A stretch of DNA of 64,000 bases from Planctomycetota bacterium. GTDB taxonomy: Bacteria > Planctomycetota > Brocadiia > CAIUPP01. Below are positions 1 through 64,000 of this stretch, piece by piece (the stretch's first letter is position 1; each line of letters begins with the position of its first letter). The stretch lies in the NCBI GenBank assembly GCA_022705425.1, contig JAKJEM010000014.1, positions 1 to 64,000 on the forward strand, in the 5' to 3' direction. The notes beneath the pieces are model-generated. The model did no database searches and was not told the DNA's origin. It saw nothing but the letters and a program-made list of their open reading frames with translations. The position numbers and the translations under genes are program-made.

Positions 1-332
1 CCGCCGGTAACGCGCTCATGGCGGTCTGCCGGACACCAGAAGTCAATCACCCGGTCGTAGCGGCGCGTCATCCCGTAGGCGCGCAGCGGGATCGGGCCGC
101 CCATTGCACGGCGCCGCAGTCGCGGCGCGCGGCGGGGCGGCTCGCCGTCGGTGCGTCCGAAGGGGATCACGCGGTCGAGGTCCGACGCCAGGCGCAGCAA
201 AGGAACAAAGGGCTCCATGCACAGGTACGTAATCTGCGCCTCCGGGTACCGCCGCCGCAGGCCGCGCACGGCGAACAGGGTGCAGAGCACATCGCCCCAC
301 CCGCCGCACTCTCGCACCACCAGAATCTTCAT
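1..332 (-). CDS. GT9/heptosyltransferase-like glycosyltransferase, 3' end outside window
   Basis: The first 110 residues of a minus-strand gene whose end lies beyond the window. The N-terminus MKILVVRECGGWGDVL, followed by an LRRRYPEAQITYL stretch, is the first beta-alpha-beta unit typical of family 9 (ADP-heptose:LPS heptosyltransferase-like) glycosyltransferases, whose glycine-rich loop binds the nucleotide sugar. The ATG is preceded by GGGAGAG about 8 nt upstream. It follows the tail tube gene in the same direction, so it belongs to the prophage late operon although it is not a structural gene. It might glycosylate virion or host surface material; that role is inference. The acceptor-binding C-terminal half is not visible, so family assignment rests on the N-terminus only. 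Confidence 0.6.
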   Translation of the reverse strand, partial: MKILVVRECGGWGDVLCTLFAVRGLRRRYPEAQITYLCMEPFVPLLRLASDLDRVIPFGRTDGEPPRRAPRLRRRAMGGPIPLRAYGMTRRYDRVIDFWCPADRHERVTG

Positions 333-353
333 GTCGAGGCTCTCCCGCTCTAA

Positions 354-394
354 GAGGGGCGCAAGCGCTCCCGGAGAGGGGCGCACTCGCTCCC
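354..394. repeat. Two palindromic repeat units between prophage genes
   Basis: Two adjacent units of the family whose core is GAGGGGCGC-(n)-GCGCTCCC lie between the tail tube gene and the GT9-like gene. The first has AA in the loop. The second reads GCGCACTCGCTCCC. They can form GC-rich hairpins but lack a T-tract, so they are not ordinary terminators. Confidence 0.7.
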
Positions 395-402
395 ATCGTG
401 AC

Positions 403-1323
403 TCAGGCGCTGAACACCTGGATTTCGTCGCGCGCCTCCGGCAGGCTTGCAAAGGCTTCAAACTTGACGGGCATCTCCAGCGCCGCGTCCTTCGCCAGTT
501 TGGCGTGTCCGGCCGCCAGGCGGCAGTAGGGCAGCGAAATCACGACGGTCGAAAGGCCGTTCGTGAAGGTTGCCTGGAAGAGCGCGTAGGCGTCGTCGCG
601 CCAGACGGCCAGCACGGACGCGCGCGTCGCCGCGTTCCAGTCCAGCGTCAGTTCGCCGGAAACCTCGCGCTTGCCCACCACCGGCAGCGCCAGCCGCGTC
701 CGCGAGCAGCGGAAAACGCTTTCATCGAGCTTGTTCGCGATCGAAAGCTTGAACGCCTTGACCTGCACGGACGCGCCGCCGATCTGAAAATCGCTGCCGG
801 CGTGCACCAGCGGGATCTCGACGTCATAGACGGGCGTGCCGAAGTCCTCCTCGGCGCCGGCGGCAAATCCTGCGGCCACGCACTCGAAACCGCCGGCGAG
901 CGCCTGGGCGCTGTCGCTGCTTTCCAGGTCCAGCCGCGTCAGCTTACAGCCGGAGAAGACGCCCGCCTCGCCGCCGGCCTTCTTGACGGCGGTAAAGCTC
1001 GGCAGGTCGTCGGAAGGATAGCCCGATCCGCCGCCGTAGCCGCCGAGCGCCAGCGGCAGCAGAAAGGAGAGCTCCGCCCGGCGCAGGGCGGACATCCGCG
1101 TCCCGCCGCGCGGATCGAGCGTCGTCGGGGCGGACCCGGTCTTCGCGCGCGACCGGCTGCCGGTGATGCCGTCCGAGTTGAACCAGTTGCGCGTTTCGTC
1201 GAAGCTGTCGCTCTCGATTTCGAGGTACTTCGTCGGCGGCGTGACGGCGTCGTTGAAGGACGACTCGACGGCCAGTCCCAGCCCGCCGTCATACCCGGAC
1301 TCCACGGTGTGCGTTTCACCCAT
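403..1323 (-). CDS. Phage tail tube protein (probable)
   Basis: 306 residues. The start is the ATG at 1323, preceded by AAGGAG six nt upstream. The protein opens with a GETHTVESGYDGGLG segment and is rich in beta-prone stretches with alternating polar residues, as in siphophage tail tube proteins. Its place directly after the two connector proteins is where the tail tube gene sits in non-contractile Mu-like phages. No sheath gene precedes it, which argues for a siphovirus. No catalytic motif is present. The family call rests mainly on gene order and size, so a minor tail protein remains possible. Confidence 0.6.
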   Translation of the reverse strand: MGETHTVESGYDGGLGLAVESSFNDAVTPPTKYLEIESDSFDETRNWFNSDGITGSRSRAKTGSAPTTLDPRGGTRMSALRRAELSFLLPLALGGYGGGSGYPSDDLPSFTAVKKAGGEAGVFSGCKLTRLDLESSDSAQALAGGFECVAAGFAAGAEEDFGTPVYDVEIPLVHAGSDFQIGGASVQVKAFKLSIANKLDESVFRCSRTRLALPVVGKREVSGELTLDWNAATRASVLAVWRDDAYALFQATFTNGLSTVVISLPYCRLAAGHAKLAKDAALEMPVKFEAFASLPEARDEIQVFSA

Positions 1324-1340
1324 GACCGTCTCCTTAAACC

Positions 1341-1841
1341 CTAGGCCGCCAGGTTGCGCCGAAACACCAGGGCGACCGTAAACTCCATCTTCCAGGCGAC
1401 GCGCACCAGGCGCTCCTCGCCGTCGGCGGCCACACTTTTCCCGTAGGTGTCGCTGACCGGCCCGGCGCCGGGACGGCACAGGTACAGTCCCGTGGCGGCG
1501 GCGCCGAAACGGTCCGACTTGAAGCGCGTCATCAGCGCCTTCACCACCAGCGCCCACAGGTCCACCACCGCGTCCGAGTTCTCGTCCTGGACGCGGACAT
1601 CGAACAGGAGGTTCAGCGTCACGTCGTGCGACACGTTCGTGGCGGCCGGCAGCGCGCCGTCGCCGAATCCGGGGATGCAGGCGATCATCGGACAGTCGCT
1701 GCCGGTGATCTCCACGGGATGCTTGGCCCCCAGGTCGTAGAGGTACCAGTGCCCGCCGTTCGCGGCCATATACGCGGCGACGGCGGTGTCCGCCTTGAGC
1801 GCGGACAGCGCGGCCCGATAGCCTGTGGTGGCAAAGCTCAT
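1341..1841 (-). CDS. Head-tail connector / tail completion protein (Mu gp37-like position)
   Basis: 166 residues. The ATG at 1841 overlaps the stop of the upstream gp36-like gene (ATGA), with GGAG upstream. The N-terminus SFATTGYRAALSALKADTAVAAYM and the later FDVRVQDENSDAVVDL stretch resemble the small minor tail/completion proteins that join neck to tail. It lies between a gp36-like adaptor and the tail tube, exactly where such a protein is expected. The C-terminus ends FRRNLAA without repeat-derived sequence. Function is inferred from size and order, as I see no diagnostic motif. Confidence 0.5.
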   Translation of the reverse strand: MSFATTGYRAALSALKADTAVAAYMAANGGHWYLYDLGAKHPVEITGSDCPMIACIPGFGDGALPAATNVSHDVTLNLLFDVRVQDENSDAVVDLWALVVKALMTRFKSDRFGAAATGLYLCRPGAGPVSDTYGKSVAADGEERLVRVAWKMEFTVALVFRRNLAA

Positions 1842-2290
1842 GACGGTTCGCTCCACGGCGCGCGCCCCGGAGAGGCGCGGCGTTCCGCCGCTGCCGGATT
1901 TCCGACGCGCGGCGCATTGCCGTGACGCCGGGCGAGGATCGCGCCGGTCGCGGAGACCAGCCCGTCGGCGATCACGCGGTCCTTCATCTCGCGCGCCTCC
2001 AACTTCAGCGCCCCGATCAGGTTGACGTTACCCGTCCCGTCGCGGCTGAACTTGTACGCCAGCAGCAGGGCGGATCCGAGGCGCTCGGCGATCTGCGCGA
2101 CCATCGGCGCCGTCGCAAAGGACGGCGACGCAACGTCGTAGTGCCGCGCAAACCAGGCGTTGACCTGGGCGTCCGCCGCCGCCTCCGCCTTCGCCACGTC
2201 GGCGGCGGTCAGGCCGTGCTGCGCGTTCGTCACCAGCGGGTCCAGATTCTTCAGGAATCCCTGTCCGACCGTCAGCGTCGCGTAACTCAT
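1838..2290 (-). CDS. Mu gp36-like (DUF1320) head-tail adaptor
   Basis: 150 residues with an all-helical N-terminal half. The AAADAQVNAWFARHYDV segment and the following QIAERLGSALLLAYKF helix match the pattern of DUF1320/gp36 proteins, in which a helix-rich adaptor sits between capsid and tail. The start is ATG at 2290 with AAGGG upstream. The last roughly 25 residues (from about GNAPRVGNPAAAERRASPG) are encoded by a palindromic repeat unit at 1872-1895, so the natural C-terminus has apparently been replaced or extended. It precedes the tail completion gene with a 4-nt overlap. Confidence 0.55.
   Translation of the reverse strand: MSYATLTVGQGFLKNLDPLVTNAQHGLTAADVAKAEAAADAQVNAWFARHYDVASPSFATAPMVAQIAERLGSALLLAYKFSRDGTGNVNLIGALKLEAREMKDRVIADGLVSATGAILARRHGNAPRVGNPAAAERRASPGRAPWSEPS
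1872..1895. repeat. Palindromic repeat unit within gp36-like gene
   Basis: The unit GAGGCGCGGCGTTCCGCC continues to CGCTGCC. On the minus strand the stem is GCGGCG-GAA-CGCCGC (6-bp stem, 3-nt loop). It encodes part of the C-terminus of the gp36-like protein. Confidence 0.7.
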
Positions 2291-2304
2291 GTCCGTTTCC
2301 CTTG

Positions 2305-2375
2305 GCGCCGTAGCGCGCCTCTTCGGCAGCGCCGTAGCGCGCCTCTTCGGCAGCGCCGTAGCGCGCCTCTTTCGG
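2305..2375. repeat. Tandem array of three 24-bp palindromic units
   Basis: Three consecutive units start at 2305, 2329 and 2353, each GCGCCGTAGCGCGCCTC followed by a TTCGGCA-type linker. The period is exactly 24 bp. Each unit contains a GCGC-CGTA-GCGC stem-loop. The array fills most of the gap between the capsid gene and the gp36-like gene. Confidence 0.9.
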
Positions 2376-2447
2376 CCTCCGCCGCCGGCTTTGAGGGGGA
2401 GAGCGGCCCTCGCCGCCGGCGACGGAGCGCCGGAACACTGAAGCCCT

Positions 2448-3452
2448 CTACGGCGTCACATCGGCGTATATGATCGCGTCGGGCACCTTCAGCCGCGGGA
2501 TGAAGACGTCCCCGTCGGTGATCTGGTAGCCCGCCGGATCGGCCTTCAGGACGGTGTAGGCGTGCATCCCGAAGACCTCCTGAAGCTGCGTCTCGCCCAA
2601 GGGCAGGATCATCGTGCTGCCTTCGAGCAGGTCCACCCAGTCCGTCGTCGGGTCCGGCGCCAGGATGACCTTGTCGTCGAGGATGTAGCGCGTGGCGCTG
2701 CCGCCCTTCGGCGTGTAGGTCGCGCCGTAGATGTGCCAGGTCAGCCCGTGGAAGCTGGTGATGTACCCGTCGCGTCCGATCTGCGCCTTGTAGTCGGCCG
2801 TGCCCAGGAAGTCCTTCACCTTGGTGTTGTTCATCAGGTACTTCATCACCGACCGGTTGCACCAGGCGTGCGTCGGGGTGAAGCCGCTGTCCTTTTCGAC
2901 CAGGTCTATCCAGGCGTCGAGGTCCGCCGGAATGTCCGTCTCCGCCGTCGCCCAGCTCGCCTGCGCCGTCGGTTTGTGCGTCCCGGCGACCTTGTAGTCC
3001 ACGGCGGCCTTGACGTCGTCCTCGGCGATCGTCAGCGTGCCGGTCAGCATCTGCGCCACGGCCAGGTTGCGGAAGCGCGCGCGGCGCCGGTCGAGGTCCC
3101 GCAGCTCGCGGGCGATCTGAGCCTGGGCGTTCGTCCGCCGCGTGCCGGGTTCGCGCAGCCCGGCCAGCAGCGCGCCGGGCAGCATCTTGTGCTCCGCCAC
3201 CACGATGCAGCGCCCGGCCACCTGGCCCATCGGGGCCAGCGCCACGCGCTTGGACGGGGCGTCGCTCGCCTTCGGCGTCGCCACGTTTGCGCTCGCCTTC
3301 TCGATGTCGTACGCGAATGCCTCCCCGTTGATCCGCTGCGCCGGACCGGGGCAGAAGAAGTCCACCAGCCGCGTCTCGTTGCCGTACTTGAACTGCTCCA
3401 CGGCGGCCGTCATGGCGATGTAGTCCAGAACGTCCAGTTCTCCGAGTCCCAT
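2448..3452 (-). CDS. Major capsid protein, lambda gpE-like
   Basis: 334 residues, near the 341 of lambda gpE. The pattern fits that fold: an N-terminal arm ending QFKYGNETRLVDFF, a polar middle containing RELRDLDRRRARFRNLAVAQM, and a C-terminal GETQLQEVFGMHAYTVLKADP stretch. It sits directly downstream of a decoration protein gene, the usual D-E order, and downstream of protease/scaffold. GGGAGA precedes the ATG at 3452. It forms the capsid shell after prohead proteolysis. Pairing a lambda-type capsid with Mu-type terminase and portal indicates a mosaic head module. Confidence 0.8.
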   Translation of the reverse strand: MGLGELDVLDYIAMTAAVEQFKYGNETRLVDFFCPGPAQRINGEAFAYDIEKASANVATPKASDAPSKRVALAPMGQVAGRCIVVAEHKMLPGALLAGLREPGTRRTNAQAQIARELRDLDRRRARFRNLAVAQMLTGTLTIAEDDVKAAVDYKVAGTHKPTAQASWATAETDIPADLDAWIDLVEKDSGFTPTHAWCNRSVMKYLMNNTKVKDFLGTADYKAQIGRDGYITSFHGLTWHIYGATYTPKGGSATRYILDDKVILAPDPTTDWVDLLEGSTMILPLGETQLQEVFGMHAYTVLKADPAGYQITDGDVFIPRLKVPDAIIYADVTP

Positions 3453-3464
3453 CGTTCATCTCCC

Positions 3465-3484
3465 GAGTGCGGTACCCCGCACTC
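3465..3484. repeat. Hairpin GAGTGCGG-TACC-CCGCACTC upstream of capsid gene
   Basis: A perfect 8-bp stem with a TACC tetraloop lies just upstream of the capsid start. It is a close variant of the prophage hairpin family GTGCGCGG-N4-CCGCGCAC. Confidence 0.7.
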
Positions 3485-3585
3485 TCTTCTCCGGGAGGGA
3501 CGGCGCTTGAATGTCCGTCCATCCGTCGGAAACCGTCACCTTGCCAGTTTGTTGTTCGTCGTCCGCCGTCCGTCGTCTTACGTCG

Positions 3586-3981
3586 TCAGTCGAACAGGAT
3601 CGCCACGAGATCCGCCTTGGCCGCCGCGTCGCAGCCGATCAGCGCGCTTTCGTCCACGCGCCCGTGCACGACGCCGATCGCGCTCGCGTCCACGGCGTTT
3701 CCGTCCTCGTCCACCACGCGCACCTGATCCTTCAGGATGCACGCGGCAACTTCCGTCCCGTCCACGGCGCTGGGGTCGTACTGCGCGTACTTGCCCGAGT
3801 CCGTGATCTTGCCGAGCACCAGGCCCGGGCGCAGCGTCGTCGTCCGGTGGGTATTCCCGGAATCGCGCGCGGCGGCGGCGATGGTGATGCCCTTCTCGAT
3901 CACGTGCGGATCGAGCAGGAACTCGGTGGGCGTGCGCGAACGCTCCGCGCCGAAACCCACGTTCGGGTGCTTTCGTTCCAC
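3586..3981 (-). CDS. Head decoration protein, lambda gpD-like
   Basis: 131 residues, the size of the HDPD/gpD family. These small beta-rich trimeric proteins cap the expanded capsid lattice. The central stretch TTTLRPGLVLGKITDSGKYAQYDPSA is the family hallmark (a LRPGxVLGKxT-type turn followed by GxYxxYdP). The start is GTG at 3981 with AAAGGAG seven nt upstream. The ATG-less start and the position between protease/scaffold and capsid match the lambda-like order. Later residues DESALIGCDAAAKADLVAILF are typical of the end of the domain. Confidence is high because motif, length and context agree. Confidence 0.85.
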   Translation of the reverse strand: MERKHPNVGFGAERSRTPTEFLLDPHVIEKGITIAAAARDSGNTHRTTTLRPGLVLGKITDSGKYAQYDPSAVDGTEVAACILKDQVRVVDEDGNAVDASAIGVVHGRVDESALIGCDAAAKADLVAILFD

Positions 3982-4077
3982 GTCTCACTCCTTTGCGTTT
4001 GTTCGGTGTGGCGCAACCGAGGGTGCGCGCGCGCGCACCAGCATCGCTTGCGTTCATCTCACAGCCGAGGGCGCAGC

Positions 4078-4123
4078 GTGCGCGGTACGCCGCGCACTCC
4101 GCTGATGCGCCGTAGCGCGCCCC
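4078..4123. repeat. Palindromic repeats between scaffold and decoration genes
   Basis: A perfect GTGCGCGG-TACG-CCGCGCAC hairpin at 4078-4097 is followed by a GCGCCGTAGCGCGCCCC unit at 4107-4123. The second unit reaches the stop of the protease/scaffold gene. Two different repeat families are juxtaposed here. Confidence 0.8.
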
Positions 4124-5274
4124 TACGGCTGCACCATTCCCGCCAGCTTCTTGCCGCGGGCAACGCGGTCCTCGGGCTTCTCCTCGGCCTCGCCGCCCGG
4201 GTTCTCGATGGCGCGCAGCTTCGTCCGTTCGGTCAGATCGAGCGCCGCGCCGCGGGGCAGCGTCGCCATGATCCGCTCAAACGCGCCGGCGGCGTTGACC
4301 GGCTTATCGCCGGAGCGGAGCTGCACGCGCCGCCCGCTCGTCAGCAGCAGCCGGGCGTCCTCCTCCATCGCCGGCAGCAGCTTGCCCTCGGCCTTGAGCT
4401 GCGCGACCTTCGACTCCGCGCCTTCGCCGATCATCCGGTCCAGGTCGGCGCGCAGTTGGAGGACTTCGGGGTCCTTCGGTTCCTTGTCCTGGCCGGGCTT
4501 GCCGGCACGCAACGTTTCGACCTCGGAGCGAAGCTGCGTCACCTCGCCGTCGAGTTTCGTGCAGCGCGCAATCGCCTGGTCCCGCTCGCTCTTCGCCTGG
4601 CGCAAAGCCGTCTTCTCCTGGCCGCCCAGCTTCTCCTTCAACGCCGCCAACAGCGCCTCGTCGGTGCACGACGGATCGCACCCCGCGAGCGCGCACACGT
4701 CCTCCCTGAATCCCATGTCCGTTCCGCCTTTCCGTAGAAACACAATTCCGTCCGGCACAGCGCCGGACCTTGCCGCAAGTCGCTCGAAGTTGCTCTGGCC
4801 GCTGACTCTGGCGCGAGTACAGGGCGCCACGTGCTCGATACACTCCCCATAGTTCTTGCCGTCGCCGGCGACAAAAGCGGGGTTGACGGACAAACTCACC
4901 TCGGTGACGGTCGAGCCGATGCGGTTCTGATCCTCAGCGCGCGGAACCTCCAACTCGACGTACAGCGTGTCGCCGATGCGCTCCATCGCGCGGACGAAGC
5001 CCGCGTTGTCCCGGCTGTCGTCGCTATGGTCGTAAGGTGCGTCCACTTTGATTCCGGCGGCCTTCATCACGCGGAACCGTTCGCACCATCGGTCCATCCG
5101 CTCCGGCGTAACCTCGATCGCCTTCCCGCCCGACGTCCACCAGGTGCCGGTCCGAATCACGTCCTTGCGGAAGACGCCCGGAGTGACGGTCTTGAAGTTG
5201 TCCTGCCGGTCTTCCTGGATGCCGTAACGCAGCATCGTCGGGAGCGCAACGGACGCGCCCATCTCCGCGCTCAT
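4123..5274 (-). CDS. Phage protease/scaffold protein (Mu gpI/gp32-like)
   Basis: 383 residues. The N-terminal domain (about 1-170) contains DAPYDHSDDSRDNAGFV and EVSLSVNPAFV, the pattern of Mu I-type head maturation proteases, where a His and a Ser serve catalysis. The C-terminal half, from about residue 190, is a charged coiled coil (EKTALRQAKSERDQAIARC onward) typical of the fused scaffold. The start is ATG at 5274, overlapping the upstream stop by 4 nt, with AAGGAG upstream. It cleaves scaffold and capsid during prohead maturation. The position just before decoration and capsid genes supports this. Confidence 0.8.
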   Translation of the reverse strand: MSAEMGASVALPTMLRYGIQEDRQDNFKTVTPGVFRKDVIRTGTWWTSGGKAIEVTPERMDRWCERFRVMKAAGIKVDAPYDHSDDSRDNAGFVRAMERIGDTLYVELEVPRAEDQNRIGSTVTEVSLSVNPAFVAGDGKNYGECIEHVAPCTRARVSGQSNFERLAARSGAVPDGIVFLRKGGTDMGFREDVCALAGCDPSCTDEALLAALKEKLGGQEKTALRQAKSERDQAIARCTKLDGEVTQLRSEVETLRAGKPGQDKEPKDPEVLQLRADLDRMIGEGAESKVAQLKAEGKLLPAMEEDARLLLTSGRRVQLRSGDKPVNAAGAFERIMATLPRGAALDLTERTKLRAIENPGGEAEEKPEDRVARGKKLAGMVQP

Positions 5275-6146
5275 CTCGTCGTCTCCTTGAATCCGAGTTG
5301 TTCGAGGTGTCCGTTCGTGATATCGGACGTCCCAGCGCGATGCTGTTCCGCTGCCAGGCAAGGCTTGAGCAGGTCCCACTTATCGAAGGGAACCTCAGGG
5401 GCCGACGGGCCGAGGAGCGGCTTGGCGCTTTCGATGCCGCGCAGATTCGCCAGGAACGCCGCGCGGTAGACCATCACGAGATATCCCATCACGCCCAGCA
5501 GCACCGCGCAGATCGCCCCCAGGCCGATCCAGCCGATCAACACGTCGTGCTGCGCGAACGCGACGGCGACCACGGCGCCGGAGATGCCGGCGCCGGCCAT
5601 ATACAACCCGACGTTCCCCGGCACGAGCCACTTGACGATCCCGCCGATGACGAACAGCAGCAGCGACAGGCCGAGGAAGCCGGCGAAGATGTACTGCTGC
5701 GCCCGGAGGCCATGGTCGCGGTACTCCGCGCCCCTCGCCGCGCGCGCCGGGGCTACCGCCCGATGGGCGGGCGTTGCGTGCGCGTCGCGCGCGTCGTGCG
5801 CGTCGCGCGCGGTACTCCGCGCACTCGGGATGTCGGCCTGAATGGGACGGGCCTGCGGGATCACGCGGCATCCGGCCAGGACACACAGAACAACGACGGC
5901 GACGGCCGCGCAACAGGGCCAGGAACGCGCAGAAACGTCCCTTCCGGGCGCGCAAATCGTCTGGCGGCGGTGGCAGGTCACCCCCGCGCGCAAGCCCTCT
6001 ATCGGCAGCGCAACGGCTGCGCTGCACAGGCGCTGCGCTGCAGCGCAGCCGTTGCGCAGCACCGATGTAGCGCGCCTCTTCGGCAGCGCCGTAGCGCGCC
6101 TCTTCGGCAGCGCCGTAGCGCGCCTCTTTTCGCGCTCTGCGTTCAT
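5271..6146 (-). CDS. Prophage membrane protein with lipobox-like segment and repeat-derived N-terminus
   Basis: 291 residues if translated from ATG 6146, which overlaps the stop of the G-like gene (ATGA). The first roughly 45 residues (ERRATALPKRRATALPKRRAT and on) come entirely from palindromic repeat DNA. Downstream, AVVVLCVLAGC resembles a lipoprotein signal with a lipobox Cys. After a low-complexity AHDARDAHA stretch there are about three membrane segments (QQYIFAGFLGLSLLLFVIGGIV; VGLYMAGAGISGAVVAVAF; IGLGAICAVLLGVMGYLVMV). It could be a holin-like or superinfection protein; neither is shown. I see no alternative start close to the lipobox, so the real N-terminus is uncertain. Confidence 0.5.
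   Translation of the reverse strand: MNAEREKRRATALPKRRATALPKRRATSVLRNGCAAAQRLCSAAVALPIEGLRAGVTCHRRQTICAPGRDVSARSWPCCAAVAVVVLCVLAGCRVIPQARPIQADIPSARSTARDAHDARDAHATPAHRAVAPARAARGAEYRDHGLRAQQYIFAGFLGLSLLLFVIGGIVKWLVPGNVGLYMAGAGISGAVVAVAFAQHDVLIGWIGLGAICAVLLGVMGYLVMVYRAAFLANLRGIESAKPLLGPSAPEVPFDKWDLLKPCLAAEQHRAGTSDITNGHLEQLGFKETTR
5778..5824. repeat. Palindromic repeat cluster inside membrane protein gene
   Basis: GTGCGCGTCGCGCGC occurs twice in a row, leading into GCGCGCGG-TACT-CCGCGCAC at 5805-5824, a member of the 8-bp-stem hairpin family. The segment is translated as the RDAHDARDAHA-type low-complexity part of the membrane protein. Confidence 0.75.
6008..6128. repeat. Composite palindromic element: 18-bp perfect stem plus three tandem units
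   Basis: GCGCAACGGCTGCGCTGC at 6008-6025 pairs perfectly with its reverse complement at 6040-6057, leaving a 14-nt loop that itself contains GCGCTGCGC. Three consecutive units of the GCGCCGTAGCGCGCCTC family follow (the first is a variant), again spaced 24 bp. The whole element lies at the 5' end of the membrane protein reading frame. Confidence 0.9.
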
Positions 6147-6862
6147 CCGATGGCCTTTCCAATCGCCTGGCTGAGAATGCGCGCGTACTTCGCCTGCTGC
6201 TCCGCCGTCGGCGGGACCAGAAACGGACGCGCCGGCACGCGGTAGCTCTTGCCGCGCATCTTGCGCAAGACCGCCAGCGTGCGGAAGTAGAAGGGGTTCC
6301 ACGGCGATTCCAGCCCCAGCGCCTTCCAGTTTCGGCGAGCCGTGGGCGCGCGCAGCGCGCGATACGGACCCTTCGCAAAGCCCATCCCGCGCTTGAACGG
6401 CGAAACGTTCCGCCGGAAGGTCTTGTATTCCTCCGGGCCGAACTTGAACGTCGTCGTCCCGCCGCGCTGCTGAAGCTCCGCGTAGGCCACGTCCGTGCCG
6501 ATCCGCACCGCCGCCGGGCTGAGATCGAAGACGTTCCCCGGCGCGCCGGGCGTCAGGCTCGCAAACAGCCGGTTCGTCGCGCGCAGCAGCATGATCCGGC
6601 TGCGCTTGGCCGCTACGTCCCCCTCGTCGTACAGCTTCGGCCCGCCGGGCCGCAGCACCACCGTGGTGAAGCCCAGCGCAGGCCACGGCGAGGCGCCAGG
6701 ACGGGATTTCGCGACAAAGCCCAGCCGCTGGTCCTGCAAGGCGGCGATCCCGATCGCCCGTTTCGCCTGGACAAGGGCCGGATGCCGGTCCAGCCGGCGC
6801 AGATTCACCAGCGTGTTCAGCAGCCCGGCGCTCGGCATGACTGTGACCTCGACGTCAGCCAC
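6143..6862 (-). CDS. Mu G-like virion morphogenesis protein
   Basis: 239 residues. The start is GTG at 6862, with AAGGAG eight nt upstream, rather than an earlier in-frame codon. The protein has the arrangement of phage virion morphogenesis (Mu gpG) proteins: an N-terminal LLNTLVNLRRL helix, a VRIGTDVAYAELQQRGGTT stretch matching the family YAxxQxxGG pattern, and a C-terminal VPARPFLVPP matching PARPFL. It is co-directional with the MuF gene upstream and followed with a 4-nt overlap. In Mu this protein acts in head-tail joining. Motifs and order agree well. Confidence 0.8.
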   Translation of the reverse strand: MADVEVTVMPSAGLLNTLVNLRRLDRHPALVQAKRAIGIAALQDQRLGFVAKSRPGASPWPALGFTTVVLRPGGPKLYDEGDVAAKRSRIMLLRATNRLFASLTPGAPGNVFDLSPAAVRIGTDVAYAELQQRGGTTTFKFGPEEYKTFRRNVSPFKRGMGFAKGPYRALRAPTARRNWKALGLESPWNPFYFRTLAVLRKMRGKSYRVPARPFLVPPTAEQQAKYARILSQAIGKAIG

Positions 6863-6873
6863 GCGATATCTCC

Positions 6874-6902
6874 TTGACAACGGGCCTTTGATGGGCCATA
6901 CT
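6874..6902 (+). promoter_or_regulatory. Sigma70-like promoter for the small plus-strand gene
   Basis: TTGACA at 6874-6879 is a perfect -35 box. A 17-nt spacer leads to CATACT at 6897-6902, four of six matches to TATAAT. It points against the late operon and lies just upstream of GGAGGAG and an ATG at 6921. Confidence 0.6.
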
Positions 6903-6920
6903 GCTCACGGAGGAGTTGAG

Positions 6921-7121
6921 ATGAACACCCTGAGAACGATGTGGCCGCCCCAGTACACGCGCGAGGAACGCCGTGCCCTTACGGCCCGTGTTCTCGCCGG
7001 CGACGCGGAGGCGTTCGCCATCGCGCGCGACTGGCAGGCCAGGCAGGATGTTCAGGAGTTCGGGCACGTCACTTCTCCAACAGGGCAAGCGCCCGCCGAA
7101 TCCGCCGCGTCCCCTCGTTAG
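6921..7121 (+). CDS. Small plus-strand prophage protein, antisense to the end of the MuF gene
   Basis: 66 residues read against the late operon. The ATG at 6921 has an excellent GGAGGAG six nt upstream and its own sigma70-like promoter 19 nt further up. The sequence is charged and helical (YTREERRALTARVLAGDAEAF) with no membrane segment or metal motif. Its last 53 nt overlap the 3' end of the MuF-zincin gene on the other strand. The isolated promoter and reversed orientation are typical of a lysogeny-expressed cargo gene. A link to the MuF C-terminal domain, for example as an immunity protein, is possible but only inferred. I do not recognise the family. Confidence 0.55.
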   Translation: MNTLRTMWPPQYTREERRALTARVLAGDAEAFAIARDWQARQDVQEFGHVTSPTGQAPAESAASPR

Positions 7122-8640
7122 GAAAGCGGCCGTCGAACGCCCACGTGTACCGGTTCAGGTACCAATCCATCTTCGCGACGCGAATATCCTCCGCGAAGAC
7201 TTCCTCGATGTTCCGCGACGTCAGGTTATACCCCTGCTTCGTCAGGAGTGCCCGCCACGGCGCCAGCTTCGGAGAGGCCATGAGCGTGACCCCGTAGTCC
7301 ACGCCGGGCGTCACCGGGATGGCCTCCCAGAGGGCGACGTGCGCGAACTCGTGTCCGTAATCCATCGCCACGGTTCGGTCCGCCGGTGAAAGCGCCGCGA
7401 GCGCCCTGGGGGTCTTGAGCAGGTCCTCGAAGTAGGGGTTCCTGGCCGCCAACTGATCCAGGTGAGCCTCGTCCATGGCCTGCCCAATTCTGGCCCGGTC
7501 GTGTCCGCCGAACAGGTAGACTCGCCCAGGGTCTGAGCGCAGCGTGCGCGCCGTGGTCAAGGGGCTTTCGGCCAGAACTCCTGGAACGATTACCGGTTGC
7601 TGCCGCATGGGGATGATCTGCAACGTTGCCTTCGCGATGCGATCCGCGTCCTGTGGCGACAGTTCGTGTTCCTGCCCGAGGAGTTGGCCCAGGGATGCCC
7701 GGTCGCTCTCCGTGGCCATGACGGAGAGGCGCGGCGTGCCGCCGCTGCCGGAGAGGCGCGGCGCCGGTAGCGCTCCCGCGCTGCCGGCCTTGTCCACGTG
7801 TGCCGCGGCAACGACCTGGAGGCGGCCCGCGTGTTCCGCCATCCGCTCCGCAACCCGCCAGTGCCGCCGGCTGCCGCCGCCGAGTCCGAACCCCGGCGCG
7901 GGCGGCGCGGCGGCGGGCGAAATGTCCACCGCCGCCAGGCCGCGCGCGTTGTCGGCGTCCAACGCGAGGATCGTGCACCGGCAGCGCATGTGATAGGGCG
8001 GCCAGCGCGTCTCCCAGAACGGATCGTCCACCGCCTTGCGCACGCCACCCAGCGGGCCGCAGATCGGGCACGTGCGCTCGTCCTCGACGACGTTGACCTC
8101 GTAGAACCGGAACAGCCCGCGCGCGGCGTCCGAGTGCAGCAAGTCCCAGTTCGCGGCGGAGTAGGCCGCCATAACGTTCGTCTCAAACACCGTCTGCAGG
8201 TGGTACGGATGAAGCCGGGTGACGCCGGCGGCGTCGAAGGCCGCGTTGACGCCGGCGGCGAACTCCTCGCGCGTCTGCCCCTGCGCCACGGCGTCGGCGA
8301 GCTTGTCGCGGAGTTCGGCGACGAGGCTCTCGGAATCCACGCGGGCCACGGTGAAGGCATACCGCCGGTAGCCCTCCGAGACGGACGCGAACTCCTCCCG
8401 CGTCATCGCGGTCTTGCTGCGGATAAAGCTCTCGGCAGCGCGAACGTCGAAGACCGGGTCGGGACCCAGGCGGACCACGTGATCGTGGTCACCGCTGAGG
8501 GCGGCGGCGCTACACAGGCTCACGACGGCCGCGGCCGCAGGCAGTTTGCGCACCACCTCCACGGCCCCGCGCACGTACGCGGCCAGGCACGCGGCATAGA
8601 TCAGGTTGGCGTACTCCTTCACGGCGTCATCACCTTTCAA
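7069..8640 (-). CDS. MuF head morphogenesis protein fused to a zincin-like domain
   Basis: About 523 residues. Residues about 100-225 form the MuF/SPP1 gp7 domain, ending in the paired cysteine motifs CPIC (191-194) and RCRC (219-222). A glycine-rich linker containing a palindromic repeat (7724-7786) follows. The C-terminal domain carries HEFAH at 430-434, an HExxH zinc site, with EEVFAED about 45 residues later as the probable third ligand. Minor head proteins help initiate prohead assembly and enter with DNA. C-terminal fusions to MuF domains are known as phage polymorphic toxins, so the zincin could be an effector or a processing protease. The start is uncertain: TTG at 8640 is the first usable codon, but the frame stays open upstream to the portal stop. 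Confidence 0.8.
   Translation of the reverse strand: MKGDDAVKEYANLIYAACLAAYVRGAVEVVRKLPAAAAVVSLCSAAALSGDHDHVVRLGPDPVFDVRAAESFIRSKTAMTREEFASVSEGYRRYAFTVARVDSESLVAELRDKLADAVAQGQTREEFAAGVNAAFDAAGVTRLHPYHLQTVFETNVMAAYSAANWDLLHSDAARGLFRFYEVNVVEDERTCPICGPLGGVRKAVDDPFWETRWPPYHMRCRCTILALDADNARGLAAVDISPAAAPPAPGFGLGGGSRRHWRVAERMAEHAGRLQVVAAAHVDKAGSAGALPAPRLSGSGGTPRLSVMATESDRASLGQLLGQEHELSPQDADRIAKATLQIIPMRQQPVIVPGVLAESPLTTARTLRSDPGRVYLFGGHDRARIGQAMDEAHLDQLAARNPYFEDLLKTPRALAALSPADRTVAMDYGHEFAHVALWEAIPVTPGVDYGVTLMASPKLAPWRALLTKQGYNLTSRNIEEVFAEDIRVAKMDWYLNRYTWAFDGRFPNEGTRRIRRALALLEK
7724..7786. repeat. Palindromic repeats in the MuF interdomain linker
   Basis: A 27-bp unit GAGAGGCGCGGCGTGCCG-CCGCTGCCG at 7724-7750 is followed by a longer related unit to 7786. 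On the minus strand the first has a GCGGCG-GCA-CGCCGC stem-loop. They encode the GALPAPRLSGSGGTPRLS linker between the MuF and zincin domains, so the insertion keeps the frame. Confidence 0.8.
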
Positions 8641-8689
8641 CTCGGCCAGAATGCGCTCGATCTCGTCGGGGGGGGAATCTCCCCCCCGG

Positions 8690-10144
8690 TCAGTTTTTTC
8701 GTGCGCCCTCGATCAACGCGTCAAAATGCCGTTGCGCCTCCATCATCCCGCGCGCGAGGATGGCGTCCCGTTCGTCCCAAAGGCTCCGGGCGTCCGTGCC
8801 CGTGGCCGAATCGGTTGTCTCTGAGCCGCGCTGGGCGCGGAACTGCTGCATCCCGACGCCGGCAGCGGCGGCACGCCGCGCCTCTTCCTGCGAGAGGGGC
8901 GCGTACGCGCTCCCGGGCAGCCGACGCGGGGCGTCCAGCAACGGCACGTCCCCCTCCCGGAGGATTCGGGCCACGTCCAGCACCTCCGCAGCCAGTTGCG
9001 CCGTAATCGGCTGCGCCAGGACCTTGTCCACCAGCGCGTACAGCCGCGCCTTGGCCTCCTCGCCAAGCCCGTCGCTCTTGAGGTGGCACTCCGGCGCGTC
9101 CGGGCCGAAGTTGTACCGCACGAGCTGCGTCACCAGATACCGGTCCAGATGGTCCAACAGGTCAAAGAGCAGCCGGTCCTCCAGGGACAGAAAGGTCTTG
9201 ATATGCGCCTCGGCCATCGCCAGCGCGCCCTTGTCGCCCTGTGTCGCCACCCGGTCCGGCACAAGCATCCCGCGCAGCTTCATCGTGTCGCAGTGCTCGA
9301 TCAGTTTCAGCAGCCACTCCATCGAGGCCAGGTCGTCCTCGATCGTCTCCGCGTCCCAGAGCCGCTTGCCCTGCGCGTCGGCGTCCGAGGGCATGGAGAT
9401 GACCCCGCCGGCCTTCAGCGCCAGCAGGTTGGCGTGCATCTCCGCGATGCCGTCCGCCATGCGCCCGTCCGCCGTCTGCACCTGCCCCTGCGGCGCCCAG
9501 CCCTTGTAGCGCACGATGGCCGCGCGCTCGGCGCAGCGTCCGGCCAACAGCATGAAGTTGTTCCCGTACTGCCAGTGCCGCGCCGCGCTGCTCATGCGCG
9601 ACCGCCCGTAGAGGTTGCCGAACTCCTTGGCGTGTGTGAAGATGAAGCACTTCGCCGCCGGCACGATCACCGGCGGCTGCGACGGCGGCTGCCAGCGCAG
9701 TCCGCCGAAGTCGCCGTTTTCGTCTTGCAACAGCACGCAGTGCGCCGGGTCCAGGTCCTTGAGTTTGGCGATGTGCACGCCGTCGGCGTCCACGCGCCAG
9801 ACCTTCTCGTGCGCCGAAAAGCCGAACTCAACCGCCGTCAGCGCCGTCGTCACCGCGCCGCGCCAGATGCGCTCGATCTCCGCCTGAACGAACGCCGCGA
9901 TCCGCGCGTCCTCACACTCCGCGCGCAGGCCGTAACTCGCCCCGTGGATCGGCGCCTTGACGAGTTCAAGGCCGAGCGCGATCTGCGGGTCCGCGCGCAT
10001 CTCCTTCAGCGCGCGCAGCGTCGTGCGGACGCCCCATTCCAGGTTCGCCGCCTGCAGCGCGCCGGCGGAGCCTGAGCGCTGCGTCATCTCGCCGGTGATC
10101 GGCGCGGTGTCCCGCGCCTGATCGAGCGTTTGCGCGTCAGCCAT
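8690..10144 (-). CDS. Portal protein (DUF935, Mu gp29-like)
   Basis: 484 residues, a normal length for Mu-type portals. Family features are visible: DPQIALGLELVKAPI near the N-terminus, TALTAVEFGFSAHEKVW, the central HAKEFGNLYGRSRMSSAARHW, and EHCDTMKLRGMLVPD. It forms the dodecameric ring through which terminase packages DNA. The start is ATG at 10144 with GAGGCGAGG upstream, ten nt after the large terminase stop. Residues around SAYAPLSQEEARRAAAAG are encoded by a palindromic repeat pair at 8861-8917, close to the C-terminus. Gene order terminase-portal-MuF is diagnostic. Confidence 0.9.
   Translation of the reverse strand: MADAQTLDQARDTAPITGEMTQRSGSAGALQAANLEWGVRTTLRALKEMRADPQIALGLELVKAPIHGASYGLRAECEDARIAAFVQAEIERIWRGAVTTALTAVEFGFSAHEKVWRVDADGVHIAKLKDLDPAHCVLLQDENGDFGGLRWQPPSQPPVIVPAAKCFIFTHAKEFGNLYGRSRMSSAARHWQYGNNFMLLAGRCAERAAIVRYKGWAPQGQVQTADGRMADGIAEMHANLLALKAGGVISMPSDADAQGKRLWDAETIEDDLASMEWLLKLIEHCDTMKLRGMLVPDRVATQGDKGALAMAEAHIKTFLSLEDRLLFDLLDHLDRYLVTQLVRYNFGPDAPECHLKSDGLGEEAKARLYALVDKVLAQPITAQLAAEVLDVARILREGDVPLLDAPRRLPGSAYAPLSQEEARRAAAAGVGMQQFRAQRGSETTDSATGTDARSLWDERDAILARGMMEAQRHFDALIEGARKN
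8861..8917. repeat. Palindromic repeat pair within portal gene
   Basis: A GCGGCG-GCA-CGCCGC unit at 8863-8877 is followed by GAGGGGCGCGTACGCGCTCCC-type sequence at 8893-8914. The two belong to different families. Both are translated in frame near the portal C-terminus. Confidence 0.75.
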
Positions 10145-10153
10145 TGCCTCGCC

Positions 10154-11728
10154 TCACCACGTAAGCCCGCCGGCAGCCAGTGCCGGCAGCGAAAGGGACT
10201 CCGCACTCTCCTCGAACACCGGCGCCGGAGACGACCGCCGCGCCGCCGCGCCGCCGCGCGCGCTCATCACCGCCGGGAACTGCCGCCACGCAATGTCCCA
10301 GGCGTCCGGCCCGTCATCGTGGTCCTTCGTCCCGCCCACGCTGTACCACTGGCTCAGCAGCAGTTTCTGGTCGCCCTGCGTGGGGTCGAACCAGCAACAG
10401 CCGCCCTGGAACAGGCCCTCGTGCGAGAGCAGCTTGTCCGCCTTGTTCGCGGAGTTGATCCACGGGCGCAGCGCAATCCGCGTCGCGCGCCGGTCCAGGT
10501 CCTCGCGCATCCGAACCATCTCGCGCAGCCAGGACTGGAAACCGTTCGCCTCCGCCGCGATGAACGGCGGATGATACTCGTCCCACACGCGGTAGAGTTC
10601 GCGGATCATCTCCTGCGGCGTCGCCCGGCGAATCCAGGCCGACAGGCAGTACACGTCGCGCCGGGCCGGCGCGCGCGCCAGCACGATGACCGCCTTGTAG
10701 TCGCTGGTCTCCTTCTCCGTGCTGCTGCTGTCCACACCCACGCGCACCATCATCCCCGCGCGGTCGAACTCCGCGACGGAAAAGGTCCGGATGTACTCCG
10801 GCAGAATCTTCGCGTTTTCGTCGCCGTCAATGCAGCGGTACTCCCGGCGGAAGTTCGCGCTGCCGATGATCACCTCGGCCCGGTCCAGCGCAGCCCGGCT
10901 GTGCCGCTCCGGCCACGCCGGATCGCCCGCCTCGTTGACGGACGGGAAAACGGACAGGCGCATGACCGCCCGCCCGGCCTTGTCCACCTCGGCGGCCCGC
11001 TCCGCGATCTTCGCGGCCAGGCTGTGACGCCCGAAGGTGTTCAGCAACAGGATGAACCGAGCCTCGGACCCGCTCCGGGACAGCGCGCCCCAGACGTTCG
11101 TGAAGAGCCAGGTCCAGAGTTCCTTCTCGCGATCGCTGCTCCGGGCCAGCTTCTCGTCTTCCAGGTCGTCGCCGATGAACACGTCGGGGCGATACGGCCC
11201 GTGCAACTGGCCGCGGCAGCTCTGCCCGATCCCGCGCGCCAGGAACCGCACGCCGCAGGCAATCCAGTCGCCGCCCTCGTCGGCCCCGGCGCGCGGGGTG
11301 ATCTCCGCGCCGTAATCCGCCCGCAGGCGCGCGTTCTCCTTCAGCTCCTGATTCACGAAGTCCAGCTTGTCAATCGCGTCATCCTCGTTGCGCGCGCCGA
11401 AGATCACGAAGCGACAGTCGCGCTTCAGCGCCCACCAGAGCGGCTTCGCAATCCCATACCGCACACTCTTGCCCATTTCGCGCCCCCATTTCAGGGCATT
11501 CACAATGCCGCGCTCCTCCACCAGGTCGTCGGCGATCCGGTGCATCGGGGCCGAGGGGGCGCTGAAGTAGTGCGGCAGATACGTCCGCGCCCAGGCGTCG
11601 AACTCCTGCCCCCGGCGCGCGGCGGCGGCCTCGGGCGAGCGGTCGGCAAAGGGCCGCGCCTCGGCCTGCATCAGCGCGAGGATGCGCGCCATCTGCTGCT
11701 CGTGCGATTTCGTCCACGTGCGGGGCAT
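10154..11728 (-). CDS. Terminase large subunit (Mu gp28-like)
   Basis: 524 residues from ATG 11728. The N-terminal ATPase region (about 20-250) includes the packaging segment KWGREMGKSVRYGIAKPLWW and a DVFIGDDLEDEKLA acidic motif that fits Walker B. The nuclease domain follows, with VGVDSSSTEKETSDYKAVIVL supplying the first RNase H-fold Asp, then FIAAEANGFQ and DDGPDAWDIAW as later acidic residues. It drives headful packaging and cuts DNA. It is preceded by the small terminase and a short coiled-coil gene, and followed by portal. No strong ribosome site is visible before the chosen start, so a few residues more or less are possible. Confidence 0.9.
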   Translation of the reverse strand: MPRTWTKSHEQQMARILALMQAEARPFADRSPEAAAARRGQEFDAWARTYLPHYFSAPSAPMHRIADDLVEERGIVNALKWGREMGKSVRYGIAKPLWWALKRDCRFVIFGARNEDDAIDKLDFVNQELKENARLRADYGAEITPRAGADEGGDWIACGVRFLARGIGQSCRGQLHGPYRPDVFIGDDLEDEKLARSSDREKELWTWLFTNVWGALSRSGSEARFILLLNTFGRHSLAAKIAERAAEVDKAGRAVMRLSVFPSVNEAGDPAWPERHSRAALDRAEVIIGSANFRREYRCIDGDENAKILPEYIRTFSVAEFDRAGMMVRVGVDSSSTEKETSDYKAVIVLARAPARRDVYCLSAWIRRATPQEMIRELYRVWDEYHPPFIAAEANGFQSWLREMVRMREDLDRRATRIALRPWINSANKADKLLSHEGLFQGGCCWFDPTQGDQKLLLSQWYSVGGTKDHDDGPDAWDIAWRQFPAVMSARGGAAARRSSPAPVFEESAESLSLPALAAGGLTW

Positions 11729-11878
11729 CGTTCTACGCCTGCTTAACCACCAAGACACCAGGACACCAAGACGGCGCGGTCGCGACGACGGACGACGGAC
11801 CACGGACGACGCAACTCGGCGCGTCCCTCCCTGCGGCATTCGCCTATGGGCCGTACCCGCCGTCCGTCGTATCCGGCC

Positions 11879-11929
11879 GCGGCGGAACGCCGCGCCTCGT
11901 CGGCAGCGGCGGAACGCCGCGCCTCTTTC
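11879..11929. repeat. Two 27-bp palindromic units upstream of large terminase
   Basis: Units begin at 11879 and 11906, each GCGGCG-GAA-CGCCGC followed by GCCTC and a linker; the period is 27 bp. They lie in the 233-bp gap between the coiled-coil gene and the large terminase. Otherwise the gap holds only a short repeat-derived open frame. Confidence 0.85.
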
Positions 11930-11961
11930 TGCAAAATCTCCGTCATCTGCGGATCACCTGA

Positions 11962-12210
11962 CTACTCTCCCAGCGCCCGGCGGCATTCGTCGCGGCGGTC
12001 GCGGGCGCGCAGGTAGGCCGCCTGCGCCTCGCGAATGTCCGCCACGGCGGCCTCGATGGCCGCCAGGTCAATCTGCAAGGGGTTTTCGAAGAGCACCACG
12101 GCGCGGCGCAGGTTCATCACCGCATCGGTGGCGCGGGTGTTCGCGCGGTCCATGTCCTGCATCGCCTCGCCCTTCCGGCGGCGCAGTTCCAACGCCGATT
12201 GCACGTCCAT
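11962..12210 (-). CDS. Small coiled-coil protein between terminase subunit genes
   Basis: 82 residues, almost entirely helical with heptad-like spacing (LRRRKGEAMQDMDRANTRATDAVMNLRR; AAVADIREAQAAYLRARDRRDECRRAL). The ATG at 12210 overlaps the terminase small-subunit stop as TAATG, implying translational coupling. Small genes of this kind occur between terminase subunits in Mu-like phages, but I do not recognise a named family. A role in packaging or head assembly is inferred only from position. Confidence 0.6.
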   Translation of the reverse strand: MDVQSALELRRRKGEAMQDMDRANTRATDAVMNLRRAVVLFENPLQIDLAAIEAAVADIREAQAAYLRARDRRDECRRALGE

Positions 12211-12662
12211 TACGCGTTCTCCTTTCGCTTCGCGTTCAGGAAGGCCTGCGTGGCGTCGGCCAGCGCGGCCAGCTTCTCCTCCGTCATGCCCGGCCAGCGC
12301 TGCGCCGCGAAGGCCGCGAACTCCTCCATCACGCCCATCGTGCGGTCCAACGCGCCCGCGCCGCGCTCCGCGCGCTCGATCATCGTGTCGAGCTTGTACA
12401 TGCCGTCAATCAGCCCCGCCTTTTCGGCGATCGCCGCCGACTTGACCTGCTCGGCCAGGAGCGCGCGCTCGCGCTTGAGGGTGGCGATGAACTCCATCGG
12501 CCCCTCGCGGAAGGCCGCGCGCTTCTCCGTCCACTTGCCCGCCGCGCTCCAGCGCGCCAGCGTGGCCTTGCTGACGCCGACGGCGGCGGCGATGTCGTCG
12601 AGGGTGCGGCCCTCGCGGACGAAGAGCGATTCGGCGTTCTGACGTTCGGCGTGCGTTTTCAT
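12210..12662 (-). CDS. Terminase small subunit-like protein (DUF1804, Mu gp27-like)
   Basis: 150 residues from the ATG at 12662; an ATG nine nt earlier is also in frame. The N-terminal LFVREGRTLDDIAAAVGVSKATLARWSAAGKW is a helix-turn-helix of the kind that begins DUF1804/gp27 proteins and recognises phage DNA for packaging. The rest is helical, with a terminal EEKLAALADATQAFLNAKRK. It is followed without gap by a coiled-coil gene and then the large terminase. The upstream segment to 12801 contains only palindromic repeats, and no strong ribosome site is visible there. Confidence 0.7.
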   Translation of the reverse strand: MKTHAERQNAESLFVREGRTLDDIAAAVGVSKATLARWSAAGKWTEKRAAFREGPMEFIATLKRERALLAEQVKSAAIAEKAGLIDGMYKLDTMIERAERGAGALDRTMGVMEEFAAFAAQRWPGMTEEKLAALADATQAFLNAKRKENA

Positions 12663-12689
12663 GCCGTCCACCGCTGCCGATGTGGCACA

Positions 12690-12770
12690 CCGGCTGCGCT
12701 GCGGCGCAGCGCCTGTGGCGCCCTCGCCTGTGGCCGTAATCGTGGTTCCTCACAGCCGAGGGCGGCTGTG
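12690..12770. repeat. Palindromic repeats upstream of small terminase
   Basis: GGCTGCGC-TGC-GGCGCAGCGCC is centred near 12702. A perfect CACAGCCG-AGGG-CGGCTGTG hairpin (8-bp stem, AGGG loop) lies at 12751-12770. Related CACAGG and GCCACA elements surround them. They fill the gap between two prophage genes. Confidence 0.8.
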
Positions 12771-12801
12771 CCACGCGAGACGTTGTGTTCGGCGTGCGTT
12801 T

Positions 12802-13320
12802 TCACCGGACCAGACTCCCCAGGACGGGCCACACCAGGGCCACCAGCCGCCACAGTTCGCCGAAGCCGATCAGCCCGACGAGGGTCCACATGACGACCAG
12901 CCGGCGGTCCAGGGCGTGCTTGTCGTTCGCAATGGCCGTGAAGCGCTCGTCGAGACGCTCGGAACGCGCCTGCGCGCCGGAGGTGTGCGCGCGCAGGTCG
13001 TCGCCCAGGTCCTCGACCTGTCGTTCCAGCCCGGCGATCTCCTGCACGCGCTTTTCGATGCCGTCCAGGCGGCCGAAGATGCGGTCGAAGTACTCGTGCC
13101 CGCGCTGGAGGCGCTCGTCCGTTTCCGACCGCTCCTTGGCGATCTGCTCGGCGATGGCGCGCGGCAGCGCGCGCACGGCATCGGCCAGGTCGCGCAACTG
13201 CGTGGAGAGCAGCTTCACCTCGCCGTCCACGCTGGCGCGCTCGGTGTCCAGTTCGCCGGCGAGCTTCACCACATTCGCGCACGCGCAGCCCGGTTTGCAC
13301 TGTCCGAGATCGCCGGCCAT
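12802..13320 (-). CDS. Coiled-coil protein with C-terminal membrane anchor
   Basis: 172 residues from ATG 13320 with GAGGAGA upstream. Residues about 15-130 are a long charged coiled coil (ERASVDGEVKLLSTQLRDLADAVRAL onward). The C-terminus has one hydrophobic segment (VVMWTLVGLIGFGELWRLVALVWPVLGSL) long enough for one or two membrane passes. A short CKPGCACANVV motif near the N-terminus has three Cys. Similar proteins occur in the early-to-late transition region of Mu-like phages near lysis genes, but no holin or endolysin is recognisable next to it. Function unassigned. Confidence 0.6.
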   Translation of the reverse strand: MAGDLGQCKPGCACANVVKLAGELDTERASVDGEVKLLSTQLRDLADAVRALPRAIAEQIAKERSETDERLQRGHEYFDRIFGRLDGIEKRVQEIAGLERQVEDLGDDLRAHTSGAQARSERLDERFTAIANDKHALDRRLVVMWTLVGLIGFGELWRLVALVWPVLGSLVR

Positions 13321-13342
13321 CGCTCAGGTCTCCTCGCCTTCC

Positions 13343-13460
13343 GAGAGAGGGGCGCGCAAGCGCTCCCGTTCGTCCGCCGTGTTCTGGAAGATCCGCAGCG
13401 CCGCGGCCTTCCGCGACACGCCGCGCACTCCTCGGCAGCGGCGGAACGCCGCGCCTCTCC
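13343..13460. repeat. Palindromic repeats between coiled-coil and zinc-finger-like genes
   Basis: A GAGGGGCGCGCAAGCGCTCCC-type unit at 13347-13367 is followed by a degenerate CCGCGCACTCCTC half-hairpin at 13420-13432 and a GCGGCG-GAA-CGCCGC unit at 13438-13452. Three families lie side by side in a gap that otherwise contains no convincing gene. Confidence 0.75.
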
Positions 13461-13469
13461 GTGCCGATA

Positions 13470-13817
13470 TCATAAGGCCACTTTTCGGACCGTCGTCGGG
13501 GGCCAAGGGGAACGTTCCGCTACGTTCCGCTTTTTTTTTCCGGAACGTTCCGCTTTTTTGCACTTGACAAGCCTGTCGGAAATTGACCTCTTTACGGCCG
13601 CGCCGTTGGGGCCGGAGGCGCAGAGCAGGCAATCGTCGGAGGCGCGCACGCGCCGCGGCGGCCAGCAGACGTAGCCGATCAGCGCGCGCCGGTAGCGCAG
13701 TTCGCGGGCGCTGATGCCGAGATGGCGCGCCATGTCCTTGCACCGGACGGCGCGCTCGGTCCGGGGCGCGCAGCCGGCGCAGCGCCACCAGCCCCGAGGC
13801 AGAACGCGGTGGATCAT
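13470..13817 (-). CDS. Small Cys-rich, possibly DNA-binding prophage protein
   Basis: 115 residues. ATG at 13817 overlaps the GemA-like stop (ATGA). Near the N-terminus CAGC (13-16) and later DDCLLC (61-66) form two CxxC pairs that could bind one zinc. Between them lies KDMARHLGISARELRYRRALIGY, a helix-turn-helix-like stretch. This arrangement suggests a small transcription factor, perhaps a middle or late regulator in the role of Mu Mor or C, but there is no sequence match I can name. The last 30 residues are lysine-rich and read through A-tracts with repeated GGAACGTTCC, so they may be translated regulatory DNA. Confidence 0.5.
   Translation of the reverse strand: MIHRVLPRGWWRCAGCAPRTERAVRCKDMARHLGISARELRYRRALIGYVCWPPRRVRASDDCLLCASGPNGAAVKRSISDRLVKCKKAERSGKKKRNVAERSPWPPTTVRKVAL
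13509..13556. promoter_or_regulatory. Repeated GGAACGTTCC palindromes with A/T tracts
   Basis: Perfect 10-bp palindromes GGAACGTTCC lie at 13509-13518 and 13542-13551, centres 33 bp apart (about three helical turns). A half-site lies at 13522-13530, and a T9 and a T6 tract are interspersed. This is unlike the GC hairpins nearby and resembles a dimeric-regulator operator with bendable DNA. No promoter is clearly placed relative to it. Confidence 0.4.
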
Positions 13818-14515
13818 CGGGCGGCGCCCCTCTCCGGGAGCGCTTGCGCGCCCCTCTCCGGGAGCGCTTGCGCGCCCCTCTCTCCGTCCACCGCCGCCAT
13901 GCGGCGGAAGACGCGGATGACGTTGCCGGCCTCCTGGCGCGTGAGGGAGGTGTACTGGCCGTCCCAGGCGGCGCGGCGGAATGGGTGGAGCAGGCGCGCG
14001 CGGATGAGTTCGGCGGGGCCGACGCGCCAGGGGATCGTCTCGGCCAGCGATTCCAGGTACTCCAACTGCGCGGGGGTGATCGGCAGCGCCGTAGCGCGCC
14101 TCTCCGGGAGCGCGTGCGCGCGCCTCTCCGGGAGCGCGTGCGCGCCCCTCTCCGGGAGCGCGTGCGCGCCCCGCTGACCCTCCTGCCCACAGCCGAGGGC
14201 GGCTGTGCCACACCGCGGCGCCGGTGCTGTGCCACACCGCGGCGCCGGTGCTGTGCCACACCGCGGCGCCGGTGCTGTGCCACACCGGCCACGTCCACGT
14301 CCACGGACGCGGGGCCGACCAGGCGCGACGGACTGGCCGGCGCGGCGCTGGAGTTCGGCGACGACGTTGCGCCACTCCTGGACGGTGAAGTCCGTGGTCG
14401 AGGGCTTGCCGGTCATCGTGCGGTTGAAGTCGTGGCGGGTGTCGGCGTCGAGGCCGAGGGACTTGCAGAGCGCAAAATAGGCCGAGCGATAGGGGGCGCA
14501 ATCCATGTCCGGCAT
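13814..14515 (-). CDS. GemA/gp16-like protein (DUF1018) interrupted by in-frame repeats
   Basis: 233 residues. The N-terminal part (YRSAYFALCKSLGLDADTRHDFNRTMTGKPSTTDFTVQEWRNVV) and the C-terminal part (ITPAQLEYLESLAETI onward to RQEAGNVIRVFRRMA) together make a normal GemA/gp16 protein. Between them about 75 residues are pure repeat translation: CGTAPAPR four times, then RGAHALPE-type octamers. The DNA below is two arrays of 24-bp palindromic units (14089-14173 and 14188-14288). The C-terminus also ends in octamers from a third array. GemA-like proteins in Mu affect DNA gyrase or gene expression. The start is ATG 14515 with GGAGAG upstream. Confidence 0.7.
   Translation of the reverse strand: MPDMDCAPYRSAYFALCKSLGLDADTRHDFNRTMTGKPSTTDFTVQEWRNVVAELQRRAGQSVAPGRPRVRGRGRGRCGTAPAPRCGTAPAPRCGTAPAPRCGTAALGCGQEGQRGAHALPERGAHALPERRAHALPERRATALPITPAQLEYLESLAETIPWRVGPAELIRARLLHPFRRAAWDGQYTSLTRQEAGNVIRVFRRMAAVDGERGAQALPERGAQALPERGAAR
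13824..13885. repeat. 24-bp palindromic units at the 3' end of the GemA-like gene
   Basis: Two full units, 13824-13847 and 13848-13871, read GCGCCCCTCTCCGGGAGC plus GCTTGC, with a partial third to 13885. The core stem is GGGAGCGC-TT-GCGCGCCC. They are translated in frame as ERGAQALP octamers. Confidence 0.85.
14089..14173. repeat. 24-bp palindromic array within the GemA-like gene
   Basis: One GCGCCGTAGCGCGCCTC unit is followed by three units of the GGGAGCGCGTGCGCGCC family, spaced exactly 24 bp. Translation on the minus strand gives the repeated RGAHALPE-type octamer in the middle of the protein. Confidence 0.9.
14188..14288. repeat. Hairpin plus three 24-bp units within the GemA-like gene
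   Basis: CACAGCCG-AGGG-CGGCTGTG at 14188-14207 is followed by three identical 24-bp units starting 14208, 14232 and 14256 (CCACACCGCGGCGCCGGT plus GCTGTG), then a partial copy. On the minus strand they encode CGTAPAPR repeated. The identity of the three copies suggests recent amplification. Confidence 0.9.
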
Positions 14516-14607
14516 GGCTTAGCTCTCCATCCCGTCCGCGCGCCGGAGGCCGCGCGCCAAGGCGCGCAGGCCACGCGACGCGCGACGGCAACTAATAGCA
14601 TGGACCA

Positions 14608-14757
14608 TCACAGCGCACCGGTGGCGGCGAGGACGAAGAGCAGCGCGGCGGCGGCGATCGCCAGCGCGCCCAGACAGCCCATCGCGGCGCGTTCGTCGGG
14701 GGTGTGGTTGTAGGACGGGGCGACCAGGGGCAGATCTCCGGCAGCTTCGGGCTTCAT
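14608..14757 (-). CDS. Small single-pass membrane protein
   Basis: 49 residues, MKPEAAGDLPLVAPSYNHTP followed by a charged turn and then one hydrophobic helix (MGCLGALAIAAAALLFVLAATGAL) at the very C-terminus. ATG 14757 overlaps the stop of the preceding small membrane gene (ATGA), so it is translationally coupled. A tail-anchored topology is likely. No named family is recognised. The pair of tiny membrane genes after Gam may act in membrane or lysis functions, which is inference. Confidence 0.6.
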   Translation of the reverse strand: MKPEAAGDLPLVAPSYNHTPDERAAMGCLGALAIAAAALLFVLAATGAL

Positions 14758-14915
14758 GGCTGCGGCCTCCAGAGAAAGAGGAGGACCGTCGTCGCCGCGA
14801 AGAGGGCGGCGAGGGCGGCGGTCCGGGGTTCGTGTCGTGCGGCGCTGACGACGGCCTGGCCCAGGTAGAGGACGGTCAGGGCCAGGCCGAAGGCGTTTTC
14901 AAGGAGCCAGGTCAT
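14754..14915 (-). CDS. Small two-pass membrane protein
   Basis: 53 residues from the ATG at 14915, which overlaps the Gam stop (ATGA). Two hydrophobic helices are visible, WLLENAFGLALTVLYLGQAVV and TAALAALFAATTVLLFLW, separated by a short basic loop ARHEPR, so both ends should lie on the same side. It is coupled at both ends to neighbours by 4-nt overlaps, which supports that it is translated. The size and topology resemble small phage holins, but nothing else confirms lysis. Confidence 0.6.
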   Translation of the reverse strand: MTWLLENAFGLALTVLYLGQAVVSAARHEPRTAALAALFAATTVLLFLWRPQP

Positions 14916-15550
14916 GGATGCACTTCCGTGGGCCGCGGGCCGTTCCACGCCTCACCTTCCGGTCCATAGCGCGTGGCGTCCTTGCTCGCGCCACGCGCCG
15001 CGCACTCCTCGGAGGCTGTCGGCGGGATCACGCGCGCTTCGCCCTTGAGTTCGAGCTTGAAGATATCCCCCTGGCTGATCCGCATTCCGGCCTGGGCGAG
15101 CTGCTCGTCGGTAACCTGGCGGTCCTTCCACGAGGTCAGGATCATCATCTTGTCCAGCTCGGGGGGGCGGCGGATGAAGTGCGGCAGGAGGCGTTCGGCG
15201 GCTTCGAGAATCTTCTTCCACGTCCACTTGCGCGAGAGGGGCGCGACGGCGGGGGGCGTGCGCTGGAAGCTGAGGGTGCCGTGGGCGCGCTCGACGGTGC
15301 GCGGCTCGGTGAACTCGGCCTTGTGCGCCTCGGCGAACTCGGCGACGCCGGCCTTCAGCGCCTCGAAGCGCTCGGCCCAGGCGGTGAGGTCCGGCTCGTG
15401 CCGGGCGCGGACGGCGGCGAGTTCGGAGTTCATCTGCGCCAGGCGCGCGTCAATCCGGCTTTCCAGGATGCACATCGCGCCGAGCGCGGTGTCCACCTCC
15501 TGCCAGGACGATGGGGTGGCGGGCGGCGCGGGCACTTTCGATTTGCTCAT
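14912..15550 (-). CDS. gam: Host-nuclease inhibitor Gam-like protein
   Basis: 212 residues. The start is ATG 15550 with AAGGAG seven nt upstream. The body shows the Mu Gam/Ku-like pattern: an N-terminal ALGAMCILESRIDARLAQMNSEL helix, EPDLTAWAERFEALKAGVAEFAEAHK, then ERAHGTLSFQRTPPAV leading into the beta core, and KDRQVTDEQLAQAGMRI near the end. Gam binds double-strand ends and shields phage DNA from exonucleases. The C-terminal tail (EECAARGASKDATRYGPEG) looks partly repeat-derived (14989-15013). Position between MuB and GemA matches the Mu early region. Confidence 0.85.
   Translation of the reverse strand: MSKSKVPAPPATPSSWQEVDTALGAMCILESRIDARLAQMNSELAAVRARHEPDLTAWAERFEALKAGVAEFAEAHKAEFTEPRTVERAHGTLSFQRTPPAVAPLSRKWTWKKILEAAERLLPHFIRRPPELDKMMILTSWKDRQVTDEQLAQAGMRISQGDIFKLELKGEARVIPPTASEECAARGASKDATRYGPEGEAWNGPRPTEVHP
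14989..15013. repeat. Degenerate palindromic repeat in the Gam 3' end
   Basis: GCGCCACGCGCCGCGCACTC then CTCGG, a diverged member of the GTGCGCGG-N4-CCGCGCAC family, encodes the EECAARGAS part of the Gam C-terminus. Confidence 0.5.
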
Positions 15551-15572
15551 GCGGTTCTCCTTCGGCTCTGTG

Positions 15573-15680
15573 GCCGGTGTGGCACAGGCGCCCTCGCCTG
15601 TGGCCTCTGTGAACGCATCACACCGCCGAGGGCGGCGGCGCCACATCGCGCTACGGAGAGCGGGGCGCGCAAGCGCTCCC
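15573..15680. repeat. Palindromic repeat cluster upstream of gam
   Basis: An imperfect GCCACAGGCGAGGGCGCC-type palindrome (15573-15604), a CCGCC-GAG-GGCGG hairpin (15623-15637) and a GGGGCGCGCAAGCGCTCCC unit (15662-15680) follow one another. The last encodes the C-terminus of the HTH gene at 15651-15995. Confidence 0.75.
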
Positions 15681-15995
15681 GAACAACGACGGCTGGACGG
15701 GGCGCGGCTGGAATCCTTCGGCGGAGCGGAAGCGCCAGAGGTGCTCGGCGCGCGGGCGCGACTCCGGCGGGACGGAATAGACGGTGTGCAGGCGTCCGGT
15801 TTCGGGGTCGGTGTGCGACTCGGCGACGATCTGGACGAGGTGTTTGAGGCGGAGGTCGCTGATCCGCCCGCGGTAGGAGAGCATTCCCAGGGCGTTGAGG
15901 CGCGGCGCGGGGGCGCGCCACGCGGACCACCGGAGGCAGTCGAGTATCTTCCAGCAGTCCTCGGAAAGCGCGTGGGGGCGCGCGGTCGTGGTCAT
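15651..15995 (-). CDS. Helix-turn-helix protein (HTH_39-like)
   Basis: 114 residues from ATG 15995. The core CWKILDCLRWSAWRAPAPRLNALGMLSYRGRISDLRLK has the spacing of the winged-helix phage family in which a LSYRxRISDLR recognition helix ends the motif. The following VAESHTDPETGRLHTVYSVP forms the wing. It probably regulates prophage genes or acts in replication control. The last roughly ten residues (FGSACAPRSP) come from a palindromic repeat. It lies between a short charged protein and Gam in the early operon. Function beyond DNA binding is not inferable. Confidence 0.6.
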   Translation of the reverse strand: MTTTARPHALSEDCWKILDCLRWSAWRAPAPRLNALGMLSYRGRISDLRLKHLVQIVAESHTDPETGRLHTVYSVPPESRPRAEHLWRFRSAEGFQPRPVQPSLFGSACAPRSP

Positions 15996-16009
15996 GGGGC
16001 GATGCTCCC

Positions 16010-16342
16010 TCAATCCCTGCGTGCGCGGCACGCCGCGCACTCCTCGGGGTCTTCGAGGCGGTCCACGGCAGCGGCGGGACGCCGCGCCTCTCCGGCAGCG
16101 GCGGGACGCCGCGCCTCTCCGGCAGCGGCGGGACGCCGCGCCTCTCCGGCAGCGGCGGGCGCCGTCTGGCGCTCCGCCAGGGCGTCGAGATTGGCGCGGC
16201 CTTCGCGCAGGACGTCGGCGGCGCGGTCGAGCAGGTCGGCGCAGCGGCGCAGATCGTTTAGGGCGACATCCAGTCGGTCGCCGAGCAGGCCCTCGAAACG
16301 CTCCGAAAAGCCCACGACAATGGGGTCGGGGTACTGGATCAT
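16010..16342 (-). CDS. Small early protein with a repeat-derived C-terminal half
   Basis: 110 residues. ATG 16342 follows the MuB-like stop with GGAGGG upstream. Residues 1-60 look genuine, a helical stretch DVALNDLRRCADLLDRAADVLREGRANLDALAER with coiled-coil character. From about residue 61 the protein is AAAGEARRP repeated three times, the translation of a 27-bp palindromic array at 16071-16151, and it ends in another hairpin unit. The original C-terminus has apparently been replaced by repeats. No family recognised. Confidence 0.55.
   Translation of the reverse strand: MIQYPDPIVVGFSERFEGLLGDRLDVALNDLRRCADLLDRAADVLREGRANLDALAERQTAPAAAGEARRPAAAGEARRPAAAGEARRPAAAVDRLEDPEECAACRARRD
16021..16166. 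repeat. Hairpin plus three tandem 27-bp palindromic units
   Basis: GTGCGCGG-CACG-CCGCGCAC lies at 16021-16040. Units starting 16071, 16098 and 16125 are identical: GCGGCGGGACGCCGCGCC then TCTCCGGCA, period 27 bp. A variant fourth copy begins at 16152. Each contains GCGGCG-GGA-CGCCGC. Confidence 0.9.
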
Positions 16343-16343
16343 G

Positions 16344-17381
16344 TTAGCCCTCCATCAGCGTGGCGTAGGCGCGGGCAATGCACTTGGCGTCCATCTTTCC
16401 GCCGTCGGCGGCGGCGATGCGCTGCGCGCCGACGAGGGCGTTGGCGAGGCGTCGGGCGGAGCCGTGGGCGCCGTCGCGCAGGGTGGCCAGGGCGGCGCGA
16501 TCCATGGGAAAGGGGGCGGCGATGCGCTCGGCGTCCTCGTCGGTGATGCCGTTGACGACGCAGCAGTAGGTGATGCGGCTGAGGAACTGCTCCAGGGTGG
16601 AGGATTTCCGCGCGCGCAGGCGCACCAGGAAGGCGGGGGTGGCGACGAAGACCATGCCGCAGCGGGCGATGTCGTGGATCATGCGGAGGACCTGCAGGAG
16701 GTCCTCGGCGGCGTAGTCAATCTCGTCAATGATGACGAGGCGTCCGGTGTCGCGCAAGGCGGCGCCGACGGCCTCGATGGCCTCATGCTGTGAGACGCAG
16801 GGGCCGAGTTCGACGTTGAGGGCGTCGGCCAAGGCGCGCAGGATGGGGCGGCCCGCGCCGTGGAGGCCCTTGCGCCCGGCGGGGCGCATGGTGATGAGGA
16901 CCGTCTCCGGCTCGGCGAGGCAATAGCAGCCGACGGCCATCGTCTTGCCCGCGCCGGGGCGGCCCATGATGACGGCCATGACCCCCTCGTCGTGGGCGTT
17001 TCGGAGCGTTTCGAGGGCCTGCTCGGCGACGGAGGTGAGGGCGAAGGGGGGGCGCTGGGGGACGCGCTTGCGGCGCTCCTCCTGATCCAGGGCGCGCTGC
17101 ATCCGCTCGGCGATGCGGGCGACGTCGCCGGCGTACTTGCCGGAGGCGACCTGGCTGAGGGTGCTGGCGCTGACGCCGAGCTTGCGGGCGGCGGCGGCCT
17201 GCGTCCAGCCGCGCACGCGGGCGACGGCCAGGTATTGCTCGACGACGCGTGCGCGTCGTGCGCGGTCCTCCGCGCACTCTCCGGCAGCGGCGGGACGCCG
17301 CGCCTCTCGGTCCTCCGCGCACTCCTCGGTCGGCGGCGATTTCACGGGGGAGTTCGCCGCGCGGGCGTCTGGATGTTCCAT
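16344..17381 (-). CDS. MuB-like AAA+ ATPase, transposition target-capture protein
   Basis: 345 residues from ATG 17381, with AAGGAG seven nt upstream. An N-terminal HTH (about 57-80, GWTQAAAARKLGVSASTLSQVASGKY) precedes a P-loop GRPGAGKT at 140-147 and a Walker B LVIIDE at 215-220, then FVATPAFLVRL. This is the layout of MuB (312 aa in Mu), which binds target DNA, stimulates the transposase and confers target immunity. Residues about 18-43 (EECAEDREARRPAAAGECAED) are repeat-derived, upstream of the HTH. It is immediately downstream of the transposase and a small gene, as in Mu. Confidence 0.85.
   Translation of the reverse strand: MEHPDARAANSPVKSPPTEECAEDREARRPAAAGECAEDRARRARVVEQYLAVARVRGWTQAAAARKLGVSASTLSQVASGKYAGDVARIAERMQRALDQEERRKRVPQRPPFALTSVAEQALETLRNAHDEGVMAVIMGRPGAGKTMAVGCYCLAEPETVLITMRPAGRKGLHGAGRPILRALADALNVELGPCVSQHEAIEAVGAALRDTGRLVIIDEIDYAAEDLLQVLRMIHDIARCGMVFVATPAFLVRLRARKSSTLEQFLSRITYCCVVNGITDEDAERIAAPFPMDRAALATLRDGAHGSARRLANALVGAQRIAAADGGKMDAKCIARAYATLMEG
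17258..17329. repeat. Palindromic repeats in the 5' part of the MuB-like gene
   Basis: GTGCGCGG-TCCT-CCGCGCAC at 17258-17277 is followed by a GCGGCG-GGA-CGCCGC unit and a half hairpin CCTCCGCGCACTCCTC. They encode a repeat-like segment between the start codon and the HTH domain, without breaking the frame. Confidence 0.85.
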
Positions 17382-17382
17382 C

Positions 17383-17748
17383 TCACTCTCCTTGGCGGGG
17401 CGGAATGATGGCGTTCTCGGAGCGTGCGCGGGACCCCGCGCACTCCTCCGTCTCCGGGCAATGACGGAGAATGGAGTCAATCTCCTGGCGGTTGGTGGAG
17501 ATCGCGATGAGCATGAAGGGGCTGCCGCCGTTGCGCAGGGCGATCACCGTCATCGGCCGCGCCGTTGCGCGCCTCTCCGGCGGCGTTCCACCGAGGTCCT
17601 GGCTGAAGACCTTTCCCGCCCCGGCAAAGACCCGCTGCACGAGCTGCTCGCGCGTCAGATGCGTCGCCGTGGCGTTGATGACGCGAACCGGCGGGCGCCC
17701 GGACTCCCAAAGCTCCCCGTTGTCCGTCCTGAGTTTCGGCGCGTCCAT
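17383..17748 (-). CDS. Small prophage protein between transposase and MuB genes
   Basis: 121 residues. ATG 17748 has GGAAAGGATAG upstream, and the stop lies one nt before the MuB-like start. The genuine-looking part is ELWESGRPPVRVINATATHLTREQLVQRVFAGAG and MTVIALRNGGSPFMLIAI. Two stretches, PPERRATAR and EECAGSRARSE, come from repeat units at 17559-17580 and 17424-17443. No domain is recognised. Its location implies an accessory role in transposition or early regulation, but this is only positional. Confidence 0.55.
   Translation of the reverse strand: MDAPKLRTDNGELWESGRPPVRVINATATHLTREQLVQRVFAGAGKVFSQDLGGTPPERRATARPMTVIALRNGGSPFMLIAISTNRQEIDSILRHCPETEECAGSRARSENAIIPPRQGE
17424..17443. repeat. 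Hairpin GTGCGCGG-GACC-CCGCGCAC
   Basis: A perfect 8-bp stem with a GACC tetraloop, inside the small gene between transposase and MuB. A second unit of another family (GCGCCGTTGCGCGCCTC) lies at 17559-17575 in the same gene. Confidence 0.85.
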
Positions 17749-17763
17749 TGTTCTATCCTTTCC

Positions 17764-17810
17764 GGCAGCGGCGGCACGCCGCGCCTCTTCGGTAGCGGCC
17801 TTCCGCCGCT
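17764..17810. repeat. Palindromic repeats just downstream of the transposase gene
   Basis: A GCGGCG-GCA-CGCCGC unit with the usual GCCTCTTC tail is followed by GTAGCGGCCTTCCGCCGCT. They separate the transposase stop from the ribosome site of the next small gene. Confidence 0.8.
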
Positions 17811-17813
17811 GTG

Positions 17814-20117
17814 CTATGCGCCCTGCCGTTCCGCCTGCACGGCGGCGGCCTGGGCGAGGATGTCCTGCGCGGCGGCGGCGGCGTTGCGGCGCCGGGCCTC
17901 GTCGCGCGCGGCGGTATCGTCGGCATCGGCCTTCTCGACGGCGCGGATCGCGGCGGCGGCGGAGTCGTCCGAGCGCGGCGTCTGGGTTTCGATGCCCGCC
18001 TGGAGAGGAGTGCGCGGAGTACCGCGCACGCACAGCGCGGCGTTGGCGGCAGCCAGGGCGTTCGCCCCGGTGGGGTCGTGGTGCTCCGGCGACAGAGCGG
18101 CGCGCAGCTCGCGCGCGGTGGTCATGAGGTGGGCGCGCTGGGCCTTGCGGGCGGACCAGACGGCCTCGTTCGAAGCGGTCATCTCGCGCCAGTGCGCCGG
18201 CGGCAGGGCCGGGACGACGAGGCGGCGGTTCGGGTCCATGGCGGGCCGGACGCAGATGGCGGCAAGGTTGTCGGGGTCGTAGAGAACATCCACCCACTGC
18301 CCGACGTAGAGCATCAGTTCGTCATTCATGAAGCGGGCCGGGCCGATTTCGATCCCCTGGGTGGCGACCTTGCGGCGGCGGGGCTGGAGGAGGAGCAGAT
18401 CGAGGGCGGCTTCGTGGGCGGTTACCGCGCGTCCGAAGGCGTTATAGGCGGCGTCGGGGGGCAGGGCGCGATCGCCGCAGCGGTGCTCGGATTCCCACTT
18501 CCGGACCTGTTCGGTGAAGGCCTCGGCGTACTGCTCCCAGGTCAGGAGCCGGCGCTCGCGGAGCTCGCGGGCTAGCTTTTCGGGCTTGTCCTCGACGCTG
18601 TGGCCGCACCAGCCGGGGAGCAGGTTCTCGAAGGGGCGGGCGAAGGCGCCGAAGATCGGCTCGATGGGCTTGGACCAGGAGGAGTAGGGCAGGGCGTTGA
18701 CGATGTCCTCGATGCCCAGGGCGCGCAGGGTGGACCAGCCGCCGGCGCTGTCCACCGAGGGCGGGAAGGCGGCGGGCCAGCGCGCGCAGCCCTCGTAGTC
18801 GGCCTGAGTGGGTTCCTGGAGTTGCAGGCGCGTGCGGGCCTTGCCGCCGAAGCGCTCGGCGGTGAACTCCTTGCCGTTGTCGAAATAGAGCGCCGTGGGC
18901 ACGCCGCGGCGGAGGATGCCCATGCGCAGGGCGAGGGCCACGGATTGCGCGCTGGGGCGGTCGGCCAGCCGCCAGCCGGCGAAGGAGGCCGTGGCCAGGT
19001 CAATGAAGAGCGTGAGCCAGGGGCGCACGATGCGCCCGTCGGGCGCGATGACGAAGGTGTCCATGCGGCGATGGTCGGCGCACCACAACTCGTTGGGGGC
19101 CAACGCCTTCGGATCGCGGTGGACCTTGGCCATGCCGTGCTCCTCCCAGGCGCGCTGGCCGTGGCGGAAGGCGGCGCGTTGCAGGGGGGTGACGTGGCGC
19201 TCGATCCAGCGGGCCACGCTGGAGCGGCTGGGGAGGGGACAGCGATGGAGACGGCAGAGGTCGCGCAGGGTGGCCATGACCTGGCTGAGGCGCGGGCGCT
19301 GCTGGTTGAGCCAGCGCGCGCGGATGGCGCGCTGCATCCATTCCGGCATGGCCGTTTCGCCGCGGTTGTGGCCCCAGCCGGGGAAGAGGCCGATGTGGCC
19401 GTGCTTTTCTGCGCGGCTCATCCAGGCGCGGAGGGTCTGCTGCGATTGTCCGAGCTCGATTTCCAGCCGCGCCCAGACCTTCATGCGGTCGCCGTAGCCG
19501 GCGGCCTCGAGGGCCGCGCGGCAGGCGCCCACGCACCGCAGGCGGTGGTCATAGACCTCGATTTCGCTGTGGCGACCCGCCAGGCGCAGGGCGACGATGT
19601 CCGGCCGGCCCTCCGGGGTGAGGGGGATGGCCGCGCCGCGCAGGGGTTCCGGACGGGCCGGCAGCGCCGGTTCGGCGGCGCGCAGGGGGCGCCCGCCGGC
19701 CTCCGCGCTCTCCGCGGCAGCGATTCCGGCCACAGGCGAGGGCGCCACAGGCGCTGCGCAACGGCTGCGCTGCGGCGCAGCGCCTGTGCAGCGCAGCCGG
19801 TGTGCCACACCGGCAGCGCCGTAGCGCGCCTCTCCGACAGCGCGCGCCTCGTCCGTCATCTGCCGGAAGGCGGCCTGCGCGCCGGGGGAGAGGCAGGAGA
19901 GGGGAATCCGGTTGACCGGGCGACCGTTGCCGGCGAGGCGCGGCGTGCCGCCGCTGCCGGAGAGGCTGAGGCCAGGCACGATGCGGTAGCGGCCCTCGCG
20001 GACGCGGTTGAAGACCTCGCGGCGGGAGATGCTCTCGTAAAGGGCGACCTCGTCGTAGGTCAGCAGGATGCCCTGTTCGGGGGCGGCGGCAATCGGGGCA
20101 ATGGCGGTTTCCATCAT
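17814..20117 (-). CDS. DDE transposase, MuA-like
   Basis: 767 residues. The start is ATG 20117, with AGGAGG five nt upstream and a 4-nt overlap with the HTH gene stop; open frame further upstream is an artefact. Residues 1-45 form an end-binding HTH region. The catalytic core runs about 335-500 with D347 (NELWCAD), D412 (YFDNGKEF) and E485 (KPIEPIFG). A beta-barrel DNA-binding part and a basic C-terminus follow, as in MuA (663 aa). It cuts and joins the prophage ends. Two repeat insertions, residues about 50-62 and 94-130, lie in the linker between the end-binding region and the core, which may explain why they are tolerated. Confidence 0.9.
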   Translation of the reverse strand: MMETAIAPIAAAPEQGILLTYDEVALYESISRREVFNRVREGRYRIVPGLSLSGSGGTPRLAGNGRPVNRIPLSCLSPGAQAAFRQMTDEARAVGEARYGAAGVAHRLRCTGAAPQRSRCAAPVAPSPVAGIAAAESAEAGGRPLRAAEPALPARPEPLRGAAIPLTPEGRPDIVALRLAGRHSEIEVYDHRLRCVGACRAALEAAGYGDRMKVWARLEIELGQSQQTLRAWMSRAEKHGHIGLFPGWGHNRGETAMPEWMQRAIRARWLNQQRPRLSQVMATLRDLCRLHRCPLPSRSSVARWIERHVTPLQRAAFRHGQRAWEEHGMAKVHRDPKALAPNELWCADHRRMDTFVIAPDGRIVRPWLTLFIDLATASFAGWRLADRPSAQSVALALRMGILRRGVPTALYFDNGKEFTAERFGGKARTRLQLQEPTQADYEGCARWPAAFPPSVDSAGGWSTLRALGIEDIVNALPYSSWSKPIEPIFGAFARPFENLLPGWCGHSVEDKPEKLARELRERRLLTWEQYAEAFTEQVRKWESEHRCGDRALPPDAAYNAFGRAVTAHEAALDLLLLQPRRRKVATQGIEIGPARFMNDELMLYVGQWVDVLYDPDNLAAICVRPAMDPNRRLVVPALPPAHWREMTASNEAVWSARKAQRAHLMTTARELRAALSPEHHDPTGANALAAANAALCVRGTPRTPLQAGIETQTPRSDDSAAAAIRAVEKADADDTAARDEARRRNAAAAAQDILAQAAAVQAERQGA
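18010..18029. repeat. Hairpin GTGCGCGG-AGTA-CCGCGCAC in transposase 3' region
   Basis: A perfect 8-bp stem with an AGTA tetraloop. The flanking GAGGAG on its left shows it is inserted in the opposite orientation to most other copies. It encodes the VRGTPRTP stretch of the transposase tail. Confidence 0.85.
19729..19840. repeat. Composite palindromic element within transposase gene
   Basis: The outer part begins GCCACAGGCGAGGGCGCC. Inside, CACAGGCGCTGCGC at 19746-19759 pairs perfectly with 19775-19788 (14-bp stem, 15-nt loop holding a GGCTGCGC copy). GGTGTGCCACACC and a GCGCCGTAGCGCGCCTC unit follow to 19840. At least four repeat families are nested in 112 bp, still in frame. Confidence 0.9.
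19931..19965. repeat. Palindromic repeat in transposase N-terminal linker
   Basis: GAGGCGCGGCGTGCCGCC continuing to GCTGCC is the reverse complement of the GCGGCG-GCA-CGCCGC family. It encodes SGSGGTPRLAG, the same peptide type seen in the MuF linker. Confidence 0.8.
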
Positions 20118-20383
20118 CCGACCCTCCTTTTCAGCAGTCCTGCTGCGGCCAGTTTGAACCAGGCGTGTTCGCCGAAGAGGTCCGCCGTGCTCATGCCCAG
20201 GCGCTGTGCCAGGGCGTCCTGGACTTCGAGGGTGTGGCGGGCGGGGCAGCCGGCGGCCCCCGTGCAGGCCAGGGCGCGCGTGAGGGCGGTGCGGTGGCAG
20301 CCGATCTCGGCGGCGAGGGTGCGCGTGGACCATTTCGGCCCGAGGGCGGCGGTGACTTTGGCCTTGACGGGACTCCACAACAC
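20114..20383 (-). CDS. Ner-like helix-turn-helix regulator
   Basis: 89 residues. The start is GTG 20383 with GAGG upstream. AALGPKWSTRTLAAEIGCHRTALTRAL is a helix-turn-helix, followed by a HTLEVQDALAQRLGMSTADLFGE helix pair. In Mu, Ner sits just before transposase gene A and turns down early transcription; size, order and coupling to the transposase (4-nt overlap) match. The gene starts a few bases from an inverted repeat at 20383-20401 that could be its operator. The assignment to Ner rather than another small Cro-like regulator is by position. Confidence 0.7.
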   Translation of the reverse strand: MLWSPVKAKVTAALGPKWSTRTLAAEIGCHRTALTRALACTGAAGCPARHTLEVQDALAQRLGMSTADLFGEHAWFKLAAAGLLKRRVG

Positions 20384-20401
20384 AAGTTATCCTCACACTT
20401 G
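20383..20401. promoter_or_regulatory. Inverted repeat CAAGT-N9-ACTTG, candidate operator
   Basis: It lies in the 66-bp space between the divergent Ner-like gene and the plus-strand gene at 20450. The half-sites are 14 bp centre to centre, fitting a small HTH dimer. It overlaps the Ner-like ribosome site, so binding could autoregulate. Confidence 0.4.
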
Positions 20402-20449
20402 ATTCAGGGCCGGACGTTGGGACACAAGGGCACAAAACAGGAGAAACCG

Positions 20450-20920
20450 ATGGCGCGTTCGCCTACGCACTGGGAGCGCCTCCTCGCAGCCTGCGAAGAA
20501 CGCGAGCGCGCGCTTCATTCAATGCTGACAGCAGAGGACATCCGCGCTCTTCGGGCGTGGGGGCGCCGGGAGGGTCTTCTGGGCTACCAGGTAGCGCGCC
20601 AATGGCTCCACAGCGAAGCGGACACGCATCCGGCCCTGGATCCGAAGGAGCGCGCCCTGCTTGGCCCCCACGAGACGGAACATCAGCGCCGGGTGCGCAT
20701 CCTCCTGCTGCTGAACGAAGCACGCTTCGCCCGCAGGATAATAGAGCCATTGTGCGCTGAAGGCGTCGGCTCTCATCCGGAAACGCACACAGAACTCCGG
20801 CGCCTGTCGCAGGCGGCTCAGCGCTTGATCCCGCAGACGCCGGAGGCGCTGTGGCCGTTCGACGATCTGTCGCCCTTTGCCCCGCCGCGCCCCGCCGCGC
20901 CTTCTGCAAGTTCTTCATGA
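20450..20920 (+). CDS. Plus-strand early-region protein of unknown function
   Basis: 156 residues. ATG 20450 follows CAGGAG eight nt upstream. The composition looks coding, with helical segments (HWERLLAACEERERALHSMLTAEDIRALRAWGRREGLLGYQVARQWLH; ETEHQRRVRILLLLNEARFARRIIEPLC) and a proline-rich end. It is the only plus-strand gene between repressor and transposase, facing the Bro-N gene tail to tail. It is not interrupted by palindromic repeats. A lysogeny-expressed or regulatory role is plausible from orientation but not demonstrated, and no family is recognised. Confidence 0.6.
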   Translation: MARSPTHWERLLAACEERERALHSMLTAEDIRALRAWGRREGLLGYQVARQWLHSEADTHPALDPKERALLGPHETEHQRRVRILLLLNEARFARRIIEPLCAEGVGSHPETHTELRRLSQAAQRLIPQTPEALWPFDDLSPFAPPRPAAPSASSS

Positions 20921-20929
20921 CGATCTCCT

Positions 20930-21919
20930 TCAGTTCTGGGCCGCGAAAGAGGGGCGCGCGGAGCGGGGCGCGCCCCAGGCCAGGCGGCGCAGGGCATCGG
21001 CGCCGTGGCCGCTGATCTGCGCCACGTCGCGCCCGCGGCGGGCGCGGTGGAGGTATCTGTGCAGGGTGCCTGGGGCGATTCCGGCGCGGCGCGCCAGGCG
21101 CCGGCCCGCGCGCATCCGCGTGCCATAGGGCGCTTCCACCCAGCGGCGCACCGCCGGAATCCGCAGGAACTGCGCCGCCGTGATCGGGCGCAGGAGCATT
21201 TCGTCGTCGTAGGCGGCCAGGGGCATTCCCGCGCGCACCCGCCGGACGGCCTCGCCGATGCGCAGTTGCATCCGGCTCAAGGGCACGCCCAGCGCGCGCG
21301 CCAGCGCCCGCACGCCATAGGCGCGCCCGCCGGCCAGGCGACGCTCGACCAGGTTGCGCGCCACGACGGCCACGACGCAATCGGGCGTGCGCCCTTCGAG
21401 AATGTCCGCCAGCGTCTGGAAGGCCCAGCGCTGGAAGGAGAGAATCCGCGCGCGTTTGCGGTCGTCGCGGATGCGGGACGAGCGAACCTTCGTCAGCAAC
21501 GCGACGACGCCGAAGGTGTCGAGCACGACGCCGGCGCGAGCGTAGCCGGTCTTGGGTTGTCGTAACGTCAACCCAAAACCCCCTTGTTTTTCAGGGGCGG
21601 CATTCCCATTTTGGGTGGACGTTACGTCCACCCAAAAATGGCCCGAAAAGAGTTCCTCGTCCCGACGGATCAGATGGTTCGCACCAGAACGGTCAATCCC
21701 CGTTGCGGCGCAGATGTCGGCCAGGACGAAGCCGGGGCGGCCGGTGTCGTCGCGGATGACGCGGCACTGGCAGTGGTTGAAGATGGCGATCAGGGGGGGC
21801 GCGGGCGGGGGGTTGTGGGGGGCGGGCGCGACAACCCCTGCATCTTGTGGGGACACGCTCGCGCCGCAGGTGGGGGCAGGATTTTCGACCCCGGTTCCCT
21901 TGACAACCACCTCGTCCAT
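20930..21919 (-). CDS. Bro-N domain protein, antirepressor-like
   Basis: 329 residues from ATG 21919. The segment IAIFNHCQCRVIRDDTGRPGFVLADICAATGIDRSGANHLIRRDEELFS is the Bro-N signature found in phage antirepressors. A long insertion follows, containing VDVTSTQNGN and two near-identical DNA stretches at about 21,567 and 21,614. Then come KRARILSFQRWAFQTLADIL and a C-terminal helical DNA-binding part with GIAPGTLHRYLHRARRGR. It is the first gene behind the early promoter and divergent from the repressor, where an antirepressor or early switch would sit. Bro-N proteins bind DNA, so direct transcriptional control is equally possible. Confidence 0.65.
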   Translation of the reverse strand: MDEVVVKGTGVENPAPTCGASVSPQDAGVVAPAPHNPPPAPPLIAIFNHCQCRVIRDDTGRPGFVLADICAATGIDRSGANHLIRRDEELFSGHFWVDVTSTQNGNAAPEKQGGFGLTLRQPKTGYARAGVVLDTFGVVALLTKVRSSRIRDDRKRARILSFQRWAFQTLADILEGRTPDCVVAVVARNLVERRLAGGRAYGVRALARALGVPLSRMQLRIGEAVRRVRAGMPLAAYDDEMLLRPITAAQFLRIPAVRRWVEAPYGTRMRAGRRLARRAGIAPGTLHRYLHRARRGRDVAQISGHGADALRRLAWGAPRSARPSFAAQN

Positions 21920-21939
21920 GCCTTACCCTTTCCTATAGC

Positions 21940-21989
21940 CGTCACTCGGGTGACGATGGAAGTATACAGGAAGTTTCATGGATTGTCAA
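21940..21989 (-). promoter_or_regulatory. Early lytic promoter with palindromic operator
   Basis: On the minus strand TTGACA (21989-21984) and TATACT (21966-21961) are separated by exactly 17 nt, a near-consensus sigma70 promoter reading into the Bro-N gene. Just downstream of the expected start, CGTCAC-TCGG-GTGACG (21940-21955) is a perfect 6-bp inverted repeat suited to block initiation. The divergent repressor gene starts 32 nt beyond the -35 box. Confidence 0.75.
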
Positions 21990-22020
21990 GCGCGATTCGT
22001 GAGATTTCCGGGCAAGGCCG

Positions 22021-22668
22021 ATGATCTCACAAAACCCTGATTTGGCGGGCATTTTCCAGCGTCTCTGCGAAGCGCTCAAAGAGCGGGGGCTTAGTCGTAG
22101 GCAACTTTCTCAGCGTATCGGCATCTCGGAAGCGCGCCTTGATGGAATCAAGTACGGCCATCGTCCTCGCGCGGAGACGATAGATGCGGTGGTGCGGGAG
22201 TTGGGGATCAGCCGGGAGTGGCTGATGACGGGGGCGGGGGAGATGAACGACGTAGGGCCGGAGGGCGAAACGCCGGCGCGGGCGATCCGCCTGCCGGTTC
22301 TGGGGATCGCCAGCGCGGCCGGCAGCACCTATGTGGCCTATGAGCAGCCGGAACCCCACGAAATCGAGTACATCACCATCCCCTCAAGCCTGCACGTGGT
22401 GCAGGTGCAGGGGCAGAGCATGGCCCCCGTGGCCCTGCACGGCCAGTACCTGATCGTTAGCCGCGATGCGCCGGAGGACGGCGACCTGGCGGTGATCGTG
22501 CTCAAGACCGGGGGCATCTTCTACAAGCGGGTGTCGTATCAGGGCAACCTGGTGCTGGCCGCATCCGTCAACCCCGCGCCGGACGAGGCGCGCGTTAAGG
22601 CCATCAAGCGCAGCGAGATCGCGACGCTGCGAAAGGTCGTCGGCGTCATCTACAGCCTGGCGCGCTGA
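22021..22668 (+). CDS. Prophage repressor, HTH plus S24 (LexA-like) peptidase
   Basis: 215 residues. Residues about 24-46 (LSRRQLSQRIGISEARLDGIKYG) form the HTH. The S24 domain has an Ala-Gly cleavage site at 100-101, the catalytic Ser in VQGQSMAPV (S133) and a Lys in the YKR segment (K169) or at 162. Self-cleavage in response to RecA filaments would induce the phage; that follows from the family. It is divergent from the early operon across a promoter with a palindromic operator. Unlike Mu c, which is controlled by ClpX, this is a lambda CI-type SOS-responsive repressor. Confidence 0.9.
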   Translation: MISQNPDLAGIFQRLCEALKERGLSRRQLSQRIGISEARLDGIKYGHRPRAETIDAVVRELGISREWLMTGAGEMNDVGPEGETPARAIRLPVLGIASAAGSTYVAYEQPEPHEIEYITIPSSLHVVQVQGQSMAPVALHGQYLIVSRDAPEDGDLAVIVLKTGGIFYKRVSYQGNLVLAASVNPAPDEARVKAIKRSEIATLRKVVGVIYSLAR

Positions 22669-22855
22669 TGCTCCCCTGCGCCGCCCACGCGCGGATCGCC
22701 GCGCCGCCACCCGCGCGGATCGTTGCGCCGCCCGTCCACCCTGCCCACAGCGCCCACCACGTCCACGCGGCGACCTGCCGCCGGTGTTTCATTCTGCAAC
22801 GCGCCGCGCGCCGACCGGATTTCAGCCGGCGACACTATATATATGATACAGGGCC

Positions 22856-22977
22856 GTTCACTCGGATCCGGACGGTTTCGGGGGACGAACTTTGACTTCG
22901 CACTGTACTGGCGCGGGCGGAATGCCCGTTCACTCGGATCCGGGCATTTCGTTCACTCGGAATAAATCCAAGTGAAC
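22856..22977. repeat. Candidate transposase-binding sites at the prophage end
   Basis: GTTCACTCGGATCCGG occurs at 22856-22871 and 22928-22943. A shorter copy GTTCACTCGGA lies at 22951-22961 and an inverted copy TCCAAGTGAAC at 22967-22977, the last two forming a hairpin. Weaker matches occur at 23139-23150 and 23180-23190. Multiple spaced, mixed-orientation sites outside the repressor gene are what Mu-type ends look like. The rest of 22,669-23,224 holds no gene, only a TATATATATGATA stretch at 22,836-22,848. Confidence 0.65.
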
Positions 22978-23138
22978 GGCGCCTTTTGGCACGTGGCTTG
23001 CGAAGACAACGCGAAAGCCCAATGAACTGGCGTCGAAACGCGCTTCGAAGACCCTTCATTCCGTCGCATTCCGTTCTCACATTCAACAACTTGCCCGAAC
23101 AAAACAGTCGCAGATTTGTTAACCACCTTTTTCAGCGT

Positions 23139-23224
23139 GCACTCGGCGTTTCCCCTTGTCTATCAACCCCTTACGCCCCGTTCACCCATCTTTCCCCATG
23201 GACGCCCCCCCGTAGGAGCAGCGC
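23139..23224. other. Prophage-host junction region
   Basis: The sequence immediately before the phoH start reads TAG GAG CAG CGC ATG. GAG CAG CGC (E-Q-R) is the residue run that normally precedes this Met in full-length PhoH proteins, while the preceding TAG closes the frame. The break therefore falls at about 23,205-23,216. A CA dinucleotide, the usual Mu terminus, lies at 23,219-23,220, a few bases off. The exact end and target duplication cannot be fixed without the other flank. Confidence 0.55.
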
Positions 23225-23842
23225 ATGGCGATTAACATCCTCTGCGACCCGGAGGTGGACCTGGTCACCCTGGTCGGGCGCGCCGGCACCGGCAAGACCC
23301 TCCTCGCCCTGGCCTGCGGCCTGGCCCAGATCATGGGCGATCCGCGCTACGAGAAGGTCCTCGTCTCCCGCCCGATCATGCCCCTCGGGCGCGACATCGG
23401 CTACCTCCCCGGCACCAAGGAGGAAAAGCTCGCCCACTGGATGATGCCCATCTACGACAACCTGGGCTACCTGCTGACGTTGAAGGGCGCGCGCGGCGAG
23501 GTGAGCAAGAAGGTGGACGACTTCCTCCGAAGCGGGATGATCGAGATCGAGGCGCTGACGTACATCCGCGGACGCAGCATCCCCCGCCAGTTCATGATCG
23601 TGGACGAAGCGCAGAACCTCACCCCGCACGAGGTGAAGACCATCATCAGCCGCGCCGGCGAGGGCACCAAGATCGTCCTGACCGGCGACCCCTACCAGAT
23701 TGACAACCCCTACCTCGATGCCAGCAGCAACGGCCTGACCTACACCGCCGAGCGCCTGAAGGGCCGGTCGCTGGTGGGGCATATCATGCTCACGCGCTCG
23801 GAACGCAGCGACATCGCCTCGCTGGCGGCCGACGCGCTGTGA
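23225..23842 (+). CDS. phoH: PhoH-family ATPase, 5'-truncated
   Basis: 205 residues. P-loop GRAGTGKT at 18-25, VSRPIMPLGRDIGYLPGT, then VDEAQNLTPHE (Walker B) and LTGDPYQIDNP are all typical of the PhoH ATPase domain. Full-length relatives of this type are about 430-450 residues with an N-terminal PIN nuclease domain, which is missing here. The ATG is an internal Met of the family, and AGGAG upstream could still allow translation. The loss coincides with the prophage end, so this is probably a gene cut by insertion. Its remaining product would be an ATPase without nuclease. Confidence 0.85.
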   Translation: MAINILCDPEVDLVTLVGRAGTGKTLLALACGLAQIMGDPRYEKVLVSRPIMPLGRDIGYLPGTKEEKLAHWMMPIYDNLGYLLTLKGARGEVSKKVDDFLRSGMIEIEALTYIRGRSIPRQFMIVDEAQNLTPHEVKTIISRAGEGTKIVLTGDPYQIDNPYLDASSNGLTYTAERLKGRSLVGHIMLTRSERSDIASLAADAL

Positions 23843-23860
23843 CGAACGCCCCGCGCGCGG

Positions 23861-25168
23861 TCATTTCGGCGGCAGCGCAACGCCCAGGAAGCCGCCGGCG
23901 CGGAGGTCGCTCACCCGCACCGGCTGCAGACGCCCCTTCCACTCGTCCGGCCCGGCCACGATCGTCTTGACGTAGCGCGCCGTCCACCCCGTGAGAAGGC
24001 GCGTGGCCCGGTCGCGCCGGTGCTCGATGAGGGGGTGGACCACCTCGCCCAGGAACTGCCGCCGGTAGTCGCGTGCCAGCGCGTCCGCCAGCGTCTTCAG
24101 CCGCCCGACGCGACCGCGCAGGACCTCGGGAGCAACGCGCCCCGGACGTTCGGCGGCCGGCGTGCCGGGACGGGGGCTGAAGGGGAAGATGTGAATCCGG
24201 CTGAAGCCCGCCCGACGGCACAGAAGCAGGGTGTTCTCAAAGGCCGCCTCCGTCTCGCCGGGAAAGCCGACCATCACATCGGTGGTGAAGGAGGGGCGGT
24301 CGAGCCGGCGGCGGGCGCGATCGAGCACGTCGAGGTACTGCGCGGCGGTGTAGCGCCGGTTCATGGCGCGGAGGACCGCGTCGTCGCCGCTCTGAAGGGG
24401 AAGGTGGAAATGGGGACACAGCGCGGGCGCGCCGGCGTCGTCACGGTCTTCACCGCCGCCGGCGGCCAGGGTCAGGAGTTCGTCGCTGAGCTCCAGCGCT
24501 TCGATCGAGCTGAGGCGCAGGCGCAGCAGACCGGGGGCCGCCAGCACCGCGCGCGCCGCGTCGGCCGGCGTGACACGGGGATGAAGCCCCCGTCCGTAGT
24601 GCCCCAGGTGGATGCCGGTGAGGACGATCTCGACGTGGCCGGCGGATGTCAGCCGCGCAGCCTCGGCGCGGATGTCGGCCAGGGGGCGGCTGCGGACCGG
24701 CCCGCGCGCCTGGGGCACGATGCAATAGGCGCAGCCGGCGTCGCAGCCGTCTTGAATCTTCAGAAACGCCCGCGTGCGCCCCTCGAAGCGGCGAATGCTC
24801 CACCGAAAGATGTCTCCCTCGGGCGGCGGCGCACCTTCCTGGAGAACGTCCGCAAGGTTGACCATCTGCTCGCGGGTGAAGACGCCGGCCACGCCGGGGA
24901 TGCGCCGCCAGCGTTCGGCGTCGGCGCGGGCGGCGCAGCCGGTGAGGAACACACGCGCCGCCGGGTTTGCGCGCCGCGCGCGCCGCGCCTCCTTGCGGCA
25001 CTTCTCCTCCGCTTCAGCCGTCACCACGCAGGTGTTGATGACGCACACGTCGGCCCCGGCGCGAAAGGGGCGCTCGCGCCAGCCCAGGGCCTGGAACTGC
25101 TCGCGCAGGGCCTGCGTTTCGTACTGGTTGACCTTGCAGCCGAGGGTGGAGAGCGCGAAGGTGTTCAT
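23861..25168 (-). CDS. mtaB: tRNA threonylcarbamoyladenosine methylthiotransferase MtaB
   Basis: 435 residues. An N-terminal UPF0004 domain begins FALSTLGCKVNQYETQAL, with cysteines in GCKV, NTCVV and GCAAR for the auxiliary cluster. The radical SAM motif is DGCDAGCAYC (CxxxCxxC), then FHLPLQSGDD and a C-terminal TRAM-like region. The enzyme adds a methylthio group to t6A at tRNA position 37, using two [4Fe-4S] clusters. The start at 25168 overlaps the kinase stop by 4 nt (ATGA), so the two are coupled. It converges on phoH. NxCxVT spacing and length favour MtaB over MiaB or RimO. Confidence 0.9.
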   Translation of the reverse strand: MNTFALSTLGCKVNQYETQALREQFQALGWRERPFRAGADVCVINTCVVTAEAEEKCRKEARRARRANPAARVFLTGCAARADAERWRRIPGVAGVFTREQMVNLADVLQEGAPPPEGDIFRWSIRRFEGRTRAFLKIQDGCDAGCAYCIVPQARGPVRSRPLADIRAEAARLTSAGHVEIVLTGIHLGHYGRGLHPRVTPADAARAVLAAPGLLRLRLSSIEALELSDELLTLAAGGGEDRDDAGAPALCPHFHLPLQSGDDAVLRAMNRRYTAAQYLDVLDRARRRLDRPSFTTDVMVGFPGETEAAFENTLLLCRRAGFSRIHIFPFSPRPGTPAAERPGRVAPEVLRGRVGRLKTLADALARDYRRQFLGEVVHPLIEHRRDRATRLLTGWTARYVKTIVAGPDEWKGRLQPVRVSDLRAGGFLGVALPPK

Positions 25169-26868
25169 TCGTCGAAGCGGGCGCTCCTGCGCCGGCGCCG
25201 AATCCGGACAAAGGCGTAGAGGGACATCAGGGCGAACAGAATCCCCGCCACAAGACCGACCTGGGCCAGGGCGCCGACCATCGCCCGGCGCGCATCGCCG
25301 CCGAATTGCTCGACGCCCATCTCCACCCCCAGAACGGCCACCACACGCCCGCCTTCGTCGGCAATCGGCGCATAGCCGGAAAGGGTCGTCCGCCACGGGC
25401 CGCGCACCGGCGCGGCATCGGCGGCGGGCCCCGCAAAGGCCCGGTGGGGGGCGGAATCGGGCGCGGCGCGGAAGTACTCCCCCGGACGGCGCAGCACGAT
25501 GCTGCCGTCCTGCACGCGCGCGTCGGCATGGGCAACGTAATACAGCTCGCCCGAGCGCTCGGACTTGCGCAGAAGGAAGGCGCTCTGGATCCGCGGGTTC
25601 CGGCGCCGCAGAAGGTTCAGCCGAAGCAGAAGGTCGTTGTAGGCCGCGTCGTTCTCATCTTCCTGCCCGCGCACGCGGGTGACCTCCTCGGCGGGGAAGA
25701 GCAGCGTCGCCGTCAGCGCGATGGACTTCAACTCCGTGCGCGCCGTCTCCGCCACGTGCAGGGCGTCGCGATGGACCGAAAGCCCCAGCAGGACGCTCAG
25801 CGCCAGGGCCGTAAGGGTGGCCGTGACGCCGAAGGACAGGGCGAACTCGCGGTTGCGCGTGACGCTCTTGACCATGCGCGTCATCAGCGACGCGGCCCGC
25901 GCCGAAACCGGCTCGTTGTTGAGGTAGCAACGAAGATCGTCGGCCATGTCCGAGGCGGTCGGGTACCGGTCGGCCGGGTTCTTCTCCATGGCGCGGGCGC
26001 AGATGGCCGCCAGGTCGCTGCCAATGGTGGGGTCGCGCGCGCACAGGGGCTCGGGGGACTCGTGCAGGATGCGGTAGAGCGTGGCCGCCGGCGTCTCGGC
26101 GGAATGCGGCAGCGCCCCGGTCAGGCACTGATAGAGCGTCACGCCCAGGGCGTAAACATCCGTGTGCGGCCCGACCTCGCGCCGGCGTCCGGCCGCCTGC
26201 TCCGGCGCCATGTACGCCGGGCTGCCGACGACGTGCCCGTCCACCGTGCCCGTCGCGCGGTCGGCCGGCTCGGTAAAGTACTTCGCCAGTCCGAAGTCCA
26301 TGATCTTCGGCACCCCCTCGTGGGTGAGCATGATGTTATGGGGCTTCAGATCCCGATGCACCAGGCCGCGTTCGTGCGCATAGCCGACGGCCCCGCAACA
26401 CTGCGCCATGATTTCGATGACCTGAAGCCTCGGCAGCAGGCCGCCCCGGATGGCATCGAGCAGCGAGCGCCCCTCGACGAACTCCATCGCCATGAAGGGC
26501 AGGCCGCCCTCATCGAAGACCTCGTAGAGCTGGACGATGTTGGGGTGGCGCAGCCCGGCGACGGCGCGTCCTTCATTGTGGAAACGGCGCAGCGCGCCGG
26601 GGGTCACCGCCCCGACCACGGTCAGCGTCTTGAGCGCCACGAGCCGGCGGAGGGCTTCGTCGCGAGCGAGAAGGACCAGCCCCTGGCCGCCGCGACCCAG
26701 TTCGCGGATGATGCGGTAGTGCCTGAGGCGCGCGCCCGCCGCCAAACTCGGCGGAGGCGCGGCCGCGGCAACCGCGCCCTCGTAAACGTGCGTCACCTCC
26801 TGACTCTCGTCGGGAGGCGGCGTCGGCGACGCATCGCCGTTCGCTCGCGCGCCGGAGTCCGGTCCCAT
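25165..26868 (-). CDS. Membrane Ser/Thr protein kinase with extracytoplasmic sensor region
   Basis: 567 residues. ATG 26868 has AAGGAGG seven nt upstream. The kinase domain (about 48-330) has the glycine loop GRGGQG (58-63), catalytic Lys80, HRDLKPHN (171-178), DFG (191-193) and an APE-like PAYMAPEQ. One membrane helix (about 335-362) and one near the C-terminus bracket a periplasmic part of about 150 residues with YYVAHADARVQDGS and SGYAPIADEGGRVVAVLGVEMGV, resembling a Cache-type sensor. This is a PknB/Pkn-like Hanks kinase. Coupling to mtaB is probably incidental. Substrate unknown. Confidence 0.85.
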   Translation of the reverse strand: MGPDSGARANGDASPTPPPDESQEVTHVYEGAVAAAAPPPSLAAGARLRHYRIIRELGRGGQGLVLLARDEALRRLVALKTLTVVGAVTPGALRRFHNEGRAVAGLRHPNIVQLYEVFDEGGLPFMAMEFVEGRSLLDAIRGGLLPRLQVIEIMAQCCGAVGYAHERGLVHRDLKPHNIMLTHEGVPKIMDFGLAKYFTEPADRATGTVDGHVVGSPAYMAPEQAAGRRREVGPHTDVYALGVTLYQCLTGALPHSAETPAATLYRILHESPEPLCARDPTIGSDLAAICARAMEKNPADRYPTASDMADDLRCYLNNEPVSARAASLMTRMVKSVTRNREFALSFGVTATLTALALSVLLGLSVHRDALHVAETARTELKSIALTATLLFPAEEVTRVRGQEDENDAAYNDLLLRLNLLRRRNPRIQSAFLLRKSERSGELYYVAHADARVQDGSIVLRRPGEYFRAAPDSAPHRAFAGPAADAAPVRGPWRTTLSGYAPIADEGGRVVAVLGVEMGVEQFGGDARRAMVGALAQVGLVAGILFALMSLYAFVRIRRRRRSARFDE

Positions 26869-27078
26869 GCGCCCTCCTTCCGATGGAATGTTAGCACCGT
26901 TCCTTGCCGCGCGCCAGTGCCTGAAGCCCGGGCCGCTCCGCAACTCTCCCGCCTGCCGTCGCCGTTGTCGTCTGCCCTCCGTCGTCTGTCATTCGTCGTC
27001 CGCCGTTGCGCCTTGTCCCGGCTGCCCGTGCGCGGTAACATGCCCGGACGCCGAGGGGCGTCTTTCCGGAGGAGTCCC

Positions 27079-28275
27079 ATGCTCGACCGTCTTCGCGCCG
27101 AAGCCGCCACGCTGGGCAAGGCCGCGTGGCGTCCCATGCTGGTCTATACCGCGGAGCTCCACGCGCGCAGTATCCTGCCGCCGCGTCCACCCTTTGAGCG
27201 CCCCATCGAGGAGATCGGCCCCGGCTACTGCTATGCGCCGGTCTTCGGTCATTGGGACATCAGCCACGCCCTGCAGGACAGCCTTCCCGCCGAGCCGGAA
27301 CACGCGCGCGACCAACTCCTGAACATCCTCTCGCAGCAGCAGCCGAGCGGCATGTTGCCGGGGCTCTTCGCCCTCCGTGGCGCGCGCGTCGAGTTCAGCG
27401 CGCGAATCACCCATCCGCCGGTGTGGCCCTTTGGGGTGCAAGCCTATCTCGACCACCACGGCGACGACTCGCTTCTGCCAAGGGCGCTCGACGTGCTCCG
27501 CCGTCAGGTGGCCTGGTTCGAGCGCGAACGCCGCGCGGAGAATGGCGGCTTCTACTACCTCGATGTCTGCGGCGACCGCATCTGGGAAAGCGGCGTGGAC
27601 GACGGTGTGCGCTTCGAGCGTCTGCCGAAGGGCCGCCGGGCGATGGTGGACGCCACGGCGCACGTCCAATGGCTGTGCGACTACGGCGCCGCGTGGGCAA
27701 AGCGCCTGGGCGAAGACGGCGCAGCCTTCGAGCGGCAGGCCGCCGCCCTGCGCGAGTTCATCCGCCGCGAACTCTTCGACGAGGAGACCGGGTACTTCTG
27801 CGACTCCTGGTCGCGCGGGAGCGCGCCGCATGCCTTCGAGGGCCTGTGGCCCCTCGTGACCGGCGCCGCCGACGCCGCCCAGGCCGCTCGCGCCATAGAC
27901 GAGAATCTGCTCAACCCGCGCCGCTACTTCACCCGCCACCCGATCGCCACGGTGGGGGTGGAGGACCCGCGCTTCGAGCTGCGCATGTGGCGCGGGCCGG
28001 CCTGGAACAGCATGACCTTCTGGGCGGCTACCGGGTGCCTGCGCTACGGGCGCGCCGACGCCGCCCGGCGGCTGCTGGAAGGGGCGCTCGACGACTCCGC
28101 CGCGCAGTTCGAGCGAACCGGAACGATCTGGGAGTTCTACCACCCCCAAGGCGACCGCCCGGAAGCGTGCATGCGCAAGCCCTATACGCCCTATCACGCC
28201 CCCTGCCATAACTACCTGGGGCACAACCCCCTGATCGCCATGGCGCGACTCTGGCGGAAGGCCGGCGGACCATAG
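27079..28275 (+). CDS. Trehalase/MGH1-like (alpha/alpha)6-barrel glycoside hydrolase
   Basis: 398 residues. GGAGGAG precedes ATG 27079. Features of the six-hairpin glycosidases are present: FGHWDISHALQD with an acidic residue near the N-terminus, an ESGVDDGVRFERL segment matching the WESGxDNSxR acid motif, and MWRGPAWNSMTFWA followed by IWEFYHPQGD matching WRGPxWxxxN and the general base region. Such enzymes (GH63/GH37-like, mannosylglycerate or glucosylglycerate hydrolases) cut alpha-linked disaccharides. There is no signal peptide, so it is cytoplasmic. The exact substrate cannot be read from sequence. Confidence 0.75.
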   Translation: MLDRLRAEAATLGKAAWRPMLVYTAELHARSILPPRPPFERPIEEIGPGYCYAPVFGHWDISHALQDSLPAEPEHARDQLLNILSQQQPSGMLPGLFALRGARVEFSARITHPPVWPFGVQAYLDHHGDDSLLPRALDVLRRQVAWFERERRAENGGFYYLDVCGDRIWESGVDDGVRFERLPKGRRAMVDATAHVQWLCDYGAAWAKRLGEDGAAFERQAAALREFIRRELFDEETGYFCDSWSRGSAPHAFEGLWPLVTGAADAAQAARAIDENLLNPRRYFTRHPIATVGVEDPRFELRMWRGPAWNSMTFWAATGCLRYGRADAARRLLEGALDDSAAQFERTGTIWEFYHPQGDRPEACMRKPYTPYHAPCHNYLGHNPLIAMARLWRKAGGP

Positions 28276-28291
28276 CCGCCCGGCGAAGATC

Positions 28292-28324
28292 GGGGCCGCC
28301 GCGCGACGCGCCCTCGGCGGCCCC
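28292..28324. terminator. Strong GC hairpin between convergent genes
   Basis: GGGGCCGCCG at 28292-28301 pairs perfectly with CGGCGGCCCC at 28315-28324 across a 13-nt loop. It lies 17 nt after the plus-strand hydrolase stop and 9 nt after the end of the convergent GH4 gene. It lacks a clear T-tract but is well placed to stop transcription from both sides. Confidence 0.6.
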
Positions 28325-28332
28325 GGACGCCT

Positions 28333-29715
28333 CTACCGCCCCTCGTACCAGTACGCCGGAAGGGCGTCGCGTTCCGCCTCGAGCAACTCCGCGATGCAGG
28401 CATCCGCGTCCGCGATGTTGTTGCAGATCGGGTCGGTGAGCATGGCGCGGCGGAGCAGGGCGCGATCCCCCGTCACGGCCGCCTCCGCGGTCAACTCGTG
28501 CGTGTCGAGGACCTGGTGCGTCAGCCCGAGAAGCCCGCGCGGCAGAACGCCGAAGGGCTGGGGCCGCGGCCCGCGCATGTCCACGTCGCACCGCAGCTCC
28601 AGGAAGGCGTCGTCGGGCAGGTTCGTCACGGCGCCCCGGTTCGCCGAGTTGATGTAGAATGGCTTGTTCAGGCCGCCCCACATGCTCTCAATGATGTCCG
28701 TGGCGTGGTCGTTGCCGATCTTGGTCATGAACTCGGCGGGGGAGAGCTTGCCGCAGGCGTAATCCCGCGTCACCTTCCACGCCGCCGCCATCTCCTGGGC
28801 GCGCTGCCGCGCGTCGAAGACCCGAATCGGCTCCGGAACGTTCTGCGCCACGCCATACCCCTGGAAGAACGGCACGTACTCCTTGGTGTGGCTGACGGCG
28901 GTGGGGAAGGCGCCGTAGAGGTCGAAGAGCTGAAGGGCGTAGTTGAGGTTGAAGCGCGGCTTCGCCTTCTCGCCGGGGTTCTTCTTCTCGGCGCGCGCCT
29001 GCTCGGCGAGCCAGCGGCGGAAGCGGGGGAACAGGTCGCGCCCGTCGTAGTTCAGGCGTGTCACCCACGTGCAGTGATTGACGCCGCCGATGGCCAGGTC
29101 AAGCCGCGCCCAGACCTCCGGCGGCACCGCCGTGGCCTCGTCCGGCAGAATGCCCACGCGCTTGCACCAGCGCAACGTGTTGTGCGGCTCGTGATTGCCG
29201 TCGCAGAGGGCGAAGCTCCGCACCTGCGGCGCATAGCGCATCAGGGCGATCCCCAGGACAGCGGTGGGGTTGACGAAGTTGATGACCCAGGCCTCGGGCG
29301 CCAGGCGCTGCGCGTCGCGCGCCATGGCCAGCGCGTGCGGAATCTCGCGCAGGGCTCGGAAGATGCCGCCGGGGCCGATCGTGTCGGAACTGCACATGCG
29401 GATGCCGTGCCGCGCGGCGATCTCCGTATCCAGCCCGCGGAAGTGCGCGTTGCGGTCGGAGAAAGTCAGAACGATGAAATCCGAGTCGCCCATCACCTCG
29501 CGCCGGTCGGTGGAGCCGATGACCTTGACCCCGCACCGCGCGTGCGCGAAGACCCTGCGCGCCAGGCGCATCATCGTCGCCAGCGTGGCCGGGTTCGTGT
29601 CCACCAGGGCCAGCGTCCCCCCGGCCATGACCGGGCTCGAGGCCATCTTATGAATGACCGGCTTGCCGAAGAAATAACTCCCAGCGCCGATGACGGTGAT
29701 CTTCGGTCCGCGCAT
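28333..29715 (-). CDS. GH4 family alpha-glycosidase (alpha-galactosidase-like)
   Basis: 460 residues. ATG 29715 with GGAAAGG upstream. An N-terminal Rossmann fold KITVIGAGSYFF binds NAD. Metal and catalytic residues appear as the Cys in FALCDGNHE and the His in GGVNHCTWV, and INFVNPTA is the family NPT motif. GH4 enzymes cleave by NAD-dependent oxidation and elimination with Mn2+. The LCDGNHE and GVNHC versions resemble alpha-galactosidase and alpha-glucosidase members rather than 6-phospho-beta-glucosidases. The neighbour is a second glycosidase on the opposite strand, indicating disaccharide use. Confidence 0.85.
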   Translation of the reverse strand: MRGPKITVIGAGSYFFGKPVIHKMASSPVMAGGTLALVDTNPATLATMMRLARRVFAHARCGVKVIGSTDRREVMGDSDFIVLTFSDRNAHFRGLDTEIAARHGIRMCSSDTIGPGGIFRALREIPHALAMARDAQRLAPEAWVINFVNPTAVLGIALMRYAPQVRSFALCDGNHEPHNTLRWCKRVGILPDEATAVPPEVWARLDLAIGGVNHCTWVTRLNYDGRDLFPRFRRWLAEQARAEKKNPGEKAKPRFNLNYALQLFDLYGAFPTAVSHTKEYVPFFQGYGVAQNVPEPIRVFDARQRAQEMAAAWKVTRDYACGKLSPAEFMTKIGNDHATDIIESMWGGLNKPFYINSANRGAVTNLPDDAFLELRCDVDMRGPRPQPFGVLPRGLLGLTHQVLDTHELTAEAAVTGDRALLRRAMLTDPICNNIADADACIAELLEAERDALPAYWYEGR

Positions 29716-29834
29716 GAAGCATCCTTTCCTGAAAGGGAATGCGCCCATCTTAGTCTAGGGCGGGGCGCGGCGCAAACGCGCGATGGGGGCATTTGACGGA
29801 CGCCGCGCCAATGGCAACCGCGGCGCCCATCCGA

Positions 29835-29840
29835 TATAAT
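29835..29840 (+). promoter_or_regulatory. -10 box TATAAT upstream of cupin epimerase gene
   Basis: A perfect TATAAT lies 130 nt before the ATG at 29971. The segment 17 nt upstream (TGGCAA) is a poor -35, so strength is uncertain. The intergenic stretch 29,716-29,970 holds nothing else recognisable. Confidence 0.4.
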
Positions 29841-29970
29841 CAACTTGAGCAAGAGTCGCACCGGCTTTCCGGTCCGGCGCGCCATTCCGACCGCGCGCTG
29901 CTCTTCGGCCTGAACCGCGCGCAGGAAGTCCTGGTGAAGGAACCGGTCCTCGTTTCAAGGAAGCCGCACC

Positions 29971-30429
29971 ATGATTGACGGCGTCGGACTCAAGGAGCTC
30001 GTGACGCATCCCGACGAGCGCGGGTACTTCCGCGAACTCATCCGGGTGACGGACCCCTTCTTTGCGGAGGGCTTCGGGCAGTGGAGCGTCTCGAACATGC
30101 GCGCCGGCGTGCTGAAGGCCTGGCACATCCACAAGGCCCAGGTGGACTGGTGGTACGTCGCCGCCGGCGTCCTGCAAGTCGGCCTGCACGACACCCGCCC
30201 GCCATCGCCGACCTTCCGCGAGACGATGACGCTGTGGATGGGCGACGACCACCCCCCGCGCGTCCTGCGCATCCCGCCCGGCGTGGCCCACGGCTGCAAG
30301 GTCCTGCGCGGCCCGGCGCTTCTCTTCTACATCACCTCAAGAGTCTATGACCCCGCCGATGAAGGCCGCATCGCCCACGATGATCCGGCCATCGGATACG
30401 ACTGGCTCCGGCCTCCGCAGACCCCGTAA
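29971..30429 (+). CDS. dTDP-sugar 3,5-epimerase-like cupin (RmlC/WxcM type)
   Basis: 152 residues, shorter than RmlC (about 180). HPDERGYFRELIR is the RmlC-type substrate loop, and IPPGVAHGCKVL plus YDPADEGRI match the second half of the cupin barrel. The first active-site strand reads AWHIHKAQVDWW instead of the usual GLHYQ, so the catalytic His/Lys arrangement differs and epimerase activity is not certain. It may act as an epimerase, isomerase or binding subunit in nucleotide-sugar formation. It converges on the flippase gene at the start of the polysaccharide region. Confidence 0.7.
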   Translation: MIDGVGLKELVTHPDERGYFRELIRVTDPFFAEGFGQWSVSNMRAGVLKAWHIHKAQVDWWYVAAGVLQVGLHDTRPPSPTFRETMTLWMGDDHPPRVLRIPPGVAHGCKVLRGPALLFYITSRVYDPADEGRIAHDDPAIGYDWLRPPQTP

Positions 30430-30548
30430 GAAGCCCCGGCGATTCCGGGAGTTGCGGCGTGCGACAAGGCGCAGATGCGCAAGTGGGGCGCAGATGGCGC
30501 GTTTCCACCGGCGTTGGTCGAGACCCGATCGGACCGCGAAGGCGTCCG

Positions 30549-31952
30549 TCAGGCGCGTGTTCTTTCGGGCGATTCGGCCGGACCCTTGAGGGACAGCAAT
30601 CCCGCTCTGCGCACCTGAACCAGCGCGTAGCCGACGCTCAAGGGAACTGTCATGGCGTCCACCACGGCGGCGCCCCGCGCGCCCCAGAGGGCGGTGAAGC
30701 CCAGGAGCAGAAGGATAACGACCACGCTGGTCAGAACCGAACTTCGTAACAGGAGGTCCGTCCGCCCGGCAGCCAGCAGCAGCGACGTGGCCCACATGAA
30801 GGGCGTCCATACCACAACGCCCCAGGCCATCAGGCGGAAGAGCGTGCCTGCCTCGGCGAACTGCGGTCCGAGCATCCATCGGATGGCGGGCGGCACCACG
30901 ACGAACAGCGCGCCGTACAACAGCAACGACCCGCCCCCCATAACACCGCTGAGACGCCGCACGAACGCTTTCAGCCGCGCAAAGTCTCCGCGCGACCAGA
31001 GACGCGCCACGTGGGGATAGAGCACGTGGGAGACCGCGTAAGCCGCCTGGCTCATCAGGATCACGAAGCTCTTGGCCACACGGTAGACGCCTGCGGCGTC
31101 CTTCCCGACGAAGTAGCCCACGAGCGTCAGGTCGGCGTTCGCGCACGTGGCGCCGGTAACCGACATGAAATAGTTGTGCGTCAGGAATGAACGGATTTCC
31201 CCCGCCCTGGGCGCCAGCAAGGAGATCGGCGCCGGCGTGCGCAAGGGGATGATCCGATGGACAAGCGCCAGGGCGCTCGCCAGGAGCGTCAGGTTCACCA
31301 GCAGATTGGTCAACGCCAGCGCGCCCAGCACGCCGAACACACCCCACTCCAGTCCCCAGATCGCCACCGCTGCCAGCGCCAGCCGCAATGCCGCCCCCGA
31401 GAGATCCACCACCGCCATCAGGCGAAAGCGGTTGAAGAGTCGCAGCACCCCCAGCGCCGTGTCGTCGGCAACGTTCTGTGACACATAGGCGACGGCGCTC
31501 AGTGCCAGAACGGGCCAGGCGCGCCCATCGTGAAGCACATGCGGGCCCGCCCAGAAGCCGGCCGCCATGATCAACGCCACCGACAGCGCGCCACAGGCCG
31601 CGTCCAGCAGGAGCGACAGCTTGATCGTCGCCAGCATTCGCGGAAGGTCGCCCCCCTCGTGAAACTCCGCGAGGTACTTGATGACCATGTCGCGGATGTA
31701 CAACGTGGCGAAGCGGCTGACGATCGCCGCCACGTTCAACCCCAATGCCATGAGACCGTAGTCCTCCACCCCCAGAGCTCTGGCCACGATCAAGGTGTAG
31801 AAGAACCCGATCGCCGAGCTGCCCAGCGTGCCGCCGTACTGCCAAGCCACGTTCCGGAAGAACCCGCCGGGCACGTTGTGCCGCGTCTCCTGAATCAGGC
31901 GACGCCACCAGGGGGGCGGGGGCGCGACGATGGGGGGAAGCCGCTCAGTCAT
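30549..31952 (-). CDS. Polysaccharide flippase, Wzx/MATE-like
   Basis: 467 residues from ATG 31952, overlapping the upstream glycosyltransferase stop by 8 nt. The first half starts NVAWQYGGTLGSSAIGFFYTLIVARALGVEDYGLMAL, the typical opening of O-antigen/PST exporters. About twelve to fourteen hydrophobic helices follow, interrupted by short charged loops. It should move lipid-linked repeat units across the inner membrane. The partner glycosyltransferase and methyltransferase lie directly upstream in the same operon. Substrate unknown. Confidence 0.85.
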   Translation of the reverse strand: MTERLPPIVAPPPPWWRRLIQETRHNVPGGFFRNVAWQYGGTLGSSAIGFFYTLIVARALGVEDYGLMALGLNVAAIVSRFATLYIRDMVIKYLAEFHEGGDLPRMLATIKLSLLLDAACGALSVALIMAAGFWAGPHVLHDGRAWPVLALSAVAYVSQNVADDTALGVLRLFNRFRLMAVVDLSGAALRLALAAVAIWGLEWGVFGVLGALALTNLLVNLTLLASALALVHRIIPLRTPAPISLLAPRAGEIRSFLTHNYFMSVTGATCANADLTLVGYFVGKDAAGVYRVAKSFVILMSQAAYAVSHVLYPHVARLWSRGDFARLKAFVRRLSGVMGGGSLLLYGALFVVVPPAIRWMLGPQFAEAGTLFRLMAWGVVVWTPFMWATSLLLAAGRTDLLLRSSVLTSVVVILLLLGFTALWGARGAAVVDAMTVPLSVGYALVQVRRAGLLSLKGPAESPERTRA

Positions 31953-32982
31953 GTGTCCTCGGCCGGACCAGGCTGCGGAAGAGGGCCGCCAGGGCATCGG
32001 CAATGTTATCGGCGCTGAAGTGCCGTTCCACAACCGTTCGTCCTGCGCGGCCCATCGCGACCCGCAGGCTCCGATCCCGGTACAGGGTTTCGAGCGCTTG
32101 GTACCAGTCGTCCATCGTGGTGACGCCGAAGCCGATGTCGCCCTTCGCGAGTACTTCCGCGTTCATCCCCACCGGCGAGACGACGACCGGCAGGCCGACC
32201 GCCATGTACTGGAGCATCTTGAAGCTGCACTTGCCGCGCGCCCATTCGCTGTCCGGCAGGGGCATGATCCCCACGGTCATGTCGTGCAACACGTCCACCT
32301 CGATCCGCTCGTTCCACCGCACGAAACGCAAGCGCCCCGCCGGAATCGCCGTCGTCCGCCAGGGTCTCTCGGCGACAATCAACACCTCCGAATCCGGGTG
32401 GCCGTCGAGGAAGCGCAGAAGCGCCTCCTGGATTCGCTCCAGAAAGGGAAAGCTGTCCGCGGCGCCCGTCCAGCCGATGGTGAAGCGATCCGTCGGCGCC
32501 GGCGGTTTCGGCCGCGGCGCGTAGCGCGATAGGTCGAGTGCCGTCGGCAGCACGGTGATATTCCCGCAGTAGCGGCTGAACCACTCGGCCAGAAAGGCGT
32601 TGCCCGCCACGATGGCGTCCATGCCGCGGGCGATGTGCGGCAATGCGTACCTGCCGAGCGGCCAGTCCAGCCAGATTGCGTCGTCCACGTCCAGTACGCG
32701 CGGACGCTTCAGAAGCCGTTCAAAGGTCTCGTATCCTCGCACGAGTTCACGTCCGATCCACGTCAGGTCCGCCCGGCGCGAACCGAGCAGCCCCGGAAGG
32801 TGCGAGGCCGCCTTGAACGGGCTCGGCCAGCCGCAGTTCTCGTAGAAGAAGGGAATATACTCGCGGACATGGAGTCCCTGGCCTTCAAGCCGGGGAATAT
32901 ACTGCCGGACCCGGAATCTCGCAGCGGGAGAGTTCCTTCCGCCGGTCAGCGCGGCAACGCGGATGAGTTGCTCATGTGCCAT
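31945..32982 (-). CDS. GT4-type glycosyltransferase
   Basis: 345 residues. The C-terminal Rossmann half is clear: DRFTIGWTGAADSFPFLERIQEAL (nucleotide loop), GIMPLPDSEWARGKCSFKMLQYMAVGLPVVVSPVGMNAEV containing the E-x7-E-like sugar-nucleotide motif in diverged form. The N-terminal half has ARFRVRQYIPRLEGQGL, typical of this group. It likely adds one residue to the lipid-linked polysaccharide. It overlaps both neighbours by 8-11 nt, indicating one transcript with the flippase and methyltransferase. Confidence 0.85.
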   Translation of the reverse strand: MAHEQLIRVAALTGGRNSPAARFRVRQYIPRLEGQGLHVREYIPFFYENCGWPSPFKAASHLPGLLGSRRADLTWIGRELVRGYETFERLLKRPRVLDVDDAIWLDWPLGRYALPHIARGMDAIVAGNAFLAEWFSRYCGNITVLPTALDLSRYAPRPKPPAPTDRFTIGWTGAADSFPFLERIQEALLRFLDGHPDSEVLIVAERPWRTTAIPAGRLRFVRWNERIEVDVLHDMTVGIMPLPDSEWARGKCSFKMLQYMAVGLPVVVSPVGMNAEVLAKGDIGFGVTTMDDWYQALETLYRDRSLRVAMGRAGRTVVERHFSADNIADALAALFRSLVRPRTHD

Positions 32983-34048
32983 CGCGCGCCTTTCGCAGGA
33001 GCACCCACACCTTGGGGGAAATCAGGTCCAGCGCGTCAGCGCAGGGGTAGTGCCGCGTCACGTCCTTCAACACGTCGGACGAAAGCGCTCCAATGCTCCT
33101 GCGGTCCGGGAAGGGCACAACGCACAACAGGCACAACCCCGATTCCTGCACATGCCGCCGCAGTGCCGCAAGCGTCATACGGTTCAGACCCTTGGCATAA
33201 AAGCTGAGCGCCAGTTCAGCCTCTTGGGGGCGGATCTCCGCGACGTATCGCTCGAAGTCCGGCGCGGACAACCGGGCATGCCCCCAGAGGAAATCGAGCG
33301 TGCACAGGCTATGTCCGCCATTGATGGCAAAAAAGGGGTTGTATTCATGAAAGGCCACCCCCCCGCGTCTCAGGATGCGCGCGATGCTCTGGAACGCATC
33401 GAGCGGCCTTTCCAGATGTTCCAAGACCTCCCAGCTCACGACGACGTCGGCCGACTCCTCCGCCAGGGCCGAGGCGCAGATGTCATCTTCCGCAAATGAT
33501 ACGCGCCGCGCCGCGTCCCGTTCCACCAGGCCCGCAAACGCCGCGCGCGCGCGGGCCATCGCCTGAAGGCCCTCCGGCGTCACAATGCCGCCCTGGATAT
33601 ACGCCGTCGCCATGTCCGTGGCCGTCACGTTGCCTGCGCCGAATTGCGCCATCGCGTACGCGGCGGCGCCGTCGTAGCCGCCGATTTCCACGACGTCCCT
33701 TCCCATCAATGACACACCCTGCGCGTTGAGGAACCGCTCCACTTCCGCCACCTGCCTCCGGCGGCTCTGCAAGGTGCTGACCCGCACCGCCTTGGGGGGC
33801 GCCGTGAGAATCTCCAGCGGCGGCCTGAACTCGTCCTCCCACCCCGGCTTCAGCCTGCTACGCAGGTCGTGGTGGAGGTCGTAGCGATGCCCCTGCGAAT
33901 CGGTAAAATGCCCGAAGACCGGCCCCCCCCCCCACGGCGTCAACGGCGGCTCCGGCTCGCCCAGGAGTCGGTAGATACGCCAGAACACCTTGTTCAATCC
34001 CAGCGACAGGGCGGGCGCCACCAGCCAGCGTCGGATATGGGGATTCAT
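32972..34048 (-). CDS. SAM-dependent methyltransferase
   Basis: 358 residues. After a 110-residue N-terminal extension, DVVEIGGYDGAAAYAMAQFGAGNVTATDMA is motif I of class I methyltransferases. ADVVVSWEVLEHLERPLDAFQSIARILRRGGVAFHEYNPFF gives motifs II-III. It shares the cluster with a flippase and glycosyltransferases, so methylation of a polysaccharide or lipid intermediate is likely. The 11-nt overlap with the next gene supports co-transcription. Which atom is methylated cannot be told. Confidence 0.8.
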   Translation of the reverse strand: MNPHIRRWLVAPALSLGLNKVFWRIYRLLGEPEPPLTPWGGGPVFGHFTDSQGHRYDLHHDLRSRLKPGWEDEFRPPLEILTAPPKAVRVSTLQSRRRQVAEVERFLNAQGVSLMGRDVVEIGGYDGAAAYAMAQFGAGNVTATDMATAYIQGGIVTPEGLQAMARARAAFAGLVERDAARRVSFAEDDICASALAEESADVVVSWEVLEHLERPLDAFQSIARILRRGGVAFHEYNPFFAINGGHSLCTLDFLWGHARLSAPDFERYVAEIRPQEAELALSFYAKGLNRMTLAALRRHVQESGLCLLCVVPFPDRRSIGALSSDVLKDVTRHYPCADALDLISPKVWVLLRKARDGT

Positions 34049-34131
34049 GTCGCGGTCACCGTAGCCAAAGGCTCAACCACCAGGGCTTGCAGCAGAAGTA
34101 TAGCGGCAGTCCCAGGCGGCCACAACGCGGC

Positions 34132-35070
34132 CTAGTGCCCCAGGATCCGCCAGAACAGTGTGTGCGGCCAGCGCAAGATCGTCCGAGGGATGTAGCCGGC
34201 GAGGAAACGCGCCGTACAGGCGCCCGCAATCAGTCGCCGCATCTCGTCGCGCGAAAGCTTCAACGGCACGCCCAACTCGGCATCAGCCACGGCTTTTTGC
34301 CGCGCTACGTCCTCGCGCGCCTCAAATGGAAACTCGTACGGGGGCGGGCCGCTGCAGACGTGCGAGTCGGCGGGGGAGGCGTTCGGGTCGCGGCAAGGCG
34401 GACCGAACCGGAACGCCTTCAGTCCGAGATAGACGGCGTAATACAGCGTCGAAGAGATCTCGGAGTTCGACGCGGCGAATTCGCACGGCATCGCGTTGCG
34501 GACGAAGTTGTGCATGAACGCCGGGTCCCAGGGATGGGAACCGTTCGCCACCACCTCGAACCCCTTCTCCCGAAAGGCCCGGTCGCGTCCGCGCCGCATG
34601 TCCACCGGATACAGGCAGACCTTGATCGGGTGAAAGCTGGCCGGCAGACCCGCAAGTTCGTCGGCATAAACATCATAGTCCGTTCGGGTGTCAAAGCGCA
34701 TCAGGCTGTGATGCGGGAAGACCAAGGTCCCCTTCCGCCGCGCCGGCCGAACTGTGGCGATGAAATCGTCCAGGTAGAGGATCGGCGCCCCGATGGCGCG
34801 CACATTGCGAACCCCGCCTTCGCGGAAGAGGCGCGCTCCGTCCTCGTTCATGACCAGGAGCATCTCGTCTCTTCCGCGCGGCGTGTAGGCTTCGCGCTCC
34901 GGCGAGCAGTGCAGCGAGCAGAACATGGACCAGAGCGACACGCCGTGTTGAATCCGGAGGTTGAGGGGGTAGTACCACGGCAGCCCCGCATATTCCCGCA
35001 ACGCGCGGCCCACGCCGTACAGGTTGTTGTTCTTCCAGCTCTCCAGCATCCACGGCAGCCACTCACCCAT
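34132..35070 (-). CDS. Unrecognised protein in the polysaccharide cluster
   Basis: 312 residues from ATG 35070, chosen because GGAG lies eleven nt upstream and the protein then begins GEWLPWMLESWKNNNLYGVGRALREY. It contains short strand-helix alternations (LLVMNEDGARLFREGGVRNVRAIGAPILYLDDFI; KGTLVFPHHSLMRFD; EFAASNSEISSTLYYAVYLGLKAFRFGPP) like those of glycosyltransferase-B folds, and ASNSEISSTLYYAVYLG resembles the sugar-nucleotide half of capsule-type transferases. There is no signal peptide. I would call it a possible glycosyltransferase-like protein. Position and size are the only further support. Confidence 0.55.
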   Translation of the reverse strand: MGEWLPWMLESWKNNNLYGVGRALREYAGLPWYYPLNLRIQHGVSLWSMFCSLHCSPEREAYTPRGRDEMLLVMNEDGARLFREGGVRNVRAIGAPILYLDDFIATVRPARRKGTLVFPHHSLMRFDTRTDYDVYADELAGLPASFHPIKVCLYPVDMRRGRDRAFREKGFEVVANGSHPWDPAFMHNFVRNAMPCEFAASNSEISSTLYYAVYLGLKAFRFGPPCRDPNASPADSHVCSGPPPYEFPFEAREDVARQKAVADAELGVPLKLSRDEMRRLIAGACTARFLAGYIPRTILRWPHTLFWRILGH

Positions 35071-35936
35071 TCGCCCGTTCTCCGCTCTGGAGTTCAAGAC
35101 CCGACGGTTCCCGCCAACTCGCCCGCAGGCCCCGTGTCTGAGCCGCATGGGCGCAGGCCGACGTGAAGTTAAGTCACGGCCGCCTGCTTTGTCAATGGCC
35201 GCGCCGGGCGATCAACGAACGGAAGGTGGTTGAAGAGCGTCGAAGACAAGCCGGACCGCGAGGAGCGGCGAAGACCGGTTCGTTCAAGAGCACAGTCGCG
35301 CACTCACGTTGATATCTGCTCGCGGCACAGAACACGCTCCAGAGCATCATCCGCTCCGTCCGCCCGGCCTTCTCGTGATGGCGACGGCACTTCCCCATCA
35401 CCGCTCGCAGTCGTTCTCCCGCCATCGCATCTCCTCTTCTTCGGCAGGATCGCAAATGGCGTGATACGTTCTCTGGACAGGGGCGCTTTGCGTCTGCTAT
35501 ATTGTGAAGTATGTCATGTGCCGTTGAGAAACGTCGCTTTCAGACCCGTACGGATTCTCTTCCGTATGCGTGAAGTACCCGCGGGACTGTGGGCCCAACC
35601 TCGACGCCGCGTTTGCCGAGTCGCCTGAAACGCGGCGCGCGCGCCCGTGACGATCGTGACACGAAGCCTCCTCCGGTTGCGTTATCCGCCATGCACAAGA
35701 ACGTCGGGCAGGGTCCGCAGGCTTCGCCGCAACGTCGTCCGCGCGTTACGCGTCCGACTCGGGAAGCAGCCCTTGCGCCGAGACCATCCGACCGGGCCCT
35801 CTTGAGAAAGGGCTCATCGGACCGGCGATGGACGTTTTCAGACCGATGCGCCGGGCGGATGCGCCCGCAAGCGGGTTTCAGACTCCATCGCGGCGGGCTT
35901 GCCGCCGGACGGCGCATTCCTTGAGAGCGATGCGAT
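35071..35936. other. 866-bp gap between divergent operons
   Basis: It separates the minus-strand flippase operon from the plus-strand legionaminic operon. Short open frames on both strands show no recognisable domain or ribosome site. A candidate plus-strand promoter lies at 35,474-35,503. The size suggests a long leader or decayed gene, but I cannot identify either. Confidence 0.5.
35474..35503 (+). promoter_or_regulatory. Candidate promoter of the legionaminic operon
   Basis: TGGACA at 35474-35479 and TATATT at 35498-35503 are separated by 18 nt, each five of six consensus bases. It would give a leader of about 430 nt before the first gene at 35937. Confidence 0.45.
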
Positions 35937-36641
35937 ATGATCAGAGTTGTGGCGCTGGTAACCGCACGCGGCGGATCGAAGTCCATTCCACGCAAGAACC
36001 TCAAGCTTCTGGGTGGAAAGCCGCTGCTCGGATGGTCCATCGAGGCGGCATGCCGCAGCAGGCACGTGGCGCGCACTATTCTGTCCACGGATGACGAGGA
36101 GATCGCGTCGGCGGGCCGCGCGCATGGCGCCGAGGTGCCGTTCCTCCGTCCGCCGGAACTGGCACAGGACACCTCTTCGCACGTCTCGGTGGCGCAGCAC
36201 GCCATCCGTTGGCTGCGCGAGCATGGGGACGATCCGGACTATATTCTCCTGCTCCAGCCGACCTCGCCCTTCCGGACGACAGAGGACATTGATGCCGTCA
36301 TTGAACTCGCCGATGCACGCCGTCCGGCGGCGGTGATCAGCGTGTGCGAAATGGAACGCCACCCCTTCCTGGGCAAGCGCATCGAGAATGGCGTGCTCAT
36401 GGACTTCCTGCCTTGGCCGGCGGCCTATCCCCGGCGGCAGGACTTGGGTCAGGCCTACGCCCTCAACGGCGCAATCTACCTCAATCGCACGGAATCGCTG
36501 ATGAACGACGCCACCTTCCACCCGGCCGGGGCGCTGGCCTACATTATGCCGCCGGAGCGCTCGATGGACCTGGATACACCTTGGGATTTCCACGTGGCCG
36601 AACTGATCATGAAAGACCTCCATGAGCGCCGTCGTTCTTGA
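35937..36641 (+). CDS. legF: CMP-legionaminic acid synthetase (acylneuraminate cytidylyltransferase family)
   Basis: 234 residues. VALVTARGGSKSIPRKNLKLLGGKPLLGWSIEAA is the CTP-binding signature of CMP-sialate synthetases. LLLQPTSPFRTTEDIDAVIE and a terminal DLDTPWDFHVAELIMK complete the family pattern. It activates the nine-carbon sugar with CTP, releasing pyrophosphate. It is first in an operon whose other genes (LegB, LegC, PtmE) make the legionaminic precursor, so legionaminic rather than N-acetylneuraminic acid is the likely substrate. It overlaps the next gene by 20 nt. The ribosome site is weak. Confidence 0.85.
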   Translation: MIRVVALVTARGGSKSIPRKNLKLLGGKPLLGWSIEAACRSRHVARTILSTDDEEIASAGRAHGAEVPFLRPPELAQDTSSHVSVAQHAIRWLREHGDDPDYILLLQPTSPFRTTEDIDAVIELADARRPAAVISVCEMERHPFLGKRIENGVLMDFLPWPAAYPRRQDLGQAYALNGAIYLNRTESLMNDATFHPAGALAYIMPPERSMDLDTPWDFHVAELIMKDLHERRRS

Positions 36642-37677
36642 CATCGCCGGGCGCCGCGTCGGCGACGGCCAGCCTTGCTTCATCGTGGCCGAAGCCGGCG
36701 TCAACCACAACGGACGCCTCGAACTCGCGCGCCAGCTGATCGAGGCCGCCCGTGACGCCGGGGCCGACGCGGTGAAGTTCCAGACGTATCGCACGGAGCA
36801 GCTGGTCGCCCCGGATGCACCCAAAGCCGCCTATCAAAGGCTGGGCGCGGACAGGGCGGAATCGCAGTTCGACATGCTCAAACGCCTCGAGATGAGTCCG
36901 GAGATGCATCGCGACCTGATGGAGCATGCTCGCGCGTGCGGCATTCTCTTCCTCTCGGCCGCATTTGACATGCAGAGCGCCGAACTGCTGGACTCCCTGG
37001 GCGTGCCTGCCCACAAGATTCCTTCCGGCGAGATAACCAACCTTCCCTTGGTCCGCCGGACGGCGCGCACGGGAAAGCCGATGATCGTCTCCACCGGCAT
37101 GTCCACGTTAGACGAGGTCGCCGACGCCGTCGCCGCCATCCGCCGGGAAGGCAACGAAAAGGTGGCACTGCTCCATTGCACGAGCGGCTATCCCGCCGAG
37201 CCGAAGGAGGCGAACCTGCGCGCCATGCGGACTCTGCGCGCGACGTTCGGCCTTCCGGTGGGATTTTCCGACCATAATCCCGGTCCGAATATCTCTCTGG
37301 CGGCCGTGGCGCTGGAAGCTTGCATCATCGAGAAGCATTTTACCCTGCGGCGCGAACTCCCCGGTCCCGACCAGGCGGCTTCTCTGGAGCCGAAGGAACT
37401 GGCCTTGCTTGTCCGGAGCATTCGCGACATCGAAGCCGCCCTCGGCGACGGCGTCAAGCGGCCGATGCCCGGCGAGGCCGAGACGGCGGTCGTGGCGCGC
37501 AAGAGTCTCTTCGCCGCCCGCGATATCCCCGCCGGCGCGCGACTCGCCGCCGAGATGATCGCGCTTCTGCGTCCGGGCACCGGCATTCCGCCCGGGCGGC
37601 TGGAGGATGTGCTCCAGCGAACTGCGCGGCGCGCGATAGCGGCTGGCGAGATGCTCCGCGAGGACATGCTGCAATGA
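36622..37677 (+). CDS. legI: Legionaminic acid synthase (NeuB family)
   Basis: 351 residues, the usual length. The TIM-barrel domain begins CFIVAEAGVNHNGRLELARQLI. KFQTYRTEQL and HKIPSGEITNLPLV carry metal and PEP ligands, and VGFSDHNPG and EKHFTLRRELPGPDQAASLEP are conserved. The last 60 residues form the SAF/antifreeze-like domain (KSLFAARDIPAGARL). It condenses a six-carbon 2,4-diacetamido sugar with PEP. The 20-nt overlap with legF and 4-nt overlap with the epimerase gene show coupled translation. Confidence 0.9.
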   Translation: MSAVVLDIAGRRVGDGQPCFIVAEAGVNHNGRLELARQLIEAARDAGADAVKFQTYRTEQLVAPDAPKAAYQRLGADRAESQFDMLKRLEMSPEMHRDLMEHARACGILFLSAAFDMQSAELLDSLGVPAHKIPSGEITNLPLVRRTARTGKPMIVSTGMSTLDEVADAVAAIRREGNEKVALLHCTSGYPAEPKEANLRAMRTLRATFGLPVGFSDHNPGPNISLAAVALEACIIEKHFTLRRELPGPDQAASLEPKELALLVRSIRDIEAALGDGVKRPMPGEAETAVVARKSLFAARDIPAGARLAAEMIALLRPGTGIPPGRLEDVLQRTARRAIAAGEMLREDMLQ

Positions 37678-38837
37678 GGACGGTGGGCGTCGTCACCACG
37701 TCGCGGTCCGACTATGGCATCTACCTTCCGCTCCTGCGCGGGATCCAGGCCGACCGGTCGCTTCGCCTGGATCTCTTTGTCGGAGGCATGCACCTTGCGC
37801 CGGAGTTCGGTATGACCTTTCGGCAGATCGAAGCGGACGGCTTCGAGGCGGCGGAGCGAATCGAGATGGACGTCTCGTCGGACCGCCCGGAGGCCGTGGC
37901 CGCCTCCGCCGGAATGGCGTGCGCCGGATTTGCGCGGGCCTTTGCGCGGCGGCGCCCCGACATCCTCGTGGCGCTCGGCGACCGCATCGAGATGCACGCG
38001 GCGGCGCTGGCCGCGCTCCCGCTTCGCATTCCCGTGGCGCACCTCCACGGCGGCGAACTGACCCGGGGGGCCATTGACGACGCGCTGCGGCACTCGATGA
38101 CGAAGCTGAGCCACCTCCACTTCACGTCAACGGAGGCGTATGCCCGTCGCGTGCGGCAACTGGGCGAAGAGCCGTGGCGGGTGACCGTGGCCGGCGCCCT
38201 GTCGCTCGACAACCTGGGCCGCCTGGAACGTCTCTCCGTGGAGGAGTTGGAGCGCCGCTTCGCCCTGCGGTTTCGTCCCCCACCCCTTCTCGTTACCTTT
38301 CATTCCACGACGCTGGAACATGAGCAGGCCGGCGAGCAGACCGATGCGTTGCTGGCGGCGCTAGACCTGTGCGCCATGCCCACGGTGTTCACGCTTCCCA
38401 ATTGCGACACCGGCGGTCGCATCATCATACGGAAGGTGCGCGAGTTTGTCGCGACGCGCGGGTTCGCGCGCCTGGTGGAGAACTTCGGCCCCGAGGCATA
38501 TTTCAGTGTCATGGCTGTGGCGGCCGCCATGGTCGGCAATTCGTCCAGCGGCATCATCGAGGCGCCCTCCTTCGGCTTGCCGGTGGTAAATATCGGCACA
38601 CGGCAGGACGGGCGCATCCGCGCGGCCAACGTCATTGACGTGGGATACGGAAAGACCGAGATCGCGGCGGCGATCCAACGGGCGGTTTCAAAGGAGTTCC
38701 GCGCCTCCTTGAGCGGCCAGGCCAACCCCTACGGCGACGGGCGCGCCGCAGAAAGGATCCTGGACCGTCTGAAGAGCGTGTCCCTCGACGAGCGACTCCT
38801 CGTCAAGTGTTTTGCCGACATGGGCACAGACCGGTGA
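37674..38837 (+). CDS. legG: NDP-sugar hydrolysing 2-epimerase (NeuC/LegG-like)
   Basis: 387 residues from ATG 37674 (ATGA overlap with the synthase). VGVVTTSRSDYGIYLPLLRGI starts the WecB/NeuC fold. HLHGGELTRGAIDDALRHSMTKLSHLHFTSTEAYARR is the classic hydrolysing-epimerase motif, and MVGNSSSGIIEAPSFGLPVVNIGTRQ is the nucleotide-binding loop. It removes NDP and inverts C2 to give the free hexose used by the synthase. In a legionaminic pathway the substrate is NDP-2,4-diacetamido-2,4,6-trideoxyglucose. Confidence 0.9.
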   Translation: MRTVGVVTTSRSDYGIYLPLLRGIQADRSLRLDLFVGGMHLAPEFGMTFRQIEADGFEAAERIEMDVSSDRPEAVAASAGMACAGFARAFARRRPDILVALGDRIEMHAAALAALPLRIPVAHLHGGELTRGAIDDALRHSMTKLSHLHFTSTEAYARRVRQLGEEPWRVTVAGALSLDNLGRLERLSVEELERRFALRFRPPPLLVTFHSTTLEHEQAGEQTDALLAALDLCAMPTVFTLPNCDTGGRIIIRKVREFVATRGFARLVENFGPEAYFSVMAVAAAMVGNSSSGIIEAPSFGLPVVNIGTRQDGRIRAANVIDVGYGKTEIAAAIQRAVSKEFRASLSGQANPYGDGRAAERILDRLKSVSLDERLLVKCFADMGTDR

Positions 38838-39496
38838 GCCCCTCCTGCATCATTCTCGGCGCCGGAGGCCACGGCCGCGTGGTCTTGGAGTGCCTGAGAG
38901 CAACAGGGGTAACCGTGCGCGGCTTCATTGACCGCGACTCCGCGCTCCATGGGCGAACGATTCAAGACGCGCCCGTGCTGGCCGGGGACGAGTGGCTCGC
39001 GGAAGCCCGCGAACAGGGCGTCGGCTTCTTTGCGATGGGGGTCGGGGGAATCGGCGACAACGCGCCGCGGCGGCGGCTCTATGAGCTGGCGCTGACGTTC
39101 GGTCTGGAGCCGGTGACCGTTCGGCACCCTTCGGCGATATGCTCGCGCTGGGCGCGCCTCGGGCGCGGCTGCCAGCTCCTTCCCGGCTGCATCGTCAACG
39201 CGGGCGCGGAACTGGGAGAGGACGTCATCGTCAATTCCGGCGCCATCGTGGAACACGATTGCCGGGTCGGGCCGCACGCGCACCTGGCCACCGGCGCGCG
39301 CCTGGCCGGAGGCGTTCGCGTGGATGCGCTCGCGCATGTGGGCGCCGGGGCCTCGGTGCTGCAGGGGGTCCGGATCGGCGAAGGCGCCGTCATCGGCGTG
39401 GGCGCGGCCGTGGTCCGGGACGTTCCGGCCGGCGTTGTCGTCGTCGGCGTCCCCGCCCGCCCGCTGGGCGGACGGCGGGAGGGAGGCGCGCCGTGA
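38834..39496 (+). CDS. legH: NeuD/PglD-like sugar N/O-acetyltransferase
   Basis: 220 residues from GTG 38834, overlapping the epimerase stop (GTGA). An N-terminal Rossmann-like part IILGAGGHGRVVLECLRATG precedes a left-handed beta-helix of hexapeptide repeats. GAIVEHDCRVGPHAHLATGA includes the catalytic His of PglD-type enzymes. In legionaminic pathways this family acetylates the 4-amino group of the NDP-sugar made by LegC. An O-acetyltransferase of NeuD type is the alternative, but the lack of any other acetyltransferase in the operon favours the N-acetylation step. Confidence 0.75.
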   Translation: MSPSCIILGAGGHGRVVLECLRATGVTVRGFIDRDSALHGRTIQDAPVLAGDEWLAEAREQGVGFFAMGVGGIGDNAPRRRLYELALTFGLEPVTVRHPSAICSRWARLGRGCQLLPGCIVNAGAELGEDVIVNSGAIVEHDCRVGPHAHLATGARLAGGVRVDALAHVGAGASVLQGVRIGEGAVIGVGAAVVRDVPAGVVVVGVPARPLGGRREGGAP

Positions 39497-40362
39497 ACGT
39501 GCGGGTCATCCCGAGGCTGGACTTGAAGGGCCCTAACCTGGTCAAAGGGGTTCATCTCGAAGGGCTTCGTGTGCTGGGCAAACCGGAGCATTTTGCGGCA
39601 TACTACTACGCAACCGGGGCGGACGAGCTGGTTTACATGGACGTGGTGGCGAGTCTCTATGGGCGCAACAGCCTGCTCGACATCGTCGAGCGCACGAGTC
39701 GGGAGATATTCATCCCGCTGACGGTCGGCGGGGGGCTGCGCACGATCGAGGACATCCGCCAGGTACTCCGCGCCGGCGCGGACAAGGTCGCGCTCAATAC
39801 GGCGGTGGTCCGCCGGCCGGAGTTCATCCGCGAAGCCTCGCGCCGCTTCGGCTCGTCCACCATCGTCGTTTCTATTGAAGCGGGCCGCCGGCCCGACGGT
39901 TCGTATGAAGCCTACACCGACAACGGGCGCGAGCGGACGGGCTTGAACGCCTTCGCCTGGGCATTGCGCGCAGCCGAACTCGGGGCCGGCGAACTCATGG
40001 TGACCTCCATTGACCGCGAGGGTACCGGGAGCGGCTACGACATTGAGCTCACGCGGCGCATCGCCGAATCGGTGCCGATTCCTGTCATCGCCTGCGGCGG
40101 GGCCGGCGAGCCCGGCCACGTCGTGCAGGCCGTTCGCGAGGGCAAGGCCGACGCCGTGAGCATGGCTTCCATCCTGCACTACGAGTTTGTCGCGAACCAT
40201 CCTCGAGAGGCGGCCTTCGAGGGGGAGGGCAATGTCGAATACCTGCGCGCCCGACGCGCCTTTTCGCGCGTGAAGCCCGCCACCCTTGGAGAGGTCAAGC
40301 GCCAACTGGCGGCCGCCGGCCTGGCGTGCCGCCCGACGGCGGAGGGGACGGTCCATGCCTGA
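39493..40362 (+). CDS. HisF-like ammonia-channelling synthase subunit for sugar amidination
   Basis: 289 residues from GTG 39493 (GTGA overlap). The (beta/alpha)8 barrel of HisF is evident: RVIPRLDLKGPNLVKGVHLEGLRVLG, GGGLRTIEDIRQVLRAGADKVALNT and CGGAGEPGH. The first catalytic Asp is kept (RLDLKG), but the position of the second, AIDAK in histidine enzymes, reads SIEAG, a Glu. A roughly 35-residue C-terminal extension is present. It sits with HisH and a WbpG-type amidotransferase, so it probably only passes ammonia to a sugar. Such HisF2/WbuZ paralogues occur in surface-sugar loci. Confidence 0.85.
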   Translation: MNVRVIPRLDLKGPNLVKGVHLEGLRVLGKPEHFAAYYYATGADELVYMDVVASLYGRNSLLDIVERTSREIFIPLTVGGGLRTIEDIRQVLRAGADKVALNTAVVRRPEFIREASRRFGSSTIVVSIEAGRRPDGSYEAYTDNGRERTGLNAFAWALRAAELGAGELMVTSIDREGTGSGYDIELTRRIAESVPIPVIACGGAGEPGHVVQAVREGKADAVSMASILHYEFVANHPREAAFEGEGNVEYLRARRAFSRVKPATLGEVKRQLAAAGLACRPTAEGTVHA

Positions 40363-41041
40363 GAGCGCGCCCCAGGTCGCCGTCATTGACTACGGGATGG
40401 GCAACCTCTTCAGCGTCCGCAACGCCTGCCGGCGTGTGGGCCTGGACGCGACGGTCACCTCCGACCCCGCCGTCGCCGCCGCGTCCGGCGCCCTGATCCT
40501 TCCGGGCGTCGGGGCGTTCGGCGACGGAATGCAGGCGCTGCGCGACCTCGGTATGACGCGCGTGATCCTCGACGCAGCCGAGTCCGGCAAGCCGATCCTG
40601 GGCATTTGCCTGGGCGCGCAATTGCTGATGACCGAGAGCGAAGAGTTCGGTCGGTTCAAGGGTCTCGGGCTCCTTCGCGGCCCCGTGCGGCGGTTCCAGG
40701 GTCCGCAGGAAGAAGGAAGACCGCTGAAGATCCCCCACGTGTGCTGGAGTCCCATCCGGCATCCGGACGCCATGCAGGCCGCCCCCTGGCGCGGGACGCT
40801 GCTTGACAGCGTGGCCGAGGGCGAGTACATGTACTTCGTTCACTCCTACGTTCTGATGCCCGAAGACCGTGCGATGGTCCTTTCGTTCTCGCGGTACGGG
40901 CAGGTCGAGTTCTGCTCCAGCCTGCGCGCCGGGAGTATCTATGCCTGCCAGTTCCATCCGGAGCGGAGCGGACCGCCCGGCCTGACCGTCTATGCGAACC
41001 TGCGCCGGCTGCTGCTGGAGCGCGGAAGGAATGAGAGGTAG
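40355..41041 (+). CDS. HisH-like glutamine amidotransferase
   Basis: 228 residues, overlapping the HisF-like gene by 8 nt. Class I glutaminase features are intact: DYGMGNLFSVRNA, the nucleophile Cys in GICLGAQLL, and the His and Glu in CQFHPERSG. It releases ammonia from glutamine for the paired HisF barrel. No other histidine genes are nearby, and the following gene is an N-acetyl sugar amidotransferase, so it serves acetamidino formation rather than histidine synthesis. Confidence 0.9.
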   Translation: MPESAPQVAVIDYGMGNLFSVRNACRRVGLDATVTSDPAVAAASGALILPGVGAFGDGMQALRDLGMTRVILDAAESGKPILGICLGAQLLMTESEEFGRFKGLGLLRGPVRRFQGPQEEGRPLKIPHVCWSPIRHPDAMQAAPWRGTLLDSVAEGEYMYFVHSYVLMPEDRAMVLSFSRYGQVEFCSSLRAGSIYACQFHPERSGPPGLTVYANLRRLLLERGRNER

Positions 41042-41045
41042 CGTT

Positions 41046-42254
41046 ATGGAAGAACAACTGGAGGCGAGATTCGGGTTGCCGCAGCAGGTGGTCTTCTGCA
41101 AGCGCTGCGTGATGTCCAACCAGCGCCCGGCTTCATCCGTCGAGTTCAAGCACGATATCCGGCACAAGCACACCACGCTGCACATGGACGAGGAAGGCGT
41201 GTGTGACGCGTGCCGCCAGGCGGAGATCAAGCAACGCATTGACTGGAAGGCCCGCGAGGAAAGCCTGATGCGGCTCCTGGACCAGCACCGCCGCAGCGAC
41301 GGGGAATACGACTGCCTGGTGCCGGGCAGCGGGGGAAAGGACAGCGGCTACCAGGCCCACGTTCTCAAGTACCGGTACGGCATGCACCCGCTCACCTGCA
41401 CCTGGCCCCCCATCCTCTACACGGACATCGGTTGGCAGAACTTCCTCAACTGGGTCAAGATCGGCGGCTTCGACAACCTTTCCTTCCGCCCCAACGGCGC
41501 CGTGCACGCGCTCCTGACGCGGCTGGCCATCGAGCGCATTCTCCATCCCTTTCAGCCCTTCATCCTCGGGCAGAAGAACTTCGGCCCCAAGGTGGCGATG
41601 AAGCACGGCATCCGGCTGGTGTTCTACGGCGAGAACGAAGCCGAGTACGGCAACCCCATCGCTGAGAACGCCACGTCCCTCCGCGACAAGTCCTACTTCA
41701 CCATGACGAACCTCTCCGAGGTCTATCTCGGCGGCGTACCGATCCAGGAGTTGTTCGACCGGTACAAGCTCGCCCTCCACGACGTCATGCCCTATCTGCC
41801 GGCCCGGGCGGAGGACCTCGAGCGCTCCGGCATCGAGGTGCACTACCTTGGCTACTACCTCAAGTGGACGCCCCAGGAGGCCTATTACTACGCCGGCGAG
41901 CACACCGGCTTCCAGGCGAACCCCGAGCGCACCGAGGGAACGTACAGCAAGTACAACAGCCTCGACGACAAGATTGACGGGTTCCACTACTACACCACCT
42001 ATATCAAGTTCGGCCTCGGACGCGCGACGTACGACGCCTCGCAGGAAATCCGCAACCATCACCTGACGCGCGAGGAAGGCGTCGCCCTGGTCCGCCGTTT
42101 CGACGGAGAGTTCCCGCGTAAGTACTTCCGGGAGATCATGGACTATATCGGCATGGAGCCGGAGCGTTTTCTGGAGTTGTGCGACGCGTTCCGCTCTCCC
42201 CATCTCTGGAAGAAAGAGGGCGGCGAGTGGCGCCTGCGGCACCCGGTCTCCTGA
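41046..42254 (+). CDS. N-acetyl sugar amidotransferase (WbpG/PseA/PtmG family)
   Basis: 402 residues. GAGAGG precedes ATG 41046. Zinc-type pairs FCKRCV and CDACRQ lie in the first 60 residues. The PP-loop VPGSGGKDSGYQAHVLK binds ATP. TWPPILYTDIGWQNF and GENEAEYGNP are typical of the family (about 370-400 residues). It uses ATP and ammonia to convert an N-acetyl group into an acetamidino group. In Campylobacter the PtmG homologue makes acetamidino-legionaminic acid, which fits this operon. The HisF/HisH pair directly upstream supplies ammonia. Confidence 0.9.
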   Translation: MEEQLEARFGLPQQVVFCKRCVMSNQRPASSVEFKHDIRHKHTTLHMDEEGVCDACRQAEIKQRIDWKAREESLMRLLDQHRRSDGEYDCLVPGSGGKDSGYQAHVLKYRYGMHPLTCTWPPILYTDIGWQNFLNWVKIGGFDNLSFRPNGAVHALLTRLAIERILHPFQPFILGQKNFGPKVAMKHGIRLVFYGENEAEYGNPIAENATSLRDKSYFTMTNLSEVYLGGVPIQELFDRYKLALHDVMPYLPARAEDLERSGIEVHYLGYYLKWTPQEAYYYAGEHTGFQANPERTEGTYSKYNSLDDKIDGFHYYTTYIKFGLGRATYDASQEIRNHHLTREEGVALVRRFDGEFPRKYFREIMDYIGMEPERFLELCDAFRSPHLWKKEGGEWRLRHPVS

Positions 42255-42288
42255 CCCGCCCCCGCGATGCCGTTGGAGAGGAGCCTGC

Positions 42289-43365
42289 ATGGACCCCGTG
42301 GTCAGACAGGTCTGCATTCCCCCGGACAGCACCATCCGCCACGCGGCGGACAGCATTGACCGCAGCGAAAAGGGGATTGCCCTTGTCGTGAACGGCGACG
42401 GGCGGCTGGTGGATACCATCACCGACGGCGACATCCGGCGCGCCATGCTGGCAGGCGTCGCGATGGAAACGTCCGTGGCCGTCATCGCCTCCGCCAAGGC
42501 GCGACTCGGGCAGGGCGCCCCCGTCACCGCCCCCCACGGCGCCTCGCGCGCCGAACTGCTCGAGCTCATGCGCGCGCGCGCAATACGGCACGTGCCCCTC
42601 CTGGATGCCGACGGTCGCGTCGCCGGCCTGGCGACGCAGGACGATCTCCTGCCGGAAGACGTGCTGCCCCTCCAGGCGGTGGTGATGGCCGGCGGGTTCG
42701 GCGTGCGCCTCCGGCCCTTGACGGACAACCTTCCCAAACCCATGCTCCCGGTGGATGGCAAACCGCTGATGGAGCGGATCATCGGCCAGCTCCGCCAGAC
42801 CGGCGTCCGCCAGGTGCATGTCGCCACGCATTATCGTCCAGAGAAAATCGTCGAGTATTTCGGCGACGGCGCGGCCTTCGGCGTCGAAATGCGTTACGTG
42901 AACGAGGACCGCCCCCTCGGCACGGCCGGCGCGCTCGGCCTGATGCCCGCACCTGCCACGCCCACGCTCGTAATTAACGGCGACATCGTGACCGAAATGG
43001 ACTTCCGCGCGATGTGGACTTTCCATCGTGAGCAGGGCGCCGACATGACCGTTGCCGTCCGCCGGTACGATGTGAAACTCCCTTACGGCGTTATTGAGTG
43101 CGACGGGCCGCGAGTGTGCCGGCTGACGGAGAAGCCCCGCCTTAACTTCTTCGTGAATGCCGGCATTTACCTGCTGGAGCCGGGGGTTTATCGGCACGTG
43201 CCGGCGCAGCAGCGGTTCGACATGACGGACCTTATCCAGCGGCTGGTGGATCTCGGGCGCATGGTGGCCGGCTTCCCGGTCCGGGAATACTGGGTGGACA
43301 TCGGCCGGCCGGACGATTATGAGCGCATCCAGACCGAATCGAATCAGAGGAGGCCCAGGCCGTGA
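42289..43365 (+). CDS. ptmE: Nucleotidyltransferase with CBS domains (PtmE-like GlcN-1-P guanylyltransferase)
   Basis: 358 residues. Residues about 1-120 are a CBS pair (STIRHAADSIDRSEKGIALVVNGDGRLVDTITDGDIRRAML; ARAIRHVPLLDADGRVAGLAT). From about 128, VVMAGGFGVRLRPLTDNLPKPMLPVDGKPLMERII is the nucleotidyltransferase signature, followed by LVINGDIVTEMDF. PtmE of Campylobacter has the same fusion and forms GDP-glucosamine, the entry to legionaminic acid. A GAGAGGAG site precedes the ATG. The CBS pair may sense adenine nucleotides. Confidence 0.85.
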   Translation: MDPVVRQVCIPPDSTIRHAADSIDRSEKGIALVVNGDGRLVDTITDGDIRRAMLAGVAMETSVAVIASAKARLGQGAPVTAPHGASRAELLELMRARAIRHVPLLDADGRVAGLATQDDLLPEDVLPLQAVVMAGGFGVRLRPLTDNLPKPMLPVDGKPLMERIIGQLRQTGVRQVHVATHYRPEKIVEYFGDGAAFGVEMRYVNEDRPLGTAGALGLMPAPATPTLVINGDIVTEMDFRAMWTFHREQGADMTVAVRRYDVKLPYGVIECDGPRVCRLTEKPRLNFFVNAGIYLLEPGVYRHVPAQQRFDMTDLIQRLVDLGRMVAGFPVREYWVDIGRPDDYERIQTESNQRRPRP

Positions 43366-44345
43366 GCTGGAGCGGAAGGCGAGTACTGGTGACGGGGGCC
43401 GGCGGTTTCATCGGCAGTCATCTGGCCGAGCGGCTCGTCCGCGAGGGCGCCGTTGTGCGCGCCTTTGTCCGCTACAACGCCCCGGGCCGCAGCGGCTGGC
43501 TCGAACATTCCCCCCTGCGCCGGGAGATGGAGGTGGTGGCGGGCGACATCCGCGACCGCGACGGTGTGAGCCAGGCGGTCGCAGGGCGGGAAACAATCTT
43601 CCATCTCGCGGCGCTGATCGGCATCCCGTATTCCTATCAGGCGCCCGGCTCCTATCTTCACACGAACGTCGAGGGAACGCTCCACGTCCTGCAGGCCGCG
43701 CGCCAGAGCGGCGCGGCGCGGATCGTGCATACCTCGACGAGCGAAGTGTACGGCTCGGCGCGATACGCGCCGATAGACGAGGCGCATCCCTTGCAGGCGC
43801 AATCGCCGTACGCGGCCAGCAAGATCGGCGCGGACAAGATGGCGGAAGCGTTCCATCGTTCCTTCGGCACGCCCGTAGTGACTGTACGTCCGTTCAACAC
43901 CTTCGGGCCCCGGCAGTCGGCGCGCGCGATCATCCCCGCGCTGATGGCGCAGGCGCTCGCCGGCGACGAACTGCGCGCGGGCAACCTGACGCCCACGCGC
44001 GACATGACCTTCGTGGCGGACACCGTGGAGGGTTTTCTGCGGGCCGGCGAAGCCCCCGCCGCCATCGGACAGGTCATCAACCTGGGGTCCGGGCGGGAGA
44101 TCAGCATCGGCGCGCTTGCCGCGCTGATCGGCAAACTGGCGGGACGGAACGCGCGGCTTGTGACCGATTCCCGGCGTGTGCGGCCCGAAGGCAGCGAAGT
44201 GGAACGCCTCCTGGCCGATAACACGCGCGCGCGCGAGTGGCTCGGGTGGTCGCCGCAGGTGACCCTGGAAGAGGGACTGCGCGTGACGATGGACTGGATC
44301 CGCAACAACGCCGACGCATACCGCCCGGGAGTCTATGAGGTATAG
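43362..44345 (+). CDS. legB: NDP-GlcNAc 4,6-dehydratase LegB
   Basis: 327 residues from GTG 43362 (GTGA overlap). VLVTGAGGFIGSHLAERLVREGAVVRAFVRYNAPGRSGWLEHSPL is the start characteristic of LegB. The SDR triad appears as HTSTSEVYG and SPYAASKIGADKM, and VTVRPFNTFGPRQSARAIIPAL follows. It oxidises C4 and removes water across C5-C6 with NAD. The neighbour PtmE should supply GDP-GlcNAc after acetylation and LegC takes the 4-keto product. Confidence 0.95.
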   Translation: MSWSGRRVLVTGAGGFIGSHLAERLVREGAVVRAFVRYNAPGRSGWLEHSPLRREMEVVAGDIRDRDGVSQAVAGRETIFHLAALIGIPYSYQAPGSYLHTNVEGTLHVLQAARQSGAARIVHTSTSEVYGSARYAPIDEAHPLQAQSPYAASKIGADKMAEAFHRSFGTPVVTVRPFNTFGPRQSARAIIPALMAQALAGDELRAGNLTPTRDMTFVADTVEGFLRAGEAPAAIGQVINLGSGREISIGALAALIGKLAGRNARLVTDSRRVRPEGSEVERLLADNTRAREWLGWSPQVTLEEGLRVTMDWIRNNADAYRPGVYEV

Positions 44346-44347
44346 CC

Positions 44348-45538
44348 GTGGACAGGAAGAACCCGGCGGCGAGGCGGATTCCCGTGTGCGAGCCCTTCCT
44401 GGGAGGGCGGGAATGGGAGTACGTCAAAGAGTGCCTCGACACGAACTGGGTGTCAACCGCCGGCGGATTCGTCCGGCGGCTGGAGGAGCTGGCGACGGCA
44501 TACGTGGGTGCGCGGCACGCGGTGGCGGCGGCCAGCGGCACGGCCGCGCTGCACGTGGCGTTGCTCGTCGCCGGCATCGAGCCCGGCGACGAAGTGCTCG
44601 TGCCGAGCCTTACCTTCATTGCGCCGGCCAACGCCGTGCGCTACGCAGGCGCGTGGCCGGTCTTCATTGACGTCGAAACGGCGTACGCTCAGATGGACCC
44701 CGGGCGCATCGCCGACTTCATCGCCGGGGAATGCCGCGCCGCTGGCGGACGGCTGGTCCATCGCGCCACGGGGCGACGCGTCAGGGGAATCCTGCCCGTG
44801 GACCTTCTCGGCCATCCGGCAGACATGGACGCCATCCTGGCGCTGGCGCGCGAACACGGTCTTGTGGTCATCGAGGACGCAACGGAAAGCCTCGGCGGCG
44901 TCTATCGCGCCGGCGGCGGCGCGCGGCGGTGCGGGGCGCTAGGGCACATCGCGTGCCTGAGCTTCAACGGAAACAAGATCATCACCTGCGGAGGCGGGGG
45001 AATGATCCTGACCGACCGGCAGGACTGGGCGGACCGCGCGCGGTACCTGACCACGCAGGCCAAGGACGATCCCGTGGAGTTCGTGCACGAACACGTCGGA
45101 TACAACTATCGGCTGACAAACCTCCAGTCAGCGCTCGGCTGCGCGCAGTTCGAGCGGCTGGGGGAACACGTTGCCGCCAAGCGGCGTATCGCGTCGGCGT
45201 ATCGGCAGGCCCTCTGCGGCGTGCCCGGCTTGGAGGTGATGGGCGAGGCGCCGTGGGCGGAAAGCGCGTTCTGGATGTCCGCCGTGCGGGTGACGCCCGA
45301 ACGATACGGCATGGACAGCCGGGCCCTGCTCCGCCGTCTGGCAACCGAGGGAATCGAGACGCGACCGCTATGGCAGCCGCTGCACCTGAGCCCGGCGCAC
45401 CGCGACGCGCAGCGGCGCACGTGCCCGGCGGCCGAGGACTGGTACCGCCGAACGCTTTGCCTGCCCTGCTCCGTGGGCCTGACCCCGGCGGACCAGGCGC
45501 GCGTCATCGCGGCCTGCAAGGGCGGGAACGCGCCATGA
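44348..45538 (+). CDS. legC: PLP-dependent aminotransferase LegC
   Basis: 396 residues from GTG 44348. IPVCEPFLGGREWEYVKECLDTNWVSTAGGFVRRLEELA is the LegC version of the DegT/DnrJ/EryC1 family start. ASGTAALHVALLVAGIEPGDEVLVPSLTFIA binds PLP phosphate, VIEDATESLGG carries the ring Asp, and the Schiff-base Lys lies in SFNGNKIITCGGGG. It transfers an amino group from glutamate to C4 of the 4-keto-6-deoxy sugar. It is two nt after legB and overlaps the radical SAM gene. Confidence 0.95.
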   Translation: MDRKNPAARRIPVCEPFLGGREWEYVKECLDTNWVSTAGGFVRRLEELATAYVGARHAVAAASGTAALHVALLVAGIEPGDEVLVPSLTFIAPANAVRYAGAWPVFIDVETAYAQMDPGRIADFIAGECRAAGGRLVHRATGRRVRGILPVDLLGHPADMDAILALAREHGLVVIEDATESLGGVYRAGGGARRCGALGHIACLSFNGNKIITCGGGGMILTDRQDWADRARYLTTQAKDDPVEFVHEHVGYNYRLTNLQSALGCAQFERLGEHVAAKRRIASAYRQALCGVPGLEVMGEAPWAESAFWMSAVRVTPERYGMDSRALLRRLATEGIETRPLWQPLHLSPAHRDAQRRTCPAAEDWYRRTLCLPCSVGLTPADQARVIAACKGGNAP

Positions 45539-46521
45539 AGCCGCGAAACAATCCATTTGCGGCGGTTTACGCCCTCTGCAACCAGGGCGACTCCAAGGCG
45601 AAGTGGGCGGCACTGCCCGACTTCCCCAGAAGTCTCGACGTGGAGGTAACGAACCGCTGCAACTTCACCTGCCTGATGTGCCCCACCGGCGTGGATACCG
45701 TCCGCCGCGCCAAAGGCTTCATGAGCGATGCCGTCTTCCACCGCCTGCTGGAGCAGATCGCGCCATGGAAGACCCCGCTGCGCTTCATCCGCTGGGGCGA
45801 GCCGACCCTGCACCCAAGGCTTCCACAGTACATCCGCAAGGCCGGCGAGATCGGCTGCCTGACACATCTCAACACGAACGGCAGCCTCTTGACCGAGGAG
45901 ATGGTCGAGCACTTGATGAAGGCCGGCCTGGACAGCATCAAGTTCTCTTTCCAGGGAGTGGACCGGAAGAGCTTCCGGGAGATGCGGAACAGGGACTTCT
46001 TCGACGAACTCTTGGCGCGGGTGAAACGTCTGTATGACCGGCGCGGCGACGGCCACAAACCGTACATACATGTTTCGACCACCATCACCTATGAAACACC
46101 GGAGCAGGTGCGGGCCTTCCGCAACAGGGTCGCCCCCTTCGCGGACCTCGTCACCGTGGGGCACACCGCTCTGGAACACATCGTTCCGGAGAAGACCCGC
46201 CTGAGCGAGGCCGACAAGGCGACGCTGCGTGTCCTGAAGGAAAAGGAATCGGTCCTGCGGGTGCACCCGGAATGCCCGGAGGTGTACGACAAGCTCTCCG
46301 TCAACTGGGACGGGACCGTGAGCGCCTGCTGCGCGGACTACGATGACCAGATGCTTGTGGGGGACATCCGCACGGAGACACTGGCGGATATCTGGAAGTG
46401 CCCCAAACTCAACGCCTATCGCAAGCTGCTGGCAGAGATGCGCCACGACGAACTGCCCGTCTGCCGGCTGTGCTGGGACTATTCCGGGTTGAAACACCCC
46501 GGCGGCACTCGGAAGACGTAA
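45535..46521 (+). CDS. Radical SAM/SPASM protein at the end of the leg operon
   Basis: 328 residues. ATG 45535 overlaps legC (ATGA). The cluster motif is CNFTCLMC (CxxxCxxC) after SLDVEVTNR. FIRWGEPTLHPRLPQYI and HLNTNGSLLTEEMV are typical of the barrel. A SPASM-type auxiliary site appears as SVNWDGTVSACCADYDD, and DELPVCRLCWDY near the end. Such proteins occur in surface-sugar clusters with unknown reactions. Tight coupling with legC suggests modification of the legionaminic product or of its carrier. No chemistry can be read from sequence. Confidence 0.8.
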   Translation: MKPRNNPFAAVYALCNQGDSKAKWAALPDFPRSLDVEVTNRCNFTCLMCPTGVDTVRRAKGFMSDAVFHRLLEQIAPWKTPLRFIRWGEPTLHPRLPQYIRKAGEIGCLTHLNTNGSLLTEEMVEHLMKAGLDSIKFSFQGVDRKSFREMRNRDFFDELLARVKRLYDRRGDGHKPYIHVSTTITYETPEQVRAFRNRVAPFADLVTVGHTALEHIVPEKTRLSEADKATLRVLKEKESVLRVHPECPEVYDKLSVNWDGTVSACCADYDDQMLVGDIRTETLADIWKCPKLNAYRKLLAEMRHDELPVCRLCWDYSGLKHPGGTRKT

Positions 46522-46535
46522 CGCCGGCGGAACCG

Positions 46536-48515
46536 TTACTCTCGGCCCAGGAAGCGGTCGAGCGTCAGGTTCTCATCCACCGCATAGACGGACGTCCAGT
46601 TGAGCGCCATGACGGCCTCGGCATCCCCGTTCCGGAGGACGATGTCCCCCTGGAACTCTCCGCGCGCATCCGGTTTCAGGAGAACGACCCCGATTTCCGC
46701 ATCCCCCTGCGCCTTCAAGGGAGCCTGCCCCCTCCTGATCCGCCAGTAGTCCACGTCCCACTCGCGCCACTCCGGCGGAAGCCTTTCCGTCCGGACGGAC
46801 TTCAGCAGGCAGACCGGCCCGTCCGCGCGCGGCGACGACCGGACGATCTCCAACGCGGCATCCTTCCGCGAAACGGCTTCCAGCACCACGTACAGCCGTT
46901 CGCCCTTCCGCGCGGACACCCGGCGGAGTGTCGCCTCCGAGCCGGGGGACAAGGCCAGCGGACCGCCCCGATGCACCAGCCGGATGGAGGCGCTGTTCCG
47001 TATCCGCTCCTGAGCCCCGCCGGCGCGGGAGCGGAAATATCCCTCGACGAAACTGGTTGAGTCCTCTCCGATCTTCAGCGAGGCCAGTTCGTAGTAGTCG
47101 TCCCAGTAGTGGTAGGCGCGCGGGAAGGAGTGCTCGAGAAAGCGCGGGGGCGCGCCGTCCAGCGCAGGCAGGACTACGTGGGATACCTGGTCCTCCTTCA
47201 TCGCCAGGATCCTTCGGTCCGTCTCGTCAATCGCCCTTGCCCAGCGGGCGATCTCGCCGTAAGGGCCGAGGTCGCGGACCATCCGCCGCCCCGTGACCAG
47301 GGAAAAGAGAAGGACGCACGCCACATACAACTCGGGCCTGCGTAAGACCGGCGCAACGCGCGCCGCAACGGAGGGGAACCCCTTGAAGAGGAAGGGCAGG
47401 CAGACGGCGGCGACACACCAGGAGCTCAGTTGCATCACACCGAATGCGTAGGACTTGTCGAACAGGTAACAGCGGGCGACAGAGCACGCGAGTGAGGCCA
47501 TCACGAACGCCAGGAACCACAGGCCGATCATCGCCGCGGCATAGCGGCGGGCGGTTCCAGGCGCGTAGTTCCATCGGGCCGCCAGCGACGCGGCCGTAGG
47601 AGCAAGGAGCGGCAGAATCGCCAGGAACGGCAGCGAAGACCAGCCGAGATAGCCCAGGTTAACACAGAGCGTCTTGATGAAGACCGGGCCTGCCGCCGCC
47701 AAGGCGCCAATGGGACCCATGTGGCCGCCGGCGGCATGCACGTCCGCCGCCCGATGAAAGTTCCCCGGCGCCAGCAGGCAGAAGCAGCCGGCAATGAACG
47801 CGGCGACAAAGGCGGTGGTCCACAAGTACCGGCTCTCTCGCCGGACTGCCCACGCTTCGACGACCCCGAAGAACAGCAGACCGTTGACGATGACGGTCGT
47901 GGTGAGTCCCCAGAAGCCGAGATAGACCGCCGCGAGAAGGATGACAAGGTACAGCAGGAACTTCGAGAATGCCGAGCGGGCCGGCGGGGGATAGACCAGC
48001 CAGGAGAAGAAGACCATGCCCATGAATGCGGAGAGCGTCCACATCGAACTGGAGACGTGGTAGAACGTCTCCCGCAGGTTGCGGCTTGAGACCAGGATGA
48101 GAAGCACCGGCAACGCAAAGAGCAGAAGGCCCGACGGCGCTGGTTCATCCATCCTCCGATAGGTCCTGCGCAGGGCGTAGAAGGCACACGCGCCGCCGAA
48201 CAGCATGTACATGAGGGTGATAAGCCCATAGTAGTTCTTCACATCGGCCACGGAGAACATCGTGTACTGGGTAAGGACGGCGGAAAACCAGCCGCACTCC
48301 TTCTGGTACATCAGCAGCGGAAAGGTCAACCACCCGGTTTCACGCACGGCCACCACGGTCCACGTGTCGTCAGAGTCTATGATCCGGGCCTGGAGGGTCA
48401 AGGCCAGGTAGAGCGCCAGAAGGAGGAGCGGGACGAATCGGAGGAGCGCGCGACGCCGATGGAGTCCCGCCGCGATGCGCTGCAGGAACGGGAGAAACGC
48501 CGGGGGCGATGTCAC
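46536..48515 (-). CDS. Large polytopic membrane protein (DUF6056-like)
   Basis: 659 residues. GTG 48515 with GAGGAAG upstream. About eleven to twelve hydrophobic helices occupy residues 20-440. An early loop DSDDTWTVVAVRETGW has the acidic pair expected after the first helix in membrane glycosyltransferases and ligases. The last 200 residues are hydrophilic and begin RRMVRDLGPYGEIARWARAID. This layout matches membrane proteins in polysaccharide clusters that may act as polymerases, ligases or GT-C type transferases. It is last in the minus-strand cluster and ends 14 bp from the convergent leg operon. Confidence 0.7.
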   Translation of the reverse strand: MTSPPAFLPFLQRIAAGLHRRRALLRFVPLLLLALYLALTLQARIIDSDDTWTVVAVRETGWLTFPLLMYQKECGWFSAVLTQYTMFSVADVKNYYGLITLMYMLFGGACAFYALRRTYRRMDEPAPSGLLLFALPVLLILVSSRNLRETFYHVSSSMWTLSAFMGMVFFSWLVYPPPARSAFSKFLLYLVILLAAVYLGFWGLTTTVIVNGLLFFGVVEAWAVRRESRYLWTTAFVAAFIAGCFCLLAPGNFHRAADVHAAGGHMGPIGALAAAGPVFIKTLCVNLGYLGWSSLPFLAILPLLAPTAASLAARWNYAPGTARRYAAAMIGLWFLAFVMASLACSVARCYLFDKSYAFGVMQLSSWCVAAVCLPFLFKGFPSVAARVAPVLRRPELYVACVLLFSLVTGRRMVRDLGPYGEIARWARAIDETDRRILAMKEDQVSHVVLPALDGAPPRFLEHSFPRAYHYWDDYYELASLKIGEDSTSFVEGYFRSRAGGAQERIRNSASIRLVHRGGPLALSPGSEATLRRVSARKGERLYVVLEAVSRKDAALEIVRSSPRADGPVCLLKSVRTERLPPEWREWDVDYWRIRRGQAPLKAQGDAEIGVVLLKPDARGEFQGDIVLRNGDAEAVMALNWTSVYAVDENLTLDRFLGRE

Positions 48516-48768
48516 GGGCGGAGCTTCCTCATTTTGGCGGCGACCACCGGTGCATCACGGTCGGCCGAGAACTTTCTGATTCGCCGGCAATCCGCTTGGC
48601 GGGCCGAAGATGGAGTCCAGGATACTGCCGAACCGAACGGTTCTTTCCTGTGCGAACAAGACGATCCATGTAAACCCGCCGATGCCGGCGGGCAAGACGA
48701 CAGGAAGGAACGGTTGAAACGCCCTCCGCGCGTTACGTGGAGATGAATTGATCAGGACCACGCGCTTG

Positions 48769-49287
48769 TCACTCCCTCTCGCGGCGCAGGACCAGCCGCT
48801 TCATGAACAGCACGGCGCGGCTCATGACCAGCACTGTCGGCCTGCCGACGACGTATCGTCCGCTCCGTTCCACGACTTGCCGGTTGCACAGAAGGCGGTT
48901 CAGGCGCGCATGGAGCATGTCGCGCGCATTATACCGGCAAAGGATGTCTCTCTCCGTCAGGGATCCTCCCGCCTCGATGAGTTCCCGCAGAAGGCGGACG
49001 CGCCGGGCGGTCTCGCCCAGGTTCACGAAATGGAAATAGCAATAGCTCAGGGCGGCGTATGTGAGAAGGTTGAGGAAGACCCGTGCGGCGGCGTCTGCGG
49101 CAGGCGCTGGATCAAGGCGCAACGCCCCCAGCGTCAGAAGGAGGACCACCAGCGCACCGGCGCCGAAGCCTGCGAACAGGCTGCGGAGCAGCCCTCCGAC
49201 GTACCCGAGCCGAAGGCATGCGATCTGGCAGACTACGTCGGCGGCCAAAGCGGCCACCGGCGCCATGACAAGCGCCCACTCGGACAA
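48769..49287 (-). CDS. Membrane protein with C-terminal winged helix, copy 2
   Basis: 172 residues. TTG 49287 has GGAGGG upstream. Three to four membrane segments come first (WALVMAPVAALAADVVCQIACLRLGYVG; SLFAGFGAGALVVLLLTLGAL; VFLNLLTYAALSYCYFHFVNLG). Then RVRLLRELIEAGGSLTERDILCRYNARDMLHARLNRLLCNRQVVERSGRYVV forms a winged-helix-like domain. It is adjacent to a protein of the same length and layout, suggesting a duplicated or heterodimeric pair. Function unknown; a regulator of polymer synthesis is possible. Confidence 0.65.
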   Translation of the reverse strand: MSEWALVMAPVAALAADVVCQIACLRLGYVGGLLRSLFAGFGAGALVVLLLTLGALRLDPAPAADAAARVFLNLLTYAALSYCYFHFVNLGETARRVRLLRELIEAGGSLTERDILCRYNARDMLHARLNRLLCNRQVVERSGRYVVGRPTVLVMSRAVLFMKRLVLRRERE

Positions 49288-49289
49288 TT

Positions 49290-49808
49290 CTACCCTCCCT
49301 TGCCAAGCCCCAGGACGCGGCGGTAGAGGATGAAGACGGCAGCGAACCTGCGGCCCTTGGGCGTAATCGTGTAGCGCGTTTCGTCCAGCACCGCCATGCC
49401 GTCGCGGATCAGGTCACGCAGACGAGGCCGGACGAGAGCGTCGTCATCGAGTTCCGCCAGAAGTTCTTCCCGCGATACGCCCTGCGCGCCGGCCTGCGCC
49501 ACCCGCAGGACGATCACCAGCGAGGGACTGTCAACCTCCAGGGCGGAGTACGTGGTGATGTACGCCAGCGTCATAGCGACATGGAACAGCGCGATCTGGA
49601 AGAGGGCGGCGGGCGAGGAGGGGAACCAGACCGAGCAGGAAGAGGACGGCCCGACCGCCTTCAGGAAGACCAACCCGGCTGCAAGGCACCCGAAAGAGAG
49701 AAGCAGGAGGGCCCGCGTCTGCCGGCGCGGGATGCGCACCCGCCACCACGCCAGGTGCGCACCAAACGTCGCCGCCGCCAGCAGAATGCTCCAGATCAGT
49801 ACGGGCAT
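49290..49808 (-). CDS. Membrane protein with C-terminal winged helix, copy 1
   Basis: 172 residues from ATG 49808. Membrane segments VLIWSILLAAATFGAHLAWW, ALLLLSFGCLAAGLVFLKAVG and ALFQIALFHVAMTLAYITTYSAL are followed by SPSLVIVLRVAQAGAQGVSREELLAELDDDALVRPRLRDLIRDGMAVLDETRYTITPKG, a winged helix with a wing ending in a T-P-K-G turn. The gene stop is two nt before the next gene. It overlaps the glycosyltransferase gene upstream, so the two membrane proteins and the GT2 are likely made together. Confidence 0.65.
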   Translation of the reverse strand: MPVLIWSILLAAATFGAHLAWWRVRIPRRQTRALLLLSFGCLAAGLVFLKAVGPSSSCSVWFPSSPAALFQIALFHVAMTLAYITTYSALEVDSPSLVIVLRVAQAGAQGVSREELLAELDDDALVRPRLRDLIRDGMAVLDETRYTITPKGRRFAAVFILYRRVLGLGKGG

Positions 49809-49821
49809 GCCTTGACGACCC

Positions 49822-50607
49822 TTACCTGTGACGGTTCTCGCCCGGGACCTGTTCGTGCCGCATGGCCGTGCGTGAGTCGCCGGCAAAGGGCAACGCGGCG
49901 CCGCGCGGATGGAAGTTCATGTCGCGAACAAGACGCAGGTACCCCCGGCATACCTGAAAGAGGCTTGGAAACGTAACGGCCTTGGAAACACCCCCCTTTC
50001 GCATCCCCAGCCGGTACGGCACCTCGGCGAAGAGGTATCCGCGCTTTGCCGAGCGCACCAGGATGTCGGTCTGGAAGAAGAACCCGGTGCTCCGGAAGGG
50101 AAGCTCCAGCAACAGGCTCTTCCGGTACATCACCGTGCCGTTCGTGTAGTTGAAATTCACGAAGAACGTGGTGTTGATGATAAAGCGGTAAACCCACGAC
50201 AGGGCGTTGCGGAAGAGGGAACGGACTTCCTTGTTGAAGACGAAGGGAATGACCATGTCCACGTGATCGAGCAGCCCGAAGTAACGGAAGATTTCCCAGG
50301 GGTCGTTCTCGTTGTCTCCAGGGAGCATGCAGATCACGGCCCCCCGCGCATGGTCCACGCCGTCCCAGAAGGCGGCGCCGATGCCGCCGGGCCTGGCATG
50401 GTGGATGCAGCGCACGCGCGGGTCCGCCTTACCCATCTCTTCGGCGATGGCGCCGGTGGCATCGGCGCTGCCGTCATTGATCACCAGCACCTCCCCCACG
50501 ATGCCCAGGTCGTCCATGGCGGCCCGGGCGTTCGAGACGGCGGCGCGAAGGTTCCTTTCCTCGTTCAACGCCGGCATGACCACTGTTAGAACGATGTCCG
50601 CTGTCAT
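49822..50607 (-). CDS. GT2 glycosyltransferase, polyprenyl-phosphate type
   Basis: 261 residues from ATG 50607; open frame upstream is spurious. VVMPALNEERNLRAAVSNARAAMDDLGIVGEVLVINDGSADATGAIAEEM shows the GT-A fold with N-D-G-S-x-D at the first nucleotide site, and ICMLPGDNENDP corresponds to the DxD region in diverged form. LVRSAKRGYLFAEVPYRLGMRKGG is typical of dolichyl/undecaprenyl-phosphate sugar transferases. There is no C-terminal membrane segment. The two neighbouring membrane proteins may anchor it. Confidence 0.8.
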   Translation of the reverse strand: MTADIVLTVVMPALNEERNLRAAVSNARAAMDDLGIVGEVLVINDGSADATGAIAEEMGKADPRVRCIHHARPGGIGAAFWDGVDHARGAVICMLPGDNENDPWEIFRYFGLLDHVDMVIPFVFNKEVRSLFRNALSWVYRFIINTTFFVNFNYTNGTVMYRKSLLLELPFRSTGFFFQTDILVRSAKRGYLFAEVPYRLGMRKGGVSKAVTFPSLFQVCRGYLRLVRDMNFHPRGAALPFAGDSRTAMRHEQVPGENRHR

Positions 50608-50629
50608 TGAACCCAATCTCCCATGCGCA

Positions 50630-51055
50630 TCAACCCGGGGCCGCATCGTGGTGACGCTCCAACACTTCCGGCACGAAAGGGTGCATTCTGATCCCCGAAA
50701 GCTCCTCGTAAGCGAAGACTCCCGCGGCCTGCCCCTCACGAACGACATGCCCATCCCACACGTCTGCAATATCCGAAACAAATATCCAGTATTCAACGGA
50801 GCGTTCGTAGAACTCACTGTAACGGTCCACGTGCCAGAAGAGCGCAATGGAGACCGGCGATATGTCGAGTTCCTCGCGTATTTCGCGTTGGAAGGCCTCC
50901 TCCGGGCTCTCCTCGGCGTGAACGCGTCCGCCAAAGAACCCCCACAGGCCGGGGGCCGCGATGCCCGGCTTGTCATCGCGCAGTTGCAGCACGTAGCGCC
51001 CGCGCAGGGTCAGCAGCCCCAAGGCGAACCGCGGAACTCGTTCCTCGTCCGGCAT
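50630..51055 (-). CDS. Nudix hydrolase, GDP-mannose mannosyl hydrolase-like
   Basis: 141 residues from ATG 51055. The Nudix box reads GGRVHAEESPEEAFQREIREELDI (G-x5-E-x7-REUxEE), complete. APGLWGFFGGRV precedes it, as in GDP-mannose hydrolases and related sugar-nucleotide enzymes. FWHVDRYSEFYERSVEYWIFVSDI fits a substrate strand. In this cluster it could remove or salvage an NDP-sugar, or act as a sanitising enzyme. Short gaps to neighbours support the same transcript. Confidence 0.8.
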   Translation of the reverse strand: MPDEERVPRFALGLLTLRGRYVLQLRDDKPGIAAPGLWGFFGGRVHAEESPEEAFQREIREELDISPVSIALFWHVDRYSEFYERSVEYWIFVSDIADVWDGHVVREGQAAGVFAYEELSGIRMHPFVPEVLERHHDAAPG

Positions 51056-51065
51056 GCGTCCCCCC

Positions 51066-52184
51066 CTACACAAAGTTGACATGGGACGGGGGCAAGCCCG
51101 GCACCGGGTCCAACCGCGCCTGGCCCGACTGCAACCTCCACAGGAAGTCGTTGATGGAATGGGTGCGGCAGTTCGCGTAACACTGAGCTACGTCAATGGT
51201 GTTGCGAACCCTCTCGACAACTTCCCAGTATCGTTCCGAGGCCAATATCTCCGTGAAGGACTGCTGCGCCAGGTCCCCCATGCGGAATTCCTCCTCGCGT
51301 TCGTCAAAGAACATGCCGCAGGGGTAGAGGCGCGCATCGCCACTCGAATAGAGGAGGAACGGCACCCCCAGGCACCGTGGGTAGGTCCGCGCGCCCTTGT
51401 TCAGCACCTTGTTCCATTTCACGATGACGTCGTACATGTCCGTTGATTGCGCCTCCGCTTCCTGAAGCATCTCCCTGAATCCGTCATACTGGCCCAAATG
51501 TTTGAAGACCCCCAGGCGGCTCTCGACCGTGTCGCTGCATTGTTTGATAACCAGATAGTTAACGCCCAGTTCCCGTCCGAGGCGGGCCAACGGAACGACC
51601 TGGTCCACATTCTGCGGCGTAAGCACCATCTGCAGGCCGATCGTAACGGGCAAGTTCCGGCGACGCTGATACTCCACGCAGAAACGGATCTTGGCCAGCG
51701 CCGTCTGGAAATCCTTACTGGCGTGGATCCGGCGATAGGCGTCTTCCGATGCGGCACTGATGTTGAACCGAATCCAAGTCAAGTGCTCAAGGGCGCCGGC
51801 GCCTGCTGCGCCGGTGTCATACAAGATGCCGTTGGTGCCCAAGGCCATATCCACACCGGACGACCTGCCGGCGACGATGGCATCGTAAACGCTCGGGTTC
51901 AGGAGCGGTTCGCCTTCGCCAACAAGCGCCATGGACCGCACGCCGCATGCTCCTGCGTCCTTCATATACCTCAACAATGGCTCTCGAGGAAAAACCCTTT
52001 CGGCACCTTTGCGGTAGAAGTTGCCTTGGAGCACGCCAAAGCAGTACTGGCAACGAATGTTGCAGCCCTTGCTCAGCCCGACGTCAATGTGAATCGGGGG
52101 GACCCGTTCCCCCGCCTCCCAAGCCCGAACGCGGTCCGCGTGCCACTGGAGCTTGTGACCATCCATGAGATATTTGTCTGCCAT
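51066..52184 (-). CDS. Radical SAM/SPASM protein, paralogue A
   Basis: 372 residues from ATG 52184 with AAGGA upstream. After a DGHKLQWHADRVRAWEAGERVPPIHIDVGLSKG start, CNIRCQYC is the cluster motif. LVGEGEPLLNPSVYDAI and LGTNGILY follow, and CLGVPFLLYSSGDARLYPCGMFFDER plus CYANCRTHSIND form a SPASM-type site. It ends PPSHVNFV. A second gene at 54784-55857 shares the start pattern (SHKLMYHVARVHEW), the Cys pattern and the HVNF ending. The segment DTGAAGAGALEHL near residue 135 is unusually Ala/Gly-rich. Reaction unknown. Confidence 0.8.
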   Translation of the reverse strand: MADKYLMDGHKLQWHADRVRAWEAGERVPPIHIDVGLSKGCNIRCQYCFGVLQGNFYRKGAERVFPREPLLRYMKDAGACGVRSMALVGEGEPLLNPSVYDAIVAGRSSGVDMALGTNGILYDTGAAGAGALEHLTWIRFNISAASEDAYRRIHASKDFQTALAKIRFCVEYQRRRNLPVTIGLQMVLTPQNVDQVVPLARLGRELGVNYLVIKQCSDTVESRLGVFKHLGQYDGFREMLQEAEAQSTDMYDVIVKWNKVLNKGARTYPRCLGVPFLLYSSGDARLYPCGMFFDEREEEFRMGDLAQQSFTEILASERYWEVVERVRNTIDVAQCYANCRTHSINDFLWRLQSGQARLDPVPGLPPSHVNFV

Positions 52185-52186
52185 GC

Positions 52187-53035
52187 CTAGTTGTCCTTCT
52201 GGAGAACGCGGCAATAATCGTAAACCGCTTCTCGCCAATCGCGAAGCGGCGCTCGCTTTTCCGAGGCGAGCGGCGTGAAAGTGTTCTTCCGGCCCACGTG
52301 CGGGAATTCCCTGTAACTGGCGGGGCAAATGGTTGCGGCGAGATGCAGCCCGGACGCCAATGCGTTCATCAGGTCGAAGAGGGATGCCTCGCCGGCATTG
52401 GCCAGGTGGTAGAGGCCGTCTTGCCAGCCTTCCTCGACGGCCCGGCGCACCTCTCGCGCGAGATCCGGGGCATAGCTGGGGGAAAGCACAATATCCTGCG
52501 AAACCCGAATCTCTTTCCGTCCGGATCGCGCGAGGTGCAGCATCTTCTCGACGAACTGGTCTTTCTTCTGTGTGCGCCCGAAAAGCACGGAGAGACGGAA
52601 GATGTAGTACTGTGGGGCCACCGCCGCAATGAAGCAATCACCGCCGTATTTCGTCAGGCCATAAGTATTGATGGGCGCGGCGGGGTCGGATTCAACGTAC
52701 GCACGGCCCTTGGATCCGCTGAAGACGGCGTCCGTGCTGAAATGGATCAGGCGGAATGGAAGCTCGAGAGCAAGCTCCGCAAGAAGCTGCGGGTACAGCG
52801 CGTTCACTCGAATGGCGCGCTCAGGCGCCTGCTCGCAAGGGTCAATGCCCAGATATGCGACGGCATTGATCAAGACGTCCGGGCGTACGTCGCGTACGAG
52901 AGTTCGCACGGCGTCGAAATCGGCCGCATCAAAATCGGCAGAGCTTCGTCCGATACAGATGTTACCATCGGCGAAGGCATCCATCAGGGCCGTTCCCATC
53001 TTCCCGCGATGGCCTAGCAGCAGAACTTTCCTCAT
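52187..53035 (-). CDS. dTDP-4-dehydrorhamnose reductase-like SDR (RmlD family)
   Basis: 282 residues from ATG 53035. VLLLGHRGKMGTALMDAF is the NAD(P) loop. DVLINAVAYLGIDPCEQAPERAIRVNALYPQLLAELA and RLIHFSTDAVFSGSKGRAYVESDPAAPINTYGLTKYGGD contain the T-Y-x3-K catalytic elements of RmlD. It reduces a 4-keto nucleotide sugar. No RmlA/B lie nearby, so the substrate is probably not dTDP-rhamnose. Together with transketolase and radical SAM genes it may act on an unusual sugar. Confidence 0.8.
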   Translation of the reverse strand: MRKVLLLGHRGKMGTALMDAFADGNICIGRSSADFDAADFDAVRTLVRDVRPDVLINAVAYLGIDPCEQAPERAIRVNALYPQLLAELALELPFRLIHFSTDAVFSGSKGRAYVESDPAAPINTYGLTKYGGDCFIAAVAPQYYIFRLSVLFGRTQKKDQFVEKMLHLARSGRKEIRVSQDIVLSPSYAPDLAREVRRAVEEGWQDGLYHLANAGEASLFDLMNALASGLHLAATICPASYREFPHVGRKNTFTPLASEKRAPLRDWREAVYDYCRVLQKDN

Positions 53036-53045
53036 GCGGCCACTC

Positions 53046-53948
53046 CTACCATATCCTCCGAATATAGTCGGCGATCTGCGGCGCCGCAAAGCCATAGGCG
53101 CGGCGGATGCCGGCGCTATGGCGCACATCGTGTACGAACGCGTGGGGCAGGCCAAGCCGGTGGAGCCGGAGGGACATGCCGCTGGCCACCAGCCGTTCGG
53201 CTACGATGGACCCGAGTCCGCCTTCTGTGTAATGCTCCTCGACCGTGATCGCGCAATGGACACCCTGGAGCATCTCCCGGAGCTTCTCCCAGTTGAGCGG
53301 CTGCAGCAACGGCAGGGCAATCACCTTGGGCGAGGTCGAAAGCTCCTTGATCGCCGCCATCACTTCGCCCCCTGCCGATCCGTGGAAGAGAACGGCGATG
53401 TGCTCTCCGGGCGCGACGAGAATAGGCTCGCTCACGGAGGAGGGGGCGGGGTCATGGAGGATTGGCTCTCGGCCCTTAGCGATGCGGACGTAGGTAGGGC
53501 CGGTGTTCCTATATGCATACTCCATGCACAGGCGCGTTTCCACCGGATCGCACGGCGAAAGGACGGCCAAGCCGGGGAGCGTCCGCGCTAAGCCGATATC
53601 CTCTACGGCGTAATGCGTCATCCCGGCCGGCGCATACGCCACCCCGCTCCCGGTGCCGATCAACGTGACCGGCAGATTTTGGTAGCAGACGTCGTTGCGG
53701 ACCTGTTCGTAGCACCGGTATAAGACGAAGGGAATGATGTTGTAGACGAAGACCTTGAAGCCGGAAAGAGCCAGCCCGGCCGCCAGTCCGATCGTGTTCT
53801 GTTCGGCAATGCCCAGATTGAGAAAGCGGTCGGGAAAGGTTTGCTGGAATTCATCCAGAACACCGTATCCGGCGTCGCCCGAGATGAGGAACACCCTTTC
53901 GTCCACACGCGCTGCTTCCAACAGATACCGAGCTACGCTAGCGCGCAT
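53046..53948 (-). CDS. Transketolase C-terminal subunit
   Basis: 300 residues. GDAGYGVLDEFQQTFPDRFLNLGIAEQNTIGLAAGLALSG is the pyrimidine-binding domain with the catalytic Glu in IAEQN. TGSGVAYAPAGMTHYAVEDIGLAR follows, and the C-terminal domain has VEEHYTEGGLGS. It pairs with the N-terminal subunit encoded upstream with an 11-nt overlap. Split transketolases in sugar clusters transfer two-carbon units, for example to build seven-carbon or branched sugars. Catalytic residues appear intact. Confidence 0.9.
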   Translation of the reverse strand: MRASVARYLLEAARVDERVFLISGDAGYGVLDEFQQTFPDRFLNLGIAEQNTIGLAAGLALSGFKVFVYNIIPFVLYRCYEQVRNDVCYQNLPVTLIGTGSGVAYAPAGMTHYAVEDIGLARTLPGLAVLSPCDPVETRLCMEYAYRNTGPTYVRIAKGREPILHDPAPSSVSEPILVAPGEHIAVLFHGSAGGEVMAAIKELSTSPKVIALPLLQPLNWEKLREMLQGVHCAITVEEHYTEGGLGSIVAERLVASGMSLRLHRLGLPHAFVHDVRHSAGIRRAYGFAAPQIADYIRRIW

Positions 53949-54771
53949 GCTTCGCCTCCAACTCCTCCAGCGCTTGCCGGGCCAAGGCCTCTGTGACGAT
54001 GTAGTAATGCCACTTCAACTCGTGTTCCATGAATGAAACACCCTTGCCTTTGACTGTATCCGCGATGATCATCTTCGGCTTTCCCTTTGGGTCTTGCCGA
54101 AGCGCGCCCCGTAGCGCCGTGTAGTCATGCCCGTTGACCCGGACGGCGTGCCATCCAAATGCGCGCCACTTTTCAGCCATCGGTTCAAAAGCGCAGAGTT
54201 CTGTCGGCCGGCCATAGCCTTGGAGATTGTTGACATCCATCACCGCCGTCAGGTTGTCCAGCCCAAGCCTTGGGGCAAATATGGCCCCTTCCCAGATCGC
54301 GCCTTCCTGCGCCTCGCCATCGCCAATCAGGACGTAGACGCGCCGTGCCGTCCGGCGGAGCTTCTGCGCCAAGGCTAAGCCGATGGCGATTGAGAAACCG
54401 TGGCCGAGTGAGCCGGCTGACGATTCGATCCAGCGGGACGTCGTGCGATCAAGGTGCGCCGGGAGCGTGCCACCGTCCACGAAGTACCCGCGAATATCCT
54501 CGTCGCTCATGGCGCCTTTCAGGCTGAGGATTGCGTAAAGGGACATGGCGGCGTGGGCCTTGCTCAAGACGAACAAGTCCCGCTCTTCCCAATCGCACTT
54601 GTCTATCCGTAGGGCGTCGAAATAGAGCGTCACCAGGATGTCAACGCAGGACAGGCACGACCCTACGTGGGGGCTCCGGCTCCGGGCCGCCATCTGGATA
54701 ACGCGGCGGCGAGCCTCCGTGCCTAAGCGCATCAATCTCTCGACGGCCACCGGATTCTCCTGGTCACCCAT
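53938..54771 (-). CDS. Transketolase N-terminal subunit
   Basis: 277 residues. The thiamine diphosphate motif is GDGEAQEGAIWEGAIFAPRLGLDNLTAVMDVNNLQG (GDG ending in NN). ASRSPHVGSCLSCVDILVTLYF and LSKAHAAMSLYAIL supply the His residues of transketolases, and ESSAGSLGHGFSIAIGLAL is conserved. It lies between paralogous radical SAM genes, and the C-terminal subunit follows. A housekeeping role is less likely than pathway-specific use because the halves are separate genes in a polysaccharide cluster. Confidence 0.9.
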   Translation of the reverse strand: MGDQENPVAVERLMRLGTEARRRVIQMAARSRSPHVGSCLSCVDILVTLYFDALRIDKCDWEERDLFVLSKAHAAMSLYAILSLKGAMSDEDIRGYFVDGGTLPAHLDRTTSRWIESSAGSLGHGFSIAIGLALAQKLRRTARRVYVLIGDGEAQEGAIWEGAIFAPRLGLDNLTAVMDVNNLQGYGRPTELCAFEPMAEKWRAFGWHAVRVNGHDYTALRGALRQDPKGKPKMIIADTVKGKGVSFMEHELKWHYYIVTEALARQALEELEAKHAR

Positions 54772-54783
54772 CCCCGTTCGCTC

Positions 54784-55857
54784 TCATATGAAGTTCACGT
54801 GCTCCGGCGGATGCTTGAGTTCCCACAGGTACTGGCCGACGTCGCTCATGCGGCAGTTGACGCGGCACTGGCAGGCGTCGAGTTCGTCGTGAACCCATTG
54901 CAGGCTCCGCCGCCGGCGTTCGCCCTTCCAGATGGACTCGAAGCTCTCCTCGCCGATATTGCCGTAGTAGAAGCGTTCGTCGCCCAGGAACATGCTGCAT
55001 CCCCAGACGTTCCCGGCGGCATCGAGGTAGGACCAGAAGGGCAAGGCCAGGCAGCGCTGGCTGTCGCGCCGGCGCCGGTCCCACTTCTGCATGGCCCGCA
55101 CCCGGAAGACGACGTGGAACTGATCGCTGTTGAAGGCCTGCAATTTCTCGCGGAGATGCAGGTGCTCGGCGTAGCGGATGTCCTTGTAGCGTTCGGTGCG
55201 GCTCTGGGGGTGCTGGGAATACGGCTTGACGACCAGGTAGTCGAGGCCGATGTCGCGGGCGATGGCGGCCAGCGTCGTCGCTTCGCCCGCGTTCTCGGGC
55301 AAGAGGATCATCTGCGCGCCGAGGGTGCAGCGCAGGCCCTCCTGCCGCCGCAGGCGGGCGGCCGCCGCGAGGTTCGCGATGACCTTGTCGAAGTCCTCCG
55401 GCGTCGTCCGGTGAATGGCGGCGTAGGTCTCCGCGCGCCCGGCGTTCAGGCTGACCTTGATCCACGCCGTGCGCGGCAACAGGCGGCGCGCCAGGTCCTC
55501 GCGCAGCAGCACGCCGTTCGTGGTGAAGGCCGTATCCATCCCGGACGCCCCGGCGCGGTCGTTGAAGTCGGCGATGTGCTTGTGCAGCAGCGGCTCGCCT
55601 TCGCCGCCGAACATGAGGCTCTTGAGCCCCAGCCGCCCCAGCTCCTCGATGCGCGCCAGAAACACCTCGCGGTCCAGGTAGCGCGGCTGATAGCCCATGA
55701 AATCCAGCGAGCAGAAGACGCAGCGGTGGTTGCAGGCGCCGGCGGGGCTGGCTTCCATGTAGATTGGGAAGGTGTCGCCCCGTTCCAGCCACTCGTGGAC
55801 GCGCGCGACGTGGTACATGAGCTTGTGGCTGTCAATACGGAGCGGGTCGTGTGTCAT
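54784..55857 (-). CDS. Radical SAM/SPASM protein, paralogue B
   Basis: 357 residues. CNHRCVFC is the cluster motif, then FGGEGEPLLHKHIADF and TTNGVLL. The SPASM-like cysteines lie in CLALPFWSYLDAAGNVWGCSMFLGDERF and in CQCRVNCRMSDVGQYLWEL. It ends EHVNFI. The matched features of paralogue A show a duplication, and the two flank the split transketolase and reductase. Related proteins are scattered in lipopolysaccharide clusters but their chemistry is not established. The start at 55857 sits two nt from the isomerase stop. Confidence 0.8.
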   Translation of the reverse strand: MTHDPLRIDSHKLMYHVARVHEWLERGDTFPIYMEASPAGACNHRCVFCSLDFMGYQPRYLDREVFLARIEELGRLGLKSLMFGGEGEPLLHKHIADFNDRAGASGMDTAFTTNGVLLREDLARRLLPRTAWIKVSLNAGRAETYAAIHRTTPEDFDKVIANLAAAARLRRQEGLRCTLGAQMILLPENAGEATTLAAIARDIGLDYLVVKPYSQHPQSRTERYKDIRYAEHLHLREKLQAFNSDQFHVVFRVRAMQKWDRRRRDSQRCLALPFWSYLDAAGNVWGCSMFLGDERFYYGNIGEESFESIWKGERRRRSLQWVHDELDACQCRVNCRMSDVGQYLWELKHPPEHVNFI

Positions 55858-55858
55858 G

Positions 55859-56437
55859 CTAGTCCGGCTTCCCGTTCACCAGCGATTCGAGCAGGCAATG
55901 GCAGAGGGCGTGATGAACCACCTCGACGAGCGGATAGCCGTGCTGGGGGACGTAGAAATTGATGTCGCCGAGGGTGCGCAGGGGGTTGTCCGGCGCAAAG
56001 CCCGACAAGGTCACGACGCGGCAGGACTTGGCGCGCGCCACCTCGACGCCCCGCAGAATGTTCGGCGAACCGCCGGAACTGCTGAGCGCCGCCAGTACGT
56101 CCCCCGCTGCCGCAAAGCGCTCCAGCGGCACGGCGAAGACCCGGTCGAACCCGAGGTCGTTCCCGATGGCCGTCAGCAGCGCGGGATCGGTGAAGGTCAG
56201 CGCGGGGATTCCGGCGTTCTTGGAGAAATCCGCGGCCATGTGGCTGCCGATGCCGGCGTTGGCGCCGTTGCCGATGAAGAAGAGGCGCCCCCCGGACGCC
56301 ACTTGCGCGCGGATCAGCCTGCCGGCGGCGGCGATGCCTTCCGACGGCGTCAGCGACGCCCCGGAACGGTCGGTGACCTCGACGCTGTCCACCAGCGCCT
56401 GGAGCCGGCGGAAGAATTCCTCGGCGACCTTGCGCAT
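55859..56437 (-). CDS. SIS-domain isomerase, GmhA-like
   Basis: 192 residues, the length of phosphoheptose isomerases. GGRLFFIGNGANAGIGSHMAADFSKNAG contains the sugar-phosphate binding SIS loop and the conserved A-D-F/L. DVLAALSSSGGSPNILRGVEVARAKSCRVVTLSGF is the S-S-G-x-S motif. GmhA converts sedoheptulose 7-phosphate to D-glycero-D-manno-heptose 7-phosphate in lipopolysaccharide heptose synthesis. Its neighbours, transketolase and an HldE-like enzyme, fit seven-carbon chemistry. A different ketose-phosphate isomerase is possible. Confidence 0.8.
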   Translation of the reverse strand: MRKVAEEFFRRLQALVDSVEVTDRSGASLTPSEGIAAAGRLIRAQVASGGRLFFIGNGANAGIGSHMAADFSKNAGIPALTFTDPALLTAIGNDLGFDRVFAVPLERFAAAGDVLAALSSSGGSPNILRGVEVARAKSCRVVTLSGFAPDNPLRTLGDINFYVPQHGYPLVEVVHHALCHCLLESLVNGKPD

Positions 56438-56450
56438 GGACGGCCTCCCG

Positions 56451-58010
56451 CTACTTCAGGAGATGGTGGAGGAAGTCGAGAAGCTCGCTCTTCTCGACGG
56501 GCTTGCGGTTGCAGACGATCTGCACGGCAATGGCGCCGACCGCGTTGCCCACGAAGGACACCATCGGCCACGGCATGCCCGCGGCGACGCACGGCGCCGT
56601 GTAGGCGAAGTAGGCGTCGCCCGCGCCCACCGTGTCGAGGACGCTCGTCGAGAAGACCGGGCAACAGGACTCCTCGCCCCGGGCGTTGATCCCGAAGGAG
56701 CCGCTCTTGCCCAGCGTGACGATCAAGCTCCCGGCGGACGTCTCGCGCAGCAGGCGCCCGGCCACCTCCCGGATCGGGCCGAACCGGTCCTGCGCCGCCA
56801 GCCGCGCCTCCGGCTCGTCCAGGCAGATGAAATGCGGCTGCCGGTACTTCGTAATCAGGTTGTGCCCCGCGTTGGCGGCGTTCGTCTGGGCATTGACTGC
56901 CAGGAACCGCGCGCAACGCTGGGCGGCCGCGATGATCCGCGGCGTGATCAGCCCGTGCCCGAAGTCGGAAAGCAGCAGAATGTCGTGCGCCGGCGCTTCC
57001 GCCTCGACGTACGCAACGATCTCGCGTTCGATCTCCTCCGGGACGTGCGTGTCATTGAGGTAGTTGACCTCGAAGGACTTCTGGTTCAGGTATTGCTCGA
57101 TGTAGCGCCGCTTGACCACCGTGGGACCGTCGGCCCGGTAGAAGAACTTCGGGCGCACGCCGGGCCGCAACTTGCCGCGGACGAACTCCTCGCGCGAATC
57201 CTGCGCCCCCAGCAGCGTGACCAGACGGACCTCATCGCAGAGGTTCGCCACGTGGTTCGCAATGGCGAACGCGCCGCCGGCGAAGACCTCTTCGGACTGA
57301 TACCGATAGACGACCAACGGCGACTTCTTCGCCCGGCCCAGTGTCGAGCAATAGTGATACTCGTCCACAATCCCGTCGCCCAGGACCAGCGCTCTGAGCC
57401 CGCGGAGTCCTTCGAGCCGCGAGGCGATGTCCCGGAGAGAATGCCGCGACGCGAACTCGGCGAGATACTCCCGCGTTGGCGCCGGGTAGGCGTCGCGAAG
57501 TGTCACGGGATGGGAAGACGCTTCCAGGTTGGCGCCGTATAGCTGCGCAATCAGCTTCGTCGAGGAGTACACGATTTCATGCGTGAACCGAAGGGCGACG
57601 CCCGACTCCTCCGCGGCGACCAGTTCGCGCTGCAGCTTCCCCGTCTTGTCCTGCAGTCCGGCGAACTCCTGCCCCTTGACGTAGTACGTCGGCCGCAGCG
57701 TGCGTAAGGTCTCTTCGGCCGTGGGCCATTCGTTGATCCCCACGAAGTCCACGCACTCGAGCGCCGCCAGCGCCTCGGCGCGAAGGGTCTCGGTGAAGAA
57801 CGGACGGTTCGGCCCCTTGTCCACGAAGCGGTCGGGGCTGATCGTTACGCACAGATAGTCCGCCACCGCCCGGGCCATCTGCAGGTGTTTGATGTGGCCC
57901 AGGTGCAGCAAGTCGAAACAGCCATGGCACAACGCCACCGTCTTCCCCTCGCCGCGCAGGCGGCGGATCGTCGCGGCCAAGTCGTCAAGTTTCCTGATCT
58001 TCATACCCAT
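56451..58010 (-). CDS. Bifunctional nucleotidyltransferase-PfkB kinase, HldE domains in reversed order
   Basis: 519 residues. The N-terminal nucleotidyltransferase has VALCHGCFDLLHLGHIKHLQMARAVAD (HxGH at 36-39), PFFTETLRAEALAALECVDFV and YYVKGQEFAG. From about residue 200 a PfkB-type kinase follows, with a DTVGAGDAYFA signature near the C-terminus. In enterobacterial HldE the kinase comes first, so the order here is inverted. It could phosphorylate a heptose phosphate at C1 and transfer a nucleotide to it. No phosphatase GmhB is visible. An ATG six nt further in is an alternative start; neither has a clear ribosome site. Confidence 0.85.
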   Translation of the reverse strand: MGMKIRKLDDLAATIRRLRGEGKTVALCHGCFDLLHLGHIKHLQMARAVADYLCVTISPDRFVDKGPNRPFFTETLRAEALAALECVDFVGINEWPTAEETLRTLRPTYYVKGQEFAGLQDKTGKLQRELVAAEESGVALRFTHEIVYSSTKLIAQLYGANLEASSHPVTLRDAYPAPTREYLAEFASRHSLRDIASRLEGLRGLRALVLGDGIVDEYHYCSTLGRAKKSPLVVYRYQSEEVFAGGAFAIANHVANLCDEVRLVTLLGAQDSREEFVRGKLRPGVRPKFFYRADGPTVVKRRYIEQYLNQKSFEVNYLNDTHVPEEIEREIVAYVEAEAPAHDILLLSDFGHGLITPRIIAAAQRCARFLAVNAQTNAANAGHNLITKYRQPHFICLDEPEARLAAQDRFGPIREVAGRLLRETSAGSLIVTLGKSGSFGINARGEESCCPVFSTSVLDTVGAGDAYFAYTAPCVAAGMPWPMVSFVGNAVGAIAVQIVCNRKPVEKSELLDFLHHLLK

Positions 58011-58359
58011 GTCCGGGAAGATGTAGAATCACGGACGCGCCGCCGCATAGACCGTCGGCGGCGAGAGCGGTTGAAGAAGGGCGCGCCGGAGCGCCATCGG
58101 GCGCGAACGGCGTTGCGGCGGTCGCCCGATACGCATCAGAACATGCCGCCTCGGCAAAGGATACAGAACCACCTGAGCGGGTCCCGATGCCGCTTCAGAA
58201 TACCACAGCCGCCGGGCTCCCGCAAACTCCCGCCGCGTTGCGCGCGAAGGAATCCGTGTGGCGCCCCCCGCCGGCGGATGGTAGAGTATGCCGCCGGGAA
58301 GAGGACGACGGAAAGGCCTTCGTCTCGGTCTCATGCAGCATCGGCTTCAGGGGAATCCC
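58011..58359. other. Gap between divergent genes
   Basis: 349 bp between the minus-strand cluster and the plus-strand gene at 58360. I see no gene, tRNA or convincing promoter. It contains GC-rich inverted patches (for example CCGCCG/CGGCGG near 58,040-58,055) but no extended hairpin with a T-tract. Confidence 0.4.
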
Positions 58360-58848
58360 ATGACGCACGACCCCGCCCTGGCGGCCAGACTGGACGCGCT
58401 GCTCGCCGCTATCCGGCGCTACGACGACCCGCGTCGCGCGGCGGCGGAGTGGAAACAGGCCTATACGCTCCTCCAGCGCGCCGGGCTGCCCCTCGACCGC
58501 GTGTCGGGCGTGGTGGGTATGCGCGACGCCGACGGCCTGGCCGAATTGCTCCACGAACTTCACAACCCGGCGGCCACGCCGTCGCCCGCCGACGCCCCTC
58601 CGCCGGAGCTCTGCGCCAGGGCGCTGCAAGCCTTCCTGAAACGTATGGCGCTGACCGCCCTCGACGACGAGTCCAAGCTGGGCCGGAACCCGCTGACCAA
58701 GGGGGCGGAGTCGAGCGTGGCCGGAATCGTGCCCCCCGCGGAATGGCCCGCCGCGGTCTGGCAGGAGCTTGTGCGGCAGGGCCATCTGCGCTACATCGGC
58801 CACGGGTGCTATCAGCCGGCGAACCCGCGCGGCGTATCGCCGGACTAG
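58360..58848 (+). CDS. Hypothetical protein
   Basis: 162 residues from ATG 58360, chosen because AGGGGAA lies seven nt upstream. Helical with charged and Ala/Leu-rich stretches (LAARLDALLAAIRRYDDPRRAAAEWKQAYTLLQRAGLPLDRVSGVVGMRDADGLAELLHEL). A proline-rich linker PSPADAPPPEL precedes a second part ending HLRYIGHGCYQPANP. No signal, membrane helix or catalytic motif is evident and I do not recognise the family. It is separate from the ABC gene that follows 84 nt later. Confidence 0.6.
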   Translation: MTHDPALAARLDALLAAIRRYDDPRRAAAEWKQAYTLLQRAGLPLDRVSGVVGMRDADGLAELLHELHNPAATPSPADAPPPELCARALQAFLKRMALTALDDESKLGRNPLTKGAESSVAGIVPPAEWPAAVWQELVRQGHLRYIGHGCYQPANPRGVSPD

Positions 58849-58932
58849 CCCGACCCGTTCACGAACCGCGCCGGTTCGCGGAGGAGCCGGGGGGCGTTCC
58901 GCGCCGGCGCATCGGCAGGAGCAGGAAGGAAC

Positions 58933-60048
<1,116 letters not shown>

Positions 60049-60119
60049 CGCGGCGCCAACGGGAATCGAGGGGCCGGAGGAATGCCGCGCGGAAAATGCT
60101 CGTCAGGCGCTCCGCCGTG

Positions 60120-60665
60120 TCACATATCTATCAGAATGACCTTGACCGGCACCGCCGGGAAATGGCGTTTCAGGCGCTCGATGTCGTAGATGAGCTGTTC
60201 GCCGAAGGAGACGCCCGTGGACATCTGGCGGTGCATCGCGTGGCACGGCACAATCTCGACGCCGACATCCGCCTTGGATTCATTGAAGAAGTACTGGAAT
60301 TTCGCCATGTCGTAGAACATGAAGGCGTACTTGCCGAACTGTACCTCGACCAGTACCGTGTCCTTGACGTAGTCCACCTGCTTGAACGCGCCGGGAATCT
60401 GCGTGTCATACCTGGGGAGCGTGATCGTGTAGGTGTCGCGCATCTCGTGGAAGCCGCGCGCGACAAGCCCGGCCTTGAAAGCGACGTTGAGCTGGCGCGG
60501 TGAAAGCAACTTCCGCCCCGGCATGGTCTTCTCGCGGCTGATCTTCGTGCGAAAGTCCCCGGCGACAGCGGCAATGACCTCGTCTATCTCGCGCTCAATG
60601 GCCGGGTAGCGCACCTTGAGTATCTCCGCTCCTCCCAGGTGCGAATACTCATAGACCTTTCTCAT
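60120..60665 (-). CDS. Type II restriction endonuclease, BglII/BstYI family
   Basis: 181 residues from ATG 60665, overlapping the methyltransferase stop (ATGA). The opening VYEYSHLGGAEILKVRYP, then SREKTMPGRKLLSPRQLNVAFK, KDTVLVEVQFGKYAFMFYDMAKF and MSTGVSFGEQLIYDIERL match BstYI and BglII closely. VEVQFGK holds the E-x-Q catalytic strand of this PD-(D/E)XK variant. The family cuts AGATCT or RGATCY, leaving GATC overhangs. The paired methyltransferase protects the host. Exact specificity cannot be decided from sequence. Confidence 0.85.
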   Translation of the reverse strand: MRKVYEYSHLGGAEILKVRYPAIEREIDEVIAAVAGDFRTKISREKTMPGRKLLSPRQLNVAFKAGLVARGFHEMRDTYTITLPRYDTQIPGAFKQVDYVKDTVLVEVQFGKYAFMFYDMAKFQYFFNESKADVGVEIVPCHAMHRQMSTGVSFGEQLIYDIERLKRHFPAVPVKVILIDM

Positions 60666-61681
60666 GGTCGCGGGCCCTTTCCGGTATCGCGGGAGCGCGT
60701 ACGGGTGCGCCGATAGGCGGGCGTCGTCTCTGAGACCTTGAACAACGGCGGCTCGCGCCGAGGGGGAGGGGCGGCGAAGGGACTCTGCGTCAGCGCGCCG
60801 TGGCGCGGCGGGGCGTACACCGGCGTCCCCATCTCCCGGACGCGCAGTTCCCCTGCCGCCGCGCGCCGGACGCGCTCCTCGGCGATGCGGATGTACGCCG
60901 CGCACGTGTCCGCGCCCGCCGCGCGCCGGTTCCAGCGGATCGCCGCCACGGCCGTAGTGCCGACTCCGATGAATGGATCCACGACTAGTTGCCCCTCTTG
61001 CGTCATGGACAACACAAGACGCTCGATGAGTTCGACCGGAAACTGGCACGGATGCGCCGTCTTCTCCGGATGATTGTGCTTCACGTTGGGGATGATCCAG
61101 ACGTCCCCAGGGTTCTTGCCCAGAGGGTTGCAGGAGAAAAGGCCCGCCTTCGGTCCCTTGAAGTACTTCTTCCCCGGATACTTCTGCGGGACGCGGACCG
61201 GATCGAGATCGAACTGGTAGTCCGCCGTCCTGGCGAACCAGAGGATCGTCTCATATCGCCCGGAGAAGCGCCGGTTGCAGTGCAACCCGTGCTCAAAGTG
61301 CCACACAATCCGGTTCCGCAGGGTCAGGCCATGCGACTTGAAGACGGGATAGAGCGCAAGGTCCAGCGGAATCACCTCTCCGTCCGGCGCAATGTGGTTA
61401 CCCACCTGCCAGCAGAGGTTCCCGCGCGGGTGAAGAATCCGCGCGCATTCGGCAATTGCGGACGCCTGTTCCGAGACATAGGCCTCCAGGGACGTCCGTC
61501 TTTCGTAGGACTTGCCGATATTGTAGGGTGGCGAGGTAACCACGAGGTGCGCGGCGGCGTCCGGGATGCTCCGCAGGAGCGCGCGACAGTCGCCGAGGTA
61601 GAGCGTGACATCCGCCGCCGGCGAGTACTCGGGGACGACCGTCACCGTCCGGCAGCCGAGCGGTATGAGGGGTCTGGTCAT
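60662..61681 (-). CDS. DNA methyltransferase, beta class, probably N4-cytosine
   Basis: 339 residues. Motif IV TSPPYNIG (residues 49-56) precedes motif I VDPFIGVGTTAVAA near residue 240, the order of beta-class enzymes. S-P-P-Y favours N4-cytosine methylation, as in M.BglII. The restriction gene follows with a 4-nt overlap. The last 60 residues are Pro/Arg-rich and beyond the catalytic fold. The pair forms a compact restriction-modification unit, a typical mobile defence module. Confidence 0.9.
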   Translation of the reverse strand: MTRPLIPLGCRTVTVVPEYSPAADVTLYLGDCRALLRSIPDAAAHLVVTSPPYNIGKSYERRTSLEAYVSEQASAIAECARILHPRGNLCWQVGNHIAPDGEVIPLDLALYPVFKSHGLTLRNRIVWHFEHGLHCNRRFSGRYETILWFARTADYQFDLDPVRVPQKYPGKKYFKGPKAGLFSCNPLGKNPGDVWIIPNVKHNHPEKTAHPCQFPVELIERLVLSMTQEGQLVVDPFIGVGTTAVAAIRWNRRAAGADTCAAYIRIAEERVRRAAAGELRVREMGTPVYAPPRHGALTQSPFAAPPPRREPPLFKVSETTPAYRRTRTRSRDTGKGPRP

Positions 61682-61782
61682 AGGTTCTTCGGGCGCAGCA
61701 TCCTATGGGGTCTTGTCCTTCACCCTACCAGATGCCTGCCCCGTATGCAACGGGTTCTCGCGCGGAGTCCCGCGTCCTCTCC

Positions 61783-62574
61783 TCATCTCTTCTCCGCCGC
61801 CAGCCCCAGCAGTGCGGCCGCGTTATCGTAGAGGTGCCGGCGGCAGTCCGTCGGCGTCTTGCCCATCGCCCGCAGCGTCCGGCCCCACCAGCGCTCCTGC
61901 TCGGCATAGCTCGGACCCGATTGCGCCGAGTTGTCGGTGCCGAAAAGCACCTTCCGGAAATCGAGCGACGCCACGCCGGGCATCCGCTCCGCGAAGACCC
62001 ACTTCCCCCAGCCGGGGCAAGTGTCCGCGTAGCAGTTCGGCAGGCGGGAAAGCAGCGTCACCGTCTCGAGATAGGACCCCCCCCCGCCGAAATGCGCGAA
62101 GATGAAGTTGATCTTCGGGTGCCGCCGCGCGGGAACCTCGAAGTGCATCGGTGTGGCGAGCAGGCTCTCGATCCGCTTGCCCGCAAAGGCCCCCGTGTTC
62201 GCCAGCCAGCCGCAGTGCGAAAGACACATCAGCCCCAGCTTCTCCACCGCCGCCCAGAACGGCTCCAGACGCTCCGCGTTCGGGTCGAACCCCAGATTCG
62301 GGAAGAGCTTGACGCAGCGGAAGCCCTCCTCCGCGTACCGCCGCACGAGGGCGATGCTCTCCCGCACCGGACGCCGCAGGTCCGCGTGGACGCTGCCGAA
62401 GAGCCGGTCCGGATGCGCCTTGACGACGCGCAGCACCTCGGCGTTGTCGCGCCCCGGACCGGGAACCCCATGCACCAGGGCCGCCGTCACCCGCCCGCGG
62501 TCCATGATCCTGAGGTACTTCTCAAAGGTGGGATCCTCCTTCGGGACGTGAAGATGGAAGTCTATCTTCTTCAT
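61783..62574 (-). CDS. Amidohydrolase-2 family metal-dependent hydrolase
   Basis: 263 residues. DFHLHVPK at the N-terminus gives the HxH metal site. MCLSHCGW, NFIFAHFGGGG and VLFGTDNSAQS supply later His and Asp ligands of the TIM-barrel. Relatives act on aromatic acids or lactones, or have unknown substrates in many environmental bacteria. It is monocistronic, between the methyltransferase gene and a small Cys-rich gene on the other strand. No signal peptide. The substrate cannot be inferred. Confidence 0.8.
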   Translation of the reverse strand: MKKIDFHLHVPKEDPTFEKYLRIMDRGRVTAALVHGVPGPGRDNAEVLRVVKAHPDRLFGSVHADLRRPVRESIALVRRYAEEGFRCVKLFPNLGFDPNAERLEPFWAAVEKLGLMCLSHCGWLANTGAFAGKRIESLLATPMHFEVPARRHPKINFIFAHFGGGGSYLETVTLLSRLPNCYADTCPGWGKWVFAERMPGVASLDFRKVLFGTDNSAQSGPSYAEQERWWGRTLRAMGKTPTDCRRHLYDNAAALLGLAAEKR

Positions 62575-62805
62575 GGTCGCGCGTCCTCCCGAGAGTCCTT
62601 GCCGCCGAAAAGGAGCGGGTTCACCCGCTTCCCCCGCGCCGCCGGTATCGGCCTGCGCCGCGCGCAGTATGCCACATTCCCCCCTGCCAGGGAAGCCGGA
62701 CGGACGCTATTCCTCGCGCCCCGCCGTGCGGCAGAACTTGCCCTGGAGTCCTCCGGCGGCTATGCTGCTTCCCGGACCGACGGCCTCGAAAGGAAAGGAG
62801 CTCCC

Positions 62806-62964
62806 ATGGAGTGCAAAGCCGCTCACAACAAGCAGGGCTGCGCCTGCGCCTCGAAGAACTGCGAACGGCACGGCCTCTGCTGCGATTGCCTGCGCTTCCA
62901 CCTCGCGCGGAAGTCCCTCCCGATGTGCATGCGCAAACTCGACTGGATCAAGACGGTTTCCTGA
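62806..62964 (+). CDS. Small cysteine-rich protein (DUF6485-like)
   Basis: 52 residues. AGGAAAGGAG precedes ATG 62806. MECKAAHNKQGCACASKNCERHG and LCCDCLRFHL contain eight cysteines in paired spacing, and a ninth (PMCMRKL) follows. This is the pattern of DUF6485 proteins, which probably bind zinc or iron. It stands alone before a larger co-directional gene. The function of the family is not known. Confidence 0.8.
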   Translation: MECKAAHNKQGCACASKNCERHGLCCDCLRFHLARKSLPMCMRKLDWIKTVS

Positions 62965-63010
62965 CCTCCGCGCCGCTCGACACCCGGCGCCCGCCCAGGC
63001 GAGGAACCCC

Positions 63011-64000
63011 ATGGACTCCAAAGTCTCCGCCCTTCCCCTCAGCGGATTCTGGACCTGGGACCACAGTACGAACTGGTCCGCCGACGTAACGAAGGTCGAG
63101 AGCGGCTGCTTCAACCGCTACGCCAAGACGCCGGAGAGCTTCCTCGAGGATTACCGCCTCCTGATGGACGCCATGTCCGCGCAGGGCATCGGCTGGCTCA
63201 TCATCTGGGGCCTGTTGCGCGATTCGCACGGCGGCGAAGGGGCGGCGCACGAACTGCTGCGCCTGGCGCGCGAGCGCGGCGTGCGCGTCCTGGCAGGCGT
63301 GGGCGTGAACGCCTACGGCGGCGTCTATTGGGAAGGCGACCACCCCTGGAACCTCGGCACGTGGCTCCGGAAGAACCCCGCCCTCCGCGCCGCGCGGCGG
63401 AAGTCGCTCATGCCCAATTCCTGCGGACGCGACATCGCCTGCCCCTCCAAGGAGGAGAATATCGCCTGGGCCCGGCAGGCCGTCCAATGGCTTCTCACGC
63501 GCTTCGACGTCGCCGGGATGAACCTGGAGACGGGAGACTACGGACTGTGCGGATGCGACGACTGCCGCCGCGCCTGCGGCGACCGCGAAGCCCCCTGCGC
63601 CTTCGAGGACATGGCGCGCGTCCTGCCCCCGGTGATTGACGCCGCCTGCGCGGTCCGCCCCGAGGCCGTCATTACCTACGCGACCTATGCCCCCTTCGAC
63701 TCCGCCCTCGCCCGCACGCCCCCGGCCTTTGCGCGGACGATCGCCCCGCAGGCCGTGTGCCAGTGGACCCTGACGCCGATGGCCGGCCCCGCGCCCGACG
63801 GCTGGCCCGAAGGCCTCCGCCCGCCGACCGCCCGCAACGTCGGCTTCAGCCATTGGGGCAGCCAGTGGACCGCCCCCAACACCCGGCACGCCCTCATCAT
63901 CGAGCACATCCGCAACCTCTGCCGGCGCGGAGCGCGCTCCGGTCTTGAAGGCATCTTCATCCACGGCGAGGTGTCCCCCGAATACAGCTTCGCCTGGCGG
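63011..64000 (+). CDS. Glycoside-hydrolase-like protein, 3' end outside window
   Basis: The first 330 residues of a gene that runs off the window. GFWTWDHSTNWSADV, AQGIGWLIIWGLLRD and GVRVLAGVGVNAYGGVYWEGDHPWNLGTWLRKNP suggest a TIM-barrel glycosidase. SCGRDIACPSKEENIAWARQAVQWLL and FDVAGMNLETGDYGLCGCDDCRRACG follow, the latter with an acidic residue at a strand end and a C-x-C-x2-C cluster also seen in DUF4838/GH-like proteins. There is no signal peptide. Without the C-terminus I would not name a family. Confidence 0.65.
   Translation, partial: MDSKVSALPLSGFWTWDHSTNWSADVTKVESGCFNRYAKTPESFLEDYRLLMDAMSAQGIGWLIIWGLLRDSHGGEGAAHELLRLARERGVRVLAGVGVNAYGGVYWEGDHPWNLGTWLRKNPALRAARRKSLMPNSCGRDIACPSKEENIAWARQAVQWLLTRFDVAGMNLETGDYGLCGCDDCRRACGDREAPCAFEDMARVLPPVIDAACAVRPEAVITYATYAPFDSALARTPPAFARTIAPQAVCQWTLTPMAGPAPDGWPEGLRPPTARNVGFSHWGSQWTAPNTRHALIIEHIRNLCRRGARSGLEGIFIHGEVSPEYSFAWR

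Follow-up and report, generated by a model that had tools for sequence, protein, structure and literature searches.

REP-like hairpin elements in a Mu-like prophage of Planctomycetota: families shared with the host and families confined to the phage

REPs are usually viewed as chromosomal elements, and their spread between lineages is a standing question. The window analysed here, 64,000 nucleotides of a planctomycetal MAG of 4.35 Mb, asks how short palindromes came to crowd a prophage and what spread them there. An initial annotation had named six palindrome cores in more than 20 places of this prophage; all six were found there, in about 28 merged loci (Table 1). Between positions 1 and 22,000, 158 14-mers occur at least three times, against none in two 22-kb control stretches to the right. 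Hairpins with arms of at least 8 and loops of at most 8 reach a density of 1.10/kb in the phage, compared with 0.17/kb in the chromosome to its right and 0.34/kb in other MAG stretches (322 kb). The background consisted of MAG stretches and of pattern searches over the whole genome; the general hairpin density was taken from the 322-kb unselected set only, because some of the other stretches had been chosen for holding one of the repeat families, F4. In the chromosome to the right, described as repeat-free over 40 kb, no family was detected from 22.7 to 64 kb at the mismatch limits applied. An Rfam search of the window matched no known RNA family.

That the region is a prophage was borne out by its genes, which include MuA, MuB, Gam, a GemA-like gene, terminase, Mu portal, MuF, capsid E and tail tube (Portal_Mu 1.3e-23, Phage_Mu_F 1.8e-16, Mu Gam 2.1e-22). 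It thus combines the MuA-like transposase, MuB and Mu-type head genes that define a Mu-like phage. The contig starts at window base 1, so the prophage lies only partly on it; a further portion is very probably found on C278, a separate contig of the same MAG where the same repeat families are present. At the right, an exact 17-mer pair at 22855 and 22927 lies close to the presumed phage end and is the sole candidate for an end feature. The best identity of its MuA to phage records is about 26%, and a terminase-based search of IMG/VR returned no close phage relatives.

Table 1. Prophage, selected genes and repeat loci in the window
Feature	Coordinates	Strand	Remarks
Mu-like prophage	1..22980	(-), repressor excepted	truncated by contig left end; right limit approximate (~22.9 kb)
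MuA-like transposase gene	17814..20114	(-)	PF09299, phrog_310 (8.8e-85)
MuB-like gene	16344..17381	(-)	phrog_296 (9.4e-58), AAA domain
GemA-like gene, 2 repeat arrays inside	13814..14515	(-)	phrog_286; PF06252 just under cut-off (26.7 vs 27 bits)
Two F3-like units	354..395	(-)	gene junction; sequence
F2	1871..1896	(-)	in frame near 3' end of g4 (1838-2290)
F1 tandem array, 3 units of 24 bp	2301..2370	(+)	gene junction
F5-like hairpin GAGTGCGGTACCCCGCACTC	3465..3486		gene junction
F5 then F1 variant	4078..4126	(+)	gene junction
F5	5805..5826	(+)	in frame, lipoprotein-like gene
F6-type (CAGGCGCTGCGC...) and F1 tandem array	6003..6128	(+)	gene junction
F2	7725..7750	(-)	in frame in MuF
F2 (+) and F3 (-)	8860..8916	(+)	in frame near portal gene C-terminal end
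Host-type heptamers (GACGACGG...) and 2 F2 units	11780..11926	(+)	junction upstream of terminase
F6-type and F4	12679..12770		gene junction
F3 (-), F5-like half site, F2 (+)	13345..13458		gene junction
F3 x2	13830..13884	(+)	in frame, 3' end of GemA-like gene
Mixed array F1-F3-F3-F3-F4-F6 (4 units of 24 bp)	14081..14287	(+)	in frame, GemA-like gene
F6, two F4-like hairpins, F3 (-)	15574..15681		at/past 3' end of g24
F5, F2 x3 (27-bp units), degenerate fourth unit	16015..16160	(+)	in frame in g25
F5-F2-F5-like run	17252..17330	(+)	in frame, MuB N-terminal linker (EECAEDREARRPAAAGECAEDRA)
F5	17418..17446	(+)	in frame in g27
F1 variant	17554..17578	(+)	in frame in g27
F2	17763..17788	(+)	junction MuA/g27
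F5	18008..18031	(-)	in frame in MuA
F6-type hairpins and F1	19735..19833	(+)	in frame in MuA
F2	19934..19959	(-)	in frame, MuA N-terminal part (GLSLSGSGGTPRLAGNG)

Three of the families, F1, F2 and F3, are versions of a single element, in which CGG[C/G]A precedes and TCTYC follows a stem-loop that leaves an A unpaired. The linker noticed earlier between the units is explained by these ends, which are common to all three. F1 and F3 fold with the unpaired A and F5 forms a perfect 8-bp stem; the folds are stable. Over the whole 4.35-Mb MAG, the phage holds 12 of 12 F2 sites, 7 of 8 F1 sites and 7 of 7 F5 sites; against a background of 694 kb, F1-F3 and F5, about 40 units in total, are restricted to it. 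When compared with REP features (PMC8266576, PMC3733652), these families show the expected hairpin, a palindrome of 20-50 nt. Their foot is conserved but reads GRAG/GGAG (other strand) and not GTAG, and they lack the many copies dispersed over the host chromosome, being phage-confined in the MAG. No RAYT (REP-associated tyrosine transposase) adjoins F1-F3 or F5 in the MAG, where the phage is seen in part, or in four relatives tested. Since none was found for F1-F3, we infer their mobiliser. A scan of 392 genomes of the phylum for a donor chromosome rich in F1/F3 gave scattered single matches, close to the reversed-pattern control. Exact F1, F2 and F5 patterns had no match in IMG/VR, and exact F2 had a single match in GTDB species genomes, in Roseicella aerolata. 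F5 occurs at four loci of a genome from a sister genus (G001).

Family F4, CACAGCCG-AGGG-CGGCTGTG, behaves differently. It forms an REP-type palindromic hairpin with an 8-bp stem, and its 96 matches at no more than one mismatch are dispersed over the 4.35-Mb MAG as REPs are; two of them fall in the phage, where F4 is at most slightly denser. On one strand its foot is GTGG, as in RTGTGG-CACAGCCG, the REP foot being most often GTAG. A RAYT gene at C209:12035-12430 (NCBIfam NF047646, 80.9 bits for a cut-off of 80) has F4 arrays on either side. Judged from sequence and arrangement, F4 is the REP of the present host. The F6 type (GCCACACCGC / CAGGCGCTGCGC) is dispersed in the host as well. Y1-transposase genes at C233 and C11 were considered as partners of the F families and rejected, as no F-type hairpins adjoin them. 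Because F4 and F6 are dispersed in the host, the claim that the repeats spare the chromosome is limited to F1, F2, F3 and F5.

Phage-confined families beside host-wide ones were likewise seen in a second, more contiguous genome from another genus (G017), whose related Mu-like prophage holds a private hairpin family, GGGACACGG, with 5 of 5 sites on the phage, together with a host-wide hairpin that is about 24-fold denser in the phage. A further family, AGACGCAC, has 3 of 4 sites in this phage and 2 of 2 on the phage contig of G005; it is common to Mu-like prophages of two genera and near-absent from both chromosomes. The hairpins of related phages are quite different from those of the window, and those of G017 and L184 have GTAG/CTAC feet. 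Other Mu-like phages thus combine hairpins shared with the host and private ones, which makes the pattern a general one.

We lean towards the view that the transposable phage accumulates REP-like hairpins, which RAYTs of present and past hosts move and slippage multiplies, and that copies at gene junctions or within reading frames are tolerated. RAYT-type (HUH) transposases of these hosts would insert hairpins into phage DNA while replicative transposition, with its many forks, leaves it single-stranded; a preference of this enzyme class for single-stranded DNA and the lagging strand has been described (PMC6006769). Transposable phages may be a preferred target, the densities compared being those of phage and chromosome. 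The 24-bp and 27-bp tandem units would then enlarge through slippage, and the surviving copies would be those in low-harm places, that is gene junctions and in-frame linkers. As the phage passes between hosts, it would keep families acquired earlier, so that its private set could be a record of past hosts, and it may seed new ones. A trans-acting transposase or slippage had been suggested as the spreader: a transposase is the most likely, with a RAYT at hand for F4 but none found for F1-F3.

It could also be that the phage encodes its own system, in which a RAYT or other transposase on an unseen phage part, or the MuA machinery, is responsible for a spread of F1-F3 and F5 that stays inside the phage. 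Such a system would account for the confinement of F1, F2 and F5 to the phage within the MAG and for the private family of the G017 phage, and the contig does hold the phage incompletely. However, the phage proteins examined include no transposase candidate for the repeats, C55 and C278 gave no RAYT match, and F5 is present in the genome of another genus. MuA works at phage ends and not on hairpins like these, which counts against it as the spreader. We regard this explanation as unlikely. Since the visible parts of the phage yielded no F1-F3 transposase, the stand-alone new phage system first proposed is not supported, and the reading of all families as phage-only is at odds with host-wide F4 and F6 and with F5 in the sister-genus genome. 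The repeats are better described as REP-like elements borne by a transposable phage, a pattern that recurs in other Mu-like phages.

The position of the repeats relative to genes bears on whether they are functional phage signals under selection, such as RNA hairpins between cistrons that tune the long minus-strand operon, or sites for gyrase or for packaging, with copies spread by recombination. The loci are split roughly evenly between gene junctions and open genes; junctions make up about 10% of the sequence yet hold 413 of the 1,025 repeat bases. This enrichment and the stable folds agree with a signal function, and effects of REPs on transcripts, as well as gyrase binding, have been reported (PMC3733652). 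The other half of the loci, however, lie in frame within unrelated proteins (MuA, MuB, MuF, portal, GemA-like, g4, g25 and g27), whose reading frames stay open across the repeats. Several unrelated stems behave alike, host-wide F4 and F6 copies share the same arrays, and related phages have quite different hairpins. A signal function as the cause of the pattern thus appears decidedly improbable. Removal of the array from the GemA-like protein did not improve coverage by the GemA profile, so this comparison cannot serve as proof of insertion.

Replication slippage and template switching alone, with no transposase, would readily produce the clear tandem arrays of 24- and 27-bp units and private families limited to one replicon. 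They would hardly place near-identical units with defined ends, in either orientation, at some 20 sites far apart, or the F5 element in another genus, and we give this explanation little chance. That the repeats are ordinary host REPs, equally dense everywhere, is true of F4 and in part of F6 but contradicted for F1, F2, F3 and F5, by whole-MAG counts for F1, F2 and F5, and an assembly artefact is countered by the frames open through the repeats, the same families on C278 and the recurrence of the pattern in G017; either is very improbable.

If REP-like hairpins do accumulate in transposable phages as we favour, Mu-like phages that hold the hairpins of their current host beside private ones offer a concrete route for horizontal REP spread. 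Other Mu-like phages present the same pattern with different hairpins, which suggests that such phages may collect REPs and carry them between bacteria. More tentatively, transposable phages might be reservoirs and vehicles of REP-like elements, the F1-F3, GGGACACGG and AGACGCAC families living mainly in phages and circulating between hosts. Private hairpin sets could record past hosts, and the system would be a natural test of RAYT-type transposases acting on replicating single-stranded DNA. It is also a warning that translated repeats can occur in phage proteins, even in MuA and MuB.

Among known systems, the repeats resemble REPs with their TnpAREP/RAYT (REPtrons, BIMEs) in their hairpins of 20-40 nt, part of which have one stem base left unpaired, in their conserved unpaired foot, in their clusters, tandem units and intergenic and in-frame copies, and in the F4 repeats that flank a RAYT gene. 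They differ in that F1-F3 and F5 are phage-confined here, few, GRAG/GGAG-footed and without a known RAYT. Rickettsia RPEs, palindromic repeats as well, also lie in frame within unrelated proteins; the present elements differ in being phage-borne and in their units of 24-27 bp, RPEs being longer. The GTAG-/CGTC-tagged palindromic repeats reported from Planctomycetes and relatives, in a paper where phages are unmentioned (PMC3733652), are similar in size and shape, and the G017 and L184 phage hairpins have their GTAG/CTAC feet, whereas F1-F5 of the window are without the GTAG tag. The phage itself has MuA, MuB, Gam, a GemA-like gene, Mu portal, MuF, terminase and repressor in Mu-like order, as transposable phages of the Mu type do; unlike them, it is saturated with hairpins of several families, which lie in frame even within its MuA, MuB and GemA-like genes.

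Repeats in window positions 1-22,000 are far above chance: 158 14-mers occur there in at least three copies, and two control stretches lying further right have no such 14-mer. All six palindrome cores of the initial annotation were found, and the merged repeats form about 28 loci in a Mu-like prophage. By our own gene calls, whose limits were partly set by hand, 413 of the 1,025 repeat bases lie at gene junctions, though junctions make up about 10% of the sequence, while the remainder lie within genes, among them MuA, MuB, portal, MuF and the GemA-like gene, whose frames remain open.

Features of the prophage and of the other loci examined
Feature	Location	Strand	Remark
Mu-like prophage	window 1 to ~22.9 kb	-	
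MuA	window 17814-20114	-	prophage gene
MuB	window 16344-17381	-	prophage gene
Gam, GemA-like gene, terminase, Mu portal, MuF, capsid E, tail tube	within window 1 to ~22.9 kb	-	prophage genes
S24-type repressor	window 22021-22668	+	after minus-strand phage genes
Glycosyltransferase-like genes	window 1-332; L066 30-1337		between phage tail tube and tape-measure regions
CGTTCACTCGGATCCGG, two exact copies; also partial and inverted copies	window 22855-22943		near presumed phage end
TTTTGGGTGGACGTTACGTCCACCCAAAA, near-perfect palindrome (arms of 14)	window 21609-21645		within gene g29; immediately preceded by a related GTCAACCCAAAAC stretch
CGTCGTCCGTCGTC heptamer-type repeats	window 3548-3588, 11780-11815; L065 (G000:C155) 6606-6752		common to phage and host chromosome
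1,560-aa open frame	L062 (G000:C209) 8603-13285		NPPY motif (methylase-like)
RAYT gene adjoining own hairpin array (CTCAGGCG-GGGG-CGCCTGAG)	L055 (G018:C70) 14812-15613		~26 kb from a Mu-like terminase gene, one contig
GTAGAGACGCAC hairpins	L060 (G005:C48) 11635-12400		family as in G017 phage; contig of another Mu-like prophage

The left edge of the contig (C55, 72,954 bp) falls inside the phage. Contig C278 (L066, 9.4 kb), which shares the repeat families of the window's phage and also has a weak tape-measure match and a glycosyltransferase-like gene, is very probably a further piece of it. At the other end, the CGTTCACTCGGATCCGG copies are possible transposase-binding sites; two matches were obtained in 4 of 100 shuffles.

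The proposal that the repeats spare the host chromosome holds for some families only. Over the whole 4.35-Mb MAG, phage contigs carry 7 of the 8 F1 matches, all 12 F2 matches and all 7 F5 sites; F3 is likewise concentrated in the phage relative to 694 kb of other MAG stretches. Per 100 kb, F2, F3 and F5 reach 26-53 in the phage versus 0.14 in this background, F1 40 versus 1.0, and the joined linker form 66 versus 0. In contrast, F4 is host-wide (96 matches), and the F6 type recurs in host and phage alike, as do the CGTCGTCC heptamers. A combined F1/F3 pattern is numerous only in the window's genome among 392 genomes of the phylum. F5 is also present in a sister-genus genome, at four loci flanked by host-like sequence.

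Alignment of all F1, F2 and F3 copies revealed that they share a left end, CGG[C/G]A, a right end, TCTYC, and between them a hairpin whose lower stem (GGC/GCC in F1 and F2, GGG/CCC in F3) bears an unpaired A; the families differ in the upper stem and loop. The three families are one element with several stems. For both F1 and F3, a folding program returned the unpaired-A fold. With the F2 example it favoured pairing through the adjacent linker, and F2 is assumed by analogy to fold likewise. The linker noted earlier as common to the units, CTCTYCGG, proved to be the junction of adjacent copies. Units measure 24 and 27 bp, both multiples of three, and arrays can therefore lengthen within genes with the frame intact.

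A gene for a REP-associated tyrosine transposase (RAYT) sits between F4 arrays on another contig of this MAG, C209. It scores 80.9 bits against NF047646, above the NCBIfam cut-off (75.3 bits if the fused frame is scanned), so that F4 passes as a REP, a usually chromosomal short hairpin repeat, with its transposase. The RAYT and F4 cassette lies entirely in frame within the 1,560-aa open frame, which holds three further in-frame F4 arrays; the locus is a REP cassette within a large coding sequence. Several other RAYTs of the class adjoin their own hairpins. A RAYT for F1-F3 or F5 was looked for and none was found; we infer a mobiliser for these families.

Hairpin-laden Mu-like phages are a general pattern. 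Genome G017 carries a related prophage (terminase, MuF, Gam and repressor-region homologues) of 48-49% GC in a host of about 40%, with at least five hairpin families. All five GGGACACGG sites lie within this phage. The CCCCCTTT hairpin is host-wide, yet the ~36.5-kb phage holds 17 of its 53 close matches on the phage-bearing contig, a density about 24 times that of the rest of the contig by our own count. AGACGCAC has three of its four sites in this phage, and both of its sites in G005, of another genus, are on a phage contig. Several IMG/VR contigs with such hairpins carry Mu-like genes (L184, L186, L199, L224, L226, L229/L236, L237), for which no enrichment is claimed; one has five hairpin copies.

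We propose that RAYTs of present and past hosts would move REP-like elements into the phage, whose replication by transposition would expose much single-stranded DNA. Slippage would then expand the arrays, and selection would retain junction and in-frame copies. Enzymes of the RAYT type prefer single-stranded DNA and the lagging-strand template (PMC6006769), a preference that may apply to the window's phage.

REPs and RAYTs are already known, as are palindromic elements that lie in frame. In the open-access literature, term searches of REP papers and wider searches returned no report of REPs on phages. What is new is phage carriage: private and host-shared hairpin families occur together and recur in independent Mu-like phages.
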